From NCBI GenBank assembly GCA_017984435.1, contig JAGNZK010000003.1:1-64000 (forward strand): a stretch of 64,000 bases of DNA, in the 5' to 3' direction. Position 1 is the stretch's first letter; every line of letters begins with the position of its first letter. The notes beneath the pieces are model-generated. The model was not told where the DNA came from and did no database searches. It saw only the letters and a program-made list of their open reading frames with translations. The position numbers and the translations under genes were made by a program. The stretch is from Nitrosomonas sp. (GTDB taxonomy: Bacteria; Pseudomonadota; Gammaproteobacteria; Burkholderiales; Nitrosomonadaceae). Of this stretch, positions 1-64,000 are shown in pieces.

Positions 1-120
1 TACTTTTGGTCTCTTGATAAATAATGGAACCGACAAGCCTAATTGTTTCATCAATGCGCTTCCTTGCAGTGGTTAGATCTACCGAGTATTTTACAAGTTT
101 TTGGGACTTATTCAGAGTTT

Positions 121-160
121 CCTTAACTGGGGTGTCCGGTTTTACTTGACCAGGTCATCC
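121..160 (+). mobile_element. IS3-type element end fragment
   Basis: This stretch is almost the same as the sequence just after the decayed transposase at 4018-4431 (about 4427-4465). Both run from a TTAACTGG-like start to TTGACCAGGTCATCC. In the second copy it directly follows a transposase stop codon, so both are read as the 3' terminus of the same IS3-family element. Nothing recognisable from that element remains to its left, and bases 1-120 hold no gene I can name. Confidence 0.6.
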
Positions 161-161
161 C

Positions 162-225
162 CCGTTGACTTCGAGTTGCAGCAAAATGCTGCTTAACCTT
201 GTGTCCAGAATAGTGTTGACACATC
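162..225. repeat. left arm of a ~65-bp inverted repeat (IS end)
   Basis: The reverse complement of this stretch recurs at 1459-1524 with only a few differences. The two arms share the core GTGTCCAGAATAGTGTTGAC. The right arm directly follows the 3' end of a decayed IS3 orfB, so each arm is probably the 3' terminus of one IS copy. The two ends point inward toward the dehydrogenase gene at 381-1277. Confidence 0.75.
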
Positions 226-380
226 AATCCATTCTGTGGCCGAATTTACGGGGGTACCTCAATGCAAAATCAAGTTGCCTCGGGTTGATTTGGCTTTTTA
301 GGATGATTTAGCTTGCTACACACAACCTAATTTTGTAGAGTGATGAAAGCATACTCAACAACGTTAGGATATTAGAAATT

Positions 381-1277
381 ATGAAAATTAAAAATGTAAC
401 AATCGCAGGCGCCGGTGTCATGGGATCACAAATATCATGGCAAACCGCATTTAATGGATTTACTGTAAAAGTTTACGATCCATTTGAAAAGGGACTGGAA
501 AATGGAAAGCAATTGCACCAAAATTACGCCAAAAAATTTGTTGAAGAAGGTAGAGGCACACAAGAAGAGGTCAATGCAGCATTGGGTAGGATTGCCTATA
601 CAACCAATATAGAGGAAGCCTTTGCAAATGCCGACTTAATAAGTGAATCGGTGCCGGAAGATGTAAAAATTAAGAAAGAGTTTTGGCACAACGTTTCAAG
701 AATTGCCAGGGAAGATGCTATTTTAACCTCTAACTCTTCCTCATTCGTGCCAAGTAATTGGGTGGATGAGATTAAAGGCCCGGACCGTTTCTTGGCCATG
801 CACTTTTTTAGTATAGTTTGGGAGAAACCATTAACTGAAGTGATGGCCCACGGAGGAACCAACAAAGAATCCTTTAACACAGTTGTCGATTTTGTGGGGA
901 AAATAGGCTTGTCGCCAGTCCCCATTAATGTTGAGTATCCGGGATATGTTATCAATTCCCTGTTCATTCCTTGGTTATTTGCCGCTTTAAAGCTTCATTT
1001 TTTAGACATTGTAAATTACAAGATGGTCGATAAGGTGTGGATGGTTCAAAATATGAGCAAAACGGTAATGGGACCTTTTGCTCAAATGGATGAAGCTGGC
1101 CTGAACGTGGTATACCATGTTACCAAAAATGCTGCAGCAACAGATCCTGAATTGGCTATTGTGGCAGAACAGCTCAAAGAACAATATTTAGATAAAGGAA
1201 AAACAGGCGTCAACTCCGGCGAAGGTTTTTATAAATATCCTAATCCGGAGTTCGAAAATCCTTCTTTCTTTGCATAA
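381..1277 (+). CDS. 3-hydroxyacyl-CoA dehydrogenase family protein
   Basis: A 298-residue NAD-dependent dehydrogenase, the length expected for a single-module 3-hydroxybutyryl-CoA or carnitine dehydrogenase. The N-terminal Rossmann motif GAGVMGSQIS starts near residue 10. The family's catalytic positions are visible: the SNSSS loop near residue 117, His141 in AMHFFS, and the Asn of YVINS near residue 192. After His141 the usual Asn-Pro is replaced by Ser-Ile, so the substrate may be unusual. It likely oxidises or reduces a 3-hydroxyacyl substrate in the cytoplasm. It stands alone between inverted IS ends, with no other fatty-acid genes nearby, which suggests transfer. The ribosome-binding site is weak (AGGA about 10 bases upstream). 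The family call is firm; the substrate is unknown. Confidence 0.85.
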   Translation: MKIKNVTIAGAGVMGSQISWQTAFNGFTVKVYDPFEKGLENGKQLHQNYAKKFVEEGRGTQEEVNAALGRIAYTTNIEEAFANADLISESVPEDVKIKKEFWHNVSRIAREDAILTSNSSSFVPSNWVDEIKGPDRFLAMHFFSIVWEKPLTEVMAHGGTNKESFNTVVDFVGKIGLSPVPINVEYPGYVINSLFIPWLFAALKLHFLDIVNYKMVDKVWMVQNMSKTVMGPFAQMDEAGLNVVYHVTKNAAATDPELAIVAEQLKEQYLDKGKTGVNSGEGFYKYPNPEFENPSFFA

Positions 1278-1458
1278 GAAACTGCACAAAAGTCTCTAAA
1301 TCATCATAGCGCTTCCTGCCAGGAATTCGCTTTTTCAGCCCCACCGAGCCGGAGTCAAGGGTAACTTAATTCAGAAACTAAAGATGGCACAATACATGCT
1401 GCCGTTTAGTCTGTTTTATTAAATTAAGAGACTTGAACCGCCCCGGGTTTGCAGGAGA
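1278..1458. other. intergenic stretch inside the IS-bracketed segment
   Basis: This is spacer between the dehydrogenase stop codon and the right inverted-repeat arm. I see no gene in it, and no convincing terminator. Confidence 0.5.
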
Positions 1459-1524
1459 TGATGTGTCAACACTATTCTGGACACAAGGTTAAACACATTT
1501 TGCTGCAACTCGAAGTCAACGAGG
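1459..1524. repeat. right arm of the ~65-bp inverted repeat (IS end)
   Basis: Partner of the arm at 162-225, in the opposite orientation. It continues directly into the 3' end of the IS3 orfB relic on the minus strand, so it is best read as the terminus of that element. Confidence 0.75.
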
Positions 1525-1942
1525 GATATATATCCATTAGCTGAATGTAATCGCTGCCGGTTGTAAAAACACTTCGATATATTCAAACACAGCTTGCTTG
1601 GCTTCTTCCCGAGAATGAAACGTTTGATGATAGATCAATTTGGTAAGGCATGGAAGAAGCTTGCCGACACGGCGTTGCCCCAGCAATTGCCCTTCCGGCT
1701 CATGCTTTGCTGGATGCCATGCTGTTTTAGTAATTTCCGGTGACTTTCCGAGGCATATTGGCTACCCCGGTCGGTATGCCACAATAAGCCTTTTTCGGGT
1801 TTACGTTTCCAAATAGCCATCAGGAGTGCATCGTTGACTAAGTGGGCTTTCATATGCGCGGCCATTGACCAGCCCACGACTTGACGAGAAAACAAGTCGA
1901 TCACAACCGCCAGGTACAGCCAACCTTCAAGATTAAACATAA
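1525..1942 (-). pseudogene. IS3-family transposase (orfB) C-terminal relic
   Basis: Read from the minus strand, this gives the DDE integrase core of an IS3 orf[21 protein letters not shown] is followed by [10 protein letters not shown] (second Asp) and [18 protein letters not shown], where the usual final Glu (NAVSESFF) has become Ala. The frame then breaks. The rest ([24 protein letters not shown]) is readable in another frame, and a further one-base slip occurs in a T run before the last residues. The N-terminal part is missing; the fragment stops at about 1940, where an unrelated transposase piece begins on the plus strand. It is inactive. Confidence 0.85.
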
Positions 1943-2336
1943 GCCGCGATTATTGAGTGACAATGGTCCAAGTTATATTTCAAGTGAACTCGCACATTAT
2001 CTTGAGAAGCAGAATATGGCTCACACACGTGGCAAACCCTACTATCCGCAGACTCAAGGTGAAATTGAGCGCTGACATCAAACACTGCAGAACCACATTC
2101 TGCTGGAAAACTATTACTTTCCCGATGAGCTGCAAGATCGCATTCGCCAGTTTGTCGATTACTACAATCATGAACGCTACCATGAATCATGGAATAATCT
2201 AACACCGGCTGCTGTCTTTTATGGCCGGGGACAATCTATTTTGAATGAACGTGAGGAAATAAAACTGCGAACTTTAGCTATGCGTCGGCAAATGTATTAC
2301 ACTAACCAAGTAAAATCTTTAAACCTGATGAGCTAA
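1935..2336 (+). pseudogene. second IS3/integrase-type transposase, C-terminal relic
   Basis: A plus-strand fragment begins at [19 protein letters not shown] and continues through HTRGKPYYPQTQGEIER. An in-frame TGA at 2073-2075 sits where a Trp codon is expected. The same frame then runs on for 86 codons (HQTLQNHILLENYYFPDELQ and onward) to a TAA at 2334-2336. It therefore holds the last third of a transposase, with one nonsense change and no N-terminus. It is a different element from the minus-strand relic it abuts. The bases to about 2375 probably hold its right end. Confidence 0.8.
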
Positions 2337-2389
2337 AGTACCTAAACTGGTGTTTAACTTCCTACGACCTTTTAAAGACTATCCCTGAT

Positions 2390-3802
2390 TTAGAGTTGAT
2401 TTGCTTTTATGTAATCTTCGATATAATTGAATTCATCATAAGTGATCTTCCTGCGGCGCATGACCCGAAGTGCAGTACGGCGGAGTTTCTGAAGCTGGGT
2501 AGTGAGTAATTTTGATTTCGGTGAATCTCCAAGTATTTGCGTACGTCCCAGAATCGAATCAATAATTATTAGAAATCTATATACACGGTAATTTCGGAAA
2601 AACTCAATCCACATGACATAAAACGCATAGACTACGGAAAAATAAGCGCCAATGCTTGTCAGTGTGCCAATATCTAGAAAGAATGGTGGGTTATGAGTGA
2701 AGAAACGGCGAGCGCCATCATGAACTGGATAAAATAAATCTTTTGAGGGATCATTATCGATGACCCGTGCTAAATTAAGCGGTACATCCCCGAGAAGATC
2801 AAGGATATGTTCAGTCACTTTCTTCGTTATTTCATAAGCCTCATATTCTCCAAGTGCGGTTGACGCTACCAGAACGGTATGGGTACCAATAGTTTGGATT
2901 TCATTCTGAACATTCGGATAAAGTGCGGGTGGAATTGTTAAAGATTCAAGATAGGGAAAAAGTGTCTTTAAACTCGCGGTATTCGCAATAGGCAATAACT
3001 GAAACTCACTGTTCTGATGCAAAAGAGATTTAAGTACTTCGGTATGCAATCCAGCTAAAAAGAAAGCAATATCAAACTCCCCATTGATAAGCGCTTGTGC
3101 GGCTTGTTCGAAATCCAATGTATGGCCTTTTCTATCGATATTCAGATTGAAATGCTCCGCGATCAGCTTGCCCACGAAATGGGTCGAACTTCCATCTCCA
3201 CCGAGATAAACTTTTGTACCAGGTGGTATTTCTTGGAGATCATGGAGCCCTAGTTTTGAACGCACGACTACATGGAGAGGAGACTTATACAAGCTCAGCA
3301 GCGCACGCATTTTTATATCTACACCAATATTCTTAATACTAGTGTGTGCTTGAGCTGCAGCTGATGAACAATTCATGGACAATGCCGCATCTCCGAAAAA
3401 TCCATCTTCGGCAAATCCGAGGTGAGCCAGACCGGCATTTATCTGTGCATTAGTATCAAGTCCCCCGCAGGATGGCTGTAATACGAAGTTAGGCACAATA
3501 TTGAAGTGAAGTAATTGTTCAATAGGTTCCGGTGCGTTGAAAATCGTTCGAATTCGAGGAGCAATATAAGCCGTAGTACTACCCACCGGACCAGTAAGGA
3601 AAACATACTGTACGTTGGCACGGTTGATGAAAAAGATCGCGGCCGCAATCATAGGAATAAAGAACACAAAAATTAGTACTAAGCTCTTAATACTCAGGAA
3701 TGGTCGTCGTAGCTTCATATGCCTGAGTCTCCTGATACGACGATCCAATTGTTTAACATACTTGTATAGCTTAATCAGTTCTTCCGGCAATTCTTCATTC
3801 AT
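2390..3802 (-). CDS. TAXI-family TRAP-type solute receptor, membrane anchored
   Basis: A 470-residue protein whose centre resembles TAXI-type receptors of TRAP transporters. GPVGSTTAYIAPRI (from residue ~76), FAEDGFFGDAA and GTKVYLGGDGSSTHFVG are typical of the ligand-binding lobes. Unlike most of the family it has no cleavable signal. A basic N-terminus is followed by a membrane segment at about residues 38-59, and a second membrane segment lies near residues 385-410 before a basic cytoplasmic-like tail. The receptor would thus be tethered on the periplasmic face by both ends. No DctM/Q-like permease gene is next to it, so its partner is unknown. IS relics lie on both sides. The length exceeds the usual ~320 residues because of the two anchored extensions. 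Confidence 0.8.
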   Translation of the reverse strand: MNEELPEELIKLYKYVKQLDRRIRRLRHMKLRRPFLSIKSLVLIFVFFIPMIAAAIFFINRANVQYVFLTGPVGSTTAYIAPRIRTIFNAPEPIEQLLHFNIVPNFVLQPSCGGLDTNAQINAGLAHLGFAEDGFFGDAALSMNCSSAAAQAHTSIKNIGVDIKMRALLSLYKSPLHVVVRSKLGLHDLQEIPPGTKVYLGGDGSSTHFVGKLIAEHFNLNIDRKGHTLDFEQAAQALINGEFDIAFFLAGLHTEVLKSLLHQNSEFQLLPIANTASLKTLFPYLESLTIPPALYPNVQNEIQTIGTHTVLVASTALGEYEAYEITKKVTEHILDLLGDVPLNLARVIDNDPSKDLFYPVHDGARRFFTHNPPFFLDIGTLTSIGAYFSVVYAFYVMWIEFFRNYRVYRFLIIIDSILGRTQILGDSPKSKLLTTQLQKLRRTALRVMRRRKITYDEFNYIEDYIKANQL

Positions 3803-4017
3803 GACATTTTTCGCTCAAAAATTTTAGTAACTGTGAAGTCAACTCAGCAGCATATCCGTGTAAATTCGCAGCAAACAAGGAAGTAAACTCAACATATGGA
3901 ACTACCAGAGGTAAATCTCTGACTCCTTATTATATTGTAGTGCATTGTAGCTCTCTCCATGAGTCACAGTGGTCAAGTGAGGTATACTGATTTTCATGAA
4001 GTCCGAATCAAGTCTAC

Positions 4018-4431
4018 GTTGGCGACATAACCTACATTTGGACCCAGGAAGGCTGGCTGTATCTGGTTGTCGTCATTGATTTGTTTTCCAGGAAGGCAGT
4101 TGGTTGGAGCAGGACTGATAGTACGGCAGGACTCGCGGATCGCAATATGCCAGTAAAGAATACCGGCGGCTTCTGGAAATACATGGCTTTATGGGTACAT
4201 GATCCGTATTGGTGATTGTTTCGACAATGCTGTGGCTGAAAGCTTCTTCGGCAGCCTCAAACAGGAGCCAATCCACTGGCCCCGCATTACCAAACCCGCT
4301 ATGCAGCACAGCAAGATGTGCTGCACTATATTTCCATGTTTTATAACAGCCATCGATTGCATTCAGTCTTGGGATACAAAAGTCCGAATCAATATGAGCT
4401 AGAAACAAAAATGCTGAAAAAAGTCGCTTAA
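4018..4431 (+). pseudogene. IS3-family orfB relic with internal deletion
   Basis: Fragments of one orfB appear in order but in shifting frames: [20 protein letters not shown] (first Asp), then [18 protein letters not shown], then [20 protein letters not shown] (final Glu), then QQDVLHYISMFYNSHRLHS and GYKSPNQYELE. About 30-35 codons around the second Asp are lost, and at least two frameshifts are present. It is followed by the element end also seen at 121-160. It is non-functional. Confidence 0.85.
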
Positions 4432-4465
4432 CTGGGTTGTACGGTTTTACTTGACCAGGTCATCC
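4427..4465 (+). mobile_element. IS3-type element end (second copy)
   Basis: This near-copy of 121-160 immediately follows the orfB stop codon, marking it as the element's 3' terminus. It abuts a minus-strand orfA start fragment, so two IS pieces have been joined here. Confidence 0.6.
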
Positions 4466-4536
4466 TTCTGATTGCACTAAACGAACCGCTTCTTTCTTAG
4501 ATTCTTCTGTAAATACACGACGAGAATACGTTTCAT
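4466..4536 (-). pseudogene. IS3-family orfA, N-terminal fragment
   Basis: The minus strand encodes MKRYSRRVFTEESKKEAVRL, the typical start of an IS3-family OrfA helix-turn-helix protein. It has an AGGAG ribosome-binding site seven bases before the ATG at 4536. It is cut after about 24 codons by the junction with the other IS end. Confidence 0.75.
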
Positions 4537-4548
4537 AAAAACTCCTAT

Positions 4549-4574
4549 CAAGTTGATAAAATATCATCAACTTG
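4549..4574. repeat. 9-bp perfect inverted repeat upstream of the orfA fragment
   Basis: CAAGTTGAT and ATCAACTTG flank an eight-base spacer. It lies in the leader of the orfA relic, so it may be part of that element's left-end region. It could also be an operator or transcript hairpin. There is no T run that would make it a good terminator. Confidence 0.4.
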
Positions 4575-4751
4575 CCCGCCCTCAAAATCAGACCTTACCC
4601 AATGTAGGAAACACGAAATTACAAGACTAATATCTCTCTATTTTTCGAATGGTGTTTATTTTTATTACTGTATGTTTCTTAATTATCTTAAGCAAATTGC
4701 AAGTCGAAAATAAAGTGCTCCAGAAAAAATTTAAAAATAGTCGAAAACAAG

Positions 4752-6224
4752 ATGTATACCTATAGATACATTGCTCTTATCGTACTTACTCTACTGAGTA
4801 TTTCCGGTTGTGCTGTACAGCCGATAGTTGTTACAGATGATGAAAATAAATCCCGAATTACTCAAGATCTTGGTGTCTTAGAAAAAAATCATGATGCAAT
4901 TAATGGCCCAATCTCTTTAGAAGAAGCTACTGCACGAGCGCTAAAAAATAATTTGGAATTACAAATCGAGTTAACCCAAAAAGCCTTGGCTCAGAAACAA
5001 TTAAATTTGAAAAGCTATGACATGCTGCCAAAACTTGTTATCGATTTAAACTATTCCTCACGGAGCAATTATAGCGGCGCAATTAGCCGATCACTAATTA
5101 CTGGAAGAAGAACTTTGGAATCATCAACATCATCTGAGAAAGATGTGTTTGCGTCGATGCTAGGGGTGACCTGGAATATCCTCGATTTTGGTGTTTCTTA
5201 TTATCGGGCACAGCAAGCAGCTGATAATGTATTGATTCAAGAAGAACAAAAACGCTCCTCGATCAACCGGATAGTGCAAGAAGTACGCTCCGCATATTGG
5301 CGTGCCGTGAGTTATCAGCGACTCATTTCGCGCATGCTAGGTTTAAAAGCTGAGATTCGGGAATCGCTGAGTCAGATTGATCAAATGGATGTGGAGCAGT
5401 TGAATAATCCTAAGATCAATTTTACTTATAAGCGGGATCTGCTAGGTATCGAGCGGGAAATTGGATTGTTGCAAAGAAATTTATCGGTTGCGAAATCGCA
5501 ATTGGCCGTACTGATGAGTATCAGGCCGGGTATGGATTTTTCATTGGTTATTCCAGAGAGAGGAGAATTTGCCAATAAGATCAACCTTGAAGTAGAAGAA
5601 ATGGAACAAATTGCATTGGAAAGTCGCCCAGAATTGCGCGAGTTGTTTTATAAGAAACGTGCTAACGCAAAAGAAACACGGGCTGCTATTTTACAAATGC
5701 TTCCGGGTATCGAGATGAGTTCGCGGTATAACTACAACTCCAACAGTTTTCTCTTTAATGGTGATTGGTTAAGTTTAGGATCACAACTGTCATGGAATTT
5801 GATCAGCATTATTTCCATGCCGGCAAGATTGGATGAACTGGATACTAAAGAAAAGTTATTGGATGTCGAACGTTTAGCTATGAGTATGGCGGTATTGGCG
5901 CAAGTTCATGTCAGTTTGGCGCAGTTTGGTAATCTCAGTGAAGAATATCGGGTGTCCTATAATTTTTATTTGATGCAAAAGAAAATTATAGAGCAATCAC
6001 GGATAGAAGCTCAGTTAGGCAAAATTAGTCGGCATATATTGATTCGAGAAGAGCTGAATACACTATTAGCGGAAGCACGTACCGACAGTATTTATTCTGA
6101 TCTTGAGAACGCTTATGCAGGAATCTATGTTTCATTAGGTTTGGATCCAATTCCAGGCGATCTTGATATAAAAGATTTATCTGAGTTAACTGAAAAATTA
6201 ACTAGTCACTGGCAAAGGCATTGA
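4752..6224 (+). CDS. TolC-like outer membrane efflux lipoprotein
   Basis: A 490-residue member of the outer-membrane efflux (TolC/OEP) family, forming the outer-membrane channel of a tripartite exporter. A lipoprotein signal with LLSISGC puts the lipidated Cys near residue 20. The repeated long helices of the family follow, with ISLEEATARALKNNLELQIE near residue 54 and a second half beginning near LEVEEMEQIALESRPELRE. The length fits the family. It is the first gene of the export locus and lies 44 bases before the giant surface-protein gene, so co-transcription is likely. I see no strong ribosome-binding site. The long AT-rich leader (4575-4751) probably holds the locus promoter. The family call is firm; its place in this export apparatus follows from context. 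Confidence 0.88.
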   Translation: MYTYRYIALIVLTLLSISGCAVQPIVVTDDENKSRITQDLGVLEKNHDAINGPISLEEATARALKNNLELQIELTQKALAQKQLNLKSYDMLPKLVIDLNYSSRSNYSGAISRSLITGRRTLESSTSSEKDVFASMLGVTWNILDFGVSYYRAQQAADNVLIQEEQKRSSINRIVQEVRSAYWRAVSYQRLISRMLGLKAEIRESLSQIDQMDVEQLNNPKINFTYKRDLLGIEREIGLLQRNLSVAKSQLAVLMSIRPGMDFSLVIPERGEFANKINLEVEEMEQIALESRPELRELFYKKRANAKETRAAILQMLPGIEMSSRYNYNSNSFLFNGDWLSLGSQLSWNLISIISMPARLDELDTKEKLLDVERLAMSMAVLAQVHVSLAQFGNLSEEYRVSYNFYLMQKKIIEQSRIEAQLGKISRHILIREELNTLLAEARTDSIYSDLENAYAGIYVSLGLDPIPGDLDIKDLSELTEKLTSHWQRH

Positions 6225-6268
6225 TATTTTTAGAAACTAATTTTTCCAGCAAGTAGGTCTAAGCATCT

Positions 6269-9200
6269 ATGGCTAAGTCAAAGAAACCGATCAATTCTAT
6301 AATTAATAATGGAATCGGTGCAAAAAAAAGTTCATTAGGTATGCTGTGGCAGCTTGAACAGAGAATGATGTTTGATGGTGCCGCTATTAGCACAGCTTCA
6401 GAAGTTATCGACTCAACCCTGTTGACACAGTACGAATCTGGCATAACAAGAAATAACCTGACAGAAACCTCTTTTGTCGAAACCAATGGTCAATTAGTTA
6501 CCGCTAATTTATCTGTGCAAACGGATAGTAGGAATCCATTATTTCAGAATAGTAGCTTGGAAGAATGGCTGACTGATTATACGGTTCCCACTGGCTCTAT
6601 CAATGAAATTGTATTTGTCGACACCCGTGTTGAGGGTTATGAAAAAATCCTGGCTGGAATCGATAGTAATGTTCAAGTTATTTTATTGGATCAGCATCGG
6701 GATGGCATAGAGCAAATCGCAACCTATTTGTCGCAGCAACCACCCATGGATTCAATACACATTATTTCTCATGGTAGTTCGGGTTCTTTGCAGCTGGGCA
6801 CCGGCACCCTCACCCACGACTCGATGACGGGGCGGTACGCCGACGAACTGGTCACCATCCAGCAGGCGTTGTCTGAACAAGCGGATCTTCTCGTCTATGG
6901 CTGCAACTTTGCCGAAGGTGATGTGGGGCAGGAGGCGGTCACCCTACTGGGTCAACTGACCGGGGCCGATGTGACAGTCGGCACAGACTCCACAGAGCTA
7001 GATGACGAGAGTGTGCCGGTCACTCCGACTACGTCAGGAGTAGTCGATCGCACGGAACTCGTCTTCGTAGACGGCAATGTTGCCGAGTACGGGTTGCTGG
7101 TGAGTCGTATTCAAGCGCAATCGGCCCACGTTGAGGTCATCGTACTCGATCCATATGCGGACGGCGTACAGGCGATCACCGCGGCACTATCCCGATACGA
7201 GCCTGGGACCGTGGATGCTGTGCATATCCTCTCCCATGGCGTTGAAGGCGGTATCCAAGTCGGAAGCACGTGGATCAATCAGTTTTCACTCCAGTGGCAA
7301 GCGGACATCATCGCCTCATGGGGGCAGGCAATGACGGCCTCCGCCGATATCATGCTCTGGGGTTGCGATGTAGCCGCCACCGCCGAGGGCCAAACCTTTG
7401 TGAACCGCTTGGCTGAAATCACCGGTGCCGATGTTGCGGCCAGCACCGATGCCACGGGGCATGCGCTAGTCGGGGGGGATTGGCAGCTGGAGTATGCAAC
7501 CGCGCACATCGAAGCCCAGGAATATAGCGCCGGCGAACTGAGCGATTGGGTCGATGTCCTGGCGATCACCGCCAACGGAACGGCCACCTCATCTCAAGCG
7601 ACAAGTGTCACCAGCTTGACGTGGTCGCACACGGTCGCCACCGGTTCCAACCGTGCACTCTTCGTCACGCTTGCCATAGACGGACTCGGTCCGGGTGTGA
7701 ACGGGGTGACATATGGAGGAGTCGCTCTGACTCAGGTGGGTCGTACCACCGGCAATCACGCAGTCGAAATCTGGCGCCTGCTCAGCCCTGCCGCCGGTTC
7801 CGCAGATGTGGTGGTAAGCCTTGGGGGGGCGACAGACATCAAGGGCGGGGCCGTGACGTATAACGGGGTCGAACAGACCACGCCTACCGGCACCTACGCC
7901 GGTGCCAGTGGAACAGGGACGACAGCCAGTGTGGACGTGTCCAGTGCGACCGGTGGATTGGTGCTCGATATCACGAACTGGGACAACAATCCCAGCGGGT
8001 ATTCAACAGGAACGGGGCAATCTGACATATGGAACCTCACTAACTCGGCCCATCGTGCGGTGTCGACGACGGAAGCCGGCGCCGCAACGGTCACGATGAG
8101 CAGCACCGTTTCTGCTTCCAATCAATGGGAAATCGGTGCCGTATCTATCAACGCCGCAGAAAACGTCTCGCCGACGCTTACGGATACAACCTTGTCTATC
8201 ACGGTAGCGGAGGATGCGGGGGCGCCGAGTGGTGCCGTAGGCTCTCTCATCAGCACGTTCACCGGAGGCATCACCGATGCAGATACCGGCGCGTCGAAGG
8301 GCATTGCCATTACCGGGACCAACGAGACGAATGGGAACTGGTATTACACGATCAACGGCGGCAGCACCTGGACGGCCGTCGGATCAGTGAGCAACAGCTC
8401 GGCGCTCTTGCTGGCGGATAATGGCAGCACGCGCCTGTATTTTTCGCCGAGCGCTGATTACAACGGGACGGTCAGTAATGGGATCACGTTCCGCGCCTGG
8501 GATCAGACTAGTGACAGCGCGGGCACGAAGGTGAGTACGGCAAGCAGTGGAGGCACGACTGCCTTCTCCAGCGCCACCGATACTGTGGATGTAAGCGTGA
8601 CCGCCGTCAACGATGTGCCGATCAATGTCGTTCCTGCTGCGCAGAGTACGAACGAGGATACGAACCTGGTTTTCTCCTCCGGCAATGGCAATCAAATTTC
8701 GATCACGGATCCTGACTCGAGCGGGGCCAGCTTTGAAGTCACGATCTCGGTGACCAACGGCAGTCTCACGGTGGCTGGCACGACCGGCTTGACCTTTGTG
8801 TCGGGCGATGGGACAGCCGATCCGTCCATGACCATTCGTGGCACTGTGACGAATATTAACAACGCTCTGAATGGAGTGAGTTTTGTTCCCACAAACAACT
8901 ACAACGGTGGTGCGGTGCTGACCATCGCCACGACGGATTCTACGTTGGTGAATTTGAATCTCGACGTGAATCTTCAAGCACGGTACACCTTCGAGGGAAA
9001 TGCCGACGATGTCGCAGCGGGGCTAGTACAGAACGGCACGCTTACCAATGGTGCATCCATTGTCACGGATGGAACGCGCGGTCAGGTGGTGAGTCTCGAC
9101 GGGGCGAATGACTATGTGCAAATCAATGGGGTATTTGGAGGGCCCACTAATGTAACGCTGGTTGCCTGGGTGAAGCTTAATTCAGGGTCAGCGAATGCGG

Positions 9201-12200
9201 ATGTACTCTCCCTTGGCGACAATGTTGTGCTCCGTCTCGATACGGCAGGAGGGGTGCGCGGCTTTATTTATAATGGCAGTACATTCGACGTTGTGTCATC
9301 GAATGTTTTTCTTGCGGGTACAGGGTGGCACCATGTGGCCTATGTCGTCGACAGCAGTGGCGGGACAAGCACGCTGTACATCGATGGAGTTCAACAAGGC
9401 TCAGTCACGCTGACCCAGCCGGTGATCTACAACCAGTCTGGTATGACGACGATCGGGGTGAACGGATGGGGGACTGGACATGAGCTTAATGGGATGGTTG
9501 ATGATGCACGGATCTTTGACCGTGCGCTAACGTTAGCTGAAATTTCTGCACTCGCCTCGGACCTCAGTCTAACGGATACAGACACCGTGGTGATTACCGT
9601 AACGGCGGTCAATGATGCGCCGGTGTTGGCGGATACAGCGTTGACCCTGACCGTGGCGGAAGATGCCGGTGCTCCAAACGGGGCGGTTGGCTCATTGATC
9701 AGTACCTTCACCGGCGGCATCGCCGATGTGGACAGCGGCGCCTCGAAGGGCCTGGCGATTACGGGGACCGACGAAACAAACGGGACCTGGTACTACACGA
9801 CGAATGGGGGCACGACCTGGACGACGGTCGGCGCGGTCAGCAACACCTCGGCGCTGTTGTTGGCGGATAACGGGAGTACCCGGCTGTATTTTTCCCCGAG
9901 CGCGAATTACAACGGCACGAGCAGCGTGGCTTTGACGGTACGGGCCTGGGATCAGATGAGCGGCACAGCCGGGACCAAGGTCGATGCCGGCACGAATGGC
10001 GGTACCACGGCCTTCTCCAGTGAGACGGATACCGTGGATGTGACGGTGACAGCAGTCAACGATGCGCCGAGCTCCAGCGGTAGTTCAGTGAGTGGCGTCG
10101 AGAACACACCGTTGGTGTTTACTTGGGCGCAGTTCAACGTGTCGGACGTTGATTCACCCATCGATGCGAACAGTGCCCTCCGTATTCAATCGTTACCAGC
10201 ACTAGGTAGCCTGCAAGTGTCAGTGGATGGAGATTGGAAATCGGTTGCGCTGAATCAAATTATCACTAAAGCCACCATCGATTCCGGTTACCTTCGCTAT
10301 GTGCCCGTGGCGAACGAGAGCGGCTATTCTGGTTACGCGACCCCTGGCATTGGCAATCAGTATAATGATTATGCGCAATTCAATTTCTCACCGGTTCAGA
10401 CGACACCGATTACGATCGCCAATCCCGATGCTGAAGCCGACGCTCTTTCCGAAGGCGCGCGGCAGCAGAGTGTGGCCACGTGGACAACGAATACTGCCCC
10501 ACCGTATATCGCAGGAGTAGAGAATCCGACCGTTGCCCAATTTGGCGTGGACAATGACACAACGTTTTTTGTTGAATCCGGTGGCACCTGGCTGGGAAAG
10601 ATCTTGTACACCGCCTTCGACTCGGCCAACGACTATTCGCTGAATCTCAGCGTCGGTTGGGAGAACGGCCTTCCTGCGAGTCAATATCACATCGAACTCT
10701 GGGGTGGCGGGTATGGGCTGGGCATCCTGGATCAGACGCAGGTGACCGAGGTTCAGGGCTCATTGGTACAAGCCAATTTGCAGGTGAACGGTGCCGAGCA
10801 TGTGGCACAGGACGGGCAATGGATAGGGTTTTGGATGATAGGTAACAATGGAAAGACCAATTTCGATAACCTCCAATTCGTTTCCTATAATCGAAGCACG
10901 GGCATTGGGGCGACAGCTACGATGACGATCGACATCACGCCTGCCAACGACGCGCCGGTGTTGGCGGATACGGCGTTGACGCTGACTGTGGCGGAAGATG
11001 CCGGGGCACCAAGCGGAGCAGTCGGAAGTTTAGTGAGTGCCTTCACGGGTGGCATCACCGATGCGGACAGCGGCGCGTCGAAGGGCCTGGCGATTACGGG
11101 GACCGACGAAACAAACGGGACCTGGTACTACACGACAAATGGCGGCAGTACCTGGACGGCGGTCGGCGCGGTCAGCAACACCTCGGCACTGTTGCTGGCG
11201 GATAACGGGAGTACGCGTCTGTATTTTTCTCCGAGCGCGAATTACAACGGCACGAGCAGCGTGGCTTTGACGGTACGGGCCTGGGATCAAACGAGTGGGA
11301 CGGCGGGCACGAAGGTGAGTACGGCAAGCAGTGGAGGCATGACCGCCTTCTCCAGCGCCATCGACATCGTGGATGTAAGCGTGACTGCCGTCAACGATGC
11401 GCCGACGGATATCATTTTTGATACGCCGATTACGCTGAATAATGGCGTAACGGACGGCTACATCGGCGTCACACAATTTAATTATGGACAACCAGCCAGC
11501 ACACAACTCACCTTTGAGATCAGTTTTTCGGCAACATCCATTCCTTCTGGTTCGTTAGAACTGGTGTCCTATGCCCTTTCTTCTGGCACCAGCAATGACA
11601 TCAACATCTGGATTGATCCATCCGGGGATCTGTGGTTTCGGCTCAGTTCTGGGGCTGCGACACCGCTCGGATTCGACGCAAGAGCCTTGATCGATGGCAC
11701 CCAACATCAATTGTCGATCACGTGGGATGGCGCCACCGGCGATACCCGGTTTTATGCCGATGGCAGTCAGATTGGAGTAGATACGTATAGGGTTGGGAGC
11801 AGCGTTCCTTGGGCATCCGGTGCTGAGACCAGCATGCTGATGTTTGGGCAGGACCAAGATGCCGTGGGGGGGGGATTCGACAGCACCCAGATCTTTACCG
11901 GAAATATTTTCGAAGTGCGGATGTTTACGGATGTGCGCACGGCTCCTGAAATCGCCGCCAATGTGAATACCTATTTATCAAATCCCAGTGCTGATCCTAA
12001 TTTGCTCGCTAATTGGCGCATGGTGAACGATGGCTCCGGCCTCATCAGCGACTTGACCGGCAATCATGATCTCACACTTTACAATGCCGCCAGCTTCAAC
12101 TCGACGTTTTCTGTGGCGGAGAATGCATCGAATGGGACGCGTATCGCCTCAGCGGTCGACGTCACTGATGCCGATATTAGCGACAGCCACACCTTTAGCC

Positions 12201-15200
12201 TCACGAATGATGCGGGCGGGCGGTTTACAATCGACAGCAGCACGGGTGTGATTACGGTGGCCAACGGCAGTCTGTTGAATTACGAAAGTGCGACGAGCCA
12301 TACCGTGACCGTGCGCGCCACGGATTCAGGGGGGCTCACCTACGACGAGACCATCACGATCAACCTGACCAATGTCAACGATGCCCCGACAGGGGCCGAT
12401 GCGACGATCGCGATCAATGAAGACACATCACACACTCTGACCACGGCCAACTTCGGGTTCAGCGACGTGGATGTGGGCGATAGCCTCAGTGCGGTGAGGA
12501 TCGATACGCTCCCTAGTACGGGAAGCTTGACTCTCTCCGGAGTAGCGGTGACCGCTGGACAGGTCATCACCGTCACCGATATCACGGTGGGCAACTTGGT
12601 CTTCACCCCTGTCGCTAATGCCAACGGGACGGGCTATAGCAGCTTTACCTTCTCTGTGCGGGACAGCTCCAACGCGTACGACCCGGTTCCTAACACTCTC
12701 ACCATCGATGTCACGGCGGTCAACGATGCGCCGACATTCAGTGTAGGCGATGGGCAGGCTCTGACCAGCTTCGGGTCGGGATGGGAGTTTGGGAAAGAAA
12801 CCGTCATCCAGCCAGATGGCAAGATCTTGGTCGGCGGCTATAGCGATAGCGGAGGCACCGACGACTTTTTCCTCGCTCGGTATAACGCCGACGGCACGTT
12901 GGATACCAGTTTCGGTGGCGGGGATGGAGTGGCGTTTGCTGGGATCGTCGGTCGAGTGGAGACCATGGTCCTCCAAGCTGACGGCAAGGTGGTGCTGTCT
13001 GGGTATACGATCACTGGCGGTTACCAAGTGTGTTTGGTGCGGTTCAATGTCGATGGCACGCTGGACACGAGTTTTGGTGGCGGCGATGGTGTCGCGTCCT
13101 CGGGGGTGTATGGCAGCGCGCAAGATGTGGCGCTTCAGACGGATGGCAAATTTCTGGTCGCGGCCGATCTGTCGAATAGCAACTTCAATCTGATGCGGTT
13201 CAATAGCGACGGATCGCTCGATACCAGCTTCGGCGGCGGCTCAGGGTACGTCAGCACAGACCTCGCCGGGAGCAACGATCGTGCTGACAGCCTCACCATC
13301 CAATCTGACGGAAAGGTGCTGCTGTCGGGGTTTGGGTTCAATGGGATCAGTTTTGATTTTGCGTTGGTTCGGTACAACACGGACGGGTCATTGGATACGA
13401 GTTTCAACGGCACAGGGAAAGTGCTGACCGATTTCGGCGCTGATAGCAGCGATATGGGCAACGAAGTGCGAATGCAGGCCGATGGGAAAATCGTTGTGGC
13501 CGGGTGGAGCGATACTGGCGGCACCAATGATTTTGCGATTGCCCGCTACAACGCCAATGGGACGCTGGACACCGGCTTCGGGACCGGCGGCAAAGTGACT
13601 ATCAATCTGGGGGGCAGTGACCTAGCCGAAGGGCTTACGATCCAGGCTGATGGCAAGATTCTCGTGACGGGTACAGCGGGGATCAACGGGGGCGATATCG
13701 GTTTGGTGCGGTTCAATACGGACGGCACGCTGGACACGATGTTCGGCGGCGGGGATGGGATTATCACGTCGGATTACAGCGGCGCCAGCGATGATCGGGG
13801 CTACAGCGTGGCGGTCCAAGCCAATGGCGAGATTGTGGTGTCGGGCGCCACCAAGGTCGGCGCCCTTGGTGAGTACAACGTTGCGCTGAATCGCTATAGC
13901 AGTACCGGGTCGCTGGACACCACGCTTGATTCCATCAACACGCTGAACGGGATGCCGACCTACACCGATGGCGGGTCTCCTGTGGTGCTCGATGCCGACG
14001 TGCAGATCTTTGACGCCGAGCTGTCGGCCCTGAACAACTTTAGCGGTGCCACCCTCACTCTTGTTCGCAACGGAGGGGCCAATGCCGAGGATGTCTTCTC
14101 TGCGACTGGTACCCTTAGCCTAAGCAGCGGCAACGTGGTCGTGAGCGGCACCACCATCGGGACCTACACCAATAGCGGCGGCCAGCTGGCTCTCACATTT
14201 AATAACAGCGCGACGAATGTGCTCGTCAACTCGGCGATGCAACAAATCGTCTACAGCAACAGCAGCGACGCATCGCCGACGAGTGTGCAGATCAACTGGA
14301 CCTTCAACGACGGCAATAGCGGTACGCAGGGAGCTGGCGGGGCCTTGCAGGCCACCGGCAGCGTCACTGTGAACATCATCGCGGTGAACAACGCGCCGAC
14401 GATCACGAACCTCAGTGGGGACAGCCTGACATATAGCGAAGGGAACGGAGCTGTCGTGATCGAGCAGGGAGCCAATGCGCTAGTGGCGGATGTGGATTCG
14501 AGCAACCTGGATGCCGGCACGTTGACCATCTCCATTCCAACGGGCGGCGACAGCGCCGAGGATGTGCTGAGTATTAGGAATCAAGGCATTGGCGCGGGAC
14601 AGATCGGCGTGAGCGGTAGCAATGTGACCTACGAAGGCGTGACCATTGGGACTGTGATCGGTGGCAGCAACGGGAACGCGCTCGTCATCACGTTGAACGG
14701 CAGCGCCACTCCTGCGGTTGTAACGGCGCTGGTTAAGAACATCACCTATGAGAACACGGATACGAGTGCTCCCACGACCGGCGCCCGCACGGTGCGCTAT
14801 GTCCTCACCGATGGAGATGGCGGGATCAGTGCCAACTATGACACTATCGTTACGGTCAGCGAGGCCAATGACGGGCCGGTGAACAGCGTGCCGGGGGCGC
14901 AGAGCGTGGCCGAGGACACCGCGCTCACTCTTAGCGGAATCTCGGTTACGGATGTGGACGGCAATTTGAGCAGCGTGCAGCTGGCGGTGGGTAACGGAAT
15001 CTTGAATGTTACATTGGCCGGTGGGGCGACGATCAGCGCGGGGAGCAACAGCACGAGCACCCTGACGCTCAGCGGCAACCAAGCGGATATCAATGCGACC
15101 CTCGCTACCCTAATCTATCAAGGCACTGCCGATTTCAATGGAGCCGATACGCTTACGGTCACCAGCACCGATAGCAACGCGGTAACCGACGTGGATACCG

Positions 15201-16354
15201 TGGCGATTACCGTGATCGCTGTCAACGATGTGCCGTTGAACACGGTGCCGGGAGAAAAAACTGCGGCAGAAAATGGTTTACTCGCACTAAATGGCATTTC
15301 AGTTAATGACGTTGATGGCAATTTGCTATCGGTGCAATTGCAAGTGACTAACGGCTCGTTGATCGTTACATTATTTGGAACAGCCAGTATCAGCAATGGT
15401 ATGAATGGCAGCAACACGCTAACATTGTCAGGTTCGCAAGCGGATATTAATAGCACCTTATCTTCACTTTATTATCAAGCCAATGCGGGATTTTCTGGTT
15501 TGGAGAAATTAACGATTTCGAGTATTGATAGTAATGGTGCATTCGATATTGATTTTATTGATATTTCAATTCCATTACCTGTTCCAGTTCCACCGCCACC
15601 GCCACCGCCACCGCCACCGCCACCGCCACCGCCTGAACCTGAACCATCACCTATTTTGGTTCCACCGCCTGTGCCTGAACCAATGCTTCCGACAATTATT
15701 TCTGCGGGACCGAATTTATCCCCAGCAATTCTTCCCATATCAACCTCTGGAATGGTTGGCAACGCGCAGTTGAGTACCTCCTTACCTCAAATGGTGCCAT
15801 CATTTGATTCTACTTATTTCATTGACGGGCAAACATCCGATACAGAAACTTCTTTAAGTGAACCGGCGAATCACCTTGGAATCAATCGCAGTATTTCTCA
15901 GAGTAGAGAAGCCGATAGTGCATTAATAAATAAATCTGCACGATTTGTTACTGAAAATGAGCTAAGTTTGCAGATTATTACTGAGACTGCTCTTTCCTCT
16001 CTACCTTCAAGTGAAATTGATTACACTCAAGAAAATAAAAATTATTGGATTGAAGTGACGCAATTAGATGATGAGTCTCAAAAAAACCTGAGAGATGAAG
16101 AATTAACCTTACAGATTGTTACAGTAGCAGGTTTATCAATGACAGCTCTGGCAGCTTCATGGTTGACACGTACAGGTGCTTTTTTTGTTGGCTTATTTTC
16201 TGTATTTCCAATTGTTAAGAGTATTGACCCAATGGCCATTCTGGATCAGTCAACAAATTCTGATAAACAGGAAGCTGAAGTAGAAGAAGCTTTATTAGCA
16301 AAGAAATTGGCTTTGTATGAAGAAATTTTTAATAAATCAAATCCAAAACAATAA
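6269..16354 (+). CDS. giant DUF4347 surface/adhesin protein, 3361 residues
   Basis: Probable secreted or surface-anchored adhesin. Domains in order: a LEPR-type motif LEQRMMFDGAA at residue 29; two DUF4347 domains (about 114-243 and 263-416); a beta-sandwich region (431-631); three copies of a ~148-residue cadherin-like repeat ending VNDAP or VNDVP (about 637, 1119 and 1565); a LamG-like domain (897-1096) and a second one after residue 1712; a cadherin-like domain (from ~1942); seven delta-60 repeats (~2160-2551); further calx/cadherin-like repeats; a polyproline linker (~3105-3141); and a hydrophobic segment (~3281-3316) before a short charged tail. I see no RTX nonapeptides. Codons 1 to ~170 and the last ~370 are AT-rich like the neighbours, while the core is GC-rich. 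It lies between the TolC-like gene and a diguanylate cyclase that starts five bases after its stop. Confidence 0.85.
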   Translation: MAKSKKPINSIINNGIGAKKSSLGMLWQLEQRMMFDGAAISTASEVIDSTLLTQYESGITRNNLTETSFVETNGQLVTANLSVQTDSRNPLFQNSSLEEWLTDYTVPTGSINEIVFVDTRVEGYEKILAGIDSNVQVILLDQHRDGIEQIATYLSQQPPMDSIHIISHGSSGSLQLGTGTLTHDSMTGRYADELVTIQQALSEQADLLVYGCNFAEGDVGQEAVTLLGQLTGADVTVGTDSTELDDESVPVTPTTSGVVDRTELVFVDGNVAEYGLLVSRIQAQSAHVEVIVLDPYADGVQAITAALSRYEPGTVDAVHILSHGVEGGIQVGSTWINQFSLQWQADIIASWGQAMTASADIMLWGCDVAATAEGQTFVNRLAEITGADVAASTDATGHALVGGDWQLEYATAHIEAQEYSAGELSDWVDVLAITANGTATSSQATSVTSLTWSHTVATGSNRALFVTLAIDGLGPGVNGVTYGGVALTQVGRTTGNHAVEIWRLLSPAAGSADVVVSLGGATDIKGGAVTYNGVEQTTPTGTYAGASGTGTTASVDVSSATGGLVLDITNWDNNPSGYSTGTGQSDIWNLTNSAHRAVSTTEAGAATVTMSSTVSASNQWEIGAVSINAAENVSPTLTDTTLSITVAEDAGAPSGAVGSLISTFTGGITDADTGASKGIAITGTNETNGNWYYTINGGSTWTAVGSVSNSSALLLADNGSTRLYFSPSADYNGTVSNGITFRAWDQTSDSAGTKVSTASSGGTTAFSSATDTVDVSVTAVNDVPINVVPAAQSTNEDTNLVFSSGNGNQISITDPDSSGASFEVTISVTNGSLTVAGTTGLTFVSGDGTADPSMTIRGTVTNINNALNGVSFVPTNNYNGGAVLTIATTDSTLVNLNLDVNLQARYTFEGNADDVAAGLVQNGTLTNGASIVTDGTRGQVVSLDGANDYVQINGVFGGPTNVTLVAWVKLNSGSANADVLSLGDNVVLRLDTAGGVRGFIYNGSTFDVVSSNVFLAGTGWHHVAYVVDSSGGTSTLYIDGVQQGSVTLTQPVIYNQSGMTTIGVNGWGTGHELNGMVDDARIFDRALTLAEISALASDLSLTDTDTVVITVTAVNDAPVLADTALTLTVAEDAGAPNGAVGSLISTFTGGIADVDSGASKGLAITGTDETNGTWYYTTNGGTTWTTVGAVSNTSALLLADNGSTRLYFSPSANYNGTSSVALTVRAWDQMSGTAGTKVDAGTNGGTTAFSSETDTVDVTVTAVNDAPSSSGSSVSGVENTPLVFTWAQFNVSDVDSPIDANSALRIQSLPALGSLQVSVDGDWKSVALNQIITKATIDSGYLRYVPVANESGYSGYATPGIGNQYNDYAQFNFSPVQTTPITIANPDAEADALSEGARQQSVATWTTNTAPPYIAGVENPTVAQFGVDNDTTFFVESGGTWLGKILYTAFDSANDYSLNLSVGWENGLPASQYHIELWGGGYGLGILDQTQVTEVQGSLVQANLQVNGAEHVAQDGQWIGFWMIGNNGKTNFDNLQFVSYNRSTGIGATATMTIDITPANDAPVLADTALTLTVAEDAGAPSGAVGSLVSAFTGGITDADSGASKGLAITGTDETNGTWYYTTNGGSTWTAVGAVSNTSALLLADNGSTRLYFSPSANYNGTSSVALTVRAWDQTSGTAGTKVSTASSGGMTAFSSAIDIVDVSVTAVNDAPTDIIFDTPITLNNGVTDGYIGVTQFNYGQPASTQLTFEISFSATSIPSGSLELVSYALSSGTSNDINIWIDPSGDLWFRLSSGAATPLGFDARALIDGTQHQLSITWDGATGDTRFYADGSQIGVDTYRVGSSVPWASGAETSMLMFGQDQDAVGGGFDSTQIFTGNIFEVRMFTDVRTAPEIAANVNTYLSNPSADPNLLANWRMVNDGSGLISDLTGNHDLTLYNAASFNSTFSVAENASNGTRIASAVDVTDADISDSHTFSLTNDAGGRFTIDSSTGVITVANGSLLNYESATSHTVTVRATDSGGLTYDETITINLTNVNDAPTGADATIAINEDTSHTLTTANFGFSDVDVGDSLSAVRIDTLPSTGSLTLSGVAVTAGQVITVTDITVGNLVFTPVANANGTGYSSFTFSVRDSSNAYDPVPNTLTIDVTAVNDAPTFSVGDGQALTSFGSGWEFGKETVIQPDGKILVGGYSDSGGTDDFFLARYNADGTLDTSFGGGDGVAFAGIVGRVETMVLQADGKVVLSGYTITGGYQVCLVRFNVDGTLDTSFGGGDGVASSGVYGSAQDVALQTDGKFLVAADLSNSNFNLMRFNSDGSLDTSFGGGSGYVSTDLAGSNDRADSLTIQSDGKVLLSGFGFNGISFDFALVRYNTDGSLDTSFNGTGKVLTDFGADSSDMGNEVRMQADGKIVVAGWSDTGGTNDFAIARYNANGTLDTGFGTGGKVTINLGGSDLAEGLTIQADGKILVTGTAGINGGDIGLVRFNTDGTLDTMFGGGDGIITSDYSGASDDRGYSVAVQANGEIVVSGATKVGALGEYNVALNRYSSTGSLDTTLDSINTLNGMPTYTDGGSPVVLDADVQIFDAELSALNNFSGATLTLVRNGGANAEDVFSATGTLSLSSGNVVVSGTTIGTYTNSGGQLALTFNNSATNVLVNSAMQQIVYSNSSDASPTSVQINWTFNDGNSGTQGAGGALQATGSVTVNIIAVNNAPTITNLSGDSLTYSEGNGAVVIEQGANALVADVDSSNLDAGTLTISIPTGGDSAEDVLSIRNQGIGAGQIGVSGSNVTYEGVTIGTVIGGSNGNALVITLNGSATPAVVTALVKNITYENTDTSAPTTGARTVRYVLTDGDGGISANYDTIVTVSEANDGPVNSVPGAQSVAEDTALTLSGISVTDVDGNLSSVQLAVGNGILNVTLAGGATISAGSNSTSTLTLSGNQADINATLATLIYQGTADFNGADTLTVTSTDSNAVTDVDTVAITVIAVNDVPLNTVPGEKTAAENGLLALNGISVNDVDGNLLSVQLQVTNGSLIVTLFGTASISNGMNGSNTLTLSGSQADINSTLSSLYYQANAGFSGLEKLTISSIDSNGAFDIDFIDISIPLPVPVPPPPPPPPPPPPPPPEPEPSPILVPPPVPEPMLPTIISAGPNLSPAILPISTSGMVGNAQLSTSLPQMVPSFDSTYFIDGQTSDTETSLSEPANHLGINRSISQSREADSALINKSARFVTENELSLQIITETALSSLPSSEIDYTQENKNYWIEVTQLDDESQKNLRDEELTLQIVTVAGLSMTALAASWLTRTGAFFVGLFSVFPIVKSIDPMAILDQSTNSDKQEAEVEEALLAKKLALYEEIFNKSNPKQ
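8176..11402 (+). repeat. three copies of a ~445-bp cadherin-like repeat
   Basis: Copies lie at about 8176-8622, 9622-10068 and 10960-11402, inside the giant gene. Copies two and three are very close at the DNA level, for example in the stretches coding SALLLADNGSTRLYFSPSAN. Copy one is more diverged. Each begins near VAEDAGAP and ends at VNDAP or VNDVP. They are direct repeats able to recombine and change protein length. Confidence 0.85.
12781..13920 (+). repeat. array of seven delta-60 repeats
   Basis: Seven tandem units of about 54-60 residues share the pattern QADGKI-VV-G, ARYN-DGTLDTSFG and GGDG. This matches the uncharacterised delta-60 repeat family, which is thought to form beta-propeller-like folds. 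Unit boundaries are clear in the translation; the seventh unit is degenerate (YSSTGSLDTTLD). Confidence 0.85.
15590..15633 (+). repeat. CCACCG hexanucleotide tract coding polyproline
   Basis: About seven tandem CCACCG units code for a run of prolines in the giant protein's linker, just before the C-terminal region. Gain or loss of a unit would keep the frame and change the linker by two residues. It looks like a flexible or stiff stalk segment. Confidence 0.9.
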
Positions 16355-16359
16355 AAGAA

Positions 16360-17895
16360 ATGAGAAAAGCAATTATCCATACTACAACTCGAATTAGTGT
16401 AGCTTTAGTTGCTGTATTAATGAGTGTACTACTAATGGGCGAACTACTTGGTATCGTCCCTGACAAATCACAATTTTTACTTGAAGCACGTCAGTCAATT
16501 TCTCGAACAGTTGCTGTACAGTTTGCACTAGCAGCGGAACGGAACGATTTCAAGCAAATTAAAGCTGGATTGAATTTAATTAAGCAAGTTAATCCTGAGA
16601 TAAAATCTGCCGCAATCCGAAGACCGGATGGCACCTACTTTGCAACGGTTGGTGATCATGAAGGAAATTGGAGTAGCGTGACGAGTCACGAAAATTCACC
16701 AGATAAGATACAAGTTTCAATCATGCAGCACAATCAAGTTTGGGGGGTCATTGAGCTAAGTTTTGTATCGGAATCCGATCTAATCGATTGGAGCGGTATA
16801 AAAAACTCATTCTGGGGCATGTTGATTTATATTGCGATTGCATGCTTTATCGGTTATTTATTTTTCTTGAGAAGAATTCTAAAACACCTTGATCCATCTA
16901 AAGTTGTTCCAGAGCGAGTAAAACGAGCATTTGATACTTTGTCAGAAGGCATTCTCATTTTAAGTGAAAATGGGCAGATTGTTTTAGCAAATAAAGCCTT
17001 CTGTGAACAAATTAACTTGCATATTACAATGCTTCTTGGTCGAGAAGCTTCTGAGTTAGACTGGAGTATGGGTTTTAAAGATCAAGCACTAGAAAACCGG
17101 ACACTACCCTGGCTAACGACACTACGAAATGGGAAGAGCAGGAGTAACGAACGACTCATGTATCAATTTGGGGGTGTCAATCCACATATCTTTAATGTCA
17201 ATTGCACAGAAATATTGGGTGATGATAACGTGCGTAAAGGTGTATTAGTAACGTTTGATGATATTACTGAGCTGGAATATAAAAATCTTGAACTCGAATC
17301 TATGCTCAAAATTAATGAGCAATCAATGCAAGAGATATCTCGCCAAAATAATGAATTGAAAATTCTTGCAGAGAATGATCCGATGACGCGCTGTTATAAT
17401 CGTAGAGCATTTCACGCTTATGGTGACAAAATTTTTCAAGATGCTACCGGTCATCACAAGAATTTGGTTTGTATTATGCTCGATATTGATCATTTTAAAT
17501 CGGTTAATGATACTTATGGGCACCAAATTGGTGATTCTGTGATTAAGTTGGTGGCCAAAATTGCCAAGGAGAATCTTCGAGAAACTGATATTGTTGGACG
17601 TTATGGCGGCGAGGAATTCTGCTTGATGTTGCCAAACATCACTAATGAAATGGCTTTGGAAATAGCAGAAAGACTTCGCCTTAGTGTTGAAAATTCACCT
17701 GATTACAAAGTAATTGGGATTAAACGCGTTACCATTAGTTTAGGCCTGGCATCAATTCAATTTGGAATTAATAACCCGAGTGAACTGATTAATCTGGCCG
17801 ACAAAGCACTATATCTTGCTAAGAATAATGGACGAAATCGTGTTGTAGTATGGAATGGCGAACTCGATTCTAAGTCACAAGCCATTAGTGTGTGA
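16360..17895 (+). CDS. membrane diguanylate cyclase with PAS-like domain
   Basis: A 511-residue GGDEF enzyme making cyclic di-GMP at the inner membrane. A membrane segment lies at residues ~10-33, then a periplasmic sensor region, then a second membrane segment near 150-173. A PAS-like region (FDTLSEGILILSENGQIVLA) and a coiled-coil linker lead to the GGDEF domain, which opens at NDPMTRCYNRRAF. The active-site motif GGEEF (residues 416-420) is intact. RETD (407-410), five residues before it, is a complete inhibitory I-site, so product inhibition is expected. It starts five bases after the giant gene, with an AAAAGAAA leader, so it is almost certainly cotranscribed. Cyclic di-GMP may tune production or retention of the surface protein; that role is inferred. 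Confidence 0.9.
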   Translation: MRKAIIHTTTRISVALVAVLMSVLLMGELLGIVPDKSQFLLEARQSISRTVAVQFALAAERNDFKQIKAGLNLIKQVNPEIKSAAIRRPDGTYFATVGDHEGNWSSVTSHENSPDKIQVSIMQHNQVWGVIELSFVSESDLIDWSGIKNSFWGMLIYIAIACFIGYLFFLRRILKHLDPSKVVPERVKRAFDTLSEGILILSENGQIVLANKAFCEQINLHITMLLGREASELDWSMGFKDQALENRTLPWLTTLRNGKSRSNERLMYQFGGVNPHIFNVNCTEILGDDNVRKGVLVTFDDITELEYKNLELESMLKINEQSMQEISRQNNELKILAENDPMTRCYNRRAFHAYGDKIFQDATGHHKNLVCIMLDIDHFKSVNDTYGHQIGDSVIKLVAKIAKENLRETDIVGRYGGEEFCLMLPNITNEMALEIAERLRLSVENSPDYKVIGIKRVTISLGLASIQFGINNPSELINLADKALYLAKNNGRNRVVVWNGELDSKSQAISV

Positions 17896-18041
17896 GCTTG
17901 GATGAAATAACAAAAAGAAAATAAGATGTAATTAGTGCTTTTTTTGCGGAAGAAATCCGTGAGTTGTTAGGTAAACTGTTTATTATTTTTCCATAAACAG
18001 ATTGCATTTTTGCAGTTAGTTTACTGACATAAGGCTCTAGT
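17896..18041 (+). other. spacer between cyclase and adaptor genes
   Basis: 146 AT-rich bases without an ORF I can support. It is the largest gap within the export locus and may hold a second promoter. No clear terminator hairpin is visible, so read-through from upstream is possible. Confidence 0.4.
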
Positions 18042-19016
18042 ATGTATTATCAAATATTATACTTCTTTGAATTAGCTTGGTGTAAATGTGAGAAAAAACT
18101 AAGCCAGTTTAGAATATTCTTTTATATTACCCTTACATTTACCTTGGTTCTTCTCGGTTACGTGACAAACAGTCTTGCAGATTTTACAGACGAAACTGAA
18201 TCTCCTTCTGCAGCTCAAATTAAAAAAACGACCATCCAGATAGCTGAAAAAAAAGAAACGAAGGATACAGTAGAGTTTCCTAACGCAAACCATCTTCATG
18301 GTATGTATTCAGATGATAGCAGAGTCAATATTGAATTCATTGAATCAGCCTCAAAAGTGGAGATCAGGGGGCTAGTCAAGCCAATTCGAGAATTAACACT
18401 ATCGAGTAACAGAATCGCTAGAATATCTGAAATTAATTTCAAGGAAGGAGATTCTTTCAAACAAGGTGAAAGGCTTGTTCGATTTAATTGCCTTCAACAA
18501 AGAGCAGAGGAGAGAGCGGCGGAAGCAGAAGCTTTGGCTAGAGAAGCGGTTTTTAAGAATAATCAAGATTTATCAAAATTCAATGCGGTGGGCTCCCTTG
18601 AGCTTGAGCTTTCCAAATCTCAATATGAAAAAGCGAGGGCGGATCTCAATGTGTTAACGGTTCGGAATTGGGATTGTGTGATCAAAGCACCATGGAATGG
18701 ACGCGTGACTGAAGTTAAAGCACATACGCTTGAAGTGGTTGAGCCTGGTCGTGAAATTATGAAAATTTTGGATGATAGTAGCCTTGAAATTGAAATGATT
18801 GTTCCATCAAAGTGGCTTGCTTGGTTACAGCCAGGAATGAATTTCCCAATTATCATTGATGAAACAGGTAAAAGTTATGAAAGCTATATCTCCCGAATAG
18901 GTGCTCGTGTTGATCCCGTTTCACAGACACTACGGATTTTTGCAAGTTTTAAGAATAATGTGCCGGATGTATTAGCAGGTATGAGTGGAAAAGCTGTTCT
19001 CAACTTTCCTCATTAG
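18042..19016 (+). CDS. HlyD/RND-type periplasmic adaptor
   Basis: A 324-residue membrane-fusion protein. A membrane anchor lies at about residues 27-46. The split biotinyl-lipoyl domain follows (GLVKPIRELTLSSNRIARIS and APWNGRVTEVKAHTLEVVEP), with a helical hairpin between the halves rich in Ala and Glu (AEERAAEAEALAREAVF). A beta-barrel part ends the protein. Such adaptors bridge an inner-membrane transporter and a TolC channel. The stop is three bases before the next start, and the following two genes also carry HlyD modules. No ribosome-binding site is obvious at the chosen ATG, so the true start may be a little downstream. Confidence 0.88.
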   Translation: MYYQILYFFELAWCKCEKKLSQFRIFFYITLTFTLVLLGYVTNSLADFTDETESPSAAQIKKTTIQIAEKKETKDTVEFPNANHLHGMYSDDSRVNIEFIESASKVEIRGLVKPIRELTLSSNRIARISEINFKEGDSFKQGERLVRFNCLQQRAEERAAEAEALAREAVFKNNQDLSKFNAVGSLELELSKSQYEKARADLNVLTVRNWDCVIKAPWNGRVTEVKAHTLEVVEPGREIMKILDDSSLEIEMIVPSKWLAWLQPGMNFPIIIDETGKSYESYISRIGARVDPVSQTLRIFASFKNNVPDVLAGMSGKAVLNFPH

Positions 19017-19019
19017 GCC

Positions 19020-20375
19020 ATGGTAGATAAGCCACAAGGTGAATCTAATCAAACTTTATCAACATTGCTGCAACTCGAATCTGATGCGCGTAGTTCTGTT
19101 GATTCGTTATCACTTCACTACTTTATCGTTAATGAGACCCGGCGACTTATCCATTACCGGTATGCCGTTCTTTTCAAGGCATCTGGATCCAAGAATAGCC
19201 ATTTTGAAGCCATAAGAGCCTCTGGCAGTAACTTAATTGATCGCACAACACCAAAAATTCATTGGATGGAGCAGGTCATTCATTATCTGAGTGAAAGAAA
19301 TAATAAGGAACAACTCGTGAAAGTTGTTCCTGAACAACTTTCTGCAGAGCTTCAACAGGATTGGAAAGATCTATCCTTGCCATATTCTGTATGGGTGTCT
19401 TTACGATTACCATGTGGTTCTGTTATTGGCTCATTGTGGCTTGAGAGAGAGGTGACATGGAATGATGACGAGCTTTTCTTGCTCAAGCGATTAGCTGATA
19501 CTTACGCGCATGCTTGGGGGTACTTCGACAATCTGCAGCAGCGTTTCAAGTCATGGTTTCTGTCACAAAAAATATTGTGGGGAATAATGCTATTTCTGAT
19601 ATTGGCGCTATTGGTTATCCCAGTTCAGAACAGTACATTAGGACCGGTGAAGATTGTAGCCAAAGATCCCTTAGTCATCAGTGCACCTATTGATGGTGTA
19701 ATTGCATCAATTTCGGTTGAACCCAATGAAATGGTCACTCGTGGGCAGCTACTGCTGAGTTATGAAGATACAAATTATCGAAATGAATATGCTATTACAG
19801 AACAATCGCTGGTTGTTGCGCAAGCCGAACTGAAGAAAGCGACACAAGGGGCTTTTGAAGATCCACGAAATAATGCAGAAATAGCGTTGCTTAAAGCAAA
19901 AGTTGATTTAGCGATTATCAAAAGAAACTTTGCTAAAGAAATGCTGGATCACGTGAATATCATTGCAGAGAAAGATGGCTTATTGCTTTTTAACGACAAA
20001 GCAGAATTAATCGGTCGTCCGATTTCTACCGGTGAGAGATTAATGGAAGTCGCCGAAATCGATAAAGTGATGTTACTGATTTACTTGCCGGTTGAAAACA
20101 ATATTGATTTTCGACCGGGTGCCCCAGTAAAAGTTTTTCTGGATGTTAATCCTTTGCACTCAATTGATGCGATAGTAACGTATGCAAGTTATCGTGCAGA
20201 AATCACTCCTGGAGAAATGTTGGCTTATCGCGTAGAGGCCGCAACAATTGAAGAGCTGAGTAATTTAAGAATCGGATGGCAAGGAACTGCAAAAATCTAC
20301 GGCGAGAATGTCAGTTTGTTTTTTTATCTTTTTAAACGCCCGTTGTCTTCAGTACGTCAATATTTAGGCTTCTAA
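19020..20375 (+). CDS. GAF-like domain fused to an HlyD-type adaptor
   Basis: A 451-residue fusion. Residues ~20-170 look like a GAF-type sensor: an LSLHYFIVNETRRLIHYRYA start, VSLRLPCGSVIGSLWLE core and a DDELFLLKRLADTYAHAW helix. A membrane segment follows at about 185-203 (ILWGIMLFLILALLVI). A biotinyl-lipoyl/HlyD region comes next (VISAPIDGVIASISVEPNEM, and later DGLLLFNDKAELIGRPISTG). The topology suggests a cytoplasmic sensor joined to a periplasmic adaptor arm. The gene follows the previous stop by three bases and precedes the M50 gene by three bases, so the three are translated as a unit. The HlyD call is firm. The GAF assignment rests on pattern only. Confidence 0.8.
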   Translation: MVDKPQGESNQTLSTLLQLESDARSSVDSLSLHYFIVNETRRLIHYRYAVLFKASGSKNSHFEAIRASGSNLIDRTTPKIHWMEQVIHYLSERNNKEQLVKVVPEQLSAELQQDWKDLSLPYSVWVSLRLPCGSVIGSLWLEREVTWNDDELFLLKRLADTYAHAWGYFDNLQQRFKSWFLSQKILWGIMLFLILALLVIPVQNSTLGPVKIVAKDPLVISAPIDGVIASISVEPNEMVTRGQLLLSYEDTNYRNEYAITEQSLVVAQAELKKATQGAFEDPRNNAEIALLKAKVDLAIIKRNFAKEMLDHVNIIAEKDGLLLFNDKAELIGRPISTGERLMEVAEIDKVMLLIYLPVENNIDFRPGAPVKVFLDVNPLHSIDAIVTYASYRAEITPGEMLAYRVEAATIEELSNLRIGWQGTAKIYGENVSLFFYLFKRPLSSVRQYLGF

Positions 20376-20378
20376 TAA

Positions 20379-22493
20379 ATGTTTCCAGACGGTGCCCTGG
20401 AATTACCTAAATTACGCGAGGATATCCAAATATCCATCGCATCGAATAGCCATGATGGATCCAGGAATTGGACTATTTATGATCCGATAAATAATCGCTT
20501 TTATCGGGTTGGTGCGCTTGTATATCACATGTTGAGTAATTGGGTGTTGGGAAATAGCCAAGATTTAATTTATCACATCGAATCCCAAACTACATTTTCT
20601 CCTACTCAACAAGATGTATCTGAATTAATCAGTTTTTTGCATACAAATCAATTAACGATTCAATCTTGCTCGCAACCATTTGATTTCTATTTAAGGCAAC
20701 ATCTGGCGTCACATAAGAATCTCTTGCAAAGAATCTTGATTCATTATCTTTTTTTTCGAATACCGCTATTTAAACCAGATGCTTTTCTTAATCGCACATA
20801 TCCTTTCATCAAGAAATTTTATTCAAAAGCATTCATCTATTTTGCTTTATTAGTTGCATTATCAGGTGTTTATTTTGTTTCAAGGCAATGGGATATATTT
20901 GTTAACACATTTTTGTATTTTTTCACTCTTACGGGTGCATTGGTATATCTACTAGCATTGATAGGAACAAAGATTATTCATGAGTTAGGGCATGCGTACA
21001 TGGCAAAACACTATAGGTGCCGGGTTCCAAGCATAGGGATAGCGTTTATGGTCATGATTCCGATGTTGTATAGCGATATGTCCGATACGTGGCGGCTTAA
21101 TGATAAAAAGCAAAGAATACATGTGGCAGCTGCTGGAATCATCAATGAGTTAATACTTGCAGGTATATGCTTATTTGCATGGTCAATTTTACCTGATGGC
21201 ATGCTGCGGAGCGTTTGTTTTATAGTTGCAACGACCAGTATTATTAGTAGCTTGGCAATTAATCTAACGCCGTTCATGCGTTTTGATGGCTATTACATGC
21301 TGTCTGATTGGTGGGGTATCGAAAATCTACAGCAGCGTTCATTTCTCCTGGCGCAATGGAAGTTACGCCAGTTGTTGTTTGGTGGAATCGAAGAAAAACC
21401 CGAGCATTTTTCTCCTGACATGGAATTTAAGCTCATATGTTATGCATGGGCTACCTGGTTTTATCGGTTTCTTCTGTATTTAGGTATTGCCGTACTGGTT
21501 TATGATTTCTTTTTTAAGTTACTAGGGTTGATTCTTTTTATAGTTGAAATATTTTATTTTATTGTGATGCCTGTTTGTAGGGAATTGAAACGATGGTGGT
21601 TATTGAAAAATAAAATTCAGAACAATGTTCGAGTAAAGCTATGGTTTTCTACATTGATCATTATGATCGTGTTGTTGTTTCCTTGGAATTCCCAAATCTA
21701 TTTGCCTGGTATATTAACATCAGCAAATTATGCTTCAATTTACTCACCGGAGCCGGCTCAGATTATTTCAATCGACATTGAGCGTGGACAAAAGGTCGAG
21801 AAAAATCAAGTATTAATGGTGTTGCGGTCACCATTAATCGAGAGTGAGATTAAATTAACGCAGAAACAACTCGCATTACTTAAGCTCAGAGCTGCAAGAG
21901 CAGTAGCAAATCATCAAGATCAAGATGATTTACAGGTAATCTTGGAACAGATCGTATTGGAATCTGGCAAATTGGAAGGCCTTGAGAAGCGGCAAGCCAG
22001 ACTAGTCTTGCGGGCTCCTTTCTCTGGGGTAGTATCAGAGATGGATCCTACTTTAAGAGCACAACAATGGCTAAGTAATGCGACACCAGTTTTTTTTGTT
22101 AATGATTCTGAAATAGCTGAAATGAAAGGTATAGTTTCGGTCGGTGAGTTAAGCAGAATTGGAATTGGTCAAGCAGCAATATTTTATCCTGAGGATCCAC
22201 AAATGCCGAAAGTAACTGCGACTATCAGCAGGATTGATTGGGGTAATATTAAGAATCTAGATTTGACTTACCTTTCCTCTCGGTATGGTGGTGAAGTTGC
22301 TGTGAAAGTTCATAAAAATGGTAAAGCTATTCCCGAGAATGCAGCTTATGCAATCAAGTTGGATAATATTTCATCGGCTGTGCCAAGCCGAGAGATTAGA
22401 GGTAATATATGCGTTGAGGGTCAATCAGTTTTCTTGATTGAAAGGCTGTACGAGCTTGTATTGTCACTCATTATAAGAGAAAGTGGATTTTAA
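20379..22493 (+). CDS. M50 metalloprotease-HlyD fusion, PqqD-like N-terminus
   Basis: A 704-residue polytopic protein. The first ~95 residues (LPKLREDIQI, then WTIYDPINNRFYRVG) resemble PqqD/RRE peptide-binding domains. A multi-span M50 (site-2-protease-like) domain follows, with the zinc motif HELGH at residues 201-205 and the second motif N-T-P ending FDG at 302-304, so the active site looks intact. After a last membrane segment near 421-437 comes a biotinyl-lipoyl/HlyD region (YSPEPAQIISIDIERGQKVE, then LVLRAPFSGVVSEMDP). It may be the inner-membrane core of the export system in place of an ABC transporter; that is inference. Its stop codon directly abuts an IS5 relic, so the extreme C-terminus may have been altered by the insertion. 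Confidence 0.82.
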   Translation: MFPDGALELPKLREDIQISIASNSHDGSRNWTIYDPINNRFYRVGALVYHMLSNWVLGNSQDLIYHIESQTTFSPTQQDVSELISFLHTNQLTIQSCSQPFDFYLRQHLASHKNLLQRILIHYLFFRIPLFKPDAFLNRTYPFIKKFYSKAFIYFALLVALSGVYFVSRQWDIFVNTFLYFFTLTGALVYLLALIGTKIIHELGHAYMAKHYRCRVPSIGIAFMVMIPMLYSDMSDTWRLNDKKQRIHVAAAGIINELILAGICLFAWSILPDGMLRSVCFIVATTSIISSLAINLTPFMRFDGYYMLSDWWGIENLQQRSFLLAQWKLRQLLFGGIEEKPEHFSPDMEFKLICYAWATWFYRFLLYLGIAVLVYDFFFKLLGLILFIVEIFYFIVMPVCRELKRWWLLKNKIQNNVRVKLWFSTLIIMIVLLFPWNSQIYLPGILTSANYASIYSPEPAQIISIDIERGQKVEKNQVLMVLRSPLIESEIKLTQKQLALLKLRAARAVANHQDQDDLQVILEQIVLESGKLEGLEKRQARLVLRAPFSGVVSEMDPTLRAQQWLSNATPVFFVNDSEIAEMKGIVSVGELSRIGIGQAAIFYPEDPQMPKVTATISRIDWGNIKNLDLTYLSSRYGGEVAVKVHKNGKAIPENAAYAIKLDNISSAVPSREIRGNICVEGQSVFLIERLYELVLSLIIRESGF

Positions 22494-22826
22494 TCTCTTC
22501 CGGGTTTAATTCCTCTATCGGTGGCTGGTGCTGGAACCAGGTTTCGCCGCAGAACAATTGCCAGTAGGGGTTTTCTACCCATCCCCACACCACTGCTTCG
22601 TCAGACAGCGCAAAAGTGTGTTGTAGGTACAGCAGTCCAGCCACCAAGCGGGGTCTGGTCGCAGGACGACCGCGATGTGATGAAAAAAACCGACCCAACC
22701 GTGCTCGAACACTGATCAGTCAATGTGCTGCGCCAGTTGCACCAAGGGATGATTCAGGTTGACCAGCTCATCCAACCGTTGGCGAAATAAGTCATTGCTC
22801 TCTGGCGTGCGCGGTTTTGGTCCCAT
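22494..22826 (-). pseudogene. IS5-family transposase, N-terminal relic
   Basis: On the minus strand an ATG at 22826 opens MGPKPRTPESNDLFRQRLDE and LVNLNHPLVQLAQHID. After a stop and frameshifts it continues as SSHRGRPATRPRLVAGLLYL, ALSDEAVVWGWVENPYWQLF and CGETWFQHQPPIEEL. This is the N-terminal domain of an IS5-type transposase. The DDE core is missing, because the fragment is cut at the stop codon of the M50 gene. Confidence 0.8.
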
Positions 22827-22971
22827 GTAACTCTCGCTAAACTTGCAGGAAATTGCTGCAAATTTACCAAAAACTGGTGAATTTAATCGCTCAAATCTAT
22901 CAACTCATTACATAAAATCATATTGTTATGGATTATTCAGAGCGAACTACCTATATTACTTATACAAAATA
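22827..22971. other. spacer after the IS5 relic
   Basis: AT-rich bases between the IS5 fragment and the dehydrogenase stop. They probably include the remaining IS leader. I see no gene here. Confidence 0.4.
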
Positions 22972-23970
22972 TTAACTGAGTATAAGGACAAGTTTACCTA
23001 TTGGATGATTTTGTTCAAGAAAGCGCTGTGCTGTTGCAGCTTCGGCTAAATCAAAGGTACATGCGATTTCAATTGCCAGTTTTTTTTCATCAAATAATGT
23101 GGCGCATTGCCGCAATATGTCGGCTTGATGTAATTTTGCGTTTTCCAATTCCATCAGAACTGGCGTTAGCATCATTTCAAAGCCGAATCGTATATTACGC
23201 ATTCGTGCCTCATTCCAATTAGTATCAGATACAGGTTGTAGGATCGTTACTACATCACCATAAGGTTTGACACAGCTCAAGCAGCTTTGTAATACATCCG
23301 CGCCTACAGTATCAAACGCGATATCTACGCCTTCTCCATCGGTGCATTGCAATACTTCCGCGACGATATTCTGTGTTGGATAATGGATGACTTTATCGGT
23401 ACCCAAGTGCTTCACAAAGTTTGCCTTTTCTTCGCTGCTCACCGTTGTTATCACTTTGGCACCTGTCAGCTTTGCCAATTGAATGGCCGCATGACCGACA
23501 CCGCCCGCACCTGCGTGAATCAGTATTGTCTGGTTGTTAGTCATACGCGCTCGATCATACAAAGCCTCCCACGCAGTGATAAAAACCAGCGGTACTGCAG
23601 CAGCTTGTGCAAATGATAAAGACCGTGGTTTCAGTGCTAGTAAGCTTGCATCTACCAGTGCATATTCGGCGTAAGTACCTTGACGGTTATTAAAACCCGG
23701 TTGTGAGAAATAAACCTCATCTCCAGGCTCGAAATTCTCCACATGACGGCCGACAGCTTCCACAATCCCGGCACCATCACAACCGGGGATCACGGGAAAG
23801 GAGACAGGGAAACGCTCGGGTGCATTTCGAATTTTACTGTCTATCGGATTGATACCGATGGCTTTGATACCTACTAAAACCTGATTATCGCCGCATTCAT
23901 CAGGAATTCTGATATCTCCATATTGCAAAACACTGGTAGATCCACCTTTTTCAAAATATATCGCTTTCAT
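22972..23970 (-). CDS. zinc-type alcohol dehydrogenase-like / quinone reductase
   Basis: A 332-residue medium-chain dehydrogenase/reductase of the NADPH:quinone oxidoreductase branch. A GroES-like N-terminal half carries GCDGAGIVEAVGRHVENFEP. The nucleotide-binding GAGGVGHAAIQLAK motif lies near residue 150. The catalytic-zinc Cys/His set of true alcohol dehydrogenases is absent, so it is probably zinc-free. It likely reduces quinones or enones with NADPH in the cytoplasm. It is a single gene, and a Fur-like box lies about 70 bases upstream of its ATG. The exact substrate is unknown. Confidence 0.88.
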   Translation of the reverse strand: MKAIYFEKGGSTSVLQYGDIRIPDECGDNQVLVGIKAIGINPIDSKIRNAPERFPVSFPVIPGCDGAGIVEAVGRHVENFEPGDEVYFSQPGFNNRQGTYAEYALVDASLLALKPRSLSFAQAAAVPLVFITAWEALYDRARMTNNQTILIHAGAGGVGHAAIQLAKLTGAKVITTVSSEEKANFVKHLGTDKVIHYPTQNIVAEVLQCTDGEGVDIAFDTVGADVLQSCLSCVKPYGDVVTILQPVSDTNWNEARMRNIRFGFEMMLTPVLMELENAKLHQADILRQCATLFDEKKLAIEIACTFDLAEAATAQRFLEQNHPIGKLVLILS

Positions 23971-24459
23971 CGGTAATTCTCACATATTCTGAGTTTTAGA
24001 GCATATAAAATTTGAATAATATTTTCTTCGTATAAAGAAATCATTATCATGATCGATGACAGACTATCTAAGTGTTTTGTCAAATACATCAAGTAATTAC
24101 TTTGAAATTTGTTACCAAAATTATAAAACAACAGGGTATGGCATGACTCAAAGTGATGAATGATATGGAAGGAAAGCTTGAATCATCGCTGCTCTAAAAC
24201 CGATTGCTCGCAATCGATTCTTTTATATTCCATCCTCTATTTTTTAATGTTATCCTTGAATCAGAATAAGTGCTTCTGCTTATTCAAGGATCATATCCTA
24301 TATCTTAGAAGATCTGGATGTACAGCTTATCTTCTAGAAACATATTTTTCTCTGTGGAGTTAAAATTTAATTCCCCATAAGGTGTTAATTAGGTGTATGG
24401 TTTGTAACTAATTGAGTTTCAACAAATAATGTTTGATATTATTAATAAGGAGATTATTA
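23971..24459. other. 489-bp intergenic region with hairpins
   Basis: Besides the possible Fur box it holds two imperfect hairpins. One pairs ATCCTTGAAT (24252-24261) with ATTCAAGGAT (24282-24291). The other pairs TAGAAGAT with ATCTTCTA (about 24305-24337). Neither is followed by a convincing T run. The reading frame at 24160-24363 shows no family features, and I do not accept it as a gene. Confidence 0.4.
24037..24055 (-). promoter_or_regulatory. possible Fur box upstream of the dehydrogenase
   Basis: On the minus strand the bases read GATCATGATAATGATTTCT, which matches the 19-base Fur consensus at about 14 positions by eye. It sits 67-85 bases upstream of the start at 23970. A fur gene occurs in this window at 56206. 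The match is moderate and unproven. Confidence 0.3.
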
Positions 24460-24633
24460 ATGAAGTATTCACTTTTTGCTGTTGTACTTATAACCCTAAT
24501 GTTGACCGGATGTAAAGGTGAGGGAAAACCAGGTCAGTATCCTCCAAGTCTTTATAAAGAGAGGGATGGTTTATTATCTGATAGCGAACTCGAAAAAAAT
24601 AAACAAGAGAGCGCGGGGCAAGAAAGCAAATAA
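24460..24633 (+). CDS. small lipoprotein, 57 residues
   Basis: A short secreted lipoprotein: MKYSLFAVVLITLMLTGC is a complete lipoprotein signal with the lipid-carrying Cys at 18. The remaining ~39 residues are charged and probably disordered (ERDGLLSDSELEKN). The start at 24460 is chosen because AAGGAG precedes it by eight bases; the longer frame from 24433 would spoil the signal. A strong terminator lies downstream. The function is unknown. It resembles small entericidin-like or orphan lipoproteins in size only. Confidence 0.7.
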   Translation: MKYSLFAVVLITLMLTGCKGEGKPGQYPPSLYKERDGLLSDSELEKNKQESAGQESK

Positions 24634-24765
24634 AGTAATCTCGCTGTTGATTCTTCAGTACTATATAGGGAGAAATCAAATAGTAAAGATTAGCAACGAC
24701 TGATCAAAAAATAAATGATTGGTTTTTCTGTTTGCTCAATGATAGCTATTACGAGCATATGAAGT

Positions 24766-24800
24766 CGACCCTAGTGTAGTACTAGGGTCGTAATTTTTTG
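24766..24800 (+). terminator. rho-independent terminator
   Basis: A perfect 10-bp stem (CGACCCTAGT with ACTAGGGTCG) closes a five-base loop and is followed by TAATTTTTT. It lies about 130 bases after the small lipoprotein and would end that transcript. Confidence 0.85.
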
Positions 24801-24986
24801 TAATTTGGCATTTAAGAGAAATTTCCTTAACCATAGTTCTAGCTACCAGTAGTCATTACATCATCACGGAGATGACAAAACGAAATTCAATTTCCTTCAG
24901 GTGCAGATCAAAAAGTGTGATTAGGCATGCTGAGCTTCCCCCGAGAAATAGTCTTCCAAGGGTGACGTACAATTAACGTTACATAT

Positions 24987-25205
24987 GTGAGGAAGACGAT
25001 GAAGAAGATACCGAAGCAGGAATACACGGCCGAATTCAAGGAACAATCGGTCAAGCAAGTGGAGATGGGGAAGTCGATTGGTTTGGTAGCAAAGGAACTG
25101 GGGCTGGTAGAACAAACGCTGCACAACTGGGTGAAGATGGCATCGGCAGGCAAACTTAACGGTACGGGTACCAAGGTTGTCACACCGGAACAAATGGATC
25201 TATAG
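24987..25205 (+). pseudogene. IS3 orfA, truncated
   Basis: Begins MKKIPKQEYTAEFKEQSVKQ (after a short possible extension MRKT) and contains the helix-turn-helix SIGLVAKELGLVEQTLHNWV of OrfA proteins. It ends early after VVTPEQMDL at TAG, at a deletion junction. The leucine-zipper part of OrfA is missing, so it cannot make the normal OrfAB fusion. Confidence 0.8.
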
Positions 25206-26008
25206 CGGTTATCGGTCGTGGAAGCGTGGTGGCAAGCCGTATCGTAAGCGCCTCACGGACACTCAAATGCTGACGCTAATCCAAGCTATTCATACCGAAC
25301 TCAAGCGGTGGTCCGAGAATGGTCAGAGAATTACGTGACCGTGGGTTTCCAGCTTCCAAAAAGCGGGTTGAGCGTCTGATGCGAGAGAACGGCATTCGTG
25401 CAAGGCACAAGCGGTGCTACAAGGTAACGACGGACACCAAGCACAATCTGCCGATTGCACCGAATCTGCTGGATCGGAATTTCAACCCAGCCGCGCCTAA
25501 TCAAGTCTGGACATCCGATACACCTACCTCAAGACAGATGAGGGCTGGCTATATTTGGCTATCGTGCTTGATCTGTTTAATCGTGAAGTGGTTTGGCTGG
25601 TCGCTGAAACCGCGCATGACCGCAGACATCGTCACAGATGCACTAACGATGGCATGGTTTCGCAAAAAAACTGCGCCAGGATTGATGCATCACTTAGATC
25701 GGGGTAGCCAATATGCTAGCAAAGAATTTCAGAGAGAACTCAAAAAATACAGCATGATCTGCTCGATGAGCCGTAAAGGCAATTGTTGGGATAATGTCCC
25801 AACCGAAAGTTGGTCCAACAGCTTCAAGAACGAGCGAGTGCATGGACTGCGTTATGAAACACACGCAGAGATGACTGCCATGAGCTTCGAGTACATCGAG
25901 GTACTCTACAACCGAAAACGGCAGCACTCAACGTTAGGCTATAAATCACCAATGCAGTTTCTAAATAACTGGCTGATCACTCAACAAAAGGAAAAGCTGA
26001 TAGCATAA
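25206..26008 (+). pseudogene. IS3 orfB, damaged by deletion and paired frameshifts
   Basis: The longest open stretch starts at 25319 with MVRELRDRGFPASKKRVERL; the bases before it still code orfB residues in another frame. WTSD carries the first catalytic Asp. The next ~30 residues are scrambled, because a loss near 25517 shifts the frame until an extra base near 25600 restores it at [19 protein letters not shown] (second Asp) and PTESWSNSFKNERVHG (Glu) remain, then YNRKRQHSTLGYKSPMQFL. It is almost certainly inactive, since the strand after the first Asp is destroyed. Confidence 0.85.
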
Positions 26009-26254
26009 AACTGTTTACCCATTGGAAGACGAAAAACAGGGGAAACCTCAATTTGGCAAAGGCCGACAAAAAAACTCTCTTTGCTTTGTATCCGAATAAA
26101 TCTATATTTCATATGGTTATGAAAATTTCTTGATGTATCCATAAGGATAATTTATTGAGTACACCACGGTTTATAGTAAACTCTCAATTCACTTGTTAAA
26201 ATTATTAACCTTTTACAAAATAAATCTGATTACATTATTAACTTAGGATCGTTC

Positions 26255-27472
26255 ATGAATACCGAAGATTTTCGCCCAGAAAAAGAAGTCAAAATATTTT
26301 ATCCACCGCAGCGCGTTTTAATGGGGCCAGGGCCGTCGGATACCCATCCGCGTGTGCTGAATGCCATGGCACGTCCCACATTAGGTCATCTTGATCCTGT
26401 TTTTACCGAGATGATGGAAGAAATAAAAGGTTTAATGCGCTATGCGTTTCAAACCAAGAATCGTATGACTTTCCCGGTTTCTGGACCTGGATCTGTAGGT
26501 ATGGAAATGTGCTTTGTTAATATGATTGTGCCTGGCGATAAAGTTATTGTATGCCGCAATGGGGTTTTTGGCGGACGTATGATTGAAAACGTTGAGCGTC
26601 ATGGTGGTGTCGCGATCGTAGTGGATGACAAGTGGGGTGAGCCGGTTGATCCGCAGAAAGTTGAAGATGCGCTTAAGAAGAATCCCGGTACTAAGATTGT
26701 CGCGTTTGTTCATGCCGAAACCTCGACGGGTGCTTCATCAGATGCCAAAACATTGTGTGAAATTGCGCGTAAATATGACTGTTTAACAATCGTAGATACG
26801 GTCACCTCTCTGGCTGGTACTCCGATTAAAGTGGACGAATGGGGAATCGATGCGATTTATTCCGGAAGTCAGAAATGTTTGTCTTGTCCACCTGGTTTGT
26901 CTCCGGTTAGTTTTTCCGAGCGTGTAACGGATTTGGTTAAAAATCGTAAGGAAAAAGTGCATAGCTGGTTTATGGATATCAGTTTGTTGCTGAATTACTG
27001 GGGATCGTCGACTCGTACTTATCATCACACGGCGCCCACCAATGCGCTCTATGCGCTGCATGAATCGCTATTGATGATAGCCGAAGAAGGACTGGAACAT
27101 TCCTGGGCACGCCATCAGCGTAATCATCAAGCGTTGAAAGCTGGATTTACTACGCTGGGCATGAGTTATGTGGTGAAAGAAGAATATCGCCTGCCGCAAC
27201 TGAACTCCGTTTTTGTACCTGCTGGTGTCGATGAAAAAGAAGTTCGTCGTCGTCTGCTAGATGACTATAACCTTGAGATCGGTGCCGGTTTAGGAGATTT
27301 CGCCGGGAAGGTCTGGCGTTTTGGCTTGATGGGTACATCAAGCAGAGTAGAGAATGTGATGTTTTGCCTAAATGCACTTGAAAGCGTTTTGTCTGATATG
27401 AGTATGAAGGTTGAGCGCGGCGCTGCTGCATCAGCGGCACATCAAAATTACGCCGCTAATCCCATGTTTTAA
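26255..27472 (+). CDS. serine/alanine-glyoxylate aminotransferase (class V)
   Basis: A 405-residue PLP enzyme of class V. The N-terminal motif MGPGPSDTHPRVLNAMARPT is characteristic of alanine-glyoxylate and serine-glyoxylate aminotransferases. VDTVTSLAGTP carries the PLP-binding Asp, and the Schiff-base Lys is Lys207 in SGSQKCL. It converts glyoxylate to glycine using serine or alanine, a photorespiration-type salvage step useful to an autotroph. TTAGGATC upstream serves as ribosome-binding site. It is monocistronic, with a terminator following. The choice between serine and alanine as donor cannot be made from sequence alone. Confidence 0.9.
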   Translation: MNTEDFRPEKEVKIFYPPQRVLMGPGPSDTHPRVLNAMARPTLGHLDPVFTEMMEEIKGLMRYAFQTKNRMTFPVSGPGSVGMEMCFVNMIVPGDKVIVCRNGVFGGRMIENVERHGGVAIVVDDKWGEPVDPQKVEDALKKNPGTKIVAFVHAETSTGASSDAKTLCEIARKYDCLTIVDTVTSLAGTPIKVDEWGIDAIYSGSQKCLSCPPGLSPVSFSERVTDLVKNRKEKVHSWFMDISLLLNYWGSSTRTYHHTAPTNALYALHESLLMIAEEGLEHSWARHQRNHQALKAGFTTLGMSYVVKEEYRLPQLNSVFVPAGVDEKEVRRRLLDDYNLEIGAGLGDFAGKVWRFGLMGTSSRVENVMFCLNALESVLSDMSMKVERGAAASAAHQNYAANPMF

Positions 27473-27502
27473 GGTTTCTTCAGGATTAATAGCAATTTAG
27501 TC

Positions 27503-27549
27503 ATGCCACTTCCTTGTCGTGAATGATGAGAAAGTGGCACATGTTTTTT
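27503..27549 (+). terminator. rho-independent terminator
   Basis: The arms TGCCACTT and AAGTGGCA (27503-27510 and 27531-27538) pair around a 20-base loop. CATGTTTTTTT follows. It lies 30 bases after the aminotransferase stop codon. Confidence 0.65.
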
Positions 27550-27579
27550 TATTGACCTGTCACGGATAATCCGGTCATT

Positions 27580-28572
27580 ATGGGTTTGGATTTTCCCCTA
27601 TCAGCGATAGCGGCACCATTGCTATCATTTGTCATCGCTTTTTTCTCAATTCGATGGTTGATAAAGAGCAAAACCGATTGGGTGCTGGATCATCCTAATT
27701 CACGTTCGCTGCATTCTGTACCTCTTCCCCGCATTGGTGGTTTAGGCTTATTACTGGGAGTGATCACTACATGGTTGTTTTTCTCAGTAGCAATACCTAT
27801 TGCGATTTGGATAGGCATTGTCCTGTTAGTCGTCATATCATTTATTGATGATATTGAGAATTTGCCGGTTTGGTGCCGATTGCTGATGCACAGTATTGCT
27901 GCGGTAGTGTTCTCCGTTGTTCTTGTGCCGGATATTTACGGTTGGGCAATTGTATTGTGTGTCATTGTTGCGGTTATATGGATGTCCAATCTATATAACT
28001 TCATGGATGGTTCGGATGGTTTGGCGGGTGGCATGACAGTGATCGGATTTGGATACTATGGTTTATCCGCATACTTGGCAGAACATTATGATTTTGCTGT
28101 AATCAATTTTTCAGTAGCTGCCGCAGCATTGGCTTTCTTGCTGTACAATTTTTATCCGGCACGCATTTTTCTGGGAGATGCCGGTGCTGTTCCATTGGGA
28201 TTCCTGGCAGTTACATTGGGAATACTCGGATGGATTGATAATTTATGGTCAATATGGTTACCGCTGCTGGTATTTTCACCTTTTATCGTGGATGCGACAG
28301 TAACACTGATAAAACGATTGTTGCACGGCAAGAATATCTGGCACGCACATCGCGAACACTACTATCAACGCATGGTACAGAGCGGTTTCGGTCATCGTAA
28401 CACCGCGCTATCCAGCTATATATTGATGCTGGCTGTGGGGGGGAGCGCTGTATGGGCAAATAAACAGGATGCGGCAATGCAATGTTGGGTGGCAGCTGTT
28501 TGGGGTAGTATTTATTTGATATTAATGTTTATTTCTGACTGGAATCAGAAATATTATTCTAACCGAGGATAG
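27580..28572 (+). CDS. WecA/MraY-like glycosyl-1-phosphate transferase
   Basis: A 330-residue polytopic enzyme transferring a sugar-1-phosphate from a UDP-sugar to undecaprenyl phosphate, the first step of surface glycan synthesis. It has about ten membrane spans. Family signatures are DHPNSRSLHSVPLPRIGGLG near residue 38, the Asp pair region SFIDDIENLPVWCRL, NFMDGSDGLAGG and YPARIFLGDAGAVPLG. The C-terminal HAHREHYYQRM loop is also typical. It ends one base before the CapD-like gene and forms an operon with it. The acceptor-sugar specificity is not readable. Confidence 0.9.
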   Translation: MGLDFPLSAIAAPLLSFVIAFFSIRWLIKSKTDWVLDHPNSRSLHSVPLPRIGGLGLLLGVITTWLFFSVAIPIAIWIGIVLLVVISFIDDIENLPVWCRLLMHSIAAVVFSVVLVPDIYGWAIVLCVIVAVIWMSNLYNFMDGSDGLAGGMTVIGFGYYGLSAYLAEHYDFAVINFSVAAAALAFLLYNFYPARIFLGDAGAVPLGFLAVTLGILGWIDNLWSIWLPLLVFSPFIVDATVTLIKRLLHGKNIWHAHREHYYQRMVQSGFGHRNTALSSYILMLAVGGSAVWANKQDAAMQCWVAAVWGSIYLILMFISDWNQKYYSNRG

Positions 28573-28573
28573 C

Positions 28574-30457
28574 ATGTTTGTAAGCAAATTTGGATCTCGT
28601 ACATTTATTGCTTTCACTCATGATTTTGTTGCAGTTGCTGTAGCATGGTGGCTTGCCTATTTATTTTGCTTTAATTTTTCCCCTCCACCTCCTGCATTGG
28701 AATTATTATCGATAATTTTGCCGTGGATTGTGCTTATTCAAACTAGCTTTTTCTTATGGTTAGGGCTGTATCGGGGAGTATGGCGTTACGCCAGTTTACC
28801 CGATGTAAAAAGAATTTCAGTTGCAGTTATCACCGGTACAGTTACTGTATTATTGGTATTGTGGCTGCTTGGCCTGCTAGCGGATATTCCCGGCTCAGTC
28901 ATCATGTTGGCGCCATTGCTGTTGTTATTGATTATGGGTGGCAGCCGTTTGATTTATCGTGCATGGAAAGAACACCGCTTGTATAGTCTGGAGAGCTATG
29001 AGGCAAAGCTGGTTTTGATCATCGGTGCGGGCAGCACGGCGATGAATTTAGTGAAGGAACTAACCAGAAGCCGTGAGTGGCATGTTGTGGGAATGCTGGA
29101 TGATAATCCCAAAAAGCTGGGTACCCGTTTGCAAGGTGTGCGTGTGTTAGGTGTGATCAATGAATTACCGCAATGGGTACAAAAGTTGAATGTGGGGCAT
29201 GTCATTATTGCGATACCTTCTGTACCTCATCGGATACACCGCTATACGCTGGAGATGTGTTCGGAAATCGGTGTGAAGGCGATGACCGTGCCATCTTACA
29301 AGGATTTGATCAGCGGTAAAACAACCGTGTCTAAGATTCGAGAGATAGAGTTGGATGACCTGCTGGGCAGAGCGCCTGTCGTTTTGGATAATGACGGCCT
29401 ACATGATTTGCTAACGGAGAAAGTTGTCCTGGTAACCGGAGCGGGGGGGTCGATCGGCTCGGAATTATGTCGGCAGTTGATTGCCTTTGATCCTGGTCGT
29501 ATTGTATTTCTTGAATTGAATGAACTTGCACTGTATAGCATTCAGGAAGAACTCTCGTTGCGTTTTCCTGAAAGTAAGATGTCTTTTGTCATTGGCGATA
29601 TCAAAGATCATGCGCGGATAACACAAATATTCACTCAGTTCCAGCCTTCTGTAGTTTTTCATGCCGCCGCCTATAAACATGTACCGCTGATGGAACAGGA
29701 AAATGCATGCCAGGCTTTATTGAATAATGTTTTGGGTACTTATGTTGTAGCTCAAGTGGCGATAAGTTTTGGGGTGAAGAAGTTTGTGCTGATTTCAACG
29801 GATAAAGCGGTCAATCCGGTGAGTATTATGGGAGCGAGCAAACGATTGGCTGAGATGGTGTGCCAAGCTTTGCAGCAATCCATTTCAGAAAATGCAAAAA
29901 CTGATCAAGCCATTCAATTGCATCCAACCTGTTTTGTGATGGTACGTTTTGGCAATGTGCTGGGAAGTACGGGTAGTGTCATTCCAAAATTTCGTGAACA
30001 GATTGCTAAAGGTGGTCCGATTACAATTACCCACCCAGAAATGACGCGCTATTTCATGTCTATCCCGGAGGCCGCGCAATTGGTTTTACAAGCTGGGCTG
30101 ATGGGAGGTACAAAAGGGGGCGGGGAAATATTCGTACTGGATATGGGCGACCCGGTTAAGATTGTCGATCTTGCCAATGACCTGATCCATTTGTCGGGGT
30201 TGGGGGAAGAGGATATCCGTATTGTATTTAACGGGTTACGGCCTGGAGAAAAGTTGCACGAAGAATTGCTGGCGACCAGTGAAAATACTTTACCGACACC
30301 GCATGAAAAATTACGTATTGCGCAAGCGCGTCAGGTTGATGAGTACTGGTTATCTGATTTGATTACGTGGTTAAGTAAAGTCACTGTATTGAGTGATCAG
30401 GAAGTTCGAGATCAACTTGCAAAATGGGTGCCTGAATATACCAATAAGGGGCACTAA
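28574..30457 (+). CDS. CapD/WbpM-type nucleotide-sugar 4,6-dehydratase
   Basis: A 627-residue membrane enzyme. Four N-terminal membrane spans lead to a CoA-binding-like Rossmann region (VLIIGAGSTAMNLVKELTRS). The catalytic SDR domain carries VTGAGGSIGSELCRQL near residue 285. STDKAVNPVSIMGASKR has Met in place of the usual catalytic Tyr, as is known for the PglF/FlaA1/WbpM group. It probably converts UDP-GlcNAc to the 4-keto-6-deoxy sugar at the inner membrane. A GAGGAT leader precedes the ATG. Together with the upstream transferase it points to O-antigen or exopolysaccharide synthesis. Confidence 0.92.
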   Translation: MFVSKFGSRTFIAFTHDFVAVAVAWWLAYLFCFNFSPPPPALELLSIILPWIVLIQTSFFLWLGLYRGVWRYASLPDVKRISVAVITGTVTVLLVLWLLGLLADIPGSVIMLAPLLLLLIMGGSRLIYRAWKEHRLYSLESYEAKLVLIIGAGSTAMNLVKELTRSREWHVVGMLDDNPKKLGTRLQGVRVLGVINELPQWVQKLNVGHVIIAIPSVPHRIHRYTLEMCSEIGVKAMTVPSYKDLISGKTTVSKIREIELDDLLGRAPVVLDNDGLHDLLTEKVVLVTGAGGSIGSELCRQLIAFDPGRIVFLELNELALYSIQEELSLRFPESKMSFVIGDIKDHARITQIFTQFQPSVVFHAAAYKHVPLMEQENACQALLNNVLGTYVVAQVAISFGVKKFVLISTDKAVNPVSIMGASKRLAEMVCQALQQSISENAKTDQAIQLHPTCFVMVRFGNVLGSTGSVIPKFREQIAKGGPITITHPEMTRYFMSIPEAAQLVLQAGLMGGTKGGGEIFVLDMGDPVKIVDLANDLIHLSGLGEEDIRIVFNGLRPGEKLHEELLATSENTLPTPHEKLRIAQARQVDEYWLSDLITWLSKVTVLSDQEVRDQLAKWVPEYTNKGH

Positions 30458-30579
30458 TTGTACATTCGTCTGGGGATTGTTATATGCGAGGCGTAGATAA
30501 TAAGAAGTTGATTTGGAGTGCATTGTATTAAATTAACAGACGGATATAATAGGATTTTCAAGTGAGCAGGAGTCTAGTT

Positions 30580-31014
30580 ATGGTTAAATTAATTGATGTA
30601 ACCGGGATTGGTCCCGTTGCAGCCAAGCTGTTATCCGAACACAAGATTAAGACGGTCGAGGCGCTGGCGTCAATCAGTCTGGCAGAATTGCAGAAAATAC
30701 CGGGGTTTAGTGGCGATATACGTGCGTGCGCAGTCAAGAAAGCGGCAGCAGATTGCCTGCAAGGTAAAGTGACCAGTAAAGTAGTCAATCAATTGGCTGT
30801 TCCTGTCCGTAATCCACAAATAACCGCCAGTAAAGTTGTGAATCAAAAATCGACTGTAAAGGCGGCTGTAATCGATCCAGCTATAAATCAGGTTGGGGCC
30901 GATGAAAGTAAGAAGAAAGAAAAAATAAAAGATAAAGATAAGAAAAATAAAGATAAAGGTAAAAATAAGAAAAAGGGCAACAAGAAGAAAAGAAAAGAGA
31001 AAAAGAAGTCATAA
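30580..31014 (+). CDS. helix-hairpin-helix protein with lysine-rich tail
   Basis: 144 residues from the ATG at 30580, chosen because AGGAG ends seven bases before it; a GTG at 30562 would add six residues. Residues ~1-60 hold helix-hairpin-helix motifs (DVTGIGPVAAKLLSEH and LQKIPGFSGDIRA), which usually bind nucleic acid non-specifically. The last ~37 residues are nearly all Lys, Asp, Asn and Glu (KDKDKKNKDKGKNKKKGNKK), an unfolded basic tail. It may bind DNA or RNA. It has no clear operon partner, and no specific function can be assigned. Confidence 0.7.
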   Translation: MVKLIDVTGIGPVAAKLLSEHKIKTVEALASISLAELQKIPGFSGDIRACAVKKAAADCLQGKVTSKVVNQLAVPVRNPQITASKVVNQKSTVKAAVIDPAINQVGADESKKKEKIKDKDKKNKDKGKNKKKGNKKKRKEKKKS

Positions 31015-31052
31015 ATGAAATGTTCAGGCAAACGGAAACTGTGTCGGCATTC

Positions 31053-31565
31053 TTATAATTCTTTGGGTCGGATCAGGTATTGCAGATGTGCATGACGGGG
31101 TTTTGCAACGATGGCAGTACGGCCATAATCAAGTACAGCAACTGCGGCAGTCGTCAACAACTTACCATTACTGTCAATGGGGGGCGGATCTCTGGATAAA
31201 TAGCAAAGTAATTGGTCAAGACAGGGATTATGGCCAATGATCAGGAGCGTATGTGTATTTTTGCTATGCTGATTGATAATAAAGATCAGGTTATCCAATG
31301 ATGCATTATAGATTCCTGTTTCAAAAAATATATTATGCTGAGGTATGCTTAGTTTCTGTGCTATCAACTGGCAAGTTTGTTTTGTCCGTAGCGCCGGTGA
31401 ACAAACGATTCGATCAATGCGATATTGATTGTGCTTCAGCCACTCCCCCATCTGCTTCGCAGCTTTTCTTCCACGTGCTGTCAGGGGGCGATCGAAATCC
31501 GATTTATTTTCTACAGACCAATCTGATTTAGCATGACGCATGATGATCAACTGATGTTTCTGCAT
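31053..31565 (-). CDS. sixA: phosphohistidine phosphatase SixA
   Basis: A 170-residue histidine-phosphatase-superfamily enzyme. The phospho-acceptor motif MRHAKSDW puts the catalytic His at residue 11. The second half has LIIGHNPCLDQLLCYL with the second active-site His. SixA removes phosphate from histidine of phosphotransfer proteins in the cytoplasm. It is divergent from the exopolyphosphatase gene that starts 48 bases away, so the two share a short promoter region. The length fits the family (about 160 residues). Confidence 0.88.
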   Translation of the reverse strand: MQKHQLIIMRHAKSDWSVENKSDFDRPLTARGRKAAKQMGEWLKHNQYRIDRIVCSPALRTKQTCQLIAQKLSIPQHNIFFETGIYNASLDNLIFIINQHSKNTHTLLIIGHNPCLDQLLCYLSRDPPPIDSNGKLLTTAAVAVLDYGRTAIVAKPRHAHLQYLIRPKEL

Positions 31566-31612
31566 AAATCTTGTGATAAAACTTATTCATCACTTTATAT
31601 ATTATCATTCTT

Positions 31613-33109
31613 ATGACACCAAACATGGACGAATCCTACGCCGCTGTCGATTTAGGCTCAAACAGTTTTCACATGATTGTTGCCAATTGGGTGGACGGTC
31701 ATCTGCAGATCATCGATCGTATGAAAGAGATGGTCAGACTGGCTTCAGGGCTGAATGACAAGCAGGAGCTGTCGAAGGAATCCATGCAACAAGCGCTGGA
31801 ATGTTTGCAGCGATTCGGTCAACGTATTAAGGAAATCCCTCGTGTGAATGTGCGTGCTGTCGGTACCAATACGTTGCGTCAGGCGAGAAATGGCGGGGTG
31901 TTCTTGTCACAGGCGCACCATGCGCTGGGTCATCCGATAGAAATCATCGCCGGGCGCGAAGAGGCAAGACTTATTTACTCCGGCGTGGCACACAGTTTAT
32001 ACGATGAAGCCAATAAACGCTTGGTTATTGATATTGGCGGCGGTAGTACGGAGTTAATTATCGGCCGTGGTTTTGACACTTACTATACCGAAAGCCTGTA
32101 TATGGGGTGTGTCAATATGGGGCAGCGTTTTTTCGAGGACGGCAAGATAAAAGCCAAGAAAATGCGCAAGGCAGTATTGTTTGCGATGCAGGAATTGGAA
32201 TCGCTTGAAACAACGTATAAGAAAATGGGTTGGGACCATGCATTGGGATCTTCCGGCACTATTATGACCATACGGGATGTGGTGCAAGCGCAAGGTTGGT
32301 GTGATTCCGGCATCACCGCTTCAGCATTGACGCAATTATTGGAAGCACTGACTGCTATCGGCGATAGTGCGTTGCTCAACTTTGCGGGTTTATCCGAGCG
32401 GAGAAAACCTGTATTTGCTAGTGGTGTGGCCATATTGTATGGTGTTTTTGAAGCCCTCAATCTGGAAAGGATGGATGTATCCGAAGGCGCATTACGCGAA
32501 GGTCTGTTATATGACCTGATTGGCCGGGTGCATGATGAGGATATCAGAGACAAGACCATCATGGCGGTAGTGCAAAGATACAGTGTCGATATGGAGCAGG
32601 CAAACCGGGTCAAGGATACGGCGGAAAACTTTTTTCATCAGATAAAAAGAAATTGGGAACTGGATGAGAAAATGGATTTGAAATTGCTGTCGTGGGGCGC
32701 TTTAATTCACGAAATCGGCTTATCGGTTGCGCATAACCAATATCACCGGCATGGTGCTTATTTGACTGCCAATTCCGATCTGGCAGGGTTTTCTCGTCAG
32801 GAGCAAATCAATTTGGCGATGCTGGTTCGAAGCCATCGCCGCAAATTTCCATTGGAAGAATTCGAGTCAATTGCCTATTCAGTGAAGGGGTCTGTTACTA
32901 GACTTTGTGTTTTGTTAAGACTGGCAGTCGTGCTGCACAGAAGCCGATCCAATAGCAGTTTGCCGGAAATGCGGATCAGCGTGAACAAGAATAGAGTTGA
33001 TCTGGATTTTCCGCCAGGCTGGTTGGATAAGCACCCTTTAACATTCGTTGATCTCAGTACTGAACAAGGTTTTCTGCAGGCTGCGGATATTAAATTGCTA
33101 TTTACATGA
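31613..33109 (+). CDS. ppx: exopolyphosphatase Ppx/GppA
   Basis: A 498-residue member of the Ppx/GppA family, degrading inorganic polyphosphate or pppGpp. The ASKHA phosphate loops are visible: AAVDLGSNSFHMIVA at the start, AVGTNTLRQA near residue 83 and LVIDIGGGSTELIIG near 140. EARLIYSGVAHS is also typical. The C-terminal half has the HD-like region LIHEIGLSVAHNQYHRHGAY, as in full-length Ppx. It runs convergently toward ppk. A start at the ATG 12 bases downstream (31625) is equally possible. Ppx and GppA activities cannot be separated by eye; the ppk neighbour favours ppx. Confidence 0.9.
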   Translation: MTPNMDESYAAVDLGSNSFHMIVANWVDGHLQIIDRMKEMVRLASGLNDKQELSKESMQQALECLQRFGQRIKEIPRVNVRAVGTNTLRQARNGGVFLSQAHHALGHPIEIIAGREEARLIYSGVAHSLYDEANKRLVIDIGGGSTELIIGRGFDTYYTESLYMGCVNMGQRFFEDGKIKAKKMRKAVLFAMQELESLETTYKKMGWDHALGSSGTIMTIRDVVQAQGWCDSGITASALTQLLEALTAIGDSALLNFAGLSERRKPVFASGVAILYGVFEALNLERMDVSEGALREGLLYDLIGRVHDEDIRDKTIMAVVQRYSVDMEQANRVKDTAENFFHQIKRNWELDEKMDLKLLSWGALIHEIGLSVAHNQYHRHGAYLTANSDLAGFSRQEQINLAMLVRSHRRKFPLEEFESIAYSVKGSVTRLCVLLRLAVVLHRSRSNSSLPEMRISVNKNRVDLDFPPGWLDKHPLTFVDLSTEQGFLQAADIKLLFT

Positions 33110-33289
33110 ACATGAAGCGCTGAATCCGGAAGAATTAAGATGCGCTATTGATTTGAGTACCCTTTAACTTGTTTGGGTCAATAGAACCGGGAGTTTTACT
33201 AGGATCTGTGATACTTCAAAAATAGGTACTCAAGAGCAATCGACTGCAATCACGGTGGTAAATTATATGCACTGTTACATAAAATATTC

Positions 33290-35410
33290 TTAAGACAGAT
33301 CGCAATAATGTTCCAGCAGAAGTTGTTGCGCCGAACGCGGTTTAGAGGTGCCGGGCTTCAGGCGCTTATATGAACCATCGCTTTGCAGTAACCAGGCTTG
33401 CGTGTTATCTGAAAGATAGCTTAACAATCCATGATCGATGACGGTGTCACTGGTGCGTTTTTCTTCAATAGGGAAACACACTTCGACCCGGTGATGTAAA
33501 TTCCGTGTCATCCAATCCGCGCTGGAACAAAATACCAACTCTTCACCGCCGTTATGGAAATAATAAACACGGGTATGTTCCAGAAAACGGCCAACAATGG
33601 AACGTACACTGATATTCTCCGAAACATCCTTAATTCCCGGGCGTAGGCAGCATATGCCACGAATGATCAGGTCGATTTTGACACCGGCCTGTGAAGCCTT
33701 ATACAGCGCGGCGATGATCTCCGGATCAACCAGCGCGTTCATCTTGGCGATAATCCAGGCTTTTTTTCCTTCATTCGCAGCACTGATTTCTTTTTCGATA
33801 TAGTTGAGTATGCCTTTATGCAGCGTGAAAGGGGATTGCAGCAGTTTTTTCAATTTTCCTGCGCGACCCAAGCCGGTCAGTTGATGAAACAGTTTGTTAA
33901 CATCCTCGCCGATTGCCTTATCACAGCTCAGTAAACCATAATCTGTATATAAACGCGCAGTTCGTGCGTGGTAATTGCCAGTTCCCAGATGCACATAGCG
34001 GCGTAAGGTGCGGCCTTCTCGTCTGACCACCAGGATCATTTTGGCGTGGGTTTTATAATTGACCACGCCATATACTACATGTGCTCCAGCTTGCTGTAAT
34101 TCACTGGCCAGTTCGATATTGGCTTCTTCATCGAATCTTGCCCGTAATTCAATCACCACGGTGACTTCCTTGCCGGCACGCGCTGCGATTTTTAATATTT
34201 CGACGACTGCGGAATCAACGCCAGTGCGATAAAGCGTCTGTTTGATGGATAACACATCAGGGTCGGCTGCTGCCTGGCGCAGAAAATCGATAACGGGTGC
34301 AAACGATTGAAACGGGTGATATAACAGGATGTCGCCATTATGCAGCGCATCAAAAATATTGGTGTTTTTGAGCAAGCGCTTGGGTATGTCAGGCGTGAAT
34401 CCGGCAAATTTCAGTTCCGGGCGATCGACCAGGTCACAGATGGCGAGTAGGCGCCCCAGATTGACAGGGCCTGCTACCTGGTACAGATCATTTTGCTGTA
34501 ATCCAAATTTTTGTAACAGAAACCGGCTCAAACTGTCCGGACAATTGTCTGCAACTTCCAGGCGCACGGCATCGCTGAATCTGCGCGAAGGCAGTTCGCC
34601 TTCCAGGGCACGTAACAGATCATCAATTTCTTCATCGTCAATTAACAAGTCACTATCGCGTGTGACTTTGAATTGATAACAACCGATCACATTCATGCCG
34701 GGAAACAGATCGCCCACATGTGCATGGATAATGGATGAAAGCATGACAAAATCATGATTGCCATCACTATATTTTGCGGGAATCTGGATGATTCTGGGTA
34801 ATGAACGGGGCGCCTGTACGATGGCCAATCCTGAGTCTCGCCCAAAAGCGTCTTTTCCGTCCAGTGATATGATGAAATACAGGTTTTTGTTCAACACCCT
34901 GGGAAAGGGGTGGACCGGATCCAGGCCAATCGGACTCAGGACTGGTAATACTTCATCCTTAAAGTAGCGATGTATCCAGCGGCTGGATTGAAGTTTCCAT
35001 TGCGAGCGGCGCAGTAATCTTATTTTATCCTTGGTCAGCGCGGGTATGATCATGTCATTCCAGACACTGTATTGTTCCTCGACAAACTGATGGGCTGTTT
35101 CACTGACACGCGACAGTACTTCCGCCGGAGACAAATTGTCCGCTCCTGTTTGTATCGAACTGTACTTGACTTGCTGCTTCAAACCGGCCACGCGTATTTC
35201 AAAGAACTCATCCAGGTTGGTGCTGGCAATGCACAAAAAACGTAATCTTTCCAGCAACGGCAAGCTTTCATCTTTTGCTTGTTCAATGACACGCCGGTTG
35301 AATTCGAGAAGACTAAGCTCGCGATTGATATACAGCGTGGGGTTCTTGAGATCGACGATATCCATCAATGATGGTTTGGGTGGATTGGTATGAGTTGACG
35401 ACGAGTCCAT
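33290..35410 (-). CDS. ppk: polyphosphate kinase 1
   Basis: A 706-residue PPK1, building polyphosphate from ATP. The N-terminal domain starts YINRELSLLEFNRRVIEQ. The phosphorylated His lies in HLGTGNYHARTARLYTDYGL (His474), and the second conserved His in GRFLEHTRVYYFHNGGEE. RGICCLRPGI is also a family motif. The length is typical. It is convergent with ppx across 180 bases that hold no other gene. Polyphosphate storage and breakdown are thus encoded side by side. Confidence 0.95.
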   Translation of the reverse strand: MDSSSTHTNPPKPSLMDIVDLKNPTLYINRELSLLEFNRRVIEQAKDESLPLLERLRFLCIASTNLDEFFEIRVAGLKQQVKYSSIQTGADNLSPAEVLSRVSETAHQFVEEQYSVWNDMIIPALTKDKIRLLRRSQWKLQSSRWIHRYFKDEVLPVLSPIGLDPVHPFPRVLNKNLYFIISLDGKDAFGRDSGLAIVQAPRSLPRIIQIPAKYSDGNHDFVMLSSIIHAHVGDLFPGMNVIGCYQFKVTRDSDLLIDDEEIDDLLRALEGELPSRRFSDAVRLEVADNCPDSLSRFLLQKFGLQQNDLYQVAGPVNLGRLLAICDLVDRPELKFAGFTPDIPKRLLKNTNIFDALHNGDILLYHPFQSFAPVIDFLRQAAADPDVLSIKQTLYRTGVDSAVVEILKIAARAGKEVTVVIELRARFDEEANIELASELQQAGAHVVYGVVNYKTHAKMILVVRREGRTLRRYVHLGTGNYHARTARLYTDYGLLSCDKAIGEDVNKLFHQLTGLGRAGKLKKLLQSPFTLHKGILNYIEKEISAANEGKKAWIIAKMNALVDPEIIAALYKASQAGVKIDLIIRGICCLRPGIKDVSENISVRSIVGRFLEHTRVYYFHNGGEELVFCSSADWMTRNLHHRVEVCFPIEEKRTSDTVIDHGLLSYLSDNTQAWLLQSDGSYKRLKPGTSKPRSAQQLLLEHYCDLS

Positions 35411-35695
35411 CTTTGTTAAGAAAATTGGCTGTGAAAATATGAAATATGCTTAATTCTAGCGTAGTTTACTGTCTGGGCGACTTCTTTTTACAGTATGGAA
35501 AAGTATTCAGTGATGTCGCCAGCTATGGTGATGTGGCATTGATCTCCCGGCATCTTGGATTTCAAGAGAAGCTTGCTATTCGCGATGGTGCGGGAAGAAA
35601 ACACTCTGTGGGCATTTAATTTCTCTTTGGGTGGGTTCCTCGCCCTTGTGGTGGGCTTTATTCCTGGCAAATTTTACATCTTGTGCATTTTCCAT

Positions 35696-36649
35696 CTACC
35701 TCAGAACCCACTCGTTATGATTTAAAATACTCAGTGCAATTTGGCTAAATCGTTTTGCGAATAAATCTGCAAATCCTTCACGGGCGGTATAATCAACCAA
35801 TGTTTCTGCTTTAATTATCTCGCGCGCTACAAATTCAGCACTTCCCATTTCATCGGCAAGCCCGAGATCAATACTCTTCTGTCCGGTCCATACAATACCG
35901 CTGAATATTTCCGGTGCATCCTTCAAGCGCTCGCCTCTACCTTGTTGCACCACATGGATAAATTGTTCATGGATCTCTTTTAATAATGTTTGGGCATGAT
36001 CTTTTTGAACAGGGTCGAGCGGTGTGAACGGATCAAGAAAACCTTTATTCTCACCAGATGTGAGTAAGCGTCTTTCAACACCCAGTTTCTCCAAAGTGCC
36101 AGTAAAACCAAAACCGTCCATCAGTACACCAATTGAGCCGATTAAGCTCGCTTTATCAACAAAAATTTTATCTGCTGCTGCTGCTACATAATAGCCACCG
36201 GAAGCACAGATATCTCCAATCACCGCATAAAGGGGTACTTCAGGATATTTATCCCGTAGTCTTTTTATTTCATCATAGATATAACCAGCCTGAACGGGAC
36301 TTCCTCCAGGGCTATTAATTCGCAATATCACCCCTTTGGTATTTTTGTCTTTGAATGCAGATTGCAGGCTAGCATTGATTTTATCAGCTGCGCTAACACT
36401 GTCCGCAGTTATTACGCCTTTCAAATCAATGAGTGCGGTATGCTTATTAGTGATATCGGTTATCCGTACTTTTCCATCTTCTAGCCAGCCTAATGCAACA
36501 AATAGTAATACAAAAAGATAAAGAAAAGTCAGAGACTTAAAGAATATTCCCCATCTACGGGCACGACGCTGTTCTCGTAAAGAAGCTAACGTAATATTCT
36601 CCAACAAATTCCTCTCCCAATTTTCCTTCTTTACCTCTGGTTCATTCAT
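35696..36649 (-). CDS. sppA: signal peptide peptidase SppA (36K type)
   Basis: A 317-residue S49 protease of the short SppA type. It has a basic cytoplasmic start, one membrane anchor at about residues 36-56 and a periplasmic protease domain. The Ser/Lys dyad can be placed: Ser150 in DICASGGYYVAA and Lys202 in SGENKGFLDPF, spaced 52 residues as in known SppA proteins. RINSPGGSPVQ is the oxyanion region. It degrades leftover signal peptides. The gene is monocistronic, flanked by gaps without genes. Confidence 0.92.
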   Translation of the reverse strand: MNEPEVKKENWERNLLENITLASLREQRRARRWGIFFKSLTFLYLFVLLFVALGWLEDGKVRITDITNKHTALIDLKGVITADSVSAADKINASLQSAFKDKNTKGVILRINSPGGSPVQAGYIYDEIKRLRDKYPEVPLYAVIGDICASGGYYVAAAADKIFVDKASLIGSIGVLMDGFGFTGTLEKLGVERRLLTSGENKGFLDPFTPLDPVQKDHAQTLLKEIHEQFIHVVQQGRGERLKDAPEIFSGIVWTGQKSIDLGLADEMGSAEFVAREIIKAETLVDYTAREGFADLFAKRFSQIALSILNHNEWVLR

Positions 36650-37041
36650 CGGTATATGCTCATAAGTAAGAAATATAAACTAGCTATTATAGTTGCTATT
36701 AACAAAGAATATGGAATTATAAGCAGGTAATACTGCAAGAGTAGGCATTAGCAGTCAATTATTTAACGTAATCCGCTGAGAAAGAACTGCATATTGCAAT
36801 CATTCTCGCATCAGAAAAACGAAATTCATTTACTTTCGTATCGAATTTACTGCTCTCAGTAATTGAACTTGCGATTCCCCGTGGTCTTGCCACGGGGTTG
36901 TTTATTTATTCAATATTCTGTTAATGCCACTTATTAGTTAATTTTCGTCTGTGTCAATCGCTATGCGCTGTACCGAACAGACTGACATAAATAACCACGG
37001 CACCATCAAGATTCGCATAAACTGAATATAAGGAGAATCAG
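36650..37041. other. 392-bp intergenic region upstream of sppA
   Basis: Holds the sppA promoter region on one side, a strong GC hairpin (36877-36897) in the middle and the leader of a small secreted protein on the right. No further gene is supported. Confidence 0.5.
36877..36911 (+). terminator. GC-rich hairpin, terminator-like or dispersed repeat
   Basis: CCCCGTGG pairs perfectly with CCACGGGG around TCTTG and is followed by TTGTTTATTTA. There is no plus-strand gene upstream to terminate, so it could instead be a dispersed palindrome of the REP kind. Confidence 0.5.
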
Positions 37042-37257
37042 ATGATTCCAAGAAAAAACTTAGCGACAGCGTTTATTATGAATGCGGTGGGTATGCTTGG
37101 TAGTTTTACTGCATTAGCTGGTTCGACACCAGATGCACTGAATAAAACGAAGAATAATGATGCGATACAAAAATCACAATCCGATTCTGTAACTAGAAAT
37201 CCCGCCCTAGTTAATCCCGACAATTCCTCGGGAAAACTTACGGGGCCAAGATATTAA
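37042..37257 (+). CDS. small exported protein of unknown function
   Basis: 71 residues, with AAGGAG eight bases before the ATG. The first ~26 residues (MIPRKNLATAFIMNAVGMLG then SFTALA) form a Sec-type signal with likely cleavage after ALA. The mature part is about 45 polar residues without Cys and is probably unfolded. I do not recognise a family. The good ribosome-binding site and clean signal peptide support it as real. Confidence 0.6.
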   Translation: MIPRKNLATAFIMNAVGMLGSFTALAGSTPDALNKTKNNDAIQKSQSDSVTRNPALVNPDNSSGKLTGPRY

Positions 37258-37604
37258 CTGGCGATTCCCTGCAACTATGTACACAGCGTACGTCCGCCTA
37301 GGCAGATAAGTATGCGAGCATAGGAGATGGGTAGTCATGCAATAGGATTAAGTGGCATAACATGTCGTAACGCGGATGTTTACATATGTTCATTTTATTG
37401 TTGTTGCTGGAACTAATTAATTTGCCATCAAGTCTCAGGAAAGCAGTATCATCAGAGGCAGCAGCGAGTTCTGTAGGTACTTGTTGGGATGCGGCGGAAG
37501 AGGTTGCATACCGAAAATGGCAGATTTACAGGATTTGCTGCATGTCTGTGAAGTTCAGGGTAAAATAAACACCCTTTTATAATTTTAATAAGGAAGAGAA
37601 AAAT
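37258..37604. other. 347-bp region without a supported gene
   Basis: An open frame at 37386-37568 starts with a hydrophobic run but has no ribosome-binding site and no recognisable family, so I do not call it. The last 40 bases are the leader of the cytochrome gene, including AAGGAAGAG. Confidence 0.4.
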
Positions 37605-37925
37605 ATGAAAAAAGTTTTAATTGGAACAATTGCTGCATCAGCTTTATTATTAACAGGTGTTGTACATGCGAGCGCAGATCTTGCAAAAAATAGTGGTTGT
37701 TTAAACTGCCACACTGTTGAGACCAAGCTAGTTGGACCAGCGTTGAAAGAGATCGCTGCTAAATATGCAGATCAAGCTGATGCTTCTGCATACTTAACAG
37801 ATAAAATTATTAAAGGAAGCACTGGTACTTGGGGTCCAATTCCAATGCCGCCAAAAGGTGGCAGCGCAACCTTGACAGATGCAGATGCCAAAGTGTTAGC
37901 AGATTTTATCCTGACACTGAAGTAA
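37605..37925 (+). CDS. cytochrome c-552 (class I, periplasmic)
   Basis: A 106-residue monohaem cytochrome with a cleaved signal peptide (cut after VVHA or nearby). The haem motif CLNCH is at residues 32-36 and the axial Met81 lies in GPIPMPPKGG. Features such as HTVETKLVGPALKEIAAKYA and the C-terminal DADAKVLADFILTLK closely resemble Nitrosomonas europaea cytochrome c-552 as I recall it. It shuttles electrons in the periplasm toward the terminal oxidase in ammonia oxidisers. AAGGAAGAG is the ribosome-binding site, and a strong terminator follows. This gene is the best taxonomic marker in the window. Confidence 0.93.
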   Translation: MKKVLIGTIAASALLLTGVVHASADLAKNSGCLNCHTVETKLVGPALKEIAAKYADQADASAYLTDKIIKGSTGTWGPIPMPPKGGSATLTDADAKVLADFILTLK

Positions 37926-37944
37926 GTCGTTCTGGTTACAGAGA

Positions 37945-37977
37945 AGCCGACGCGTAACAACGTCGGCTTTTTATTTG
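37945..37977 (+). terminator. rho-independent terminator
   Basis: AAGCCGACG pairs with CGTCGGCTT over nine base pairs around an eight-base loop, followed by TTTATTT. It lies 20 bases after the cytochrome stop codon. Confidence 0.9.
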
Positions 37978-38025
37978 CATAAAATTTATTTATAAGCAGT
38001 ATGTTGTGCATCGGTCGGAGGAAAA

Positions 38026-38442
38026 ATGAGGACTCGTATCAAGTGGAAAGGCAATGTCAGTTTTTTGGCCGAATCAGGGAGTGGTCATTCGGTATTGATG
38101 GATGGTGCCCCGGAAGCGGGTGGGCAGAATCTCGGGCCGCGTCCGATGGAGATGCTGTTGATGGGATTAGGCGGTTGTACTACATTTGATGTGGTATTGA
38201 TTCTGAAAAAAAGCCGCCAGGATATTACGGATTGTGTGGTGGAGATTGAGGCGGAGCGTGCCACTGTCGATCCGAAGGTATTTACGCATATTCATTTGCA
38301 CTTTATTATCACTGGAAACAATTTGAATTCGCAGCAGGTAGAACGTGCCATCCATCTGTCTGCAGAAAAATATTGCTCCGCATCAATTATGCTGAAGAAT
38401 ACCGTGAAAATAACGCATGATTTTGAGATTGTTAATGTGTGA
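38026..38442 (+). CDS. OsmC-family protein (YhfA-like)
   Basis: A 138-residue OsmC/Ohr-fold protein. The two reactive Cys are present in LGGCTTFDVV and AEKYCSASIM. PRPMEMLLMGL is typical of the YhfA subgroup, whose members are proposed to reduce organic peroxides or bind thiols. GGAGGAAAA immediately precedes the ATG. It stands alone after the cytochrome terminator. The physiological substrate is unknown. Confidence 0.88.
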   Translation: MRTRIKWKGNVSFLAESGSGHSVLMDGAPEAGGQNLGPRPMEMLLMGLGGCTTFDVVLILKKSRQDITDCVVEIEAERATVDPKVFTHIHLHFIITGNNLNSQQVERAIHLSAEKYCSASIMLKNTVKITHDFEIVNV

Positions 38443-38703
38443 TCATGAGTTTTGAAAGCCCGGGAAGGGAATACGTTCTATTTCTTGCATCTTATGAATT
38501 TTTCTGCATCAAGGAACGATGCACTGATCCGCTGAAAGCGTACGAATCAGTGCAAAAGAAATAAGGCTGAGCGAAATTTTTTCAGAGATTGCTTAAGAAT
38601 CGAAGTTGTTCTTAGCAAAACAAAAATGGATCTGAGAAACATGATCCAAGTGTTTGTGATCTTAAAAGAAATAGTTTGAACTTGATGAAAGTAAATATTG
38701 CTT

Positions 38704-39054
38704 TTAACGAGCTGTTAAAGGATGTTCTTCTTTTTTCTCTTCTGTTGATTTTTCAGTACTGCCATCATCGGCCAATTTGCTGCCGACATAACTTCCAACT
38801 GCGCCACCTACCAAAGCTGGCATAACCGATTGCAGGAGTGATGGATTCTGAGTGGGTGCATTAGCTGCTGCGTTTGAACCGGCTGCCGATGCTTGCGTTG
38901 GTGCAGGCTGATTCGGTGTGTCAGTTTTCTTTGGTTGTGTAACTGCAGATTTGGAGCTCAGTGTGCCTTTTGATGCGCTGCTCTTAGCTTTTTTTGCATA
39001 AAGATTACTGGAAAACATCATGGAAACCAAAACGACAAAAAGTATTTTTCTCAT
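38704..39054 (-). CDS. exported protein with glycine-zipper segment
   Basis: 116 residues. The signal peptide MRKILFVVLVSMMFSSNLYA is cut after LYA. A long Ala/Ser/Pro/Gln-rich disordered stretch follows, then a glycine zipper (ALVGGAVGSYVGSKLADD, from residue ~81) able to insert in or pack against a membrane, and a charged tail. Similar zippers occur in outer-membrane or surface-associated proteins. There is no family I can name and no operon partner. Confidence 0.65.
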   Translation of the reverse strand: MRKILFVVLVSMMFSSNLYAKKAKSSASKGTLSSKSAVTQPKKTDTPNQPAPTQASAAGSNAAANAPTQNPSLLQSVMPALVGGAVGSYVGSKLADDGSTEKSTEEKKEEHPLTAR

Positions 39055-39457
39055 ATTTATTAAACCTATATAAGTCAGTTCAGATAAAAGTTACAGAACC
39101 ATTGTTATCAATCTAAAAATTCTAAATCTAGTTAAAAGACACATTTTTCAATCATCAAGAACATTACTATCGTTTTTTACCATTCGAGATATGGTCACTG
39201 TTATCAAAGGTAGGCTACGGAGCGCGCCGCAATTGTGAAAATATTTCCAGGTCGTGTCAATAGCGTTGAAAATTCCCAGTGTGTAGATCGGATTAAATGA
39301 GAGGAAAGTCCAATGAGCTTTTGGCCGAAGCATATGAGAACGAAACAAAGTGGCTTACTCATCATATTTCCGCAAAATTAACGCATGAAAAAGCTGGGCA
39401 ATGTTTCGTTTATTAGTATCCTACGCACATCTTGCATGCCTTGCGGCAGTTTATTTG
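39055..39457. other. 403-bp region, no confident gene
   Basis: A 39-codon frame at 39297-39416 (MRGKSNELLAEAYENETKWL start) and a 66-codon minus-strand frame at 39148-39348 are open. Neither has a clear ribosome-binding site or a family signature. They may be remnants of lost genes. No terminator is evident. Confidence 0.4.
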
Positions 39458-40402
39458 TTATAACAATCCCGATTCATGTGCTTGCTGGTCAGCATGGTAA
39501 CTGGAGCGTACCATGGGTCCGCAAGCGGCATGACTAAAACCCATTTCGAATGCGGCTTGTTCAAAACCTTTGAAATTTTCCGGTGTGACATAACGCATGA
39601 CCGGCAGATGACCGATACTGGGCTGTAAATATTGGCCAATCGTCAGCATTTCTACATTGTGCGTACGTAAATCGTGCAGTACCTCCATAATTTCCTCATC
39701 CGTTTCACCCAATCCAAGCATGAGGCCTGATTTAGTCGGGATATGCGGGAAATCGGCTTTAAAGTCTTTCAGCAGTTTTAGCGAGTTTGCATAATCAGCG
39801 CCGGGGCGGCATTGCTTGTACAGTCTGGGCACAGTTTCAAGGTTATGGTTTAAAACATCGGGTGGGCAAGCGGCGAGTTTTTCTAATGCCACTTCAAGGC
39901 GGCCCCTGAAATCCGGCACCAATGTTTCGATTTTTGTGTGCGGAGAATGTTCGCGTATTTCCCGGATGCAATCGGCAAAGTGTTGCGCACCGCCGTCACG
40001 CAGATCATCGCGATCAACGCTGGTGATCACGACATATTTCAGTTTCATGGCAGCAATCGATTGCGCCAAATGCAACGGTTCCTCGGCATCCGGTGGTTTG
40101 GGTCTGCCATGGGCGACATCGCAAAACGGGCAGCGGCGCGTGCATAAATCGCCCAAAATCATAAAGGTAGCGGTCCCTTTGCCGAAACATTCGCCAATGT
40201 TGGGGCAGGAAGCTTCTTCACAGACCGTATGCAGTTTATGTTCACGTAACAGTCGCTTGACTTCATAAAAATGTTCACTGTTGGACGAGCGTACACGAAT
40301 CCAAGAGGGTTTGCGCAATAAATCACTGCGTGATTGCGGAGTTACTTTAATCGGATTGCGTGCCGTTTTGTCAGCACCTTTTTGGCGGGTATCAATGGTC
40401 AT
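39458..40402 (-). CDS. lipA: lipoyl synthase
   Basis: A 314-residue radical-SAM enzyme inserting two sulfurs into protein-bound octanoate. The auxiliary cluster Cys set [12 protein letters not shown] and the radical-SAM motif CTRRCPFC are both complete. The start at 40402 (MTIDTRQKG) gives the family's usual length and overlaps the end of lipB by 11 bases. The longer frame from 40462 would add 20 residues out of lipB coding sequence. It is the last gene of the dacC-dat-ybeD-lipB-lipA run. Confidence 0.95.
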
Positions 40403-41042
40403 AATGGTAACCGGATGTTCCTTTGAGAAGTTTTTTTTGTAATTGGTGAGCCAGCTTGGCACTTAGAATTTCCAATCCATCGGTAATGCCTAAGTCTTTG
40501 GCCTGTGTGACTCGCAAGCCTTGATAACCGCAGGGATTAATGTAAGAGAAAGGCGTTAAATCCATATCCACATTGAGTGCGATACCGTGGTAGCAGAAAT
40601 TTTTCTTTATTTTTAGCCCCAGAGCAGCGATCTTGGCATTGTCGACGTAGACACCCGGTGCTTCAATACGTCCAATCGCTTTAATATGATAATCTTTCAG
40701 TAAATCTATCACGGCGTTTTCCATGCTTCGGACCAATTCCCGCACCCCGAGCTTTAACCGGCGTATATCCAATAGTAAATATGCAATGGATTGACCCGGT
40801 CCATGGTAGGTAATTTGACCGCCGCGGTCCGTTCTGATCAAATCAATACCATGGTTATGCAACAGATGCTCGGGTTTTCCCGCAATACCTTGAGTAAAAA
40901 CGGGTGGGTGCTGTAATAGCCAAATTTCATCGCAAGTTTTTGCAGTTCGCATATGTGTAAAATCCTTCATTGCTTGCCAAGTCGCCTGATAATCGGCTAA
41001 CCCCATGGTTCTAACGATAAATGAGGAATGATTTTGCAACAT
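40392..41042 (-). CDS. lipB: octanoyl-ACP:protein octanoyltransferase
   Basis: A 216-residue LipB, moving octanoate from acyl carrier protein to lipoyl domains. Conserved features: [12 protein letters not shown], the catalytic Lys in [11 protein letters not shown] and the catalytic Cys in NPCGYQGL. The ATG at 41042 is preferred over a TTG two codons earlier. The gene begins six bases after the ybeD stop codon and overlaps lipA, so translation is coupled. Confidence 0.95.
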
Positions 41043-41048
41043 GATCAA

Positions 41049-41315
41049 TCACAGCACCACGGATACCATCGGATGCTGTGATAATGCCTGATACAAGGCA
41101 TCCAGTTGTGCTCGGGAAGTGGCGCGGATGGTACAGGTGATACTTAAATAAGTGCCTTGTTTGCTGGTTTTGACGGCCATGGTTGCGGTATCAAAATCAG
41201 GCGCATGATATTTGACGATCGCCAGTGTTGTTTGCGTAAAATCCTGTTGTGCCTTGCCCATAATCTTGATTGGAAAGTCGCAGGGATATTCAATTAAAGA
41301 GGGTTGCTCTGTCAT
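41049..41315 (-). CDS. ybeD: DUF493/YbeD protein
   Basis: An 88-residue DUF493 protein of ferredoxin-like, ACT-type fold; YEDF-type motifs begin IEYPCDFPIKIMG. It is commonly found next to lipB and dacC-like genes, as here. The function is poorly known; a regulatory role in lipoate metabolism has been suggested by context. Length and neighbours make the call safe. Confidence 0.88.
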   Translation of the reverse strand: MTEQPSLIEYPCDFPIKIMGKAQQDFTQTTLAIVKYHAPDFDTATMAVKTSKQGTYLSITCTIRATSRAQLDALYQALSQHPMVSVVL

Positions 41316-41365
41316 ATGTGGAATTACAAGTCGCCTGAATTCAAATATTCCGGAAAAGGATTCTT

Positions 41366-42232
41366 TTACAAGTTTGCGGTATCCGGAGAGTGGCCGCGCA
41401 TGCGTGTGGCTTTATATTGCTGATAGAGTGCATGCAAGCGAGTGAACATGTCCCCTGGTTTTCCATTTTCCACTGGTTTGTTATCCAACGATGTGATCGG
41501 CATAATTTCTTTGGTGGACGATGTCAGTAAAATTTCATCCGCTGTGCGTACTTCTATTTCCGCTATTTCTCGGACTTCATGTGCGATCCGGTTGGTTGCC
41601 GCCAGTTCAAGAACGACGTCATAAGTGATGCCGGGTAGCATCAGATGGCTCTTCGGAGGCGCTAATAAGGTATTGTCTTTAATAATAAAGATATTGCTGG
41701 CAGCACCTTCGGTTAAGAATCCGTCCCGGATGAGAATCGTTTCAATAGCATGCACGTCCACAGCCATTTGCCGCAGCAATACATTGGGCAACAATGAAAT
41801 GGCTTTGACGTCGCAGCGGATCCAGCGATTATCAAGAGCGGTAATAGCGGATGCGCCATTGACTAGCAATTCTGCCGGTGGCGGCAGTAGTGGATTGCTC
41901 ATGATAAAGACGGTGGGCGGAACGTTAGGGAACGCATGATCCCGTTTGGCGACACCTCGTGTGATGTGCAGATAGAGATACTGATCTTCCCCGTCATTTT
42001 TTGCGATGACTTGTTCGAGCAGATGATTCCAGTCTGCATTATTGTGTGGATTTTTCAGACGGATTCCATCCAGACTATGTTGCAATCGATCGAGATGTTC
42101 AGCGAGACGGAATGGTTTGCGGGAATAGACGGGAATGACTTCATACACGCCATCGCCAAAAATAAAACCACGATCCAAAATAGGAATGCATGCTTCCTCA
42201 ATGGGCATAAATTTACCGTTCAGATATATCAT
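41366..42232 (-). CDS. dat: D-amino-acid aminotransferase (class IV)
   Basis: A 288-residue class-IV PLP aminotransferase. GRGFIFGDGVYEV-type start (here DRGFIFGDGVYEVIPVY), the PLP Lys in CDVKAISLLPNVL, and the cofactor loop EGAASNIFI are all present. It likely makes D-alanine or D-glutamate for peptidoglycan, or acts as a branched-chain or aminodeoxychorismate-lyase homologue. The neighbour dacC (peptidoglycan carboxypeptidase) supports the D-amino-acid role. Confidence 0.85.
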   Translation of the reverse strand: MIYLNGKFMPIEEACIPILDRGFIFGDGVYEVIPVYSRKPFRLAEHLDRLQHSLDGIRLKNPHNNADWNHLLEQVIAKNDGEDQYLYLHITRGVAKRDHAFPNVPPTVFIMSNPLLPPPAELLVNGASAITALDNRWIRCDVKAISLLPNVLLRQMAVDVHAIETILIRDGFLTEGAASNIFIIKDNTLLAPPKSHLMLPGITYDVVLELAATNRIAHEVREIAEIEVRTADEILLTSSTKEIMPITSLDNKPVENGKPGDMFTRLHALYQQYKATRMRGHSPDTANL

Positions 42233-42329
42233 GCGAGCCTTTTTATGGTGTGAGTGGATTCAAGGGTCTTTAAAAATTCAAAATTCTAAACAAGACGAAT
42301 AACGAAGTGTTGTAATGAAATTTGGATTT

Positions 42330-43451
42330 TTAGTTAAAGAGTAATTTTACACTATCCCATGCACGACCGAAAACATTGGTTGTTTCAACTTTCTCCAAGG
42401 CGATTAATGGATAAGTTTCTATGGTTTTGTCATCGAGTGTGAATCTTACGGTGCCTACTTCTTGCCCCAGATGGACGGGCGCGATCAAAGGTTGTTTATA
42501 TTCCATGGTGGCCTTCAGTTTGTCACCTTGGCCTTTAGGAAGCGTAAAGTAAACATCGCGATCAAAACCGGCCTTCAGTTCATTCTGAGTGCCTTTCCAT
42601 AAATGAATCGTGGTCAGTGAGTCGTTCTTTTTATATAAATGCAGGGTATCGTAAGACTGAAAGCCGTAATTGAGTAATCGCTGGCTTTCAACACTACGTG
42701 CATGTGCTGATTTGGCACCGATTACCACCGATATGAGGCGTCTTTTATCGCGTATCGCCGATGTGATCAAGCAATAGCCGGCATTTTTTGTCCATCCTGT
42801 TTTCATGCCATCTACATGCGGATCAAGCCATAACAGCCGATTTCTGTTGGGCTGTGTAATATTGTTATAGGTGTATTCTTTTTGTGAGTACAGCGGATAA
42901 AATTCAGGAAAATCCCGGATGATGGCGGTTGCCAGCAGTGTTAGATCATGTGCGGTCGTATAGTGCTCCGGGTCAGGCAATCCGGTTGAATTGGTGAAAT
43001 GCGTATTTTTCATTCCCAAGCGGATAGCTTCTTTATTCATCAGCTCGGAAAAACTGGCTTCCGAGCCGGCAATGACTTCGGCCAGAGCGATGCAGGCATC
43101 ATTGCCCGATTGAACGATCATGCCTCGAATCAATTCATCCACAGTCACCTGTTTTTTAGGTTCGATAAACATGCGGGAACCGATCATTTTCCAGGCGCTA
43201 TCGGATACGGGTACCACTTGATCCAGTGCGAGGCGATTTTGCTTCAAAGCTGAGAACACCACATAAGCGGTCATTAGCTTGGTGAGGGAAGCAGGTTCAA
43301 TACGCTCATGCGCATTTTCCCCCGCCAATATTTGCCCACTTTGAAAATCTGAGAGCAAATAAGCTTTAGCTGCTATGGATATGTTCTGCTGCTGGGCAAA
43401 TACCGAAGAGACAACGAGACACAATAGCAATGATAAGAATAAATGCTTCAT
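42330..43451 (-). CDS. dacC: D-alanyl-D-alanine carboxypeptidase (DacC/PBP5-6 type)
   Basis: 373 residues from the ATG at 43451. That start gives a clean signal peptide (MKHLFLSLLLCLVVSSVFA); the longer frame from 43553 runs into the Nudix gene and is rejected. The penicillin-binding motifs are complete: SLTK, SGN in VQSGNDACIA and KTG in MKTGWTKNAGYC. The C-terminal PBP5-type beta domain ends in a hydrophobic helix (AWDSVKLLFN) for membrane association. It trims terminal D-Ala from peptidoglycan in the periplasm. Confidence 0.93.
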   Translation of the reverse strand: MKHLFLSLLLCLVVSSVFAQQQNISIAAKAYLLSDFQSGQILAGENAHERIEPASLTKLMTAYVVFSALKQNRLALDQVVPVSDSAWKMIGSRMFIEPKKQVTVDELIRGMIVQSGNDACIALAEVIAGSEASFSELMNKEAIRLGMKNTHFTNSTGLPDPEHYTTAHDLTLLATAIIRDFPEFYPLYSQKEYTYNNITQPNRNRLLWLDPHVDGMKTGWTKNAGYCLITSAIRDKRRLISVVIGAKSAHARSVESQRLLNYGFQSYDTLHLYKKNDSLTTIHLWKGTQNELKAGFDRDVYFTLPKGQGDKLKATMEYKQPLIAPVHLGQEVGTVRFTLDDKTIETYPLIALEKVETTNVFGRAWDSVKLLFN

Positions 43452-43527
43452 AGGAATTTGCGAAAAATAAACATTATATCCTGCCCTAAGTGAATCTAAA
43501 ACCTTCGTTTTTGACGTAACCATTAAA

Positions 43528-44073
43528 TCAAGTACTTGCTGAGGATCGATCAATGATACCCATGTGAAACCCCAGCTTACCTTGATTGCGTTCTCGAAAG
43601 TAATGCTTCAAGGGATCATGGATAACCCGGAATGCCATTTCTTCCCAGGGAATCTCGCTTTCGGACATGAGCTCGACTTCCAGGCTTTCAATACCAGGTT
43701 TGAAGTCAAGATCAAGCAGCCGAGCGCGAAATAATAGATAAACCTGACTGATATGAGGAAGGCTGTATATCGCATACAAGTTACCGATTTCTACCCTGGC
43801 ATTGGCCTCTTCCAGGGTTTCACGGGCTGCAGCTTGCGCCAGTGTCTCATTATTTTCCATAAAGCCGGCGGGTAAAGTCCACCAGCCAAGGCGGGGTTCT
43901 ATGGCGCGACGGCATAATAGAATTTTATCTTCCCACTCAGGGATACAGCCTACAACCATCTTAGGGTTTTGGTAATGGATGACATGACATGTGGTGCATA
44001 CATACCGTGGCAGAGAATCTCCTTCAGGGATCAGCAATTCAACAGTGGCGCTACAATTACTACAGTATTTCAT
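43528..44073 (-). CDS. Nudix hydrolase with N-terminal zinc ribbon
   Basis: 181 residues. Two CxxC pairs (CSNC and CTTC) form a zinc ribbon at residues 4-29. The Nudix box follows, GFMENNETLAQAAARETLEE, with all catalytic Glu residues. This layout matches the NudC-like or ADP-ribose pyrophosphatase branch acting on nucleotide cofactors. The substrate is unknown. It is transcribed on the minus strand between the DUF2914 gene and dacC. Confidence 0.88.
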   Translation of the reverse strand: MKYCSNCSATVELLIPEGDSLPRYVCTTCHVIHYQNPKMVVGCIPEWEDKILLCRRAIEPRLGWWTLPAGFMENNETLAQAAARETLEEANARVEIGNLYAIYSLPHISQVYLLFRARLLDLDFKPGIESLEVELMSESEIPWEEMAFRVIHDPLKHYFRERNQGKLGFHMGIIDRSSAST

Positions 44074-44102
44074 ACGGAATCCTCAAATTCATTGGATGAG
44101 TT

Positions 44103-44978
44103 TCAGTGCTGGGTGACGGTAAAATTCCTCGTGGCTAAACGGTTGCCGGATTCATCCATTAATTCAACACGCCAGGCCCCCAGTCTTTGATGATCCAATT
44201 GTTTGCTGGCGTTAGTTCGCCAATTGTTATTATGGATTTCCAGGAATAATTGTGAATCCAGTTTATTGTCGTGGTACCACAAAATGCTGACTTTTTCCCC
44301 CTGCAAATCCTTTAAATGCAGATAAAAGTAAATCGGCTTGGACTCACCTTGCCGCAATTGTACCGCGTCGATTACATCCACGGGTTCACGTGCTCTGATA
44401 TCATGACTTAACTGCGCTCTGAGCACCTGGGAGTGATCCGATGTTTTTTGAGGTTCTGGAGATACTGCTGTCTCAGGTTTTTTAGGTTTGTTGCGCGGTG
44501 TTACAACTGGTTTATGAATGACCTTAGCGGGTTTCCGTTCTGCTTTGGGTATAGGTATTGGTTCAATCGGGCGAATTATTTCTGTAAGCTGAGTGGAATC
44601 CCTGGGTTGTGTCGTGTTTGGAAAATTATTGTGCTCAGATAAAGATTTACTGGGTTGATTTTCGATAGCTGCATTTTTTGTTTCAGGTTTTAGTGCAACT
44701 TTCTCCCCTGGAATTTCATTTTCCTGTGTGGAAATAGTCTGATCAATGACTGGTGCAGTTTCGTTTAACGCAACTTCGCGCTGATCAGTTCCGAAGAAGA
44801 AGTAACCGATCAAAGCAAGAACGGATAGCAAAAGCAGTACAGCGATGGAGATTTTTCTCCAGTCCAGCGATTCTTCATAGACGATCTCCGGTTCCGGCAA
44901 ATCGGGATAAATCTGTTCTATGGCTTGCTGCGGTTGTTGGATTTGAATGCGGATTTTTAATTTATTGTTGTCGTTCAT
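44103..44978 (-). CDS. DUF2914 membrane protein
   Basis: 291 residues from the ATG at 44978; the open frame extends five codons upstream only to a TTG. A short cytoplasmic part and one membrane segment (ISIAVLLLLSVLALIGYFFF, about residues 43-62) come first. A Pro/Lys/Glu-rich spacer leads to a C-terminal DUF2914 domain (KPIYFYLHLKDLQGEKVSIL and RLGAWRVELMDESG). The domain is predicted to be a periplasmic beta fold; its function is unknown. Confidence 0.82.
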   Translation of the reverse strand: MNDNNKLKIRIQIQQPQQAIEQIYPDLPEPEIVYEESLDWRKISIAVLLLLSVLALIGYFFFGTDQREVALNETAPVIDQTISTQENEIPGEKVALKPETKNAAIENQPSKSLSEHNNFPNTTQPRDSTQLTEIIRPIEPIPIPKAERKPAKVIHKPVVTPRNKPKKPETAVSPEPQKTSDHSQVLRAQLSHDIRAREPVDVIDAVQLRQGESKPIYFYLHLKDLQGEKVSILWYHDNKLDSQLFLEIHNNNWRTNASKQLDHQRLGAWRVELMDESGNRLATRNFTVTQH

Positions 44979-45232
44979 AAAAGAATGTCTCAAGACATAT
45001 CCATGTCTGCAAGTTGGTTTCCGGGTTTATGTTCAGTATAAAGGATTTTTTAGAAATAACAGCACCACGTGTTGTTAACATTCACCACAGATTTTGTTTT
45101 AGACGACGGAAAAAATGCAGTAAGCTATCTGTTAGTAAATCACATCGGTTTTGGCATGAATCGGAATATCCCATCAGTTGGTAGTGAAAATTTGATAGCT
45201 GTGCATGATTAGCCAATCGCTGCACCTTGTAA

Positions 45233-47260
<2,028 letters not shown>

Positions 47261-47272
47261 TATTTGATTCTT

Positions 47273-47818
47273 ATGCTGACCTATCAACAAGTGCAACAGA
47301 CTCTGGATACGGCTGATCTGATTTACTCAGAGCAGATCGTAGCGCAAACAGTACAACGCATGGCAGTAGATATCACGCAGGTTTTATCGCATCGGCAACC
47401 CTTGGTTTTATGTGTGATGGGCGGCGCAGTGGTATTTACCGGACAATTGTTGCCACAACTGCGGTTTCCGCTGGATTTTGATTATCTGCATTTGACGCGC
47501 TACGACAAAAAAATGACGGGTGGTAAAATTCACTGGCAGGCGGAACCGAAAGAAGATCTGCGAGACCGGGTTGTTCTAGTGCTGGATGACATTCTGGATG
47601 AAGGAATTACTTTGTCTGCCATTCGTGACAAAGTATTGGAAAATGGTGCGAAAGCATTTTATAGTGCGGTGTTTGCGGAAAAAGCAACGGGAAGGCTCAA
47701 ACCATTCAAAGCTGATTTTGTCGGACTAACGGTACCTGATCGCTATGTGTTTGGTTTTGGCATGGATATTCACGGTGCCTGGCGGAATTTGCCGGCTATT
47801 TATGCAGTAAAAGATTGA
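47273..47818 (+). CDS. hpt: hypoxanthine-guanine phosphoribosyltransferase
   Basis: 181 residues from the ATG at 47273, 12 bases after the ligA stop; the frame's first codon is a TTG nine bases earlier. The PRPP-binding loop VVLVLDDILDEGITLSAI is diagnostic, and DYLHLTRYDK fits the family's flexible loop. It salvages hypoxanthine and guanine. Downstream mtnP also releases purine bases, so the pair forms a purine-salvage unit. Confidence 0.9.
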   Translation: MLTYQQVQQTLDTADLIYSEQIVAQTVQRMAVDITQVLSHRQPLVLCVMGGAVVFTGQLLPQLRFPLDFDYLHLTRYDKKMTGGKIHWQAEPKEDLRDRVVLVLDDILDEGITLSAIRDKVLENGAKAFYSAVFAEKATGRLKPFKADFVGLTVPDRYVFGFGMDIHGAWRNLPAIYAVKD

Positions 47819-47837
47819 ATCTGGAAACGAGAAAATA

Positions 47838-48584
47838 ATGCTTGCAATCATTGGCGGCAGTGGCATGACGCAATTATCCTGCCTGGAAATATCACGCCGG
47901 CAAATCATACGCACGCCGTATGGCGAACCTTCCGGACCGTTGACGTTCGGTAAAATCAGGGATCAGGATATCGTTTTTCTGGCGCGGCACGGCCACGGTC
48001 ACACCATACCGCCGCATGCCATCAATTACCGTGCGAATTTATGGGCGCTGCATTCGCTGAAACCGTCCCATGTCATCGCCGTAGCCTCGGTGGGCGGCAT
48101 TCGATCCGATTTGGCGCCGGGCCGACTAGTGGTTCCGAATCAGATTATCGATTACACCTACGGACGTAGTTTCACCTATTTTGACAGCACGGAAGAACGC
48201 GTGACGCATGTTGATTTTACATTGCCTTATAGTCAGCAAACCCGTGCGTTATTGTTACAAGGCGCAAAAAATGCCCATACGGAAATTATCGATGGCGGAG
48301 TTTATGCCGCGACACAGGGACCCCGGCTTGAAACGACCGCTGAAATCAATCGGCTGGAGCGAGATGGTGCGGACATGGTGGGCATGACCGGCATGCCGGA
48401 GACTGCGCTGGCCAGGGAACTGGGATTAAATTATGCCACCATTGCCGTAATCGCCAATTATGCCGCCGGACGCGGCACTAACGTGAATGGCATTCCGCTC
48501 AAGGAGATTTACGCGGTGCTGGAACAGGCGATGGTGGGTGTCAGAAACATATTGGAACATGTGGTGAGCTGCTATGGCGATTAA
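47838..48584 (+). CDS. mtnP: S-methyl-5'-thioadenosine/thioinosine phosphorylase
   Basis: A 248-residue purine-nucleoside-phosphorylase family enzyme. Motifs: IGGSGM at the start, [20 protein letters not shown] phosphate site, and [18 protein letters not shown] substrate site. The last motif resembles the methylthioinosine-specific enzyme of Pseudomonas more than standard MTA phosphorylase. It recovers methylthioribose-1-phosphate from polyamine synthesis by-product. It overlaps the def start by 11 bases. Confidence 0.87.
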
Positions 48585-49107
48585 ACCGGTACTAAGAATG
48601 GGCGATCCTGTATTGCTCGAAGTCGCTAAAAAAGTCGATCGATTCGATACCTCCGAACTGCACGCGTTAATCCAGGATATGCACGACACTATGGAGTCGC
48701 TGAATGGCGCAGGCTTGGCGGCACCGCAGATTGGCGTGAGCTTGCAGGTGGTGATTTTCGGCTTTGAAAAGAATCAGCGCTACCCCGATGCCGACGAAGT
48801 CCCTTTTACAGTGTTGCTCAATCCGCAGTTGACACCGTTATCCGACGAAATGGAAGATGGCTGGGAAGGCTGCCTCAGCGTACCGGGAATGCGCGGCGTA
48901 GTGCCGCGCTACGCACACTTGCGCTACCAGGGTATGGATCAATACGGCAAAGTGATCGACCGTACAGTCAGTGGCTTTCATGCACGGGTGGTACAACATG
49001 AATGTGATCATTTACAGGGGATTTTGTATCCGATGCGGATCAAGGATTTTAGGCAGTTTGGGTTTACGGATGTACTGTTTCCTGGACAGGTGATTGTGGA
49101 TGATTAG
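48574..49107 (+). CDS. def: peptide deformylase
   Basis: A 177-residue metallo-enzyme removing the formyl group from nascent proteins. All three motifs are present: [16 protein letters not shown] with the metal-binding Cys, and QHECDHLQG with HExxH-like ligands. It overlaps mtnP, so translation is coupled. It is the last gene of the ligA operon. Confidence 0.95.
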
Positions 49108-49179
49108 GTTTGTGTAAAATCTAATTCTTATAGACTGCTTAGAATTTAGTCAACCATCCCAAAATTAGAAGGCGAAACT

Positions 49180-50070
49180 ATGCACTCAGATTATGCTCAA
49201 TATTTCAAATTTACAGGGCGTTCACGCTTGGAAAAATCTATCAATTCATTACTTGGGATCGTTGAGGGTATTGCGGTAGATTCGATAATTAATAATGCAG
49301 AAATTAATTTCTTAAAACTATGGCTGGAAGAACACAATGAATTGAAAGATTGTCATCCATATAACGAATTACTTCCTCTTGTTGAAAATTCATTAATTGA
49401 TGGTGTTCTTGAGGCAGAAGAAAAACAAGATATTGTATGGCTATGTAAGAAGCTTCGGTCTTCAGAATTTTTTGACGAGATAACAGCTGATCTTCAAAGA
49501 CTTCATGCAGTACTTGGAGGAATAAACTCAGATGGTTTTATTTCAGAAGCAGAATTAGAAGGTCTTTCAGATTGGCTGTCTGAACATGGGCATTTAAAAA
49601 TGTGCTGGCCTTATGAGGAAATTGAGAGTCTGATTATCGGCGTACTTTCTGATAAGAAAATTGATAATGAAGAACAAAAATTTCTCAAAGAATTTTTCTC
49701 AGAATTTACCGCAATTTTGGACAATCAAACAATTGTCAATCCTGTGCTTACTATTAATAGAAAGGTTATGGGTTTATGTTCTGTTTGTCCGGAAATTAAA
49801 TTTTCTGGTAGTAAGTTTTGCTTTACCGGAACATCTTATAAATACACTCGGTCAGAGTTTTCCAAACTTGTAAATCAACTTGGTGGTGAAGTTATAAATT
49901 CTGTTTCTACAAAACTGGATTATTTAATTATTGGTGCTGACGGTAACCCATGTTGGGCATATGCATGTTACGGTAGAAAGGTCGAGAGAGCGGTTGAATT
50001 ACGAAAAATAGGATCACGTTTGCTGATCGTGCATGAAAATGATTTTCACGATGCAATTGCAGATAATTAA
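49180..50070 (+). CDS. BRCT-domain protein with duplicated helical module
   Basis: 296 residues. Two related modules occupy residues ~15-90 and ~105-180. Each has a start like LLGIVEG/VLGGINS, then AEINFLKLWLEEH / AELEGLSDWLSEH, LKDCHPYNE / LKMCWPYEE, and an EEKQ / EEQK end, which points to an internal duplication. A BRCT domain follows (~209-296; KFCFTGTSYKYTRSEFSKLV, then LDYLIIGADGNP), related to the ligase type. It may bind DNA ends or phosphoproteins. The gene is much more AT-rich than def before it (hand counts of 60-base lines: 30-37% against 63% GC). GAAGGCGAAACT is its leader. The function is unknown. Confidence 0.75.
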   Translation: MHSDYAQYFKFTGRSRLEKSINSLLGIVEGIAVDSIINNAEINFLKLWLEEHNELKDCHPYNELLPLVENSLIDGVLEAEEKQDIVWLCKKLRSSEFFDEITADLQRLHAVLGGINSDGFISEAELEGLSDWLSEHGHLKMCWPYEEIESLIIGVLSDKKIDNEEQKFLKEFFSEFTAILDNQTIVNPVLTINRKVMGLCSVCPEIKFSGSKFCFTGTSYKYTRSEFSKLVNQLGGEVINSVSTKLDYLIIGADGNPCWAYACYGRKVERAVELRKIGSRLLIVHENDFHDAIADN

Positions 50071-50076
50071 GGAAAA

Positions 50077-50100
50077 CATTGTTAAGTAACAATGATTACT
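50077..50100. terminator. weak hairpin between convergent genes
   Basis: CATTGTT pairs with AACAATG around AAGT between the convergent BRCT and hemJ genes. The T run is short, so any terminator role is uncertain. Confidence 0.35.
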
Positions 50101-50539
50101 TAATTAACTCAGAAACCACCACACCCAAATCCGGCTTAACCACCACCAGTATCACCACCGCAAACAGGACTAACACCGGAAATTCATTGAACCAGCGGTA
50201 AAACACATGACCATGCGTATTGCTGTCGGTTTTGAATGCCGTGACAAATTTTCCACAGTAATAATGATAGACAATTAATAGTAATACCAGAGCCAGTTTG
50301 GCATGCAACCAACCGCCGGAAAAACCGTAACCCAGCCATAGCCACACACCGAAAACCACGGTCAGCACTGCGCCGGGGGTCATGATGCCATAATACAGCT
50401 TGCGCTCCATGATTTTGAAGCGTTCTTTGCCGGGCTGATCCTCGCACATGGCATGATAAACGAACAAGCGCGGCAGGTAGAATAGTCCGGCGAACCAGGT
50501 GACCATGAAAATGATGTGCAGTGATTTTATCCAGAGCAT
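50096..50539 (-). CDS. hemJ: HemJ-type protoporphyrinogen oxidase
   Basis: A 147-residue, four-span membrane protein. Conserved HemJ features: LWIKSLHIIFMVTWFAGLFY with the key His near residue 8, the YHA motif, and LHAKLALV with conserved His/Lys. HemJ oxidises protoporphyrinogen IX in heme synthesis. The length is typical. A generic CopD-like label would miss this specificity. Confidence 0.88.
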   Translation of the reverse strand: MLWIKSLHIIFMVTWFAGLFYLPRLFVYHAMCEDQPGKERFKIMERKLYYGIMTPGAVLTVVFGVWLWLGYGFSGGWLHAKLALVLLLIVYHYYCGKFVTAFKTDSNTHGHVFYRWFNEFPVLVLFAVVILVVVKPDLGVVVSELIK

Positions 50540-50654
50540 GGCAGTGTGAAATGTTGGTGTTAAAGTTGTTATGATATTGGGTTTGTGATGTTAGTGCTAT
50601 CCCATGAGTTCAGGTGGCGCATGGGCAACATCAGTATTTAGATTAAAGAACGGG

Positions 50655-52172
50655 ATGACTATGAATCAATATTATCAGCATTTAGTTGAAAAACTGGAAG
50701 AAATTGCGCATTTGAACGGTGTCATGAGCACGATCGGTTGGGATCAGGAAGTTGTGCTGCCAGTGGGTGCCGGCGAGGCACGCGCCAAGCAAATCGCCGC
50801 ATTGGCGGGCGTTATTCATGAGCGCATGACGGATGCGCAACTGGGAGATTGTCTGGCTAAATTGAATCATCACGGGATTGATGCTTTCAATGAATTTGAG
50901 CGTTGTAATATTCGCGAAGCGCAGCGCGATTATGAATTGGAGACCAAAGTACCCAAGCGGCTGGTGCAGGAGTTGGCGGAATTGGGTTCGCGCGGGCATG
51001 GCGTTTGGGTGACGGCACGCCAGGAGAATAAATTTTCAGATTTTGCACCGGTGCTGAAACGTTTTCTGGAATTAAAAAAAGAATGGGCGCAGTGTGTATC
51101 ACCGGATCTTGAGCCTTATGATGCGAATATTGATTTGTTTGAGCGCGGTACTACGATGGCCGTGATTACGCCGCTATTCGAACGTTTAAAGGAAGAATTA
51201 ATACCGTTGATTCATGCCATTCAAGACCATTCCTATCAACCGGATACATCTTTTCTGCAAGGTAGGTTTGCGCTGGATAAGCAAGAAGCATTGGCGTGTA
51301 AAATCAGCGGGGATATGGGATTCAATTTTGAACAAGGGCGCATCGATGTGTCGGTGCATCCGTTTTGCGGCGGCAGCCATCCGACCGATGTGCGCATCAC
51401 CACACGCTATAAAGATAGTAATTTTATCGAATCACTGTATTCGGTGATTCATGAAACTGGCCACGCGCTCTATGAACAGGGGCGACCACATGAGTTGGGT
51501 GATTTACCGGCATCGGAATCGTTGACGATGGGCATACACGAATCCCAGTCGTTGTTCTGGGAACGCATGATCGCACAGGGCAAACCTTTTTGTGCGCACT
51601 ATTTCGATACCATACGCGCGGCATTTCCGGAGAATCTGCAATCCGCTACGGTGGATTCGTTTTATCGCGCGATCAATACTTGCAAGGCGGATTTTATTCG
51701 CGTGGAGGCGGATGAAGTGACTTATCCGTTGCATATCATTCTGCGCTATGAAATCGAAAGAGGTTTGTTTGATGGTTCGATGCAGGTTGATGATTTGCCG
51801 CATATTTGGAATGAGTTGATGCAGAAATACTTGGGAATCAAGCCGACAACCGACACGCTCGGTGTGTTGCAGGATTCGCATTGGAGCGGCGGGGCGTTTG
51901 GGTATTTTCCTTCATACACGCTGGGTGCGATGTATGCGTGCCAGTTTTATAAAACGCTGCTGAATGAACAACCGGAGACTGAAGCAAATATTGCAACAGG
52001 GAATTTTTCGCCGATTAAAGGCTGGCTCAACGAGAAAATTCACCGCCAAGGCAGCCTGTATACACCACAAGAACTCATTCAGCGCGTTACGGGGGAATCT
52101 TTAAATCCGGATCATTTTATTGATTATCTGAAGAATAAGTACCGTGAAATTTATGGACTGACTTCAGTTTAA
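50655..52172 (+). CDS. M32 carboxypeptidase (Taq family)
   Basis: 505 residues from the ATG at 50655; the frame is open from 50604 and a third ATG lies at 50661. The zinc motif HETGHALYEQG is complete. MSTIGWDQEV near the N-terminus and DVRITTRYKDSNFIESLYSV before the metal site are typical. It removes C-terminal residues from peptides in the cytoplasm. It is divergent from hemJ. Confidence 0.92.
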   Translation: MTMNQYYQHLVEKLEEIAHLNGVMSTIGWDQEVVLPVGAGEARAKQIAALAGVIHERMTDAQLGDCLAKLNHHGIDAFNEFERCNIREAQRDYELETKVPKRLVQELAELGSRGHGVWVTARQENKFSDFAPVLKRFLELKKEWAQCVSPDLEPYDANIDLFERGTTMAVITPLFERLKEELIPLIHAIQDHSYQPDTSFLQGRFALDKQEALACKISGDMGFNFEQGRIDVSVHPFCGGSHPTDVRITTRYKDSNFIESLYSVIHETGHALYEQGRPHELGDLPASESLTMGIHESQSLFWERMIAQGKPFCAHYFDTIRAAFPENLQSATVDSFYRAINTCKADFIRVEADEVTYPLHIILRYEIERGLFDGSMQVDDLPHIWNELMQKYLGIKPTTDTLGVLQDSHWSGGAFGYFPSYTLGAMYACQFYKTLLNEQPETEANIATGNFSPIKGWLNEKIHRQGSLYTPQELIQRVTGESLNPDHFIDYLKNKYREIYGLTSV

Positions 52173-52181
52173 TTGACTGCT

Positions 52182-53006
52182 TTATGCTTGTCGTCGGCCC
52201 TGCGTATTCTCAATCCACTTTTTGACGCGATTGGCATCGCCGATACGGGTATTTTTGCCCCAGGAGTTCAGTAAAACAATCACTACGGGTTGGCCCGATA
52301 TGTTGGCTTGCATGACTAAACATCGCCCGGCCTCACTCAGGTAGCCGGTTTTGGAGACATCGATTTCCCAGCCTTGGTTGCGCACCAGACTATTGGAATT
52401 GACATATTGTAATTGGCCACGCTTGTTTCCAGGAGACACAGAATGCTGGGATGTCGTTGAGAACTCACGAATTGCCGCATAGTTATTGGAAGCGGTGACC
52501 AGTTTTGCCAGATCGCGCGCGGTAGCAACATTACTACTATTCAAACCGGAAGAATCGACAAAACGGCTGTTCGTCATGCCAATTTTCCTGGCTTTTTGAT
52601 TCATGGCATTGACGAATGCCTGCGTGCCGCCAGGATAAGTGCGGCCAAGCGCTGCTGCGGCGCGGTTTTCGGATGACATCAGCGCCAATCGTAATAATTC
52701 ATGGCGGGGATAGCTGCTGCCAACGGGCAAGCGCGAGGAAGTGTGCTTCAACTTATCGACATCGGCTTGAGTAATGGTGATTTTTTCGTTCGGTGATAGC
52801 CGTGCATCCAGCGTAACCATGGCGGTCATCAATTTGGTAATGGAAGCGATGGGCATCACCTTGTCGGCGTTTTTGTCATAAATGATGCGTGCATTCTGCG
52901 CATTGAAGACCATAGCTGCTTGAGATTTGATATCCGGGTTATTTTTTGCGAAGGTATTGTTGGTATAAAAAAACAGGACGCACAGTAACAGGATGGTTTG
53001 TTTCAT
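52182..53006 (-). CDS. pbpG: D-alanyl-D-alanine endopeptidase (PBP7)
   Basis: A 274-residue periplasmic penicillin-binding protein with signal peptide (cut after TFA). The active-site motifs are S55-I-T-K58, S112-E-N and KTG in VSKTGYLSEAG. It lacks the extra C-terminal domain of DacC, as expected for PBP7-type endopeptidases that cut cross-links. It is convergent with the M32 gene, nine bases apart. Confidence 0.9.
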   Translation of the reverse strand: MKQTILLLCVLFFYTNNTFAKNNPDIKSQAAMVFNAQNARIIYDKNADKVMPIASITKLMTAMVTLDARLSPNEKITITQADVDKLKHTSSRLPVGSSYPRHELLRLALMSSENRAAAALGRTYPGGTQAFVNAMNQKARKIGMTNSRFVDSSGLNSSNVATARDLAKLVTASNNYAAIREFSTTSQHSVSPGNKRGQLQYVNSNSLVRNQGWEIDVSKTGYLSEAGRCLVMQANISGQPVVIVLLNSWGKNTRIGDANRVKKWIENTQGRRQA

Positions 53007-53273
53007 TCTTTCTTGTCTCCAACGATTAGCAAAACCGTTATAATTTAAAAAGGCAAGCTCTACAGCAAAATTATCGGTATTCTACTATAGATTTGAATAT
53101 TTTTTAATGAAAATTTACAATAATAAATTATTTGTTTATAAAAGGTTATAAGCTTCTGTTGAGAATATTCATCAATAAATAAAATGCAACGCGCTGATAG
53201 TATTGAAACACTGAACAGCCTGTTAAGATAAGCATGATTTAGTTGAATTCTCCCGGTCGCACCCCGCACAATC

Positions 53274-54068
53274 ATGCAGAAAACTACCCCGTTATTATTA
53301 CGCCTTATTCGCTTGACTCAATTGTTGCTGCATGTTGCTTCAGGGCTATTGCAATCGATTGTTTATCCGTACTTTCCGCTGCATATTCAGCGACGCATGA
53401 TGCAGCGTTGGGCAATGGGTTTGCTGTCTATTCTCCATATTAAGTTGCAGTGTCACGGCAGATTGCCGGGCGTGGAAGTGCCGCGCGCATTGTTCGCGGC
53501 TAATCATGTGTCGTGGTTGGATGTTTGTGTGTTGATGGCAGTTTGTCCGACGCGCTTTGTCGCCAAGGCGGAAATCAGCCATTGGCCGGTATTAGGGTTG
53601 TTGAGTAGAAATGCGGGCACATTATTTATTGAGCGTGCAAAACGCAGTGATACCGCACGCATCAATCAACAAATCAGCGAAGTGCTGGAAAAGGGTGAAC
53701 GAGTGACTGTTTTTCCGGAAGGTACCACAGCCGATGGCACGCAACTCAATCACTTTCATGCTTCATTGTTGCAATCGGCCGTTACTGCAGACGCATTGCT
53801 TTATCCCGTAGCCATTCGTTATCGTAATGTGACGGGGAATATTTGCCGGGAAGCAGCCTATATAGACGCGTCACTGGTTTTATCGCTGCAAAAAATATTG
53901 AGTCAGACTAGCATTGATGCGGAGTTAACGTTTGATGAACCGATTCCGTGCGGTATGAAAAATCGACGGGAGTTGGCGCGTTTAGCGGAACGGGCGATTG
54001 CGGATACGCTGTCACTGCCTATTCCGCACAAGAAAGCTGAAAAACTTTCCGATCTTCCAACCGAATAG
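53274..54068 (+). CDS. 1-acyl-glycerol-3-phosphate acyltransferase (PlsC-like)
   Basis: A 264-residue acyltransferase. The catalytic motif NHVSWLD and the substrate motif FPEGTTADG are present, with a hydrophobic N-terminal segment. It makes phosphatidic acid or acylates a related lipid at the inner membrane. Its 3' end overlaps apaH by 50 bases in convergent orientation. Confidence 0.88.
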   Translation: MQKTTPLLLRLIRLTQLLLHVASGLLQSIVYPYFPLHIQRRMMQRWAMGLLSILHIKLQCHGRLPGVEVPRALFAANHVSWLDVCVLMAVCPTRFVAKAEISHWPVLGLLSRNAGTLFIERAKRSDTARINQQISEVLEKGERVTVFPEGTTADGTQLNHFHASLLQSAVTADALLYPVAIRYRNVTGNICREAAYIDASLVLSLQKILSQTSIDAELTFDEPIPCGMKNRRELARLAERAIADTLSLPIPHKKAEKLSDLPTE

Positions 54069-54822
54069 CAGTCAATTGCCTGCCCCACACACAGCCGCTG
54101 TCCAACGCAATCAGATGATCCGCCAGGTACAATCCTAACGCAGACCAATGGCCACAGATGATGGTGCGTTGTTGACTGATGCGCTGAGGTAGGTTAAACC
54201 ATGGCAAGTAACCTGATGGAATGGATTGCGGATCGCCTTTAAAAGTAAGATCCATTCTGCCATCCGGTGTGCAAATACGCATTCGCGTCATGGCGTTGAT
54301 GATAACCCGCAAACGATCATAGCCCGTCCATTCATCTTGCCAGTAACTCGGTTCATTGCCATACATCCGTGCAAATAATTCGTGATAATTATCTTGGCGT
54401 AAGGCACTTTCAACTTCCCGGGCCAATTGTTCCGCTTGTGGAATTGACCAGGATGGTAATAAACCGGCATGCACCATGGCATATTGGTTTTCGCTATGAA
54501 ATAATTTTTGCTGTCGCAGCCAATACAGCAGCTCATCGCGGTCGGGTGCATCCAAAATGGGTTGGATCGTATCACGCGGATGGTTTTTTGCGATGCCTGC
54601 GGCGACCATTAATAAATGTAAATCATGATTGCCGAGCACCATGACCATCGCATCGCCAGCCTGTTTGATAGTTCGCAATAGGGATAATGAATCAGGTCCG
54701 CGGTTCACAATATCCCCAACCAACCATAATTTATCGTGGGAAGGATCAAACCGGATCAGATCGATGAGCCGCTGAAATGCCGTAAAGCAACCTTGAAGAT
54801 CACCGATTGCATAGATTGCCAT
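54019..54822 (-). CDS. apaH: diadenosine tetraphosphatase (symmetrical)
   Basis: A 267-residue metallophosphatase. The metal ligands sit in GDLQGC, GDIVNRGPDS and GNHDLHL, in order from the N-terminus, and a C-terminal CGHWSALGLY motif follows. It splits Ap4A to two ADP. The length fits ApaH. It lies 42 bases downstream of dapB, on the same strand. Confidence 0.94.
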   Translation of the reverse strand: MAIYAIGDLQGCFTAFQRLIDLIRFDPSHDKLWLVGDIVNRGPDSLSLLRTIKQAGDAMVMVLGNHDLHLLMVAAGIAKNHPRDTIQPILDAPDRDELLYWLRQQKLFHSENQYAMVHAGLLPSWSIPQAEQLAREVESALRQDNYHELFARMYGNEPSYWQDEWTGYDRLRVIINAMTRMRICTPDGRMDLTFKGDPQSIPSGYLPWFNLPQRISQQRTIICGHWSALGLYLADHLIALDSGCVWGRQLTAIRLEDRKVFQLSCAE

Positions 54823-54864
54823 TGTTGGCCGTCGCTTGTTTGATTAAGTGATTGCTGAGAAAGA

Positions 54865-55689
<825 letters not shown>

Positions 55690-55726
55690 TTAAATTTAAA
55701 TAAAGAATAAAATATAAATGATCAGG

Positions 55727-56128
55727 TTACTTTGCTTCCACTTCATCGGACTTAACTTTTTCCGGTGCAGGATTAGCCTCGACGGGCTTGGGTTTGATCG
55801 GATCTTTAGAGAAGCTCAGATAATTCTCAATATTCACCAACGTATCGTCTGCAAAAAAAAGAGTCAGCCGTTTTTGTTCAATAAGATCGCCTTTTTCACG
55901 CCATATATACACATAATCCCATCGATTGTCGCGGAAAGTATCGACAATCAGTGGTGACCCCATCACGAAGAGGACCTGTGATTTAGTCATCCCTGGTTTT
56001 AGTTTTTCCAGCATTTCTTCGGTAACCACGTTGCCTTGTTGCACGTCAATTCGGTATAGAATATGGGGAAGAAATGAGCACCCTGCCAAGAGTAGAAAAA
56101 CAAGCAGTGTGAAAGTTTTTGCAACCAT
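55727..56128 (-). CDS. bamE: outer membrane assembly lipoprotein BamE
   Basis: 133 residues from the ATG at 56128, which places the lipobox LLLAGC near residue 17; the longer frame from 56161 would bury it. The SmpA/OmlA core shows IDVQQGNVVTEEMLEKLKPG, MTKSQVLFVMGSP and DYVYIWREKG. A Pro/Lys/Glu-rich tail ends it. BamE helps insert outer-membrane beta-barrels. It is divergent from fur with about 77 bases between. Confidence 0.93.
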   Translation of the reverse strand: MVAKTFTLLVFLLLAGCSFLPHILYRIDVQQGNVVTEEMLEKLKPGMTKSQVLFVMGSPLIVDTFRDNRWDYVYIWREKGDLIEQKRLTLFFADDTLVNIENYLSFSKDPIKPKPVEANPAPEKVKSDEVEAK

Positions 56129-56205
56129 TTTATTGATATTAGCTGTTTCCAAAGTAGGCATAGCACTATATGATACAGCAAATCATTTTCTAAACAGAGA
56201 TAACC

Positions 56206-56646
56206 ATGAGTAATTCGGGCGATCTGAAAAGCATAGACCTCAAAAATACTGGCCTTAAAACAACATTGCCGCGGCTCAAGATATTGAATTTATTTGAGCA
56301 CAGTCGTGTACGTCACTTGTCTGCTGAAGATGTTTATAAAGTGCTACTCAATGAAGGTGAAGACATTGGATTGGCGACTGTTTATCGTGTTTTAACGCAA
56401 TTTGAACAAGCGGGATTGTTGGAACGGCACCATTTTGAAAGTGGTAAGGCCGTATTTGAGCTTAAAAGCGATGGTCATCATGATCACTTGGTATGCCTGC
56501 AATGCGGACGTGTGGAAGAATTTTATGACGCGGAAATCGAAAAACGCCAAATAGCCATCGCGAAAGATCGTGGATTTAAGCTACAGGAACATTCATTATC
56601 TCTCTATGCGGATTGCATTAAACCAGCTTGCCCTCATCGAAAATAA
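56206..56646 (+). CDS. fur: ferric uptake regulator
   Basis: A 146-residue Fur. The winged-helix region has [20 protein letters not shown] and the recognition part [18 protein letters not shown]. The metal site [16 protein letters not shown] and the C-terminal CIKPACPH give two Cys pairs. It represses iron-uptake genes. The usual bamE-divergent position supports the call. A possible target box lies upstream of 23970. Confidence 0.95.
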
Positions 56647-56650
56647 CAAA

Positions 56651-57925
56651 ATGCAAGCGCTTGCATCAAGCTACGTGACAACAGCTACACTTTCTTCGCT
56701 GCATAGATTGAGCTGCGGGTGCCTATTTTTAGGAATTCTGGCGTTCTCCGGCTGGGCATCTGCACAAGCTCATATGGATAATAATCAGCAATTTAACGAG
56801 TGCCTATCTCGAATAGGATCGCAAGCAAAAACCGAAGGCATTTCCGACAAAACAATCCAGCAAGTATTGAGCAAGGTGAAACACAGCCAACGTGTTATTG
56901 AGCTGGACCGGCGCCAGCCTGAATTCACGCAAACATTTGCCAATTACTTTAATACGCGCATCAATGATGAACGCGTTCTACGTGGTCGGGAATTATTGAC
57001 GAAACATCGTGCATTACTGAATAAGATTCAACAGGAAACCGGTGTTCCGGCACAATATCTGGTGTCATTCTGGGGCTTGGAAACTAACTATGGCGGTCAC
57101 TTTGGTGATTGGTCAGTCACCGATTCATTAGCCACGCTTGCGTGCGATCCACGGCGCAGCAGCTTTTTTACGCAGGAGCTACTCAATGCGATGCGTATCG
57201 TTGATGCGGGGGATATCTCTCCGGACCGAATGATTGGTTCATGGGCAGGCGCGATGGGGCATATGCAATTTATGCCTTCCACCTTTTTGCGTTATGCGAA
57301 AGATATGGATGGGGATGGACGCCGTGATTTATGGGGCAGTATTCCCGATGCGATGGGATCTGCAGCAAACTTTTTACGGCAATTGGGCTGGATTCCTGAT
57401 TTAAACTGGGGGCAAGAAGTTCGATTGCCGTCATCCTTTGATTATTCACTGGCTGGACGGGATCAAATGCTGAGTCAGGCCGAATGGGCAAAACTGGGTG
57501 TTACCGCTGTTTCCGGAACGTCATTAGTACCAACAGAACAAAAAGCTGCATTGCTTGTTCCTGCCGGTCATCAAGGACCGGCTTTTCTGGTTACTAAGAA
57601 TTTTTATATCATCATGCGCTGGAATCGATCCGAGTTTTATGCATTGTCAGTCGGGCATCTGGCGGATCGCGTTGCCGGTGCGGCAGCATTACAACGTACA
57701 CCGCCGACCGATACGGCAAAAATAACACGTGAACAAGTGCGTCAACTGCAGATGGATTTATCGACATTGGGTATTGATGCTGGCGAAGCCGATGGTGTTA
57801 TGGGGTCACTAACGCGTCAGGCAATCAGCCGCTTTCAGCAACAGACGCAACGCATTGCAGATGGCCATCTGGATATTACGTTATTAACTGCAATTCGTGA
57901 GGCGGCCAGCATGTTATCCCGTTAA
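56651..57925 (+). CDS. mltB: MltB-type lytic murein transglycosylase
   Basis: 424 residues from the ATG at 56651, four bases after fur; the longer frame from 56570 lies inside fur and is rejected. A signal-like hydrophobic stretch (CLFLGILAFSGWASA) is followed by the transglycosylase domain. The catalytic Glu144 lies in FWGLETNYGG, and GAMGHMQFMPSTFLRYA is typical. A C-terminal peptidoglycan-binding domain (LSTLGIDAGEADGVMGSLTR) ends the protein. It cleaves glycan strands in the periplasm. Confidence 0.9.
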   Translation: MQALASSYVTTATLSSLHRLSCGCLFLGILAFSGWASAQAHMDNNQQFNECLSRIGSQAKTEGISDKTIQQVLSKVKHSQRVIELDRRQPEFTQTFANYFNTRINDERVLRGRELLTKHRALLNKIQQETGVPAQYLVSFWGLETNYGGHFGDWSVTDSLATLACDPRRSSFFTQELLNAMRIVDAGDISPDRMIGSWAGAMGHMQFMPSTFLRYAKDMDGDGRRDLWGSIPDAMGSAANFLRQLGWIPDLNWGQEVRLPSSFDYSLAGRDQMLSQAEWAKLGVTAVSGTSLVPTEQKAALLVPAGHQGPAFLVTKNFYIIMRWNRSEFYALSVGHLADRVAGAAALQRTPPTDTAKITREQVRQLQMDLSTLGIDAGEADGVMGSLTRQAISRFQQQTQRIADGHLDITLLTAIREAASMLSR

Positions 57926-57951
57926 GAGATGACCTGAGCCTGATTGGGAAG

Positions 57952-58938
57952 TTAAGTCAGTAAATGTTTGATTGCTTCCTGCTCGGCAATTAGTTCTTGA
58001 TAGCTCTTTTGCATTTTTTTTCTATCCGACTCACTGATTTCCAATCCCTGAACAATTTTGTATTGACCATTCTGGCAAGTGACAGGAAAACTAAAGATGA
58101 CGCCATTGGGAATACCGTAGCTGCCATTGGAAGGCACACCCATCGAAACCCAGTTACCTTCCGAAGTGCCAAAAATCCAATCCTGCATATGATTGATAAT
58201 GGCGTTAGCTGCACTGGCGGCACTCGATTTGCCGCGGCGTGCTTCGATAATCGCCGCACCGCGTTTTTGTACGGTTGGGATAAAGTGATTTTCTATCCAT
58301 CCAGCATCTGTCAATAAAGAAGTTACTTTGTCGCCGCCAACAGTGGCATGGCTCAAATCAGGAAACTGCGTATTGGAGTGATTGCCCCATACGATCATTC
58401 TTTTGATATCTGATACAGGTGCCCGAAGTTTCAGCGCAACTTGAGATAAAGCGCGATTATGATCCAGCCGCAACATGGCGGAAAAATTACCGGGATCAAG
58501 ATCGGGTGCATTTTTTAAAGTAATGTAGGCATTCGTGTTGGCAGGATTACCAACGACTAATACTTTGACATTACGCTTGGCAGCTACATTCAGCGCTCTC
58601 CCTTGTTCAATGAAAATAGGGCTATTGGCTGCAAGGAGGTCCTTGCGTTCCATATTTTCGCCGCGTGGACGTGCGCCTACCAGCAAAGCAATATCTACAT
58701 TGTTGAACGCAACTTCCGCATGATCTGTCGTGATAATTTCAGTCAATAACGGAAAGGCACAGTCATAGAGCTCCATGACGATGCCATCGAATAAAGGTTG
58801 TGCATCAGTAATGTCATGCAACTGCAGAATGACTGGTTGGTCTTTGCCAAACATATCACCTGCTGCAATGCGATATAGCAGGCTATAACAAATTTGTCCA
58901 GTTGCACCGGTGACGGCTATACGAATAGGCGGTTTCAT
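57952..58938 (-). CDS. mdh: malate dehydrogenase
   Basis: 328 residues from the ATG at 58938, preceded by GAGGATTGG; the frame is open nine codons further. The NAD motif is [15 protein letters not shown]. Catalytic regions are [35 protein letters not shown] and [13 protein letters not shown] with the catalytic His. It is of the mitochondrial-cytosolic-like type common in betaproteobacteria. A TCA-cycle enzyme. It is convergent with mltB. Confidence 0.95.
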
Positions 58939-59261
58939 TTTTTCCAATCCTCGAGAAACCACCAATGCGTTGATAAAATTGGCAGTATGGGGAGAAGTGA
59001 ACGAATTATACTTGCAATCAGAGTCTCACGGAAGAGTAAGTTTGCTCAAGATGTAACAGAATATCGATATGGTGTTGATTGCATATTAAAATACGATAAC
59101 GTATTAAGATTTTCGGTGATTCAAGTGAGCATGACACGCAATGTATAAGAGGTTTCTCAATGTTCTGATTGCTCATACCAATTTCAATGATGCGAGATCA
59201 GACAGGTTTTTTACAGGAAAATAACGCATTGAACGAAATATCTGACAAGGTTTTTCTAGAA
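58939..59261. other. 323-bp spacer upstream of mdh and the sigma relic
   Basis: Contains the mdh leader and promoter region on the minus side. The plus-strand frame at 58894-59148 overlaps the mdh start region, lacks a family signature and is not accepted. I see nothing else. Confidence 0.4.
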
Positions 59262-60372
59262 TATTGGTAGTGCTTTATCGTAACGAATTTAGGCGCATAT
59301 TCGCTACACTTGTACGATTGTTGGGTGATTTTGATCAGGCTGAAGAAGTGTTGCATGATGCATTCAAGGCTGCATTGGATGAGATTCCGGAACAACACGA
59401 TGCATTAAGCAAACCCTGAAGACACATCGGACGAGAATCTGGAAGATGATCAGCTGCGGCTGATTTTTACTTGCTGTCATCCAAGTTTGTCGCCGGAAGC
59501 GCAGGTTGCTTTGACCTTGTGCGAGATTTGCGGTTTGACTACCGAGGAAATTGCACGCGCTTTCCTGATAACACCGAAAACGGCGGCTCACCGTATTGTG
59601 CGTACCAAAGCTAAAATCCGTGATGCACGGATACCGTATGAAGTTCCAGCACCTGAGGAACTGCCTGGATGTTTGGACTCAGTTTTGCAAGTTGCCTATT
59701 TAGTGTTCAACGAGGGTTACTCAGCATCCTTCGGTATTCAGTTAACACGACATGATCTTTCCGGTGAGGCAATCCGTTTGGATAGGCTTTTAATGGAATT
59801 GCTACCTGCAGAACCGGAAATCCTGGGGTTACTGGCACTTATGCTGTTGCAGGATTCCCGGCGCGCGGCGCGAACCACAGCGGAAGGCGACTTGATCTTA
59901 CTTGATGAACAGGATTGATCGCTCTGGAATCGTGATCAGATCAATGAAGGTGTGACCCTAGTAAGACGAAGCTTTCGGTTTGTCAGGATTCGGTGCGTAC
60001 ACTGTGCAAGCTGCGATCGCTGCTATCCATGCTGAAGCACCCAGCACGGATGCAACGGATTGGCGGGAAATTGTTGGTTTGTACGATGTGTTGCTGCACA
60101 TTTATCCATCACCCGTGGTTGAGTTAAATCGTGAAGTTGCTCTGGCAATGCGCGATGGAGCGGAAATTGGACTTGGACGGGTGGAAGCATTGCTCTCACG
60201 AGGTGAACCCGAAGATTATCATTTTATTTATGCCGCTCAGGCGGATTTTTATCGCAGACTCGGTCAAATCGATCAAGCTGCCACGGCTTACCGGCAAGCA
60301 TTGAAGCTCGTGCAACAAGAGCCCGAGCGGCGATTTTTGCAAAGAAGATTGATTGAACTGCAAAATAAATAA
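59262..60372 (+). pseudogene. broken ECF sigma factor (SigJ/DUF6596 type)
   Basis: Pieces of one ECF sigma factor occur in order. YRNEFRRIFATLVRLLGDFD and AEEVLHDAF (region 2) end at a stop near 59418, with about 40 codons missing. EDDQLRLIFTCCHPSLSPEA and CGLTTEEIARAFLITPKTAA (region 4) follow, open to 59918. There a CGA-to-TGA change cuts the frame before SLWNRDQINEGV. A further frameshift near 59975 leads to the C-terminal helical part (VQAAIAAIHAEAPSTDATDW to 60372). Family members of normal length are about 400 residues. With deletion, nonsense and frameshift it cannot be functional. It precedes two YCII genes, its usual partners. Confidence 0.85.
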
Positions 60373-60451
60373 GCCAATGTCGATTTCAGGTGCTACCGAT
60401 CGACTAATGAGCGTCATCATATTATTTTCCACTCAAAATAAAGAACTTGCC

Positions 60452-60775
60452 ATGAAATATCTCTGCTTGGTTTATAGTGCGGAAAACTTGCTGGACACCA
60501 TGCCGGACAGTGATTGTCTTGCTTACGATGAAAGCATCCGCAAATCAGGATATTGCTTAGCTGCGGAAGCGCTGCAGCCTGTGCATACCGCAACGACGGT
60601 TAGGGTGCGTGACGGTAAAATCAGTATTGCCGATGGTCCATTCGCTGAAACCAAGGAACAATTGGCCGGTTTTTATCTGATTGAAGCCAAAGAAGCTATT
60701 CAACTGGCTGCCAAAATTCCACCCGCGCAGGTCGGGAGTATTGAAGTCAGGCCGATTCGTGAAATGGCACGGTAA
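60452..60775 (+). CDS. YCII-related protein
   Basis: 107 residues from the ATG at 60452; the frame is open from 60353 but overlaps the sigma relic. The YCII/DGPF fold is shown by MKYLCLVYSAENLLDTMPD and the signature ISIADGPFAETKEQLAGFYL. Such proteins are typically encoded beside SigJ-type ECF sigma factors. The activity is unproven. Confidence 0.85.
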   Translation: MKYLCLVYSAENLLDTMPDSDCLAYDESIRKSGYCLAAEALQPVHTATTVRVRDGKISIADGPFAETKEQLAGFYLIEAKEAIQLAAKIPPAQVGSIEVRPIREMAR

Positions 60776-60923
60776 GGTGGGCAGGAAGTTTAAGGCTGCA
60801 AAAAATTTTGCCGGATTGTCGATTGCTTAGCTTTCCGTTCGACTAACCAATGAAATCTTACGGTCACTAAAAATAGCGAATAATAAGATTTAATTTATTT
60901 TTCAATCTTAAAGAGATATCAAC

Positions 60924-61337
60924 ATGCGCTATATGATCATCGTAAAAGCGAACAAAGACTCAGAAGCTGGGGTCATGCCCAGTGAGCAACTCATTGCAGC
61001 AATGACGAAATTTCATGAGGAGCTGGCGGCAGGTATATTGCTGGATGCATCCGGCTTGCAAGTCAGTTCAAAAGGTTGGCGCATCCAATACAGCGGGGAT
61101 AAACGTACCATGATTGACGGTCCTTTTGCTGAAACTAAGGAACTGATCGTTGGTTATACCTTGATTAAAGTGGCGTCGAGAGCCCAAGCTATCGACTGGA
61201 GTATGCGTTTTCCCAATCCTGTGGGCGTGGGGAGCGATGCTGAAATTGAAGTACGACAATTGTTCGAGCTGGATGATTTTGAATCCAGTGATGCAGTTGA
61301 GCGCTTTCGTGAGTTGGAAACGGGTAAAAACGGTTGA
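60924..61337 (+). CDS. YCII-related protein, second copy
   Basis: 137 residues, with AAAGAGAT as ribosome-binding site. It begins MRYMIIVKANKDSEAGVMPS and holds the same DGPFAETKELIVGYTLIKV signature as the upstream gene, plus an acidic C-terminal extension. It is a paralogue of the preceding gene, 148 bases apart. It may have been controlled by the broken sigma factor. Confidence 0.87.
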   Translation: MRYMIIVKANKDSEAGVMPSEQLIAAMTKFHEELAAGILLDASGLQVSSKGWRIQYSGDKRTMIDGPFAETKELIVGYTLIKVASRAQAIDWSMRFPNPVGVGSDAEIEVRQLFELDDFESSDAVERFRELETGKNG

Positions 61338-61368
61338 AATAAAAAACTATGACTAATAGGAGAACACA

Positions 61369-61731
61369 ATGGGAAAGTATGTTGATGGTTATGTAATTCC
61401 GGTTCCTCAGAACAATCTGGATAAATATAAAAAAATGGCTGAATTGGCCGGTTCGATTTGGAAAGCGCATGGTGCTTTGGAATACATTGAATGTGCAGGA
61501 GACGATCTCGATCAAAAAGAACTCGTATCGTTTAAAAAAATGGCGGGTGCTTATGAGGATGAAACGGTTATTTTTGCATGGATCGTATTTGAATCGAGAG
61601 AGCATCGTGATCGAGTCAATCAGGTAGTAATGGCTGATCCGCGTTTAGCGGGAATGATGAATCCCGATTTTCCTTCTTTCGATTGTAAGCGGATGGCGTA
61701 TGGTGGTTTCAAAGTAATTGTTAACCATTAA
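61369..61731 (+). CDS. DUF1428 family protein
   Basis: A 120-residue alpha-beta barrel (DUF1428) protein. MGKYVDGYVIPVPQNNLDKY and the ending DCKRMAYGGFKVIV are family hallmarks. AGGAG lies eight bases before the ATG. It often occurs with YCII and ECF sigma genes, as here. The function is unknown. Its stop codon touches the MITE-like element. Confidence 0.87.
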   Translation: MGKYVDGYVIPVPQNNLDKYKKMAELAGSIWKAHGALEYIECAGDDLDQKELVSFKKMAGAYEDETVIFAWIVFESREHRDRVNQVVMADPRLAGMMNPDFPSFDCKRMAYGGFKVIVNH

Positions 61732-61873
61732 CAGGCGTTGAAAAACGTTTTTGAGACAAGTTATACAAGGCAAAAACAGGCGAGAAAGCACGCAGTTCAT
61801 GCGTAATAAATGAGCATTTTGAGCCTGTTTTTAACATCGCAGCGGCAATGCAGATAGTTTTTCAACGGCCTGT
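61731..61873. mobile_element. MITE-like element, 143 bp
   Basis: The terminal inverted repeats ACAGGCGTTGAAAAAC (left) and GTTTTTCAACGGCCTGT (right) enclose about 110 non-coding bases. A nested inverted pair (AAAAACAGGC with GCCTGTTTTT) lies inside. This is the form of a non-autonomous miniature element. It starts at the last base of the DUF1428 stop codon and may also end that transcript. A target duplication is not evident. Confidence 0.7.
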
Positions 61874-61879
61874 CAGAGA

Positions 61880-62842
61880 CTAGTCGATTACTAATATGGG
61901 TGTGATGGCAAGGTGTTGGGTAATCGTGCTGGCAGTTTGCTTTGCAAGAATTTGATCGGGATAGGGGCCTGCATGAATTTTATACAGACCGTTATTTTTT
62001 GTAATGTTGATAGTATCGTTGAGCCATGGAATTTTCTTCCGCACATGCGTAAGAAAATTATGCGCATTATCCGGTGAACCAAATGCTCCCAATTGCAGAT
62101 AAACCGAATTCATTTCCAGATTGCTATTAGTGATAGGTGGTGTTGCGGCTGCAGATGATTCAGTGACTGCTAGTTTTGCCGGATTATTGCTATCAGTCAA
62201 TATACTTTCAATTTCAACCTGACCGCTGCCGCCTGCGAGTATTCCCAATTTATAAGCTGCTGTGTAAGATAGATCGATGAGGCGGTCAGATAAAAATGGT
62301 CCGCGATCATTGAGACGCACAATAATCGATTTGCCGTTTTCCAGATTAGTTACTCGTGCGTAGCTGGGGAGCGGCAGGGTAGGGTGCGCAGCCGTCATTG
62401 CATACATGTCATAGACCTCTCCCGATGCAGTATTGTTACCGTGATAACGACGGCCATACCATGAAGCGATACCACGTTCTTTATAGGGACGAAGTTCGGT
62501 CATGGGTCTGAATTGTCTTCCCAATGCAACATAAGGTCGCATATTCGCTAAACGCAGGGGCTCAGCTTTGGGAACGGCATCCGAAACCAGATGTAAATCA
62601 GGTGGAGGGTTATCGCCCGGACCATCATCCAAATAATAACCACCGCCTTTTCTAGCAATCGAACCGGAGTTTGCATGGGTTGTTATCGAACTGGAGGAAT
62701 ATTTTTGTTTGGGCTGGTGATTGTACTGCGGTGTACTGCTGCAGGCTGTTAACAATGCAAAAATCAATGCTAATCCAAAAACTGGCGATGTCATTACAGA
62801 TACATAATATTGAAAAGAAAATGCTGAATAACTGTTTGTCAT
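61880..62842 (-). CDS. rlpA: RlpA-family septal ring lytic transglycosylase
   Basis: A 320-residue lipoprotein. LIFALLTACSS is the lipobox. The double-psi barrel is seen in ASWYGRRYHGNNTASGEVYD, AHPTLPLPSYARV and RLNDRGPF with the catalytic Asp. A C-terminal SPOR domain (YLQLGAFGSPDNAHNFLTHV to KIHAGPYPD) binds denuded glycan at the septum. The ATG at 62842 overlaps the rodA TGA as ATGA, which suggests coupling. A start at 62794 would give a shorter signal and remains possible. Confidence 0.88.
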   Translation of the reverse strand: MTNSYSAFSFQYYVSVMTSPVFGLALIFALLTACSSTPQYNHQPKQKYSSSSITTHANSGSIARKGGGYYLDDGPGDNPPPDLHLVSDAVPKAEPLRLANMRPYVALGRQFRPMTELRPYKERGIASWYGRRYHGNNTASGEVYDMYAMTAAHPTLPLPSYARVTNLENGKSIIVRLNDRGPFLSDRLIDLSYTAAYKLGILAGGSGQVEIESILTDSNNPAKLAVTESSAAATPPITNSNLEMNSVYLQLGAFGSPDNAHNFLTHVRKKIPWLNDTINITKNNGLYKIHAGPYPDQILAKQTASTITQHLAITPILVID

Positions 62843-63939
62843 GTTTTTATGAGTTTAGGATGTGTTTGAATACTCATTAAAATACCAAAACCGAGTAACA
62901 TTGTTACCATTGATGTGCCACCATAACTGATCAGTGGAAGTGGAACACCCACCACCGGAAGGATACCACTAACCATTCCCATGTTAACAAAAATATAAGT
63001 GCAGAAAGTTAGTGTAATTGAACCGGCAATGAGGCGCGTAAACTGTGTGGAAGCATTCGCCGTAATTACCATGCAACGTCCGATCACTACTAAATATAAC
63101 AATAATAATAAGGTATTGCCAATCAGTCCGAATTCTTCGGAGAAAACGGCAAAGATAAAATCGGTACTTTGTTCCGGTAAAAAATCCAATTGCGTCTGTG
63201 TGCCTTTTTGCCAGCCTTTCCCGATCATGCCGCCTGAACCGATAGCGATGGATGATTGGATCGTGTGATAACCGGCACCTAATGGATCTTGTGAAGGATC
63301 CAGCAATGTCATGATGCGTTGACGTTGATAATCGTGCATGATTGACCACAATATCGGAAGGCTACTTGCTGCTGCTACCCCTAATCCAGCAATGATACGC
63401 CATGATAATCCGGCCAGAAACAATACATAAAAACCGCTGGAGGCAATCAATAATGCAGTACCTAGATCAGGTTGTTTCAGGATCAAAAACACGGGCAACA
63501 TGAGTAGTATGGTTGCGCCAATATAATCTCTCAAACGTAAAGTGATTTCGTGTTTATCGAAGTACCAAGCCATCATAAGCGGTATAGCAATTTTCATTAG
63601 TTCGGATGGCTGAATTTTTGTTACACCAACATCAAGCCAACGTCTGGCGCCATTATTAATTTCACCAAATAAAGCAACACCAATGAGTAAAACCAGTCCT
63701 ATTATGTACATGGGCAATGCAAGACGCCTGATTTGTTGCAATGGAATATTGGCGACCGACCACATAACTACCAAAGCTACCAATATATTAACCATCTGAT
63801 GACTGACTTTGTTGATATTGGCACCTGTGGCGCTATAGAGCACAATGAGTCCTACCGACATCAATATGAGAATTCCGACTAAAAGAAAGCCGTCGATATA
63901 ACGTGTGAAATAGTACCAAATTTTTCTGATTTCAATCAT
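62839..63939 (-). CDS. rodA: rod-shape-determining glycosyltransferase RodA
   Basis: A 366-residue SEDS-family polymerase with about ten membrane spans. Hallmarks are SVGLIVLYSAT at the start, NGARRWLDVGVTKIQPSELM, LKQPDLGTALLI with the catalytic Asp and PLPLISYGGTSMVT near the end. It polymerises glycan strands in elongation with PBP2. It is followed by rlpA with a four-base overlap, and preceded by what looks like the end of mrdA. Confidence 0.95.
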   Translation of the reverse strand: MIEIRKIWYYFTRYIDGFLLVGILILMSVGLIVLYSATGANINKVSHQMVNILVALVVMWSVANIPLQQIRRLALPMYIIGLVLLIGVALFGEINNGARRWLDVGVTKIQPSELMKIAIPLMMAWYFDKHEITLRLRDYIGATILLMLPVFLILKQPDLGTALLIASSGFYVLFLAGLSWRIIAGLGVAAASSLPILWSIMHDYQRQRIMTLLDPSQDPLGAGYHTIQSSIAIGSGGMIGKGWQKGTQTQLDFLPEQSTDFIFAVFSEEFGLIGNTLLLLLYLVVIGRCMVITANASTQFTRLIAGSITLTFCTYIFVNMGMVSGILPVVGVPLPLISYGGTSMVTMLLGFGILMSIQTHPKLIKT

Positions 63940-63961
63940 AGCGTAGTCAGTTGTCGAACTA

Positions 63962-64000
63962 TCAATGGAATATTATTTCCTCATCTTCCGACTCCATTTC
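63962..64000 (-). CDS. partial CDS, probably 3' end of mrdA (PBP2)
   Basis: On the minus strand the last codons read EMESEDEEIIFH and stop at TGA, 22 bases upstream of rodA. In this gene order the upstream neighbour is normally mrdA. Only 12 codons lie inside the window, so the identity is inferred from position. Confidence 0.45.
   Translation of the reverse strand, partial: EMESEDEEIIFH

Follow-up and report, generated by a model that had tools for sequence, protein, structure and literature searches.

By what route does a giant surface protein leave the cell when the genes around it specify HlyD-type adaptors and a TolC-type outer membrane factor (OMF) and no ABC transporter? The question is raised by six open reading frames (ORFs) in the window, the whole 64,000-nucleotide stretch of Nitrosomonas sp. 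DNA that was analyzed (Table 1).

Organization of the Locus

The six ORFs lie on one strand and are separated, in order, by 44, 5, 146, 3, and 3 bases; the coordinates and the 3-base spacing of the last three genes, as described in the sequence-only reading, were thereby confirmed. No ABC gene was present within the set at 4752-22493, in agreement with the same reading. HlyD domains were detected by Pfam scan in genes 4-6. The GAF domain of gene 5 fell under its Pfam gathering score (E = 0.0093; 16.9 versus 22.4 bits) and exceeded it in both homologues scanned from a sister lineage, here termed type B. The M50 protein, earlier taken as the only polytopic component, is so among the three adaptor-bearing proteins (six segments in the hydropathy scan); the diguanylate cyclase has two segments. 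The cyclase gene occurs mainly in Nitrosomonas loci; L079 has it too, as does L201, next to its type-B giant.

Table 1. Features of the export locus, with positions in the window
Feature	Position	Strand	Remarks
TolC-type OMF, probable lipoprotein	4752..6224	+	PF02321, E = 1.6e-33; LSISGC lipobox by eye
Giant surface protein, 3361 aa, presumed substrate	6269..16354	+	Pfam repeats, DUF4347
N-terminal tag LEQRMMFDGA, residues 29-38	6353..6382	+	Aligned with 23 other tags
DUF4347 copy 1, conserved His and Cys	6593..7054	+	PF14252
DUF4347 copy 2, conserved His and Cys	7058..7558	+	PF14252
CCACCG tandem repeat, encoding proline-rich linker	15590..15633	+	
C-terminal hydrophobic segment of giant, residues 3279-3325	16103..16243	+	
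Diguanylate cyclase, PAS-GGDEF, GGEEF intact	16360..17895	+	
HlyD-type adaptor, one N-terminal membrane segment	18042..19016	+	
GAF-HlyD fusion adaptor, one membrane segment	19020..20375	+	
PqqD/RRE-like - M50 (site-2 protease) - HlyD fusion	20379..22493	+	
PqqD/RRE-like domain, residues 17-92	20427..20654	+	hhalign, predicted topology
HExxH zinc motif, residues 201-205	20979..20993	+	
Second zinc-ligand Asp, D303 in FDGY	21285..21287	+	
Adaptor domain with alpha-hairpin, residues 437-682	21687..22424	+	

Set against type I secretion, the locus supplies the HlyD-type adaptor and the TolC-type OMF (PF02321), and an ABC exporter inside the export unit is absent from the window module. As in the HlyB-HlyD-TolC and PrtDEF systems, HlyD-type adaptors and a TolC-type OMF stand beside a large repeat protein, but the module differs in its N-terminal tag, in an M50 protein that replaces the ABC exporter, and in the number of adaptors, which is three. 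LapA-type anchored adhesins combine a giant repeat adhesin and a TolC-like pore with a c-di-GMP enzyme encoded nearby, and all three have counterparts here; by contrast, the LapB-type ABC protein is missing from the window module, which has the M50 protein and the tag instead.

Domains of the M50-HlyD Fusion Protein

Comparison by hhalign of the PqqD/RRE-like domain of the window lineage with a PqqD set gave a probability of 86.8, and with the type-B N terminus one of 96.0; the type-B N terminus matched the PqqD profile at 96.8, and six unrelated pairs run as controls reached at most 0.43. The predicted order of secondary structure (strand-strand-strand-helix-helix-helix) is that expected of PqqD and of a RiPP recognition element. 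PF05402 scored over its cut-off in seven type-B ORFs, each with an in-frame HExxH, and was not listed for the three window-type N termini scanned.

The M50 part exceeded the cut-off for Peptidase_M50 (PF02163) in a protein that also matched HlyD_3, and in profile searches weakly matched two solved proteases, that of MJ0392 (3b4r; E = 6.7e-4) and RseP (7w6x; E = 0.0036). Both histidines and the glutamate of HExxH, as well as Asp-303, are invariant in 43 of 43 and 17 of 17 aligned sequences. An adaptor fold with a hairpin is supported by the VIA structure comparison, which lists residues 431-687 only; the absence of the RRE-like and M50 parts from that listing is no argument against either.

The daptide protease model NF041824 matched the window M50 protein at E = 1.8e-47 (162.3 bits), under its cut-off of 300. 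Like the RiPP-pathway leader peptidases of the M50 family (EpeP and the daptide enzymes of NF041824), the window protein is associated with a ribosomally made substrate that bears an N-terminal mark; it differs in adding an adaptor domain, an OMF partner, and a substrate of thousands of residues. The M50 protein EpeP is thought to perform both cleavage and export, and its loss left some EpeX production in Bacillus subtilis (PMC10885120).

Recognition of a leader, its cleavage, and export are united in one machine in the peptidase-containing ABC transporters of bacteriocins. The same three activities would be joined in the system proposed for the window, but through a metalloprotease and an RRE-like domain and with no ABC protein. 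M50 proteins are not known to act as protein channels.

The Giant Protein and Its N-terminal Tag

Alignment of the window tag with 23 others revealed invariant L, E, R, F, D, and A positions and the N-terminal consensus LE-x-R-x-x-F-D-(G/A)-A. A tag of this kind on very large proteins is also described by NCBI's LEPR-XLL domain (NF012209), but the window tag scores below the curated cut-off of that model (14.3 bits versus 17). Four relatives (L086, L087, L112, and L082) pass the cut-off, and the model matches 18 of the 24 tags scanned at E <= 1. The open frames of such giants extend up to 19,427 residues. No export partner is named in the available portion of PMC10868602, according to which RTX repeats can occur in LEPR-XLL giants. 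Such repeats were also seen in LEPR-XLL giants in the present analysis, so some of these proteins may still use classical type I secretion; the window giant contained no match to the RTX pattern, which is a frequent though not invariable feature of type I substrates.

Pfam domains of the window giant comprise DUF5122, LamG-type, and cadherin-type repeats in addition to the two DUF4347 copies. Alignment of 54 DUF4347 domains showed the Cys in all 54 and the His in 50. The domain was found in 33 of 48 tagged giants by default phmmer and in all 48 with filters off. A PDB sequence search with the DUF4347 region of the giant returned a single weak match (9qpe_G; E = 0.026). The same genome holds five further DUF4347 ORFs that carry no tag, three of them with RTX repeats. 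DUF4347 was therefore rejected as the defining mark, as it does not by itself define the substrate. The earlier proposal of a module dedicated to one DUF4347 giant is accordingly retained as to a dedicated, giant-linked module and revised as to the mark, which is the N-terminal LE-x-R tag.

No Sec-like hydrophobic N terminus was found on the window giant, as judged by hydropathy only (peak of 1.03, compared with 2.42 for the OMF and 2.20 for HlyD). The middle value across 47 relative giants was 1.31, and a fairly hydrophobic stretch lies near the start of two (L082, 1.81; L112, 1.79). The C-terminal segment of the window giant is under the hydropathy threshold, which is exceeded in several Nitrosomonas and Nitrospira relatives; no such segment was found in the Pseudomonas, Azospirillum, and Pelagibacter giants compared. 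Cleavage of this segment as a general function of the M50 protein was rejected because most giants compared lack it.

Co-occurrence of the Tag with M50-HlyD

The tag and the window-type (type A) M50-HlyD protein co-occur almost perfectly. Among 349 Pseudomonadota genomes, type A was present in 75, the tag in 76, and both in 72, leaving three type-A genomes with no visible tag and four tagged genomes with no type A. Type A is spread over 26 families, and each contains at least one tagged genome. These counts rest on expectation-value levels that were chosen after the values had been viewed (1e-150 for type A and 1e-70 for type B), and genomes with a best match weaker than ~1e-70 (80 of 167 matched) were left out as adaptor-only. 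Within a set of 101 relatives, the M50 gene was found in 14 and the tag in 12, all of them inside those 14. NF012209 at E <= 0.003, a level likewise chosen after viewing, matched 49 genomes, and all but two of these contain type A or type B (47); every one of the 12 genomes with type B alone was matched.

Proximity was also observed: in 10 type-A genomes of one or two contigs, all 13 type-A genes have a tag 2.0-17.1 kb away. The tag lies ~263 kb from the M50 gene in genome G053, and one orphan tag was seen in G116. Because several genomes carry four to seven tags (e.g. seven in G141), the pairing is one of presence and not copy for copy. No description of the pairing of M50-HlyD with tagged giants was found in the open-access literature searched, and the gene set is apparently undescribed.

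Conservation of the Module and a Sister Lineage

In a survey of 80 loci from other genomes, the adaptor genes recurred with M50-HlyD. A GAF-HlyD gene precedes M50-HlyD at a distance of no more than 800 bases in 78 loci, with a gap of -4 to +6 bases in 59 of the 78, and an HlyD gene accompanies M50-HlyD in 77. A motif-pattern search spanning -2.7 to +2.1 kb around the M50 start revealed no ABC ATPase ORF in any of the 80. Gene calls were longest ORFs, and some high-G+C stretches were misread. The gene set is conserved and widespread beyond chance. It extends to SAR11, in which an OEP-family OMF, a tagged giant, HlyD, GAF-HlyD, and M50-HlyD are encoded in a 1.3-Mb genome where no type I ABC exporter over cut-off was found. 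Each of the six loci with Nitrospira, Nitrospirae, or Nitrospirales in its title (L079, L080, L081, L084, L087, and L112) likewise carried the tag.

The type-B lineage differs: a SecA-like ORF neighbors the M50 gene in 17 of its 20 stretches (one of the 17 weak), compared with 0 of 92 type-A stretches. Retention of this ATPase suggests that the motor of the family may be of SecA type. Among the SecA-like ORFs, nine matched SecA clearly; for these, the motor and preprotein-binding domains were listed and the wing-scaffold domain was not, in a scan run with no canonical SecA as control. The match to solved SecA stops near residue 553 of its 778; together, these two features suggest that the SecA-like ORFs may lack the usual mode of docking on SecY.

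Alternative Routes and the Proposed Mechanism

An alternative that we regard as unlikely is passage of the giant through SecYEG with SecA, the M50-HlyD set acting later as tag peptidase, docking platform, and outer membrane route. It would account for the SecA-like ORF that adjoins the M50 gene in type B and for the lack of a local motor in type-A stretches, and M50 proteins classically cut membrane-inserted substrates. However, the hydropathy of the window giant offers no Sec-like N terminus, and SecA-like ORFs with no listed wing-scaffold domain may not engage SecY as usual. A second alternative is a classical type I ABC exporter, which could be recruited from elsewhere for the inner membrane step, with the module replacing only the adaptor and outer membrane parts. 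Such an exporter does score over a curated cut-off in 30 of 40 module-bearing genomes searched; the window genome has a PrtD-type ABC, HlyD, and OEP operon on contig 11; and an HlyB-size ABC ORF lies 6.6-9.1 kb upstream in four of the 80 loci, all Pseudomonas. The remaining 10 genomes have none over cut-off, which argues against an ABC exporter that always co-occurs elsewhere, the circumstance named in the sequence-only reading as contrary to its model. Eight of the 10, three SAR11 genomes among them, contain nothing close (e.g. 294-311 bits for TIGR03375, against a cut-off of 693, in G104, G123, G310, and G394), and two hold long ABC exporters below cut-off. With its adaptors and OMF also supplied by the module itself, this route appears improbable.

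The operonic cyclase and the hydrophobic C terminus of Nitrosomonas and Nitrospira giants would suit a third role, in which M50 would serve as a regulator, or as a release protease trimming or setting free a giant that is exported otherwise, by a logic like that of LapD and LapG. Both features are absent from most loci, whereas the M50-adaptor unit is constant, and a release protease has no obvious need of an adaptor arm or an RRE-like domain; we consider this role very improbable.

We favor, with moderate confidence, a reading of the locus as a dedicated, tag-recognizing, proteolytic export apparatus for giant proteins, the translocation step and the energy source of the window lineage being inferred. 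Of the type-I-like export first proposed, with M50 in the place of the ABC protein, the ABC-less dedicated module is real and widespread, and DUF4347 as the substrate mark is not upheld. The M50 part may recognize and cleave the tag and not itself conduct the chain. In the cytoplasm, the RRE-like domain of M50-HlyD would bind the LE-x-R tag; cleavage at or near this tag would fall to the M50 center, and the chain would cross the envelope through a conduit formed by the TolC-like protein together with the three distinct HlyD-type adaptors. The step would be driven in type B by the SecA-like ATPase encoded beside M50, and in the window lineage by a motor outside the locus, for which housekeeping SecA is the first guess, or by proton-motive force. 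The giant may subsequently be processed by its own tandem DUF4347 domains, whose conserved His and Cys recall those of putative cysteine proteases, and the diguanylate cyclase would link the system to c-di-GMP in Nitrosomonas.

More tentatively, and as a possibility about which we remain doubtful, the module could represent a new secretion class, spanning Nitrosomonas to SAR11, that combines RRE-like capture, site-2-type cleavage, a SecA-derived motor (local in type B and in trans here), and a three-adaptor/TolC conduit with neither SecYEG nor ABC. If so, a large set of giant surface proteins of Pseudomonadota and Nitrospirota would exit by a route outside the numbered secretion systems, and SecA paralogues with no listed wing-scaffold domain would be accounted for. 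The LEPR-XLL tag and the tagged DUF4347 proteins would gain a function, and leader-peptide recognition would be widened from small RiPPs to giant proteins.

The M50-HlyD module is conserved and lacks a local ABC transporter

All six ORFs described for the module in the sequence-only reading are present at the coordinates given there (4752-22493 overall), with intergenic gaps of 44, 5, 146, 3 and 3 bases, the last three genes lying 3 bases apart as had been noted. Pfam analysis revealed OEP in the TolC-type outer-membrane factor (OMF), two DUF4347 domains plus repeat domains in the giant, PAS-GGDEF in the cyclase and HlyD in each of the last three ORFs, the final one also containing Peptidase_M50. 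The zinc site of the M50 protein is invariant. The top NCBIfam match of the window M50 protein was the daptide protease model NF041824 (E = 1.8e-47), its score of 162.3 bits not reaching the cut-off of 300. Among the matches listed, the closest named relative was Nitrosomonas sp. RBC090 (99% identity in the M50 protein), which places the window within or close to Nitrosomonas.

Contigs from one genome per species (84,980 species) were scanned with an alignment of ten M50-HlyD proteins, which yielded at least 588 stretches encoding matches. Locus counts were made over the best 80 of these, from Pseudomonas, Azospirillum, Nitrosomonas, Nitrospira, Pelagibacteraceae, Pectobacterium, Brenneria, Rhizobium and others. 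Across these 80 loci, M50-HlyD was preceded by a GAF-HlyD gene no more than 800 bases away in 78 (no more than 57 bases in 76) and by an HlyD gene in 77; the fetched stretch included an OMF gene at 31 loci and a tagged giant at 47. GAF-HlyD was missing at L084, where the stretch begins at a contig edge, and at L141, a Desulfonema locus, and was present only as a fragment at L085. No tag was visible at 33 loci; in 23 of them a long repeat-rich ORF starts no more than 100 bases from the cut edge, and the one of these that was traced further carried the tag. No ABC ATPase ORF was found from −2.7 to +2.1 kb of the M50 start at any of the 80 loci. Anywhere within ∼10 kb, such an ORF occurred at 24 loci and was of HlyB size at four (L101, L123, L136 and L144). 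The sequence-only observation is confirmed and extends far beyond what had been claimed.

Coordinates of features in and around M50-HlyD modules (L, stretches from other genomes unless stated; G, searched genomes)
Sequence	Coordinates	Feature
Window, left of module		3-hydroxyacyl-CoA dehydrogenase, NMT1-like protein
Window, right of module		Zinc-type alcohol dehydrogenase, rve integrase, polysaccharide genes
Window	6269-16354	Giant gene; G+C 55% vs 38-41% in operon mates
Window	6593-7558	DUF4347 domains with conserved His and Cys
Window	15590-15633	Perfect CCACCG repeat encoding a proline-rich linker, ahead of the giant's hydrophobic C-terminus
Window, right of module	25319-30457	Integrase ORF and polysaccharide genes (Glycos_transf_4, Polysacc_synt_2)
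L044-L049 (window's own genome, contigs 13, 25, 76)		Tag-free DUF4347 ORFs
L227, with L091 (SAR11)	11448-19000 (L227)	Full module with tagged giant
L195 (type B)	11202-12047	SapC gene adjoining giant or M50 gene
L195 (type B)	12066-14048	SecA-like ORF
L196 (type B)	11731-13746	SecA-like ORF
L197 (type B)	12896-13675	SapC gene adjoining giant or M50 gene
L201 (type B)	753-2261	PAS-GGDEF cyclase adjoining type-B giant (compare the window's type-A operon)
L203 (type B)	12855-14864	SecA-like ORF
14 more type-B stretches		SecA-like ORF
G116, contig 1	963270	Extra tag in a 213-aa open frame, distant from any M50-HlyD gene

An N-terminal tag on the giants is paired with window-type M50-HlyD

Giants adjoining the module start with LE-x-R-x-x-F-D-(G/A)-A, the Leu of which lies between residues 7 and 79 in 48 giants. 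All 24 aligned tags share L, E, R, F, D and A; a SAR11 tag found after this alignment has L in place of F. The tag resembles the NCBI LEPR-XLL domain (NF012209), with 18 of the 24 matching at E ≤ 1. NF012209 scores were seen for eight tags, four over the cut-off, three under it and one unlisted; the window tag scored 14.3 bits, under the cut-off.

Two alignments, one of M50-HlyD and one of the tag, were each run against the same 349 genomes of the phylum. The window-type protein (type A) was called at a best E < 1e-150 and the tag at E ≤ 0.01; the tag model was built from giants adjoining such modules, and NF012209 was not. Type A was found in 75 genomes, the tag in 76 and both in 72, counts that are not independent because the genomes are related. 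Type A occurred without the tag in G102, G228 and G300. The tag occurred without type A in G131, G338 and G363, where it was weak (E of 5.6e-4 or worse), and in G286, which is 57% complete (tag E = 2.2e-10). All 26 families with type A contain at least one tagged genome. Several genomes carry 4 to 7 tags, so the pairing is by presence. Among 101 near relatives, type A was found in 14 and the tag in 12, all among those 14; in G014 and G030, which have type A and no tag, the contigs bearing the M50 gene are 3.4 and 5.6 kb long. In the ten type-A genomes of one or two contigs, a tag lay 2.0 to 17.1 kb from every type-A gene (13/13). The near relative G053 has its tag ∼263 kb from the M50 gene, as measured across contig ends.

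A sister lineage of M50-HlyD proteins

Type-B M50-HlyD proteins, a sister lineage, are ∼715 aa long and 20-21% identical to the window protein, and their gene likewise follows a GAF-HlyD gene. OEP genes are present in loci L200 and L206, RTX repeats occur in several type-B giants, and no ABC ATPase ORF was tagged across 12 type-B stretches. Type B alone was found in 12 of the 349 genomes, none with the window-type tag; NF012209 matched all 12 at E ≤ 0.003 and 11 at E ≤ 0.001. Across all 349 genomes, NF012209 matched 91 at E ≤ 0.1, of which 73 have type A or B. Tightening to E ≤ 0.003 left 49, 47 of them having A or B (all but G309 and G375), and E ≤ 0.001 left 40, of which 39 have A or B. The open frames around the 14 strongest matches were 4,161 to 19,427 residues long in twelve cases and 144 and 159 residues long in the remaining pair; the match in G387, a type-B-only genome, is in a frame of just 144 residues. 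Given this distribution of NF012209 in type-B-only genomes, which lack the window-type tag, each M50 lineage appears to have a separate tag variant.

An ORF matching SecA, mostly of ∼660 aa, lay near M50-HlyD in 17 of 20 type-B stretches. The 92 type-A stretches, which include the window and of which some share a genome, had no such ORF. The type-B stretches without one were L202 (M50 gene at the stretch end), L067 (only 1.6 kb beyond the M50 gene) and L201. In L195, the SapC gene separates this ORF from M50-HlyD. Nine of ten SecA-like ORFs scanned contained SecA_DEAD, SecA P-loop and preprotein-binding domains, and the tenth, from L198, gave a weak SecA_DEAD match only. The wing-scaffold domain of SecA was listed in none of the ten, in a scan that had no canonical SecA as a control. 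Residues 72-612 of the L196 protein align to solved SecA, up to residue 553 of 778 (E = 5e-125).

Type I ABC exporters elsewhere in module-bearing genomes

Three curated T1SS ABC families were sought in forty module-bearing genome entries; they were over cut-off in 17, 23 and 6 entries, and at least one of them was in 30. G429 and G448 gave the same rows and probably represent a single genome. Ten entries had none over cut-off (G104, G116, G123, G164, G182, G310, G394, G444, G445 and G446), which speaks against constant co-occurrence of such an exporter with the module. Long ABC exporters below the cut-off are encoded in G116 (572 bits vs 693) and G182 (437 bits vs 725), so eight is the safer count. 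G104, G123, G310 and G394 are listed as 100% complete and G164 as 99%; the absence is weaker evidence in G444-G446, Pelagibacteraceae of 1.1-1.3 Mb, because their completeness is unlisted. The operon of G444 (SAR11) runs in the order 834-aa OEP protein, tagged giant, HlyD, GAF-HlyD and M50-HlyD, and its giant, of 3261 residues by coordinates, starts with the tag LEQRIMLDGAG.

DUF4347 in the giant proteins

DUF4347 followed the tag in 33 of 48 tagged giants with default filters and in all 48 with filters off. A Cys was aligned in 54 of 54 domains and a His in 50. The only PDB chain matched by the DUF4347 region was 9qpe_G, named a DUF4347 protein, and the match was weak (E = 0.026). In the paper that contains entry code 9qpe, Tce1 and Tce2 are presented as putative cysteine proteases carrying a conserved His-Cys pair (PMC13323088), and we infer that this chain is Tce1. 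That DUF4347 self-processes the giant is a fair guess, and no more. A pattern scan of the window giant gave no RTX match. Five further DUF4347 ORFs in the same genome are tag-free and start with the domain. RTX repeats occur in three, a contig end truncates another, and the fifth is short. Among the giants compared at their C-termini, those without a hydrophobic end resemble one another there loosely, by eye, in a helix-like pattern (F-x-x-Q-L followed by L-x-A-L).

Proposed mechanism and alternatives

The PqqD/RRE-like N-terminal part of M50-HlyD would bind the tag, the M50 centre would cleave, and the giant would pass through the adaptors and the OMF. Type B may use a SecA-type motor, and type A a motor other than a locus-encoded SecA-like ORF. 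A precedent is EpeP, an M50 protein of a RiPP pathway that is thought to cleave and export, the loss of which did not fully abolish the product (PMC10885120).

Crossing of the inner membrane by a Sec-based route, with the M50 protein as a peptidase, is a tentative alternative that we consider unlikely. The SecA-like ORFs of type B speak for it; against it, a hydropathy scan found no Sec-like hydrophobic start on the window giant. That a remote ABC exporter performs the export step is improbable. In the window's genome, a PrtD-type ABC gene adjoined by HlyD and OEP genes does score over cut-off, and ten of the 40 module-bearing entries have no such exporter over cut-off. A role of the M50 protein as a release protease is very improbable; such a protease would have no evident use for an HlyD arm.

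LEPR-XLL has been named for a Vibrio giant with RTX (PMC10868602), some genes for DDxP giants are reported to be unlinked to T1SS genes and secretion of these giants is called very unpredictable (PMC7730722), and HlyD is unmentioned in the passages covered of PMC13252029. Judged by titles, abstracts and selected passages, none of the open-access papers covered connects M50-HlyD, GAF-HlyD and LEPR or DUF4347 proteins. The earlier proposal that an M50 protein takes the place of the ABC transporter is supported in part: it holds as regards a dedicated, ABC-less gene set paired with the giant; export via the M50 protein is what we infer. The single domain families of the module are all already known, and the module appears to be new as a system.
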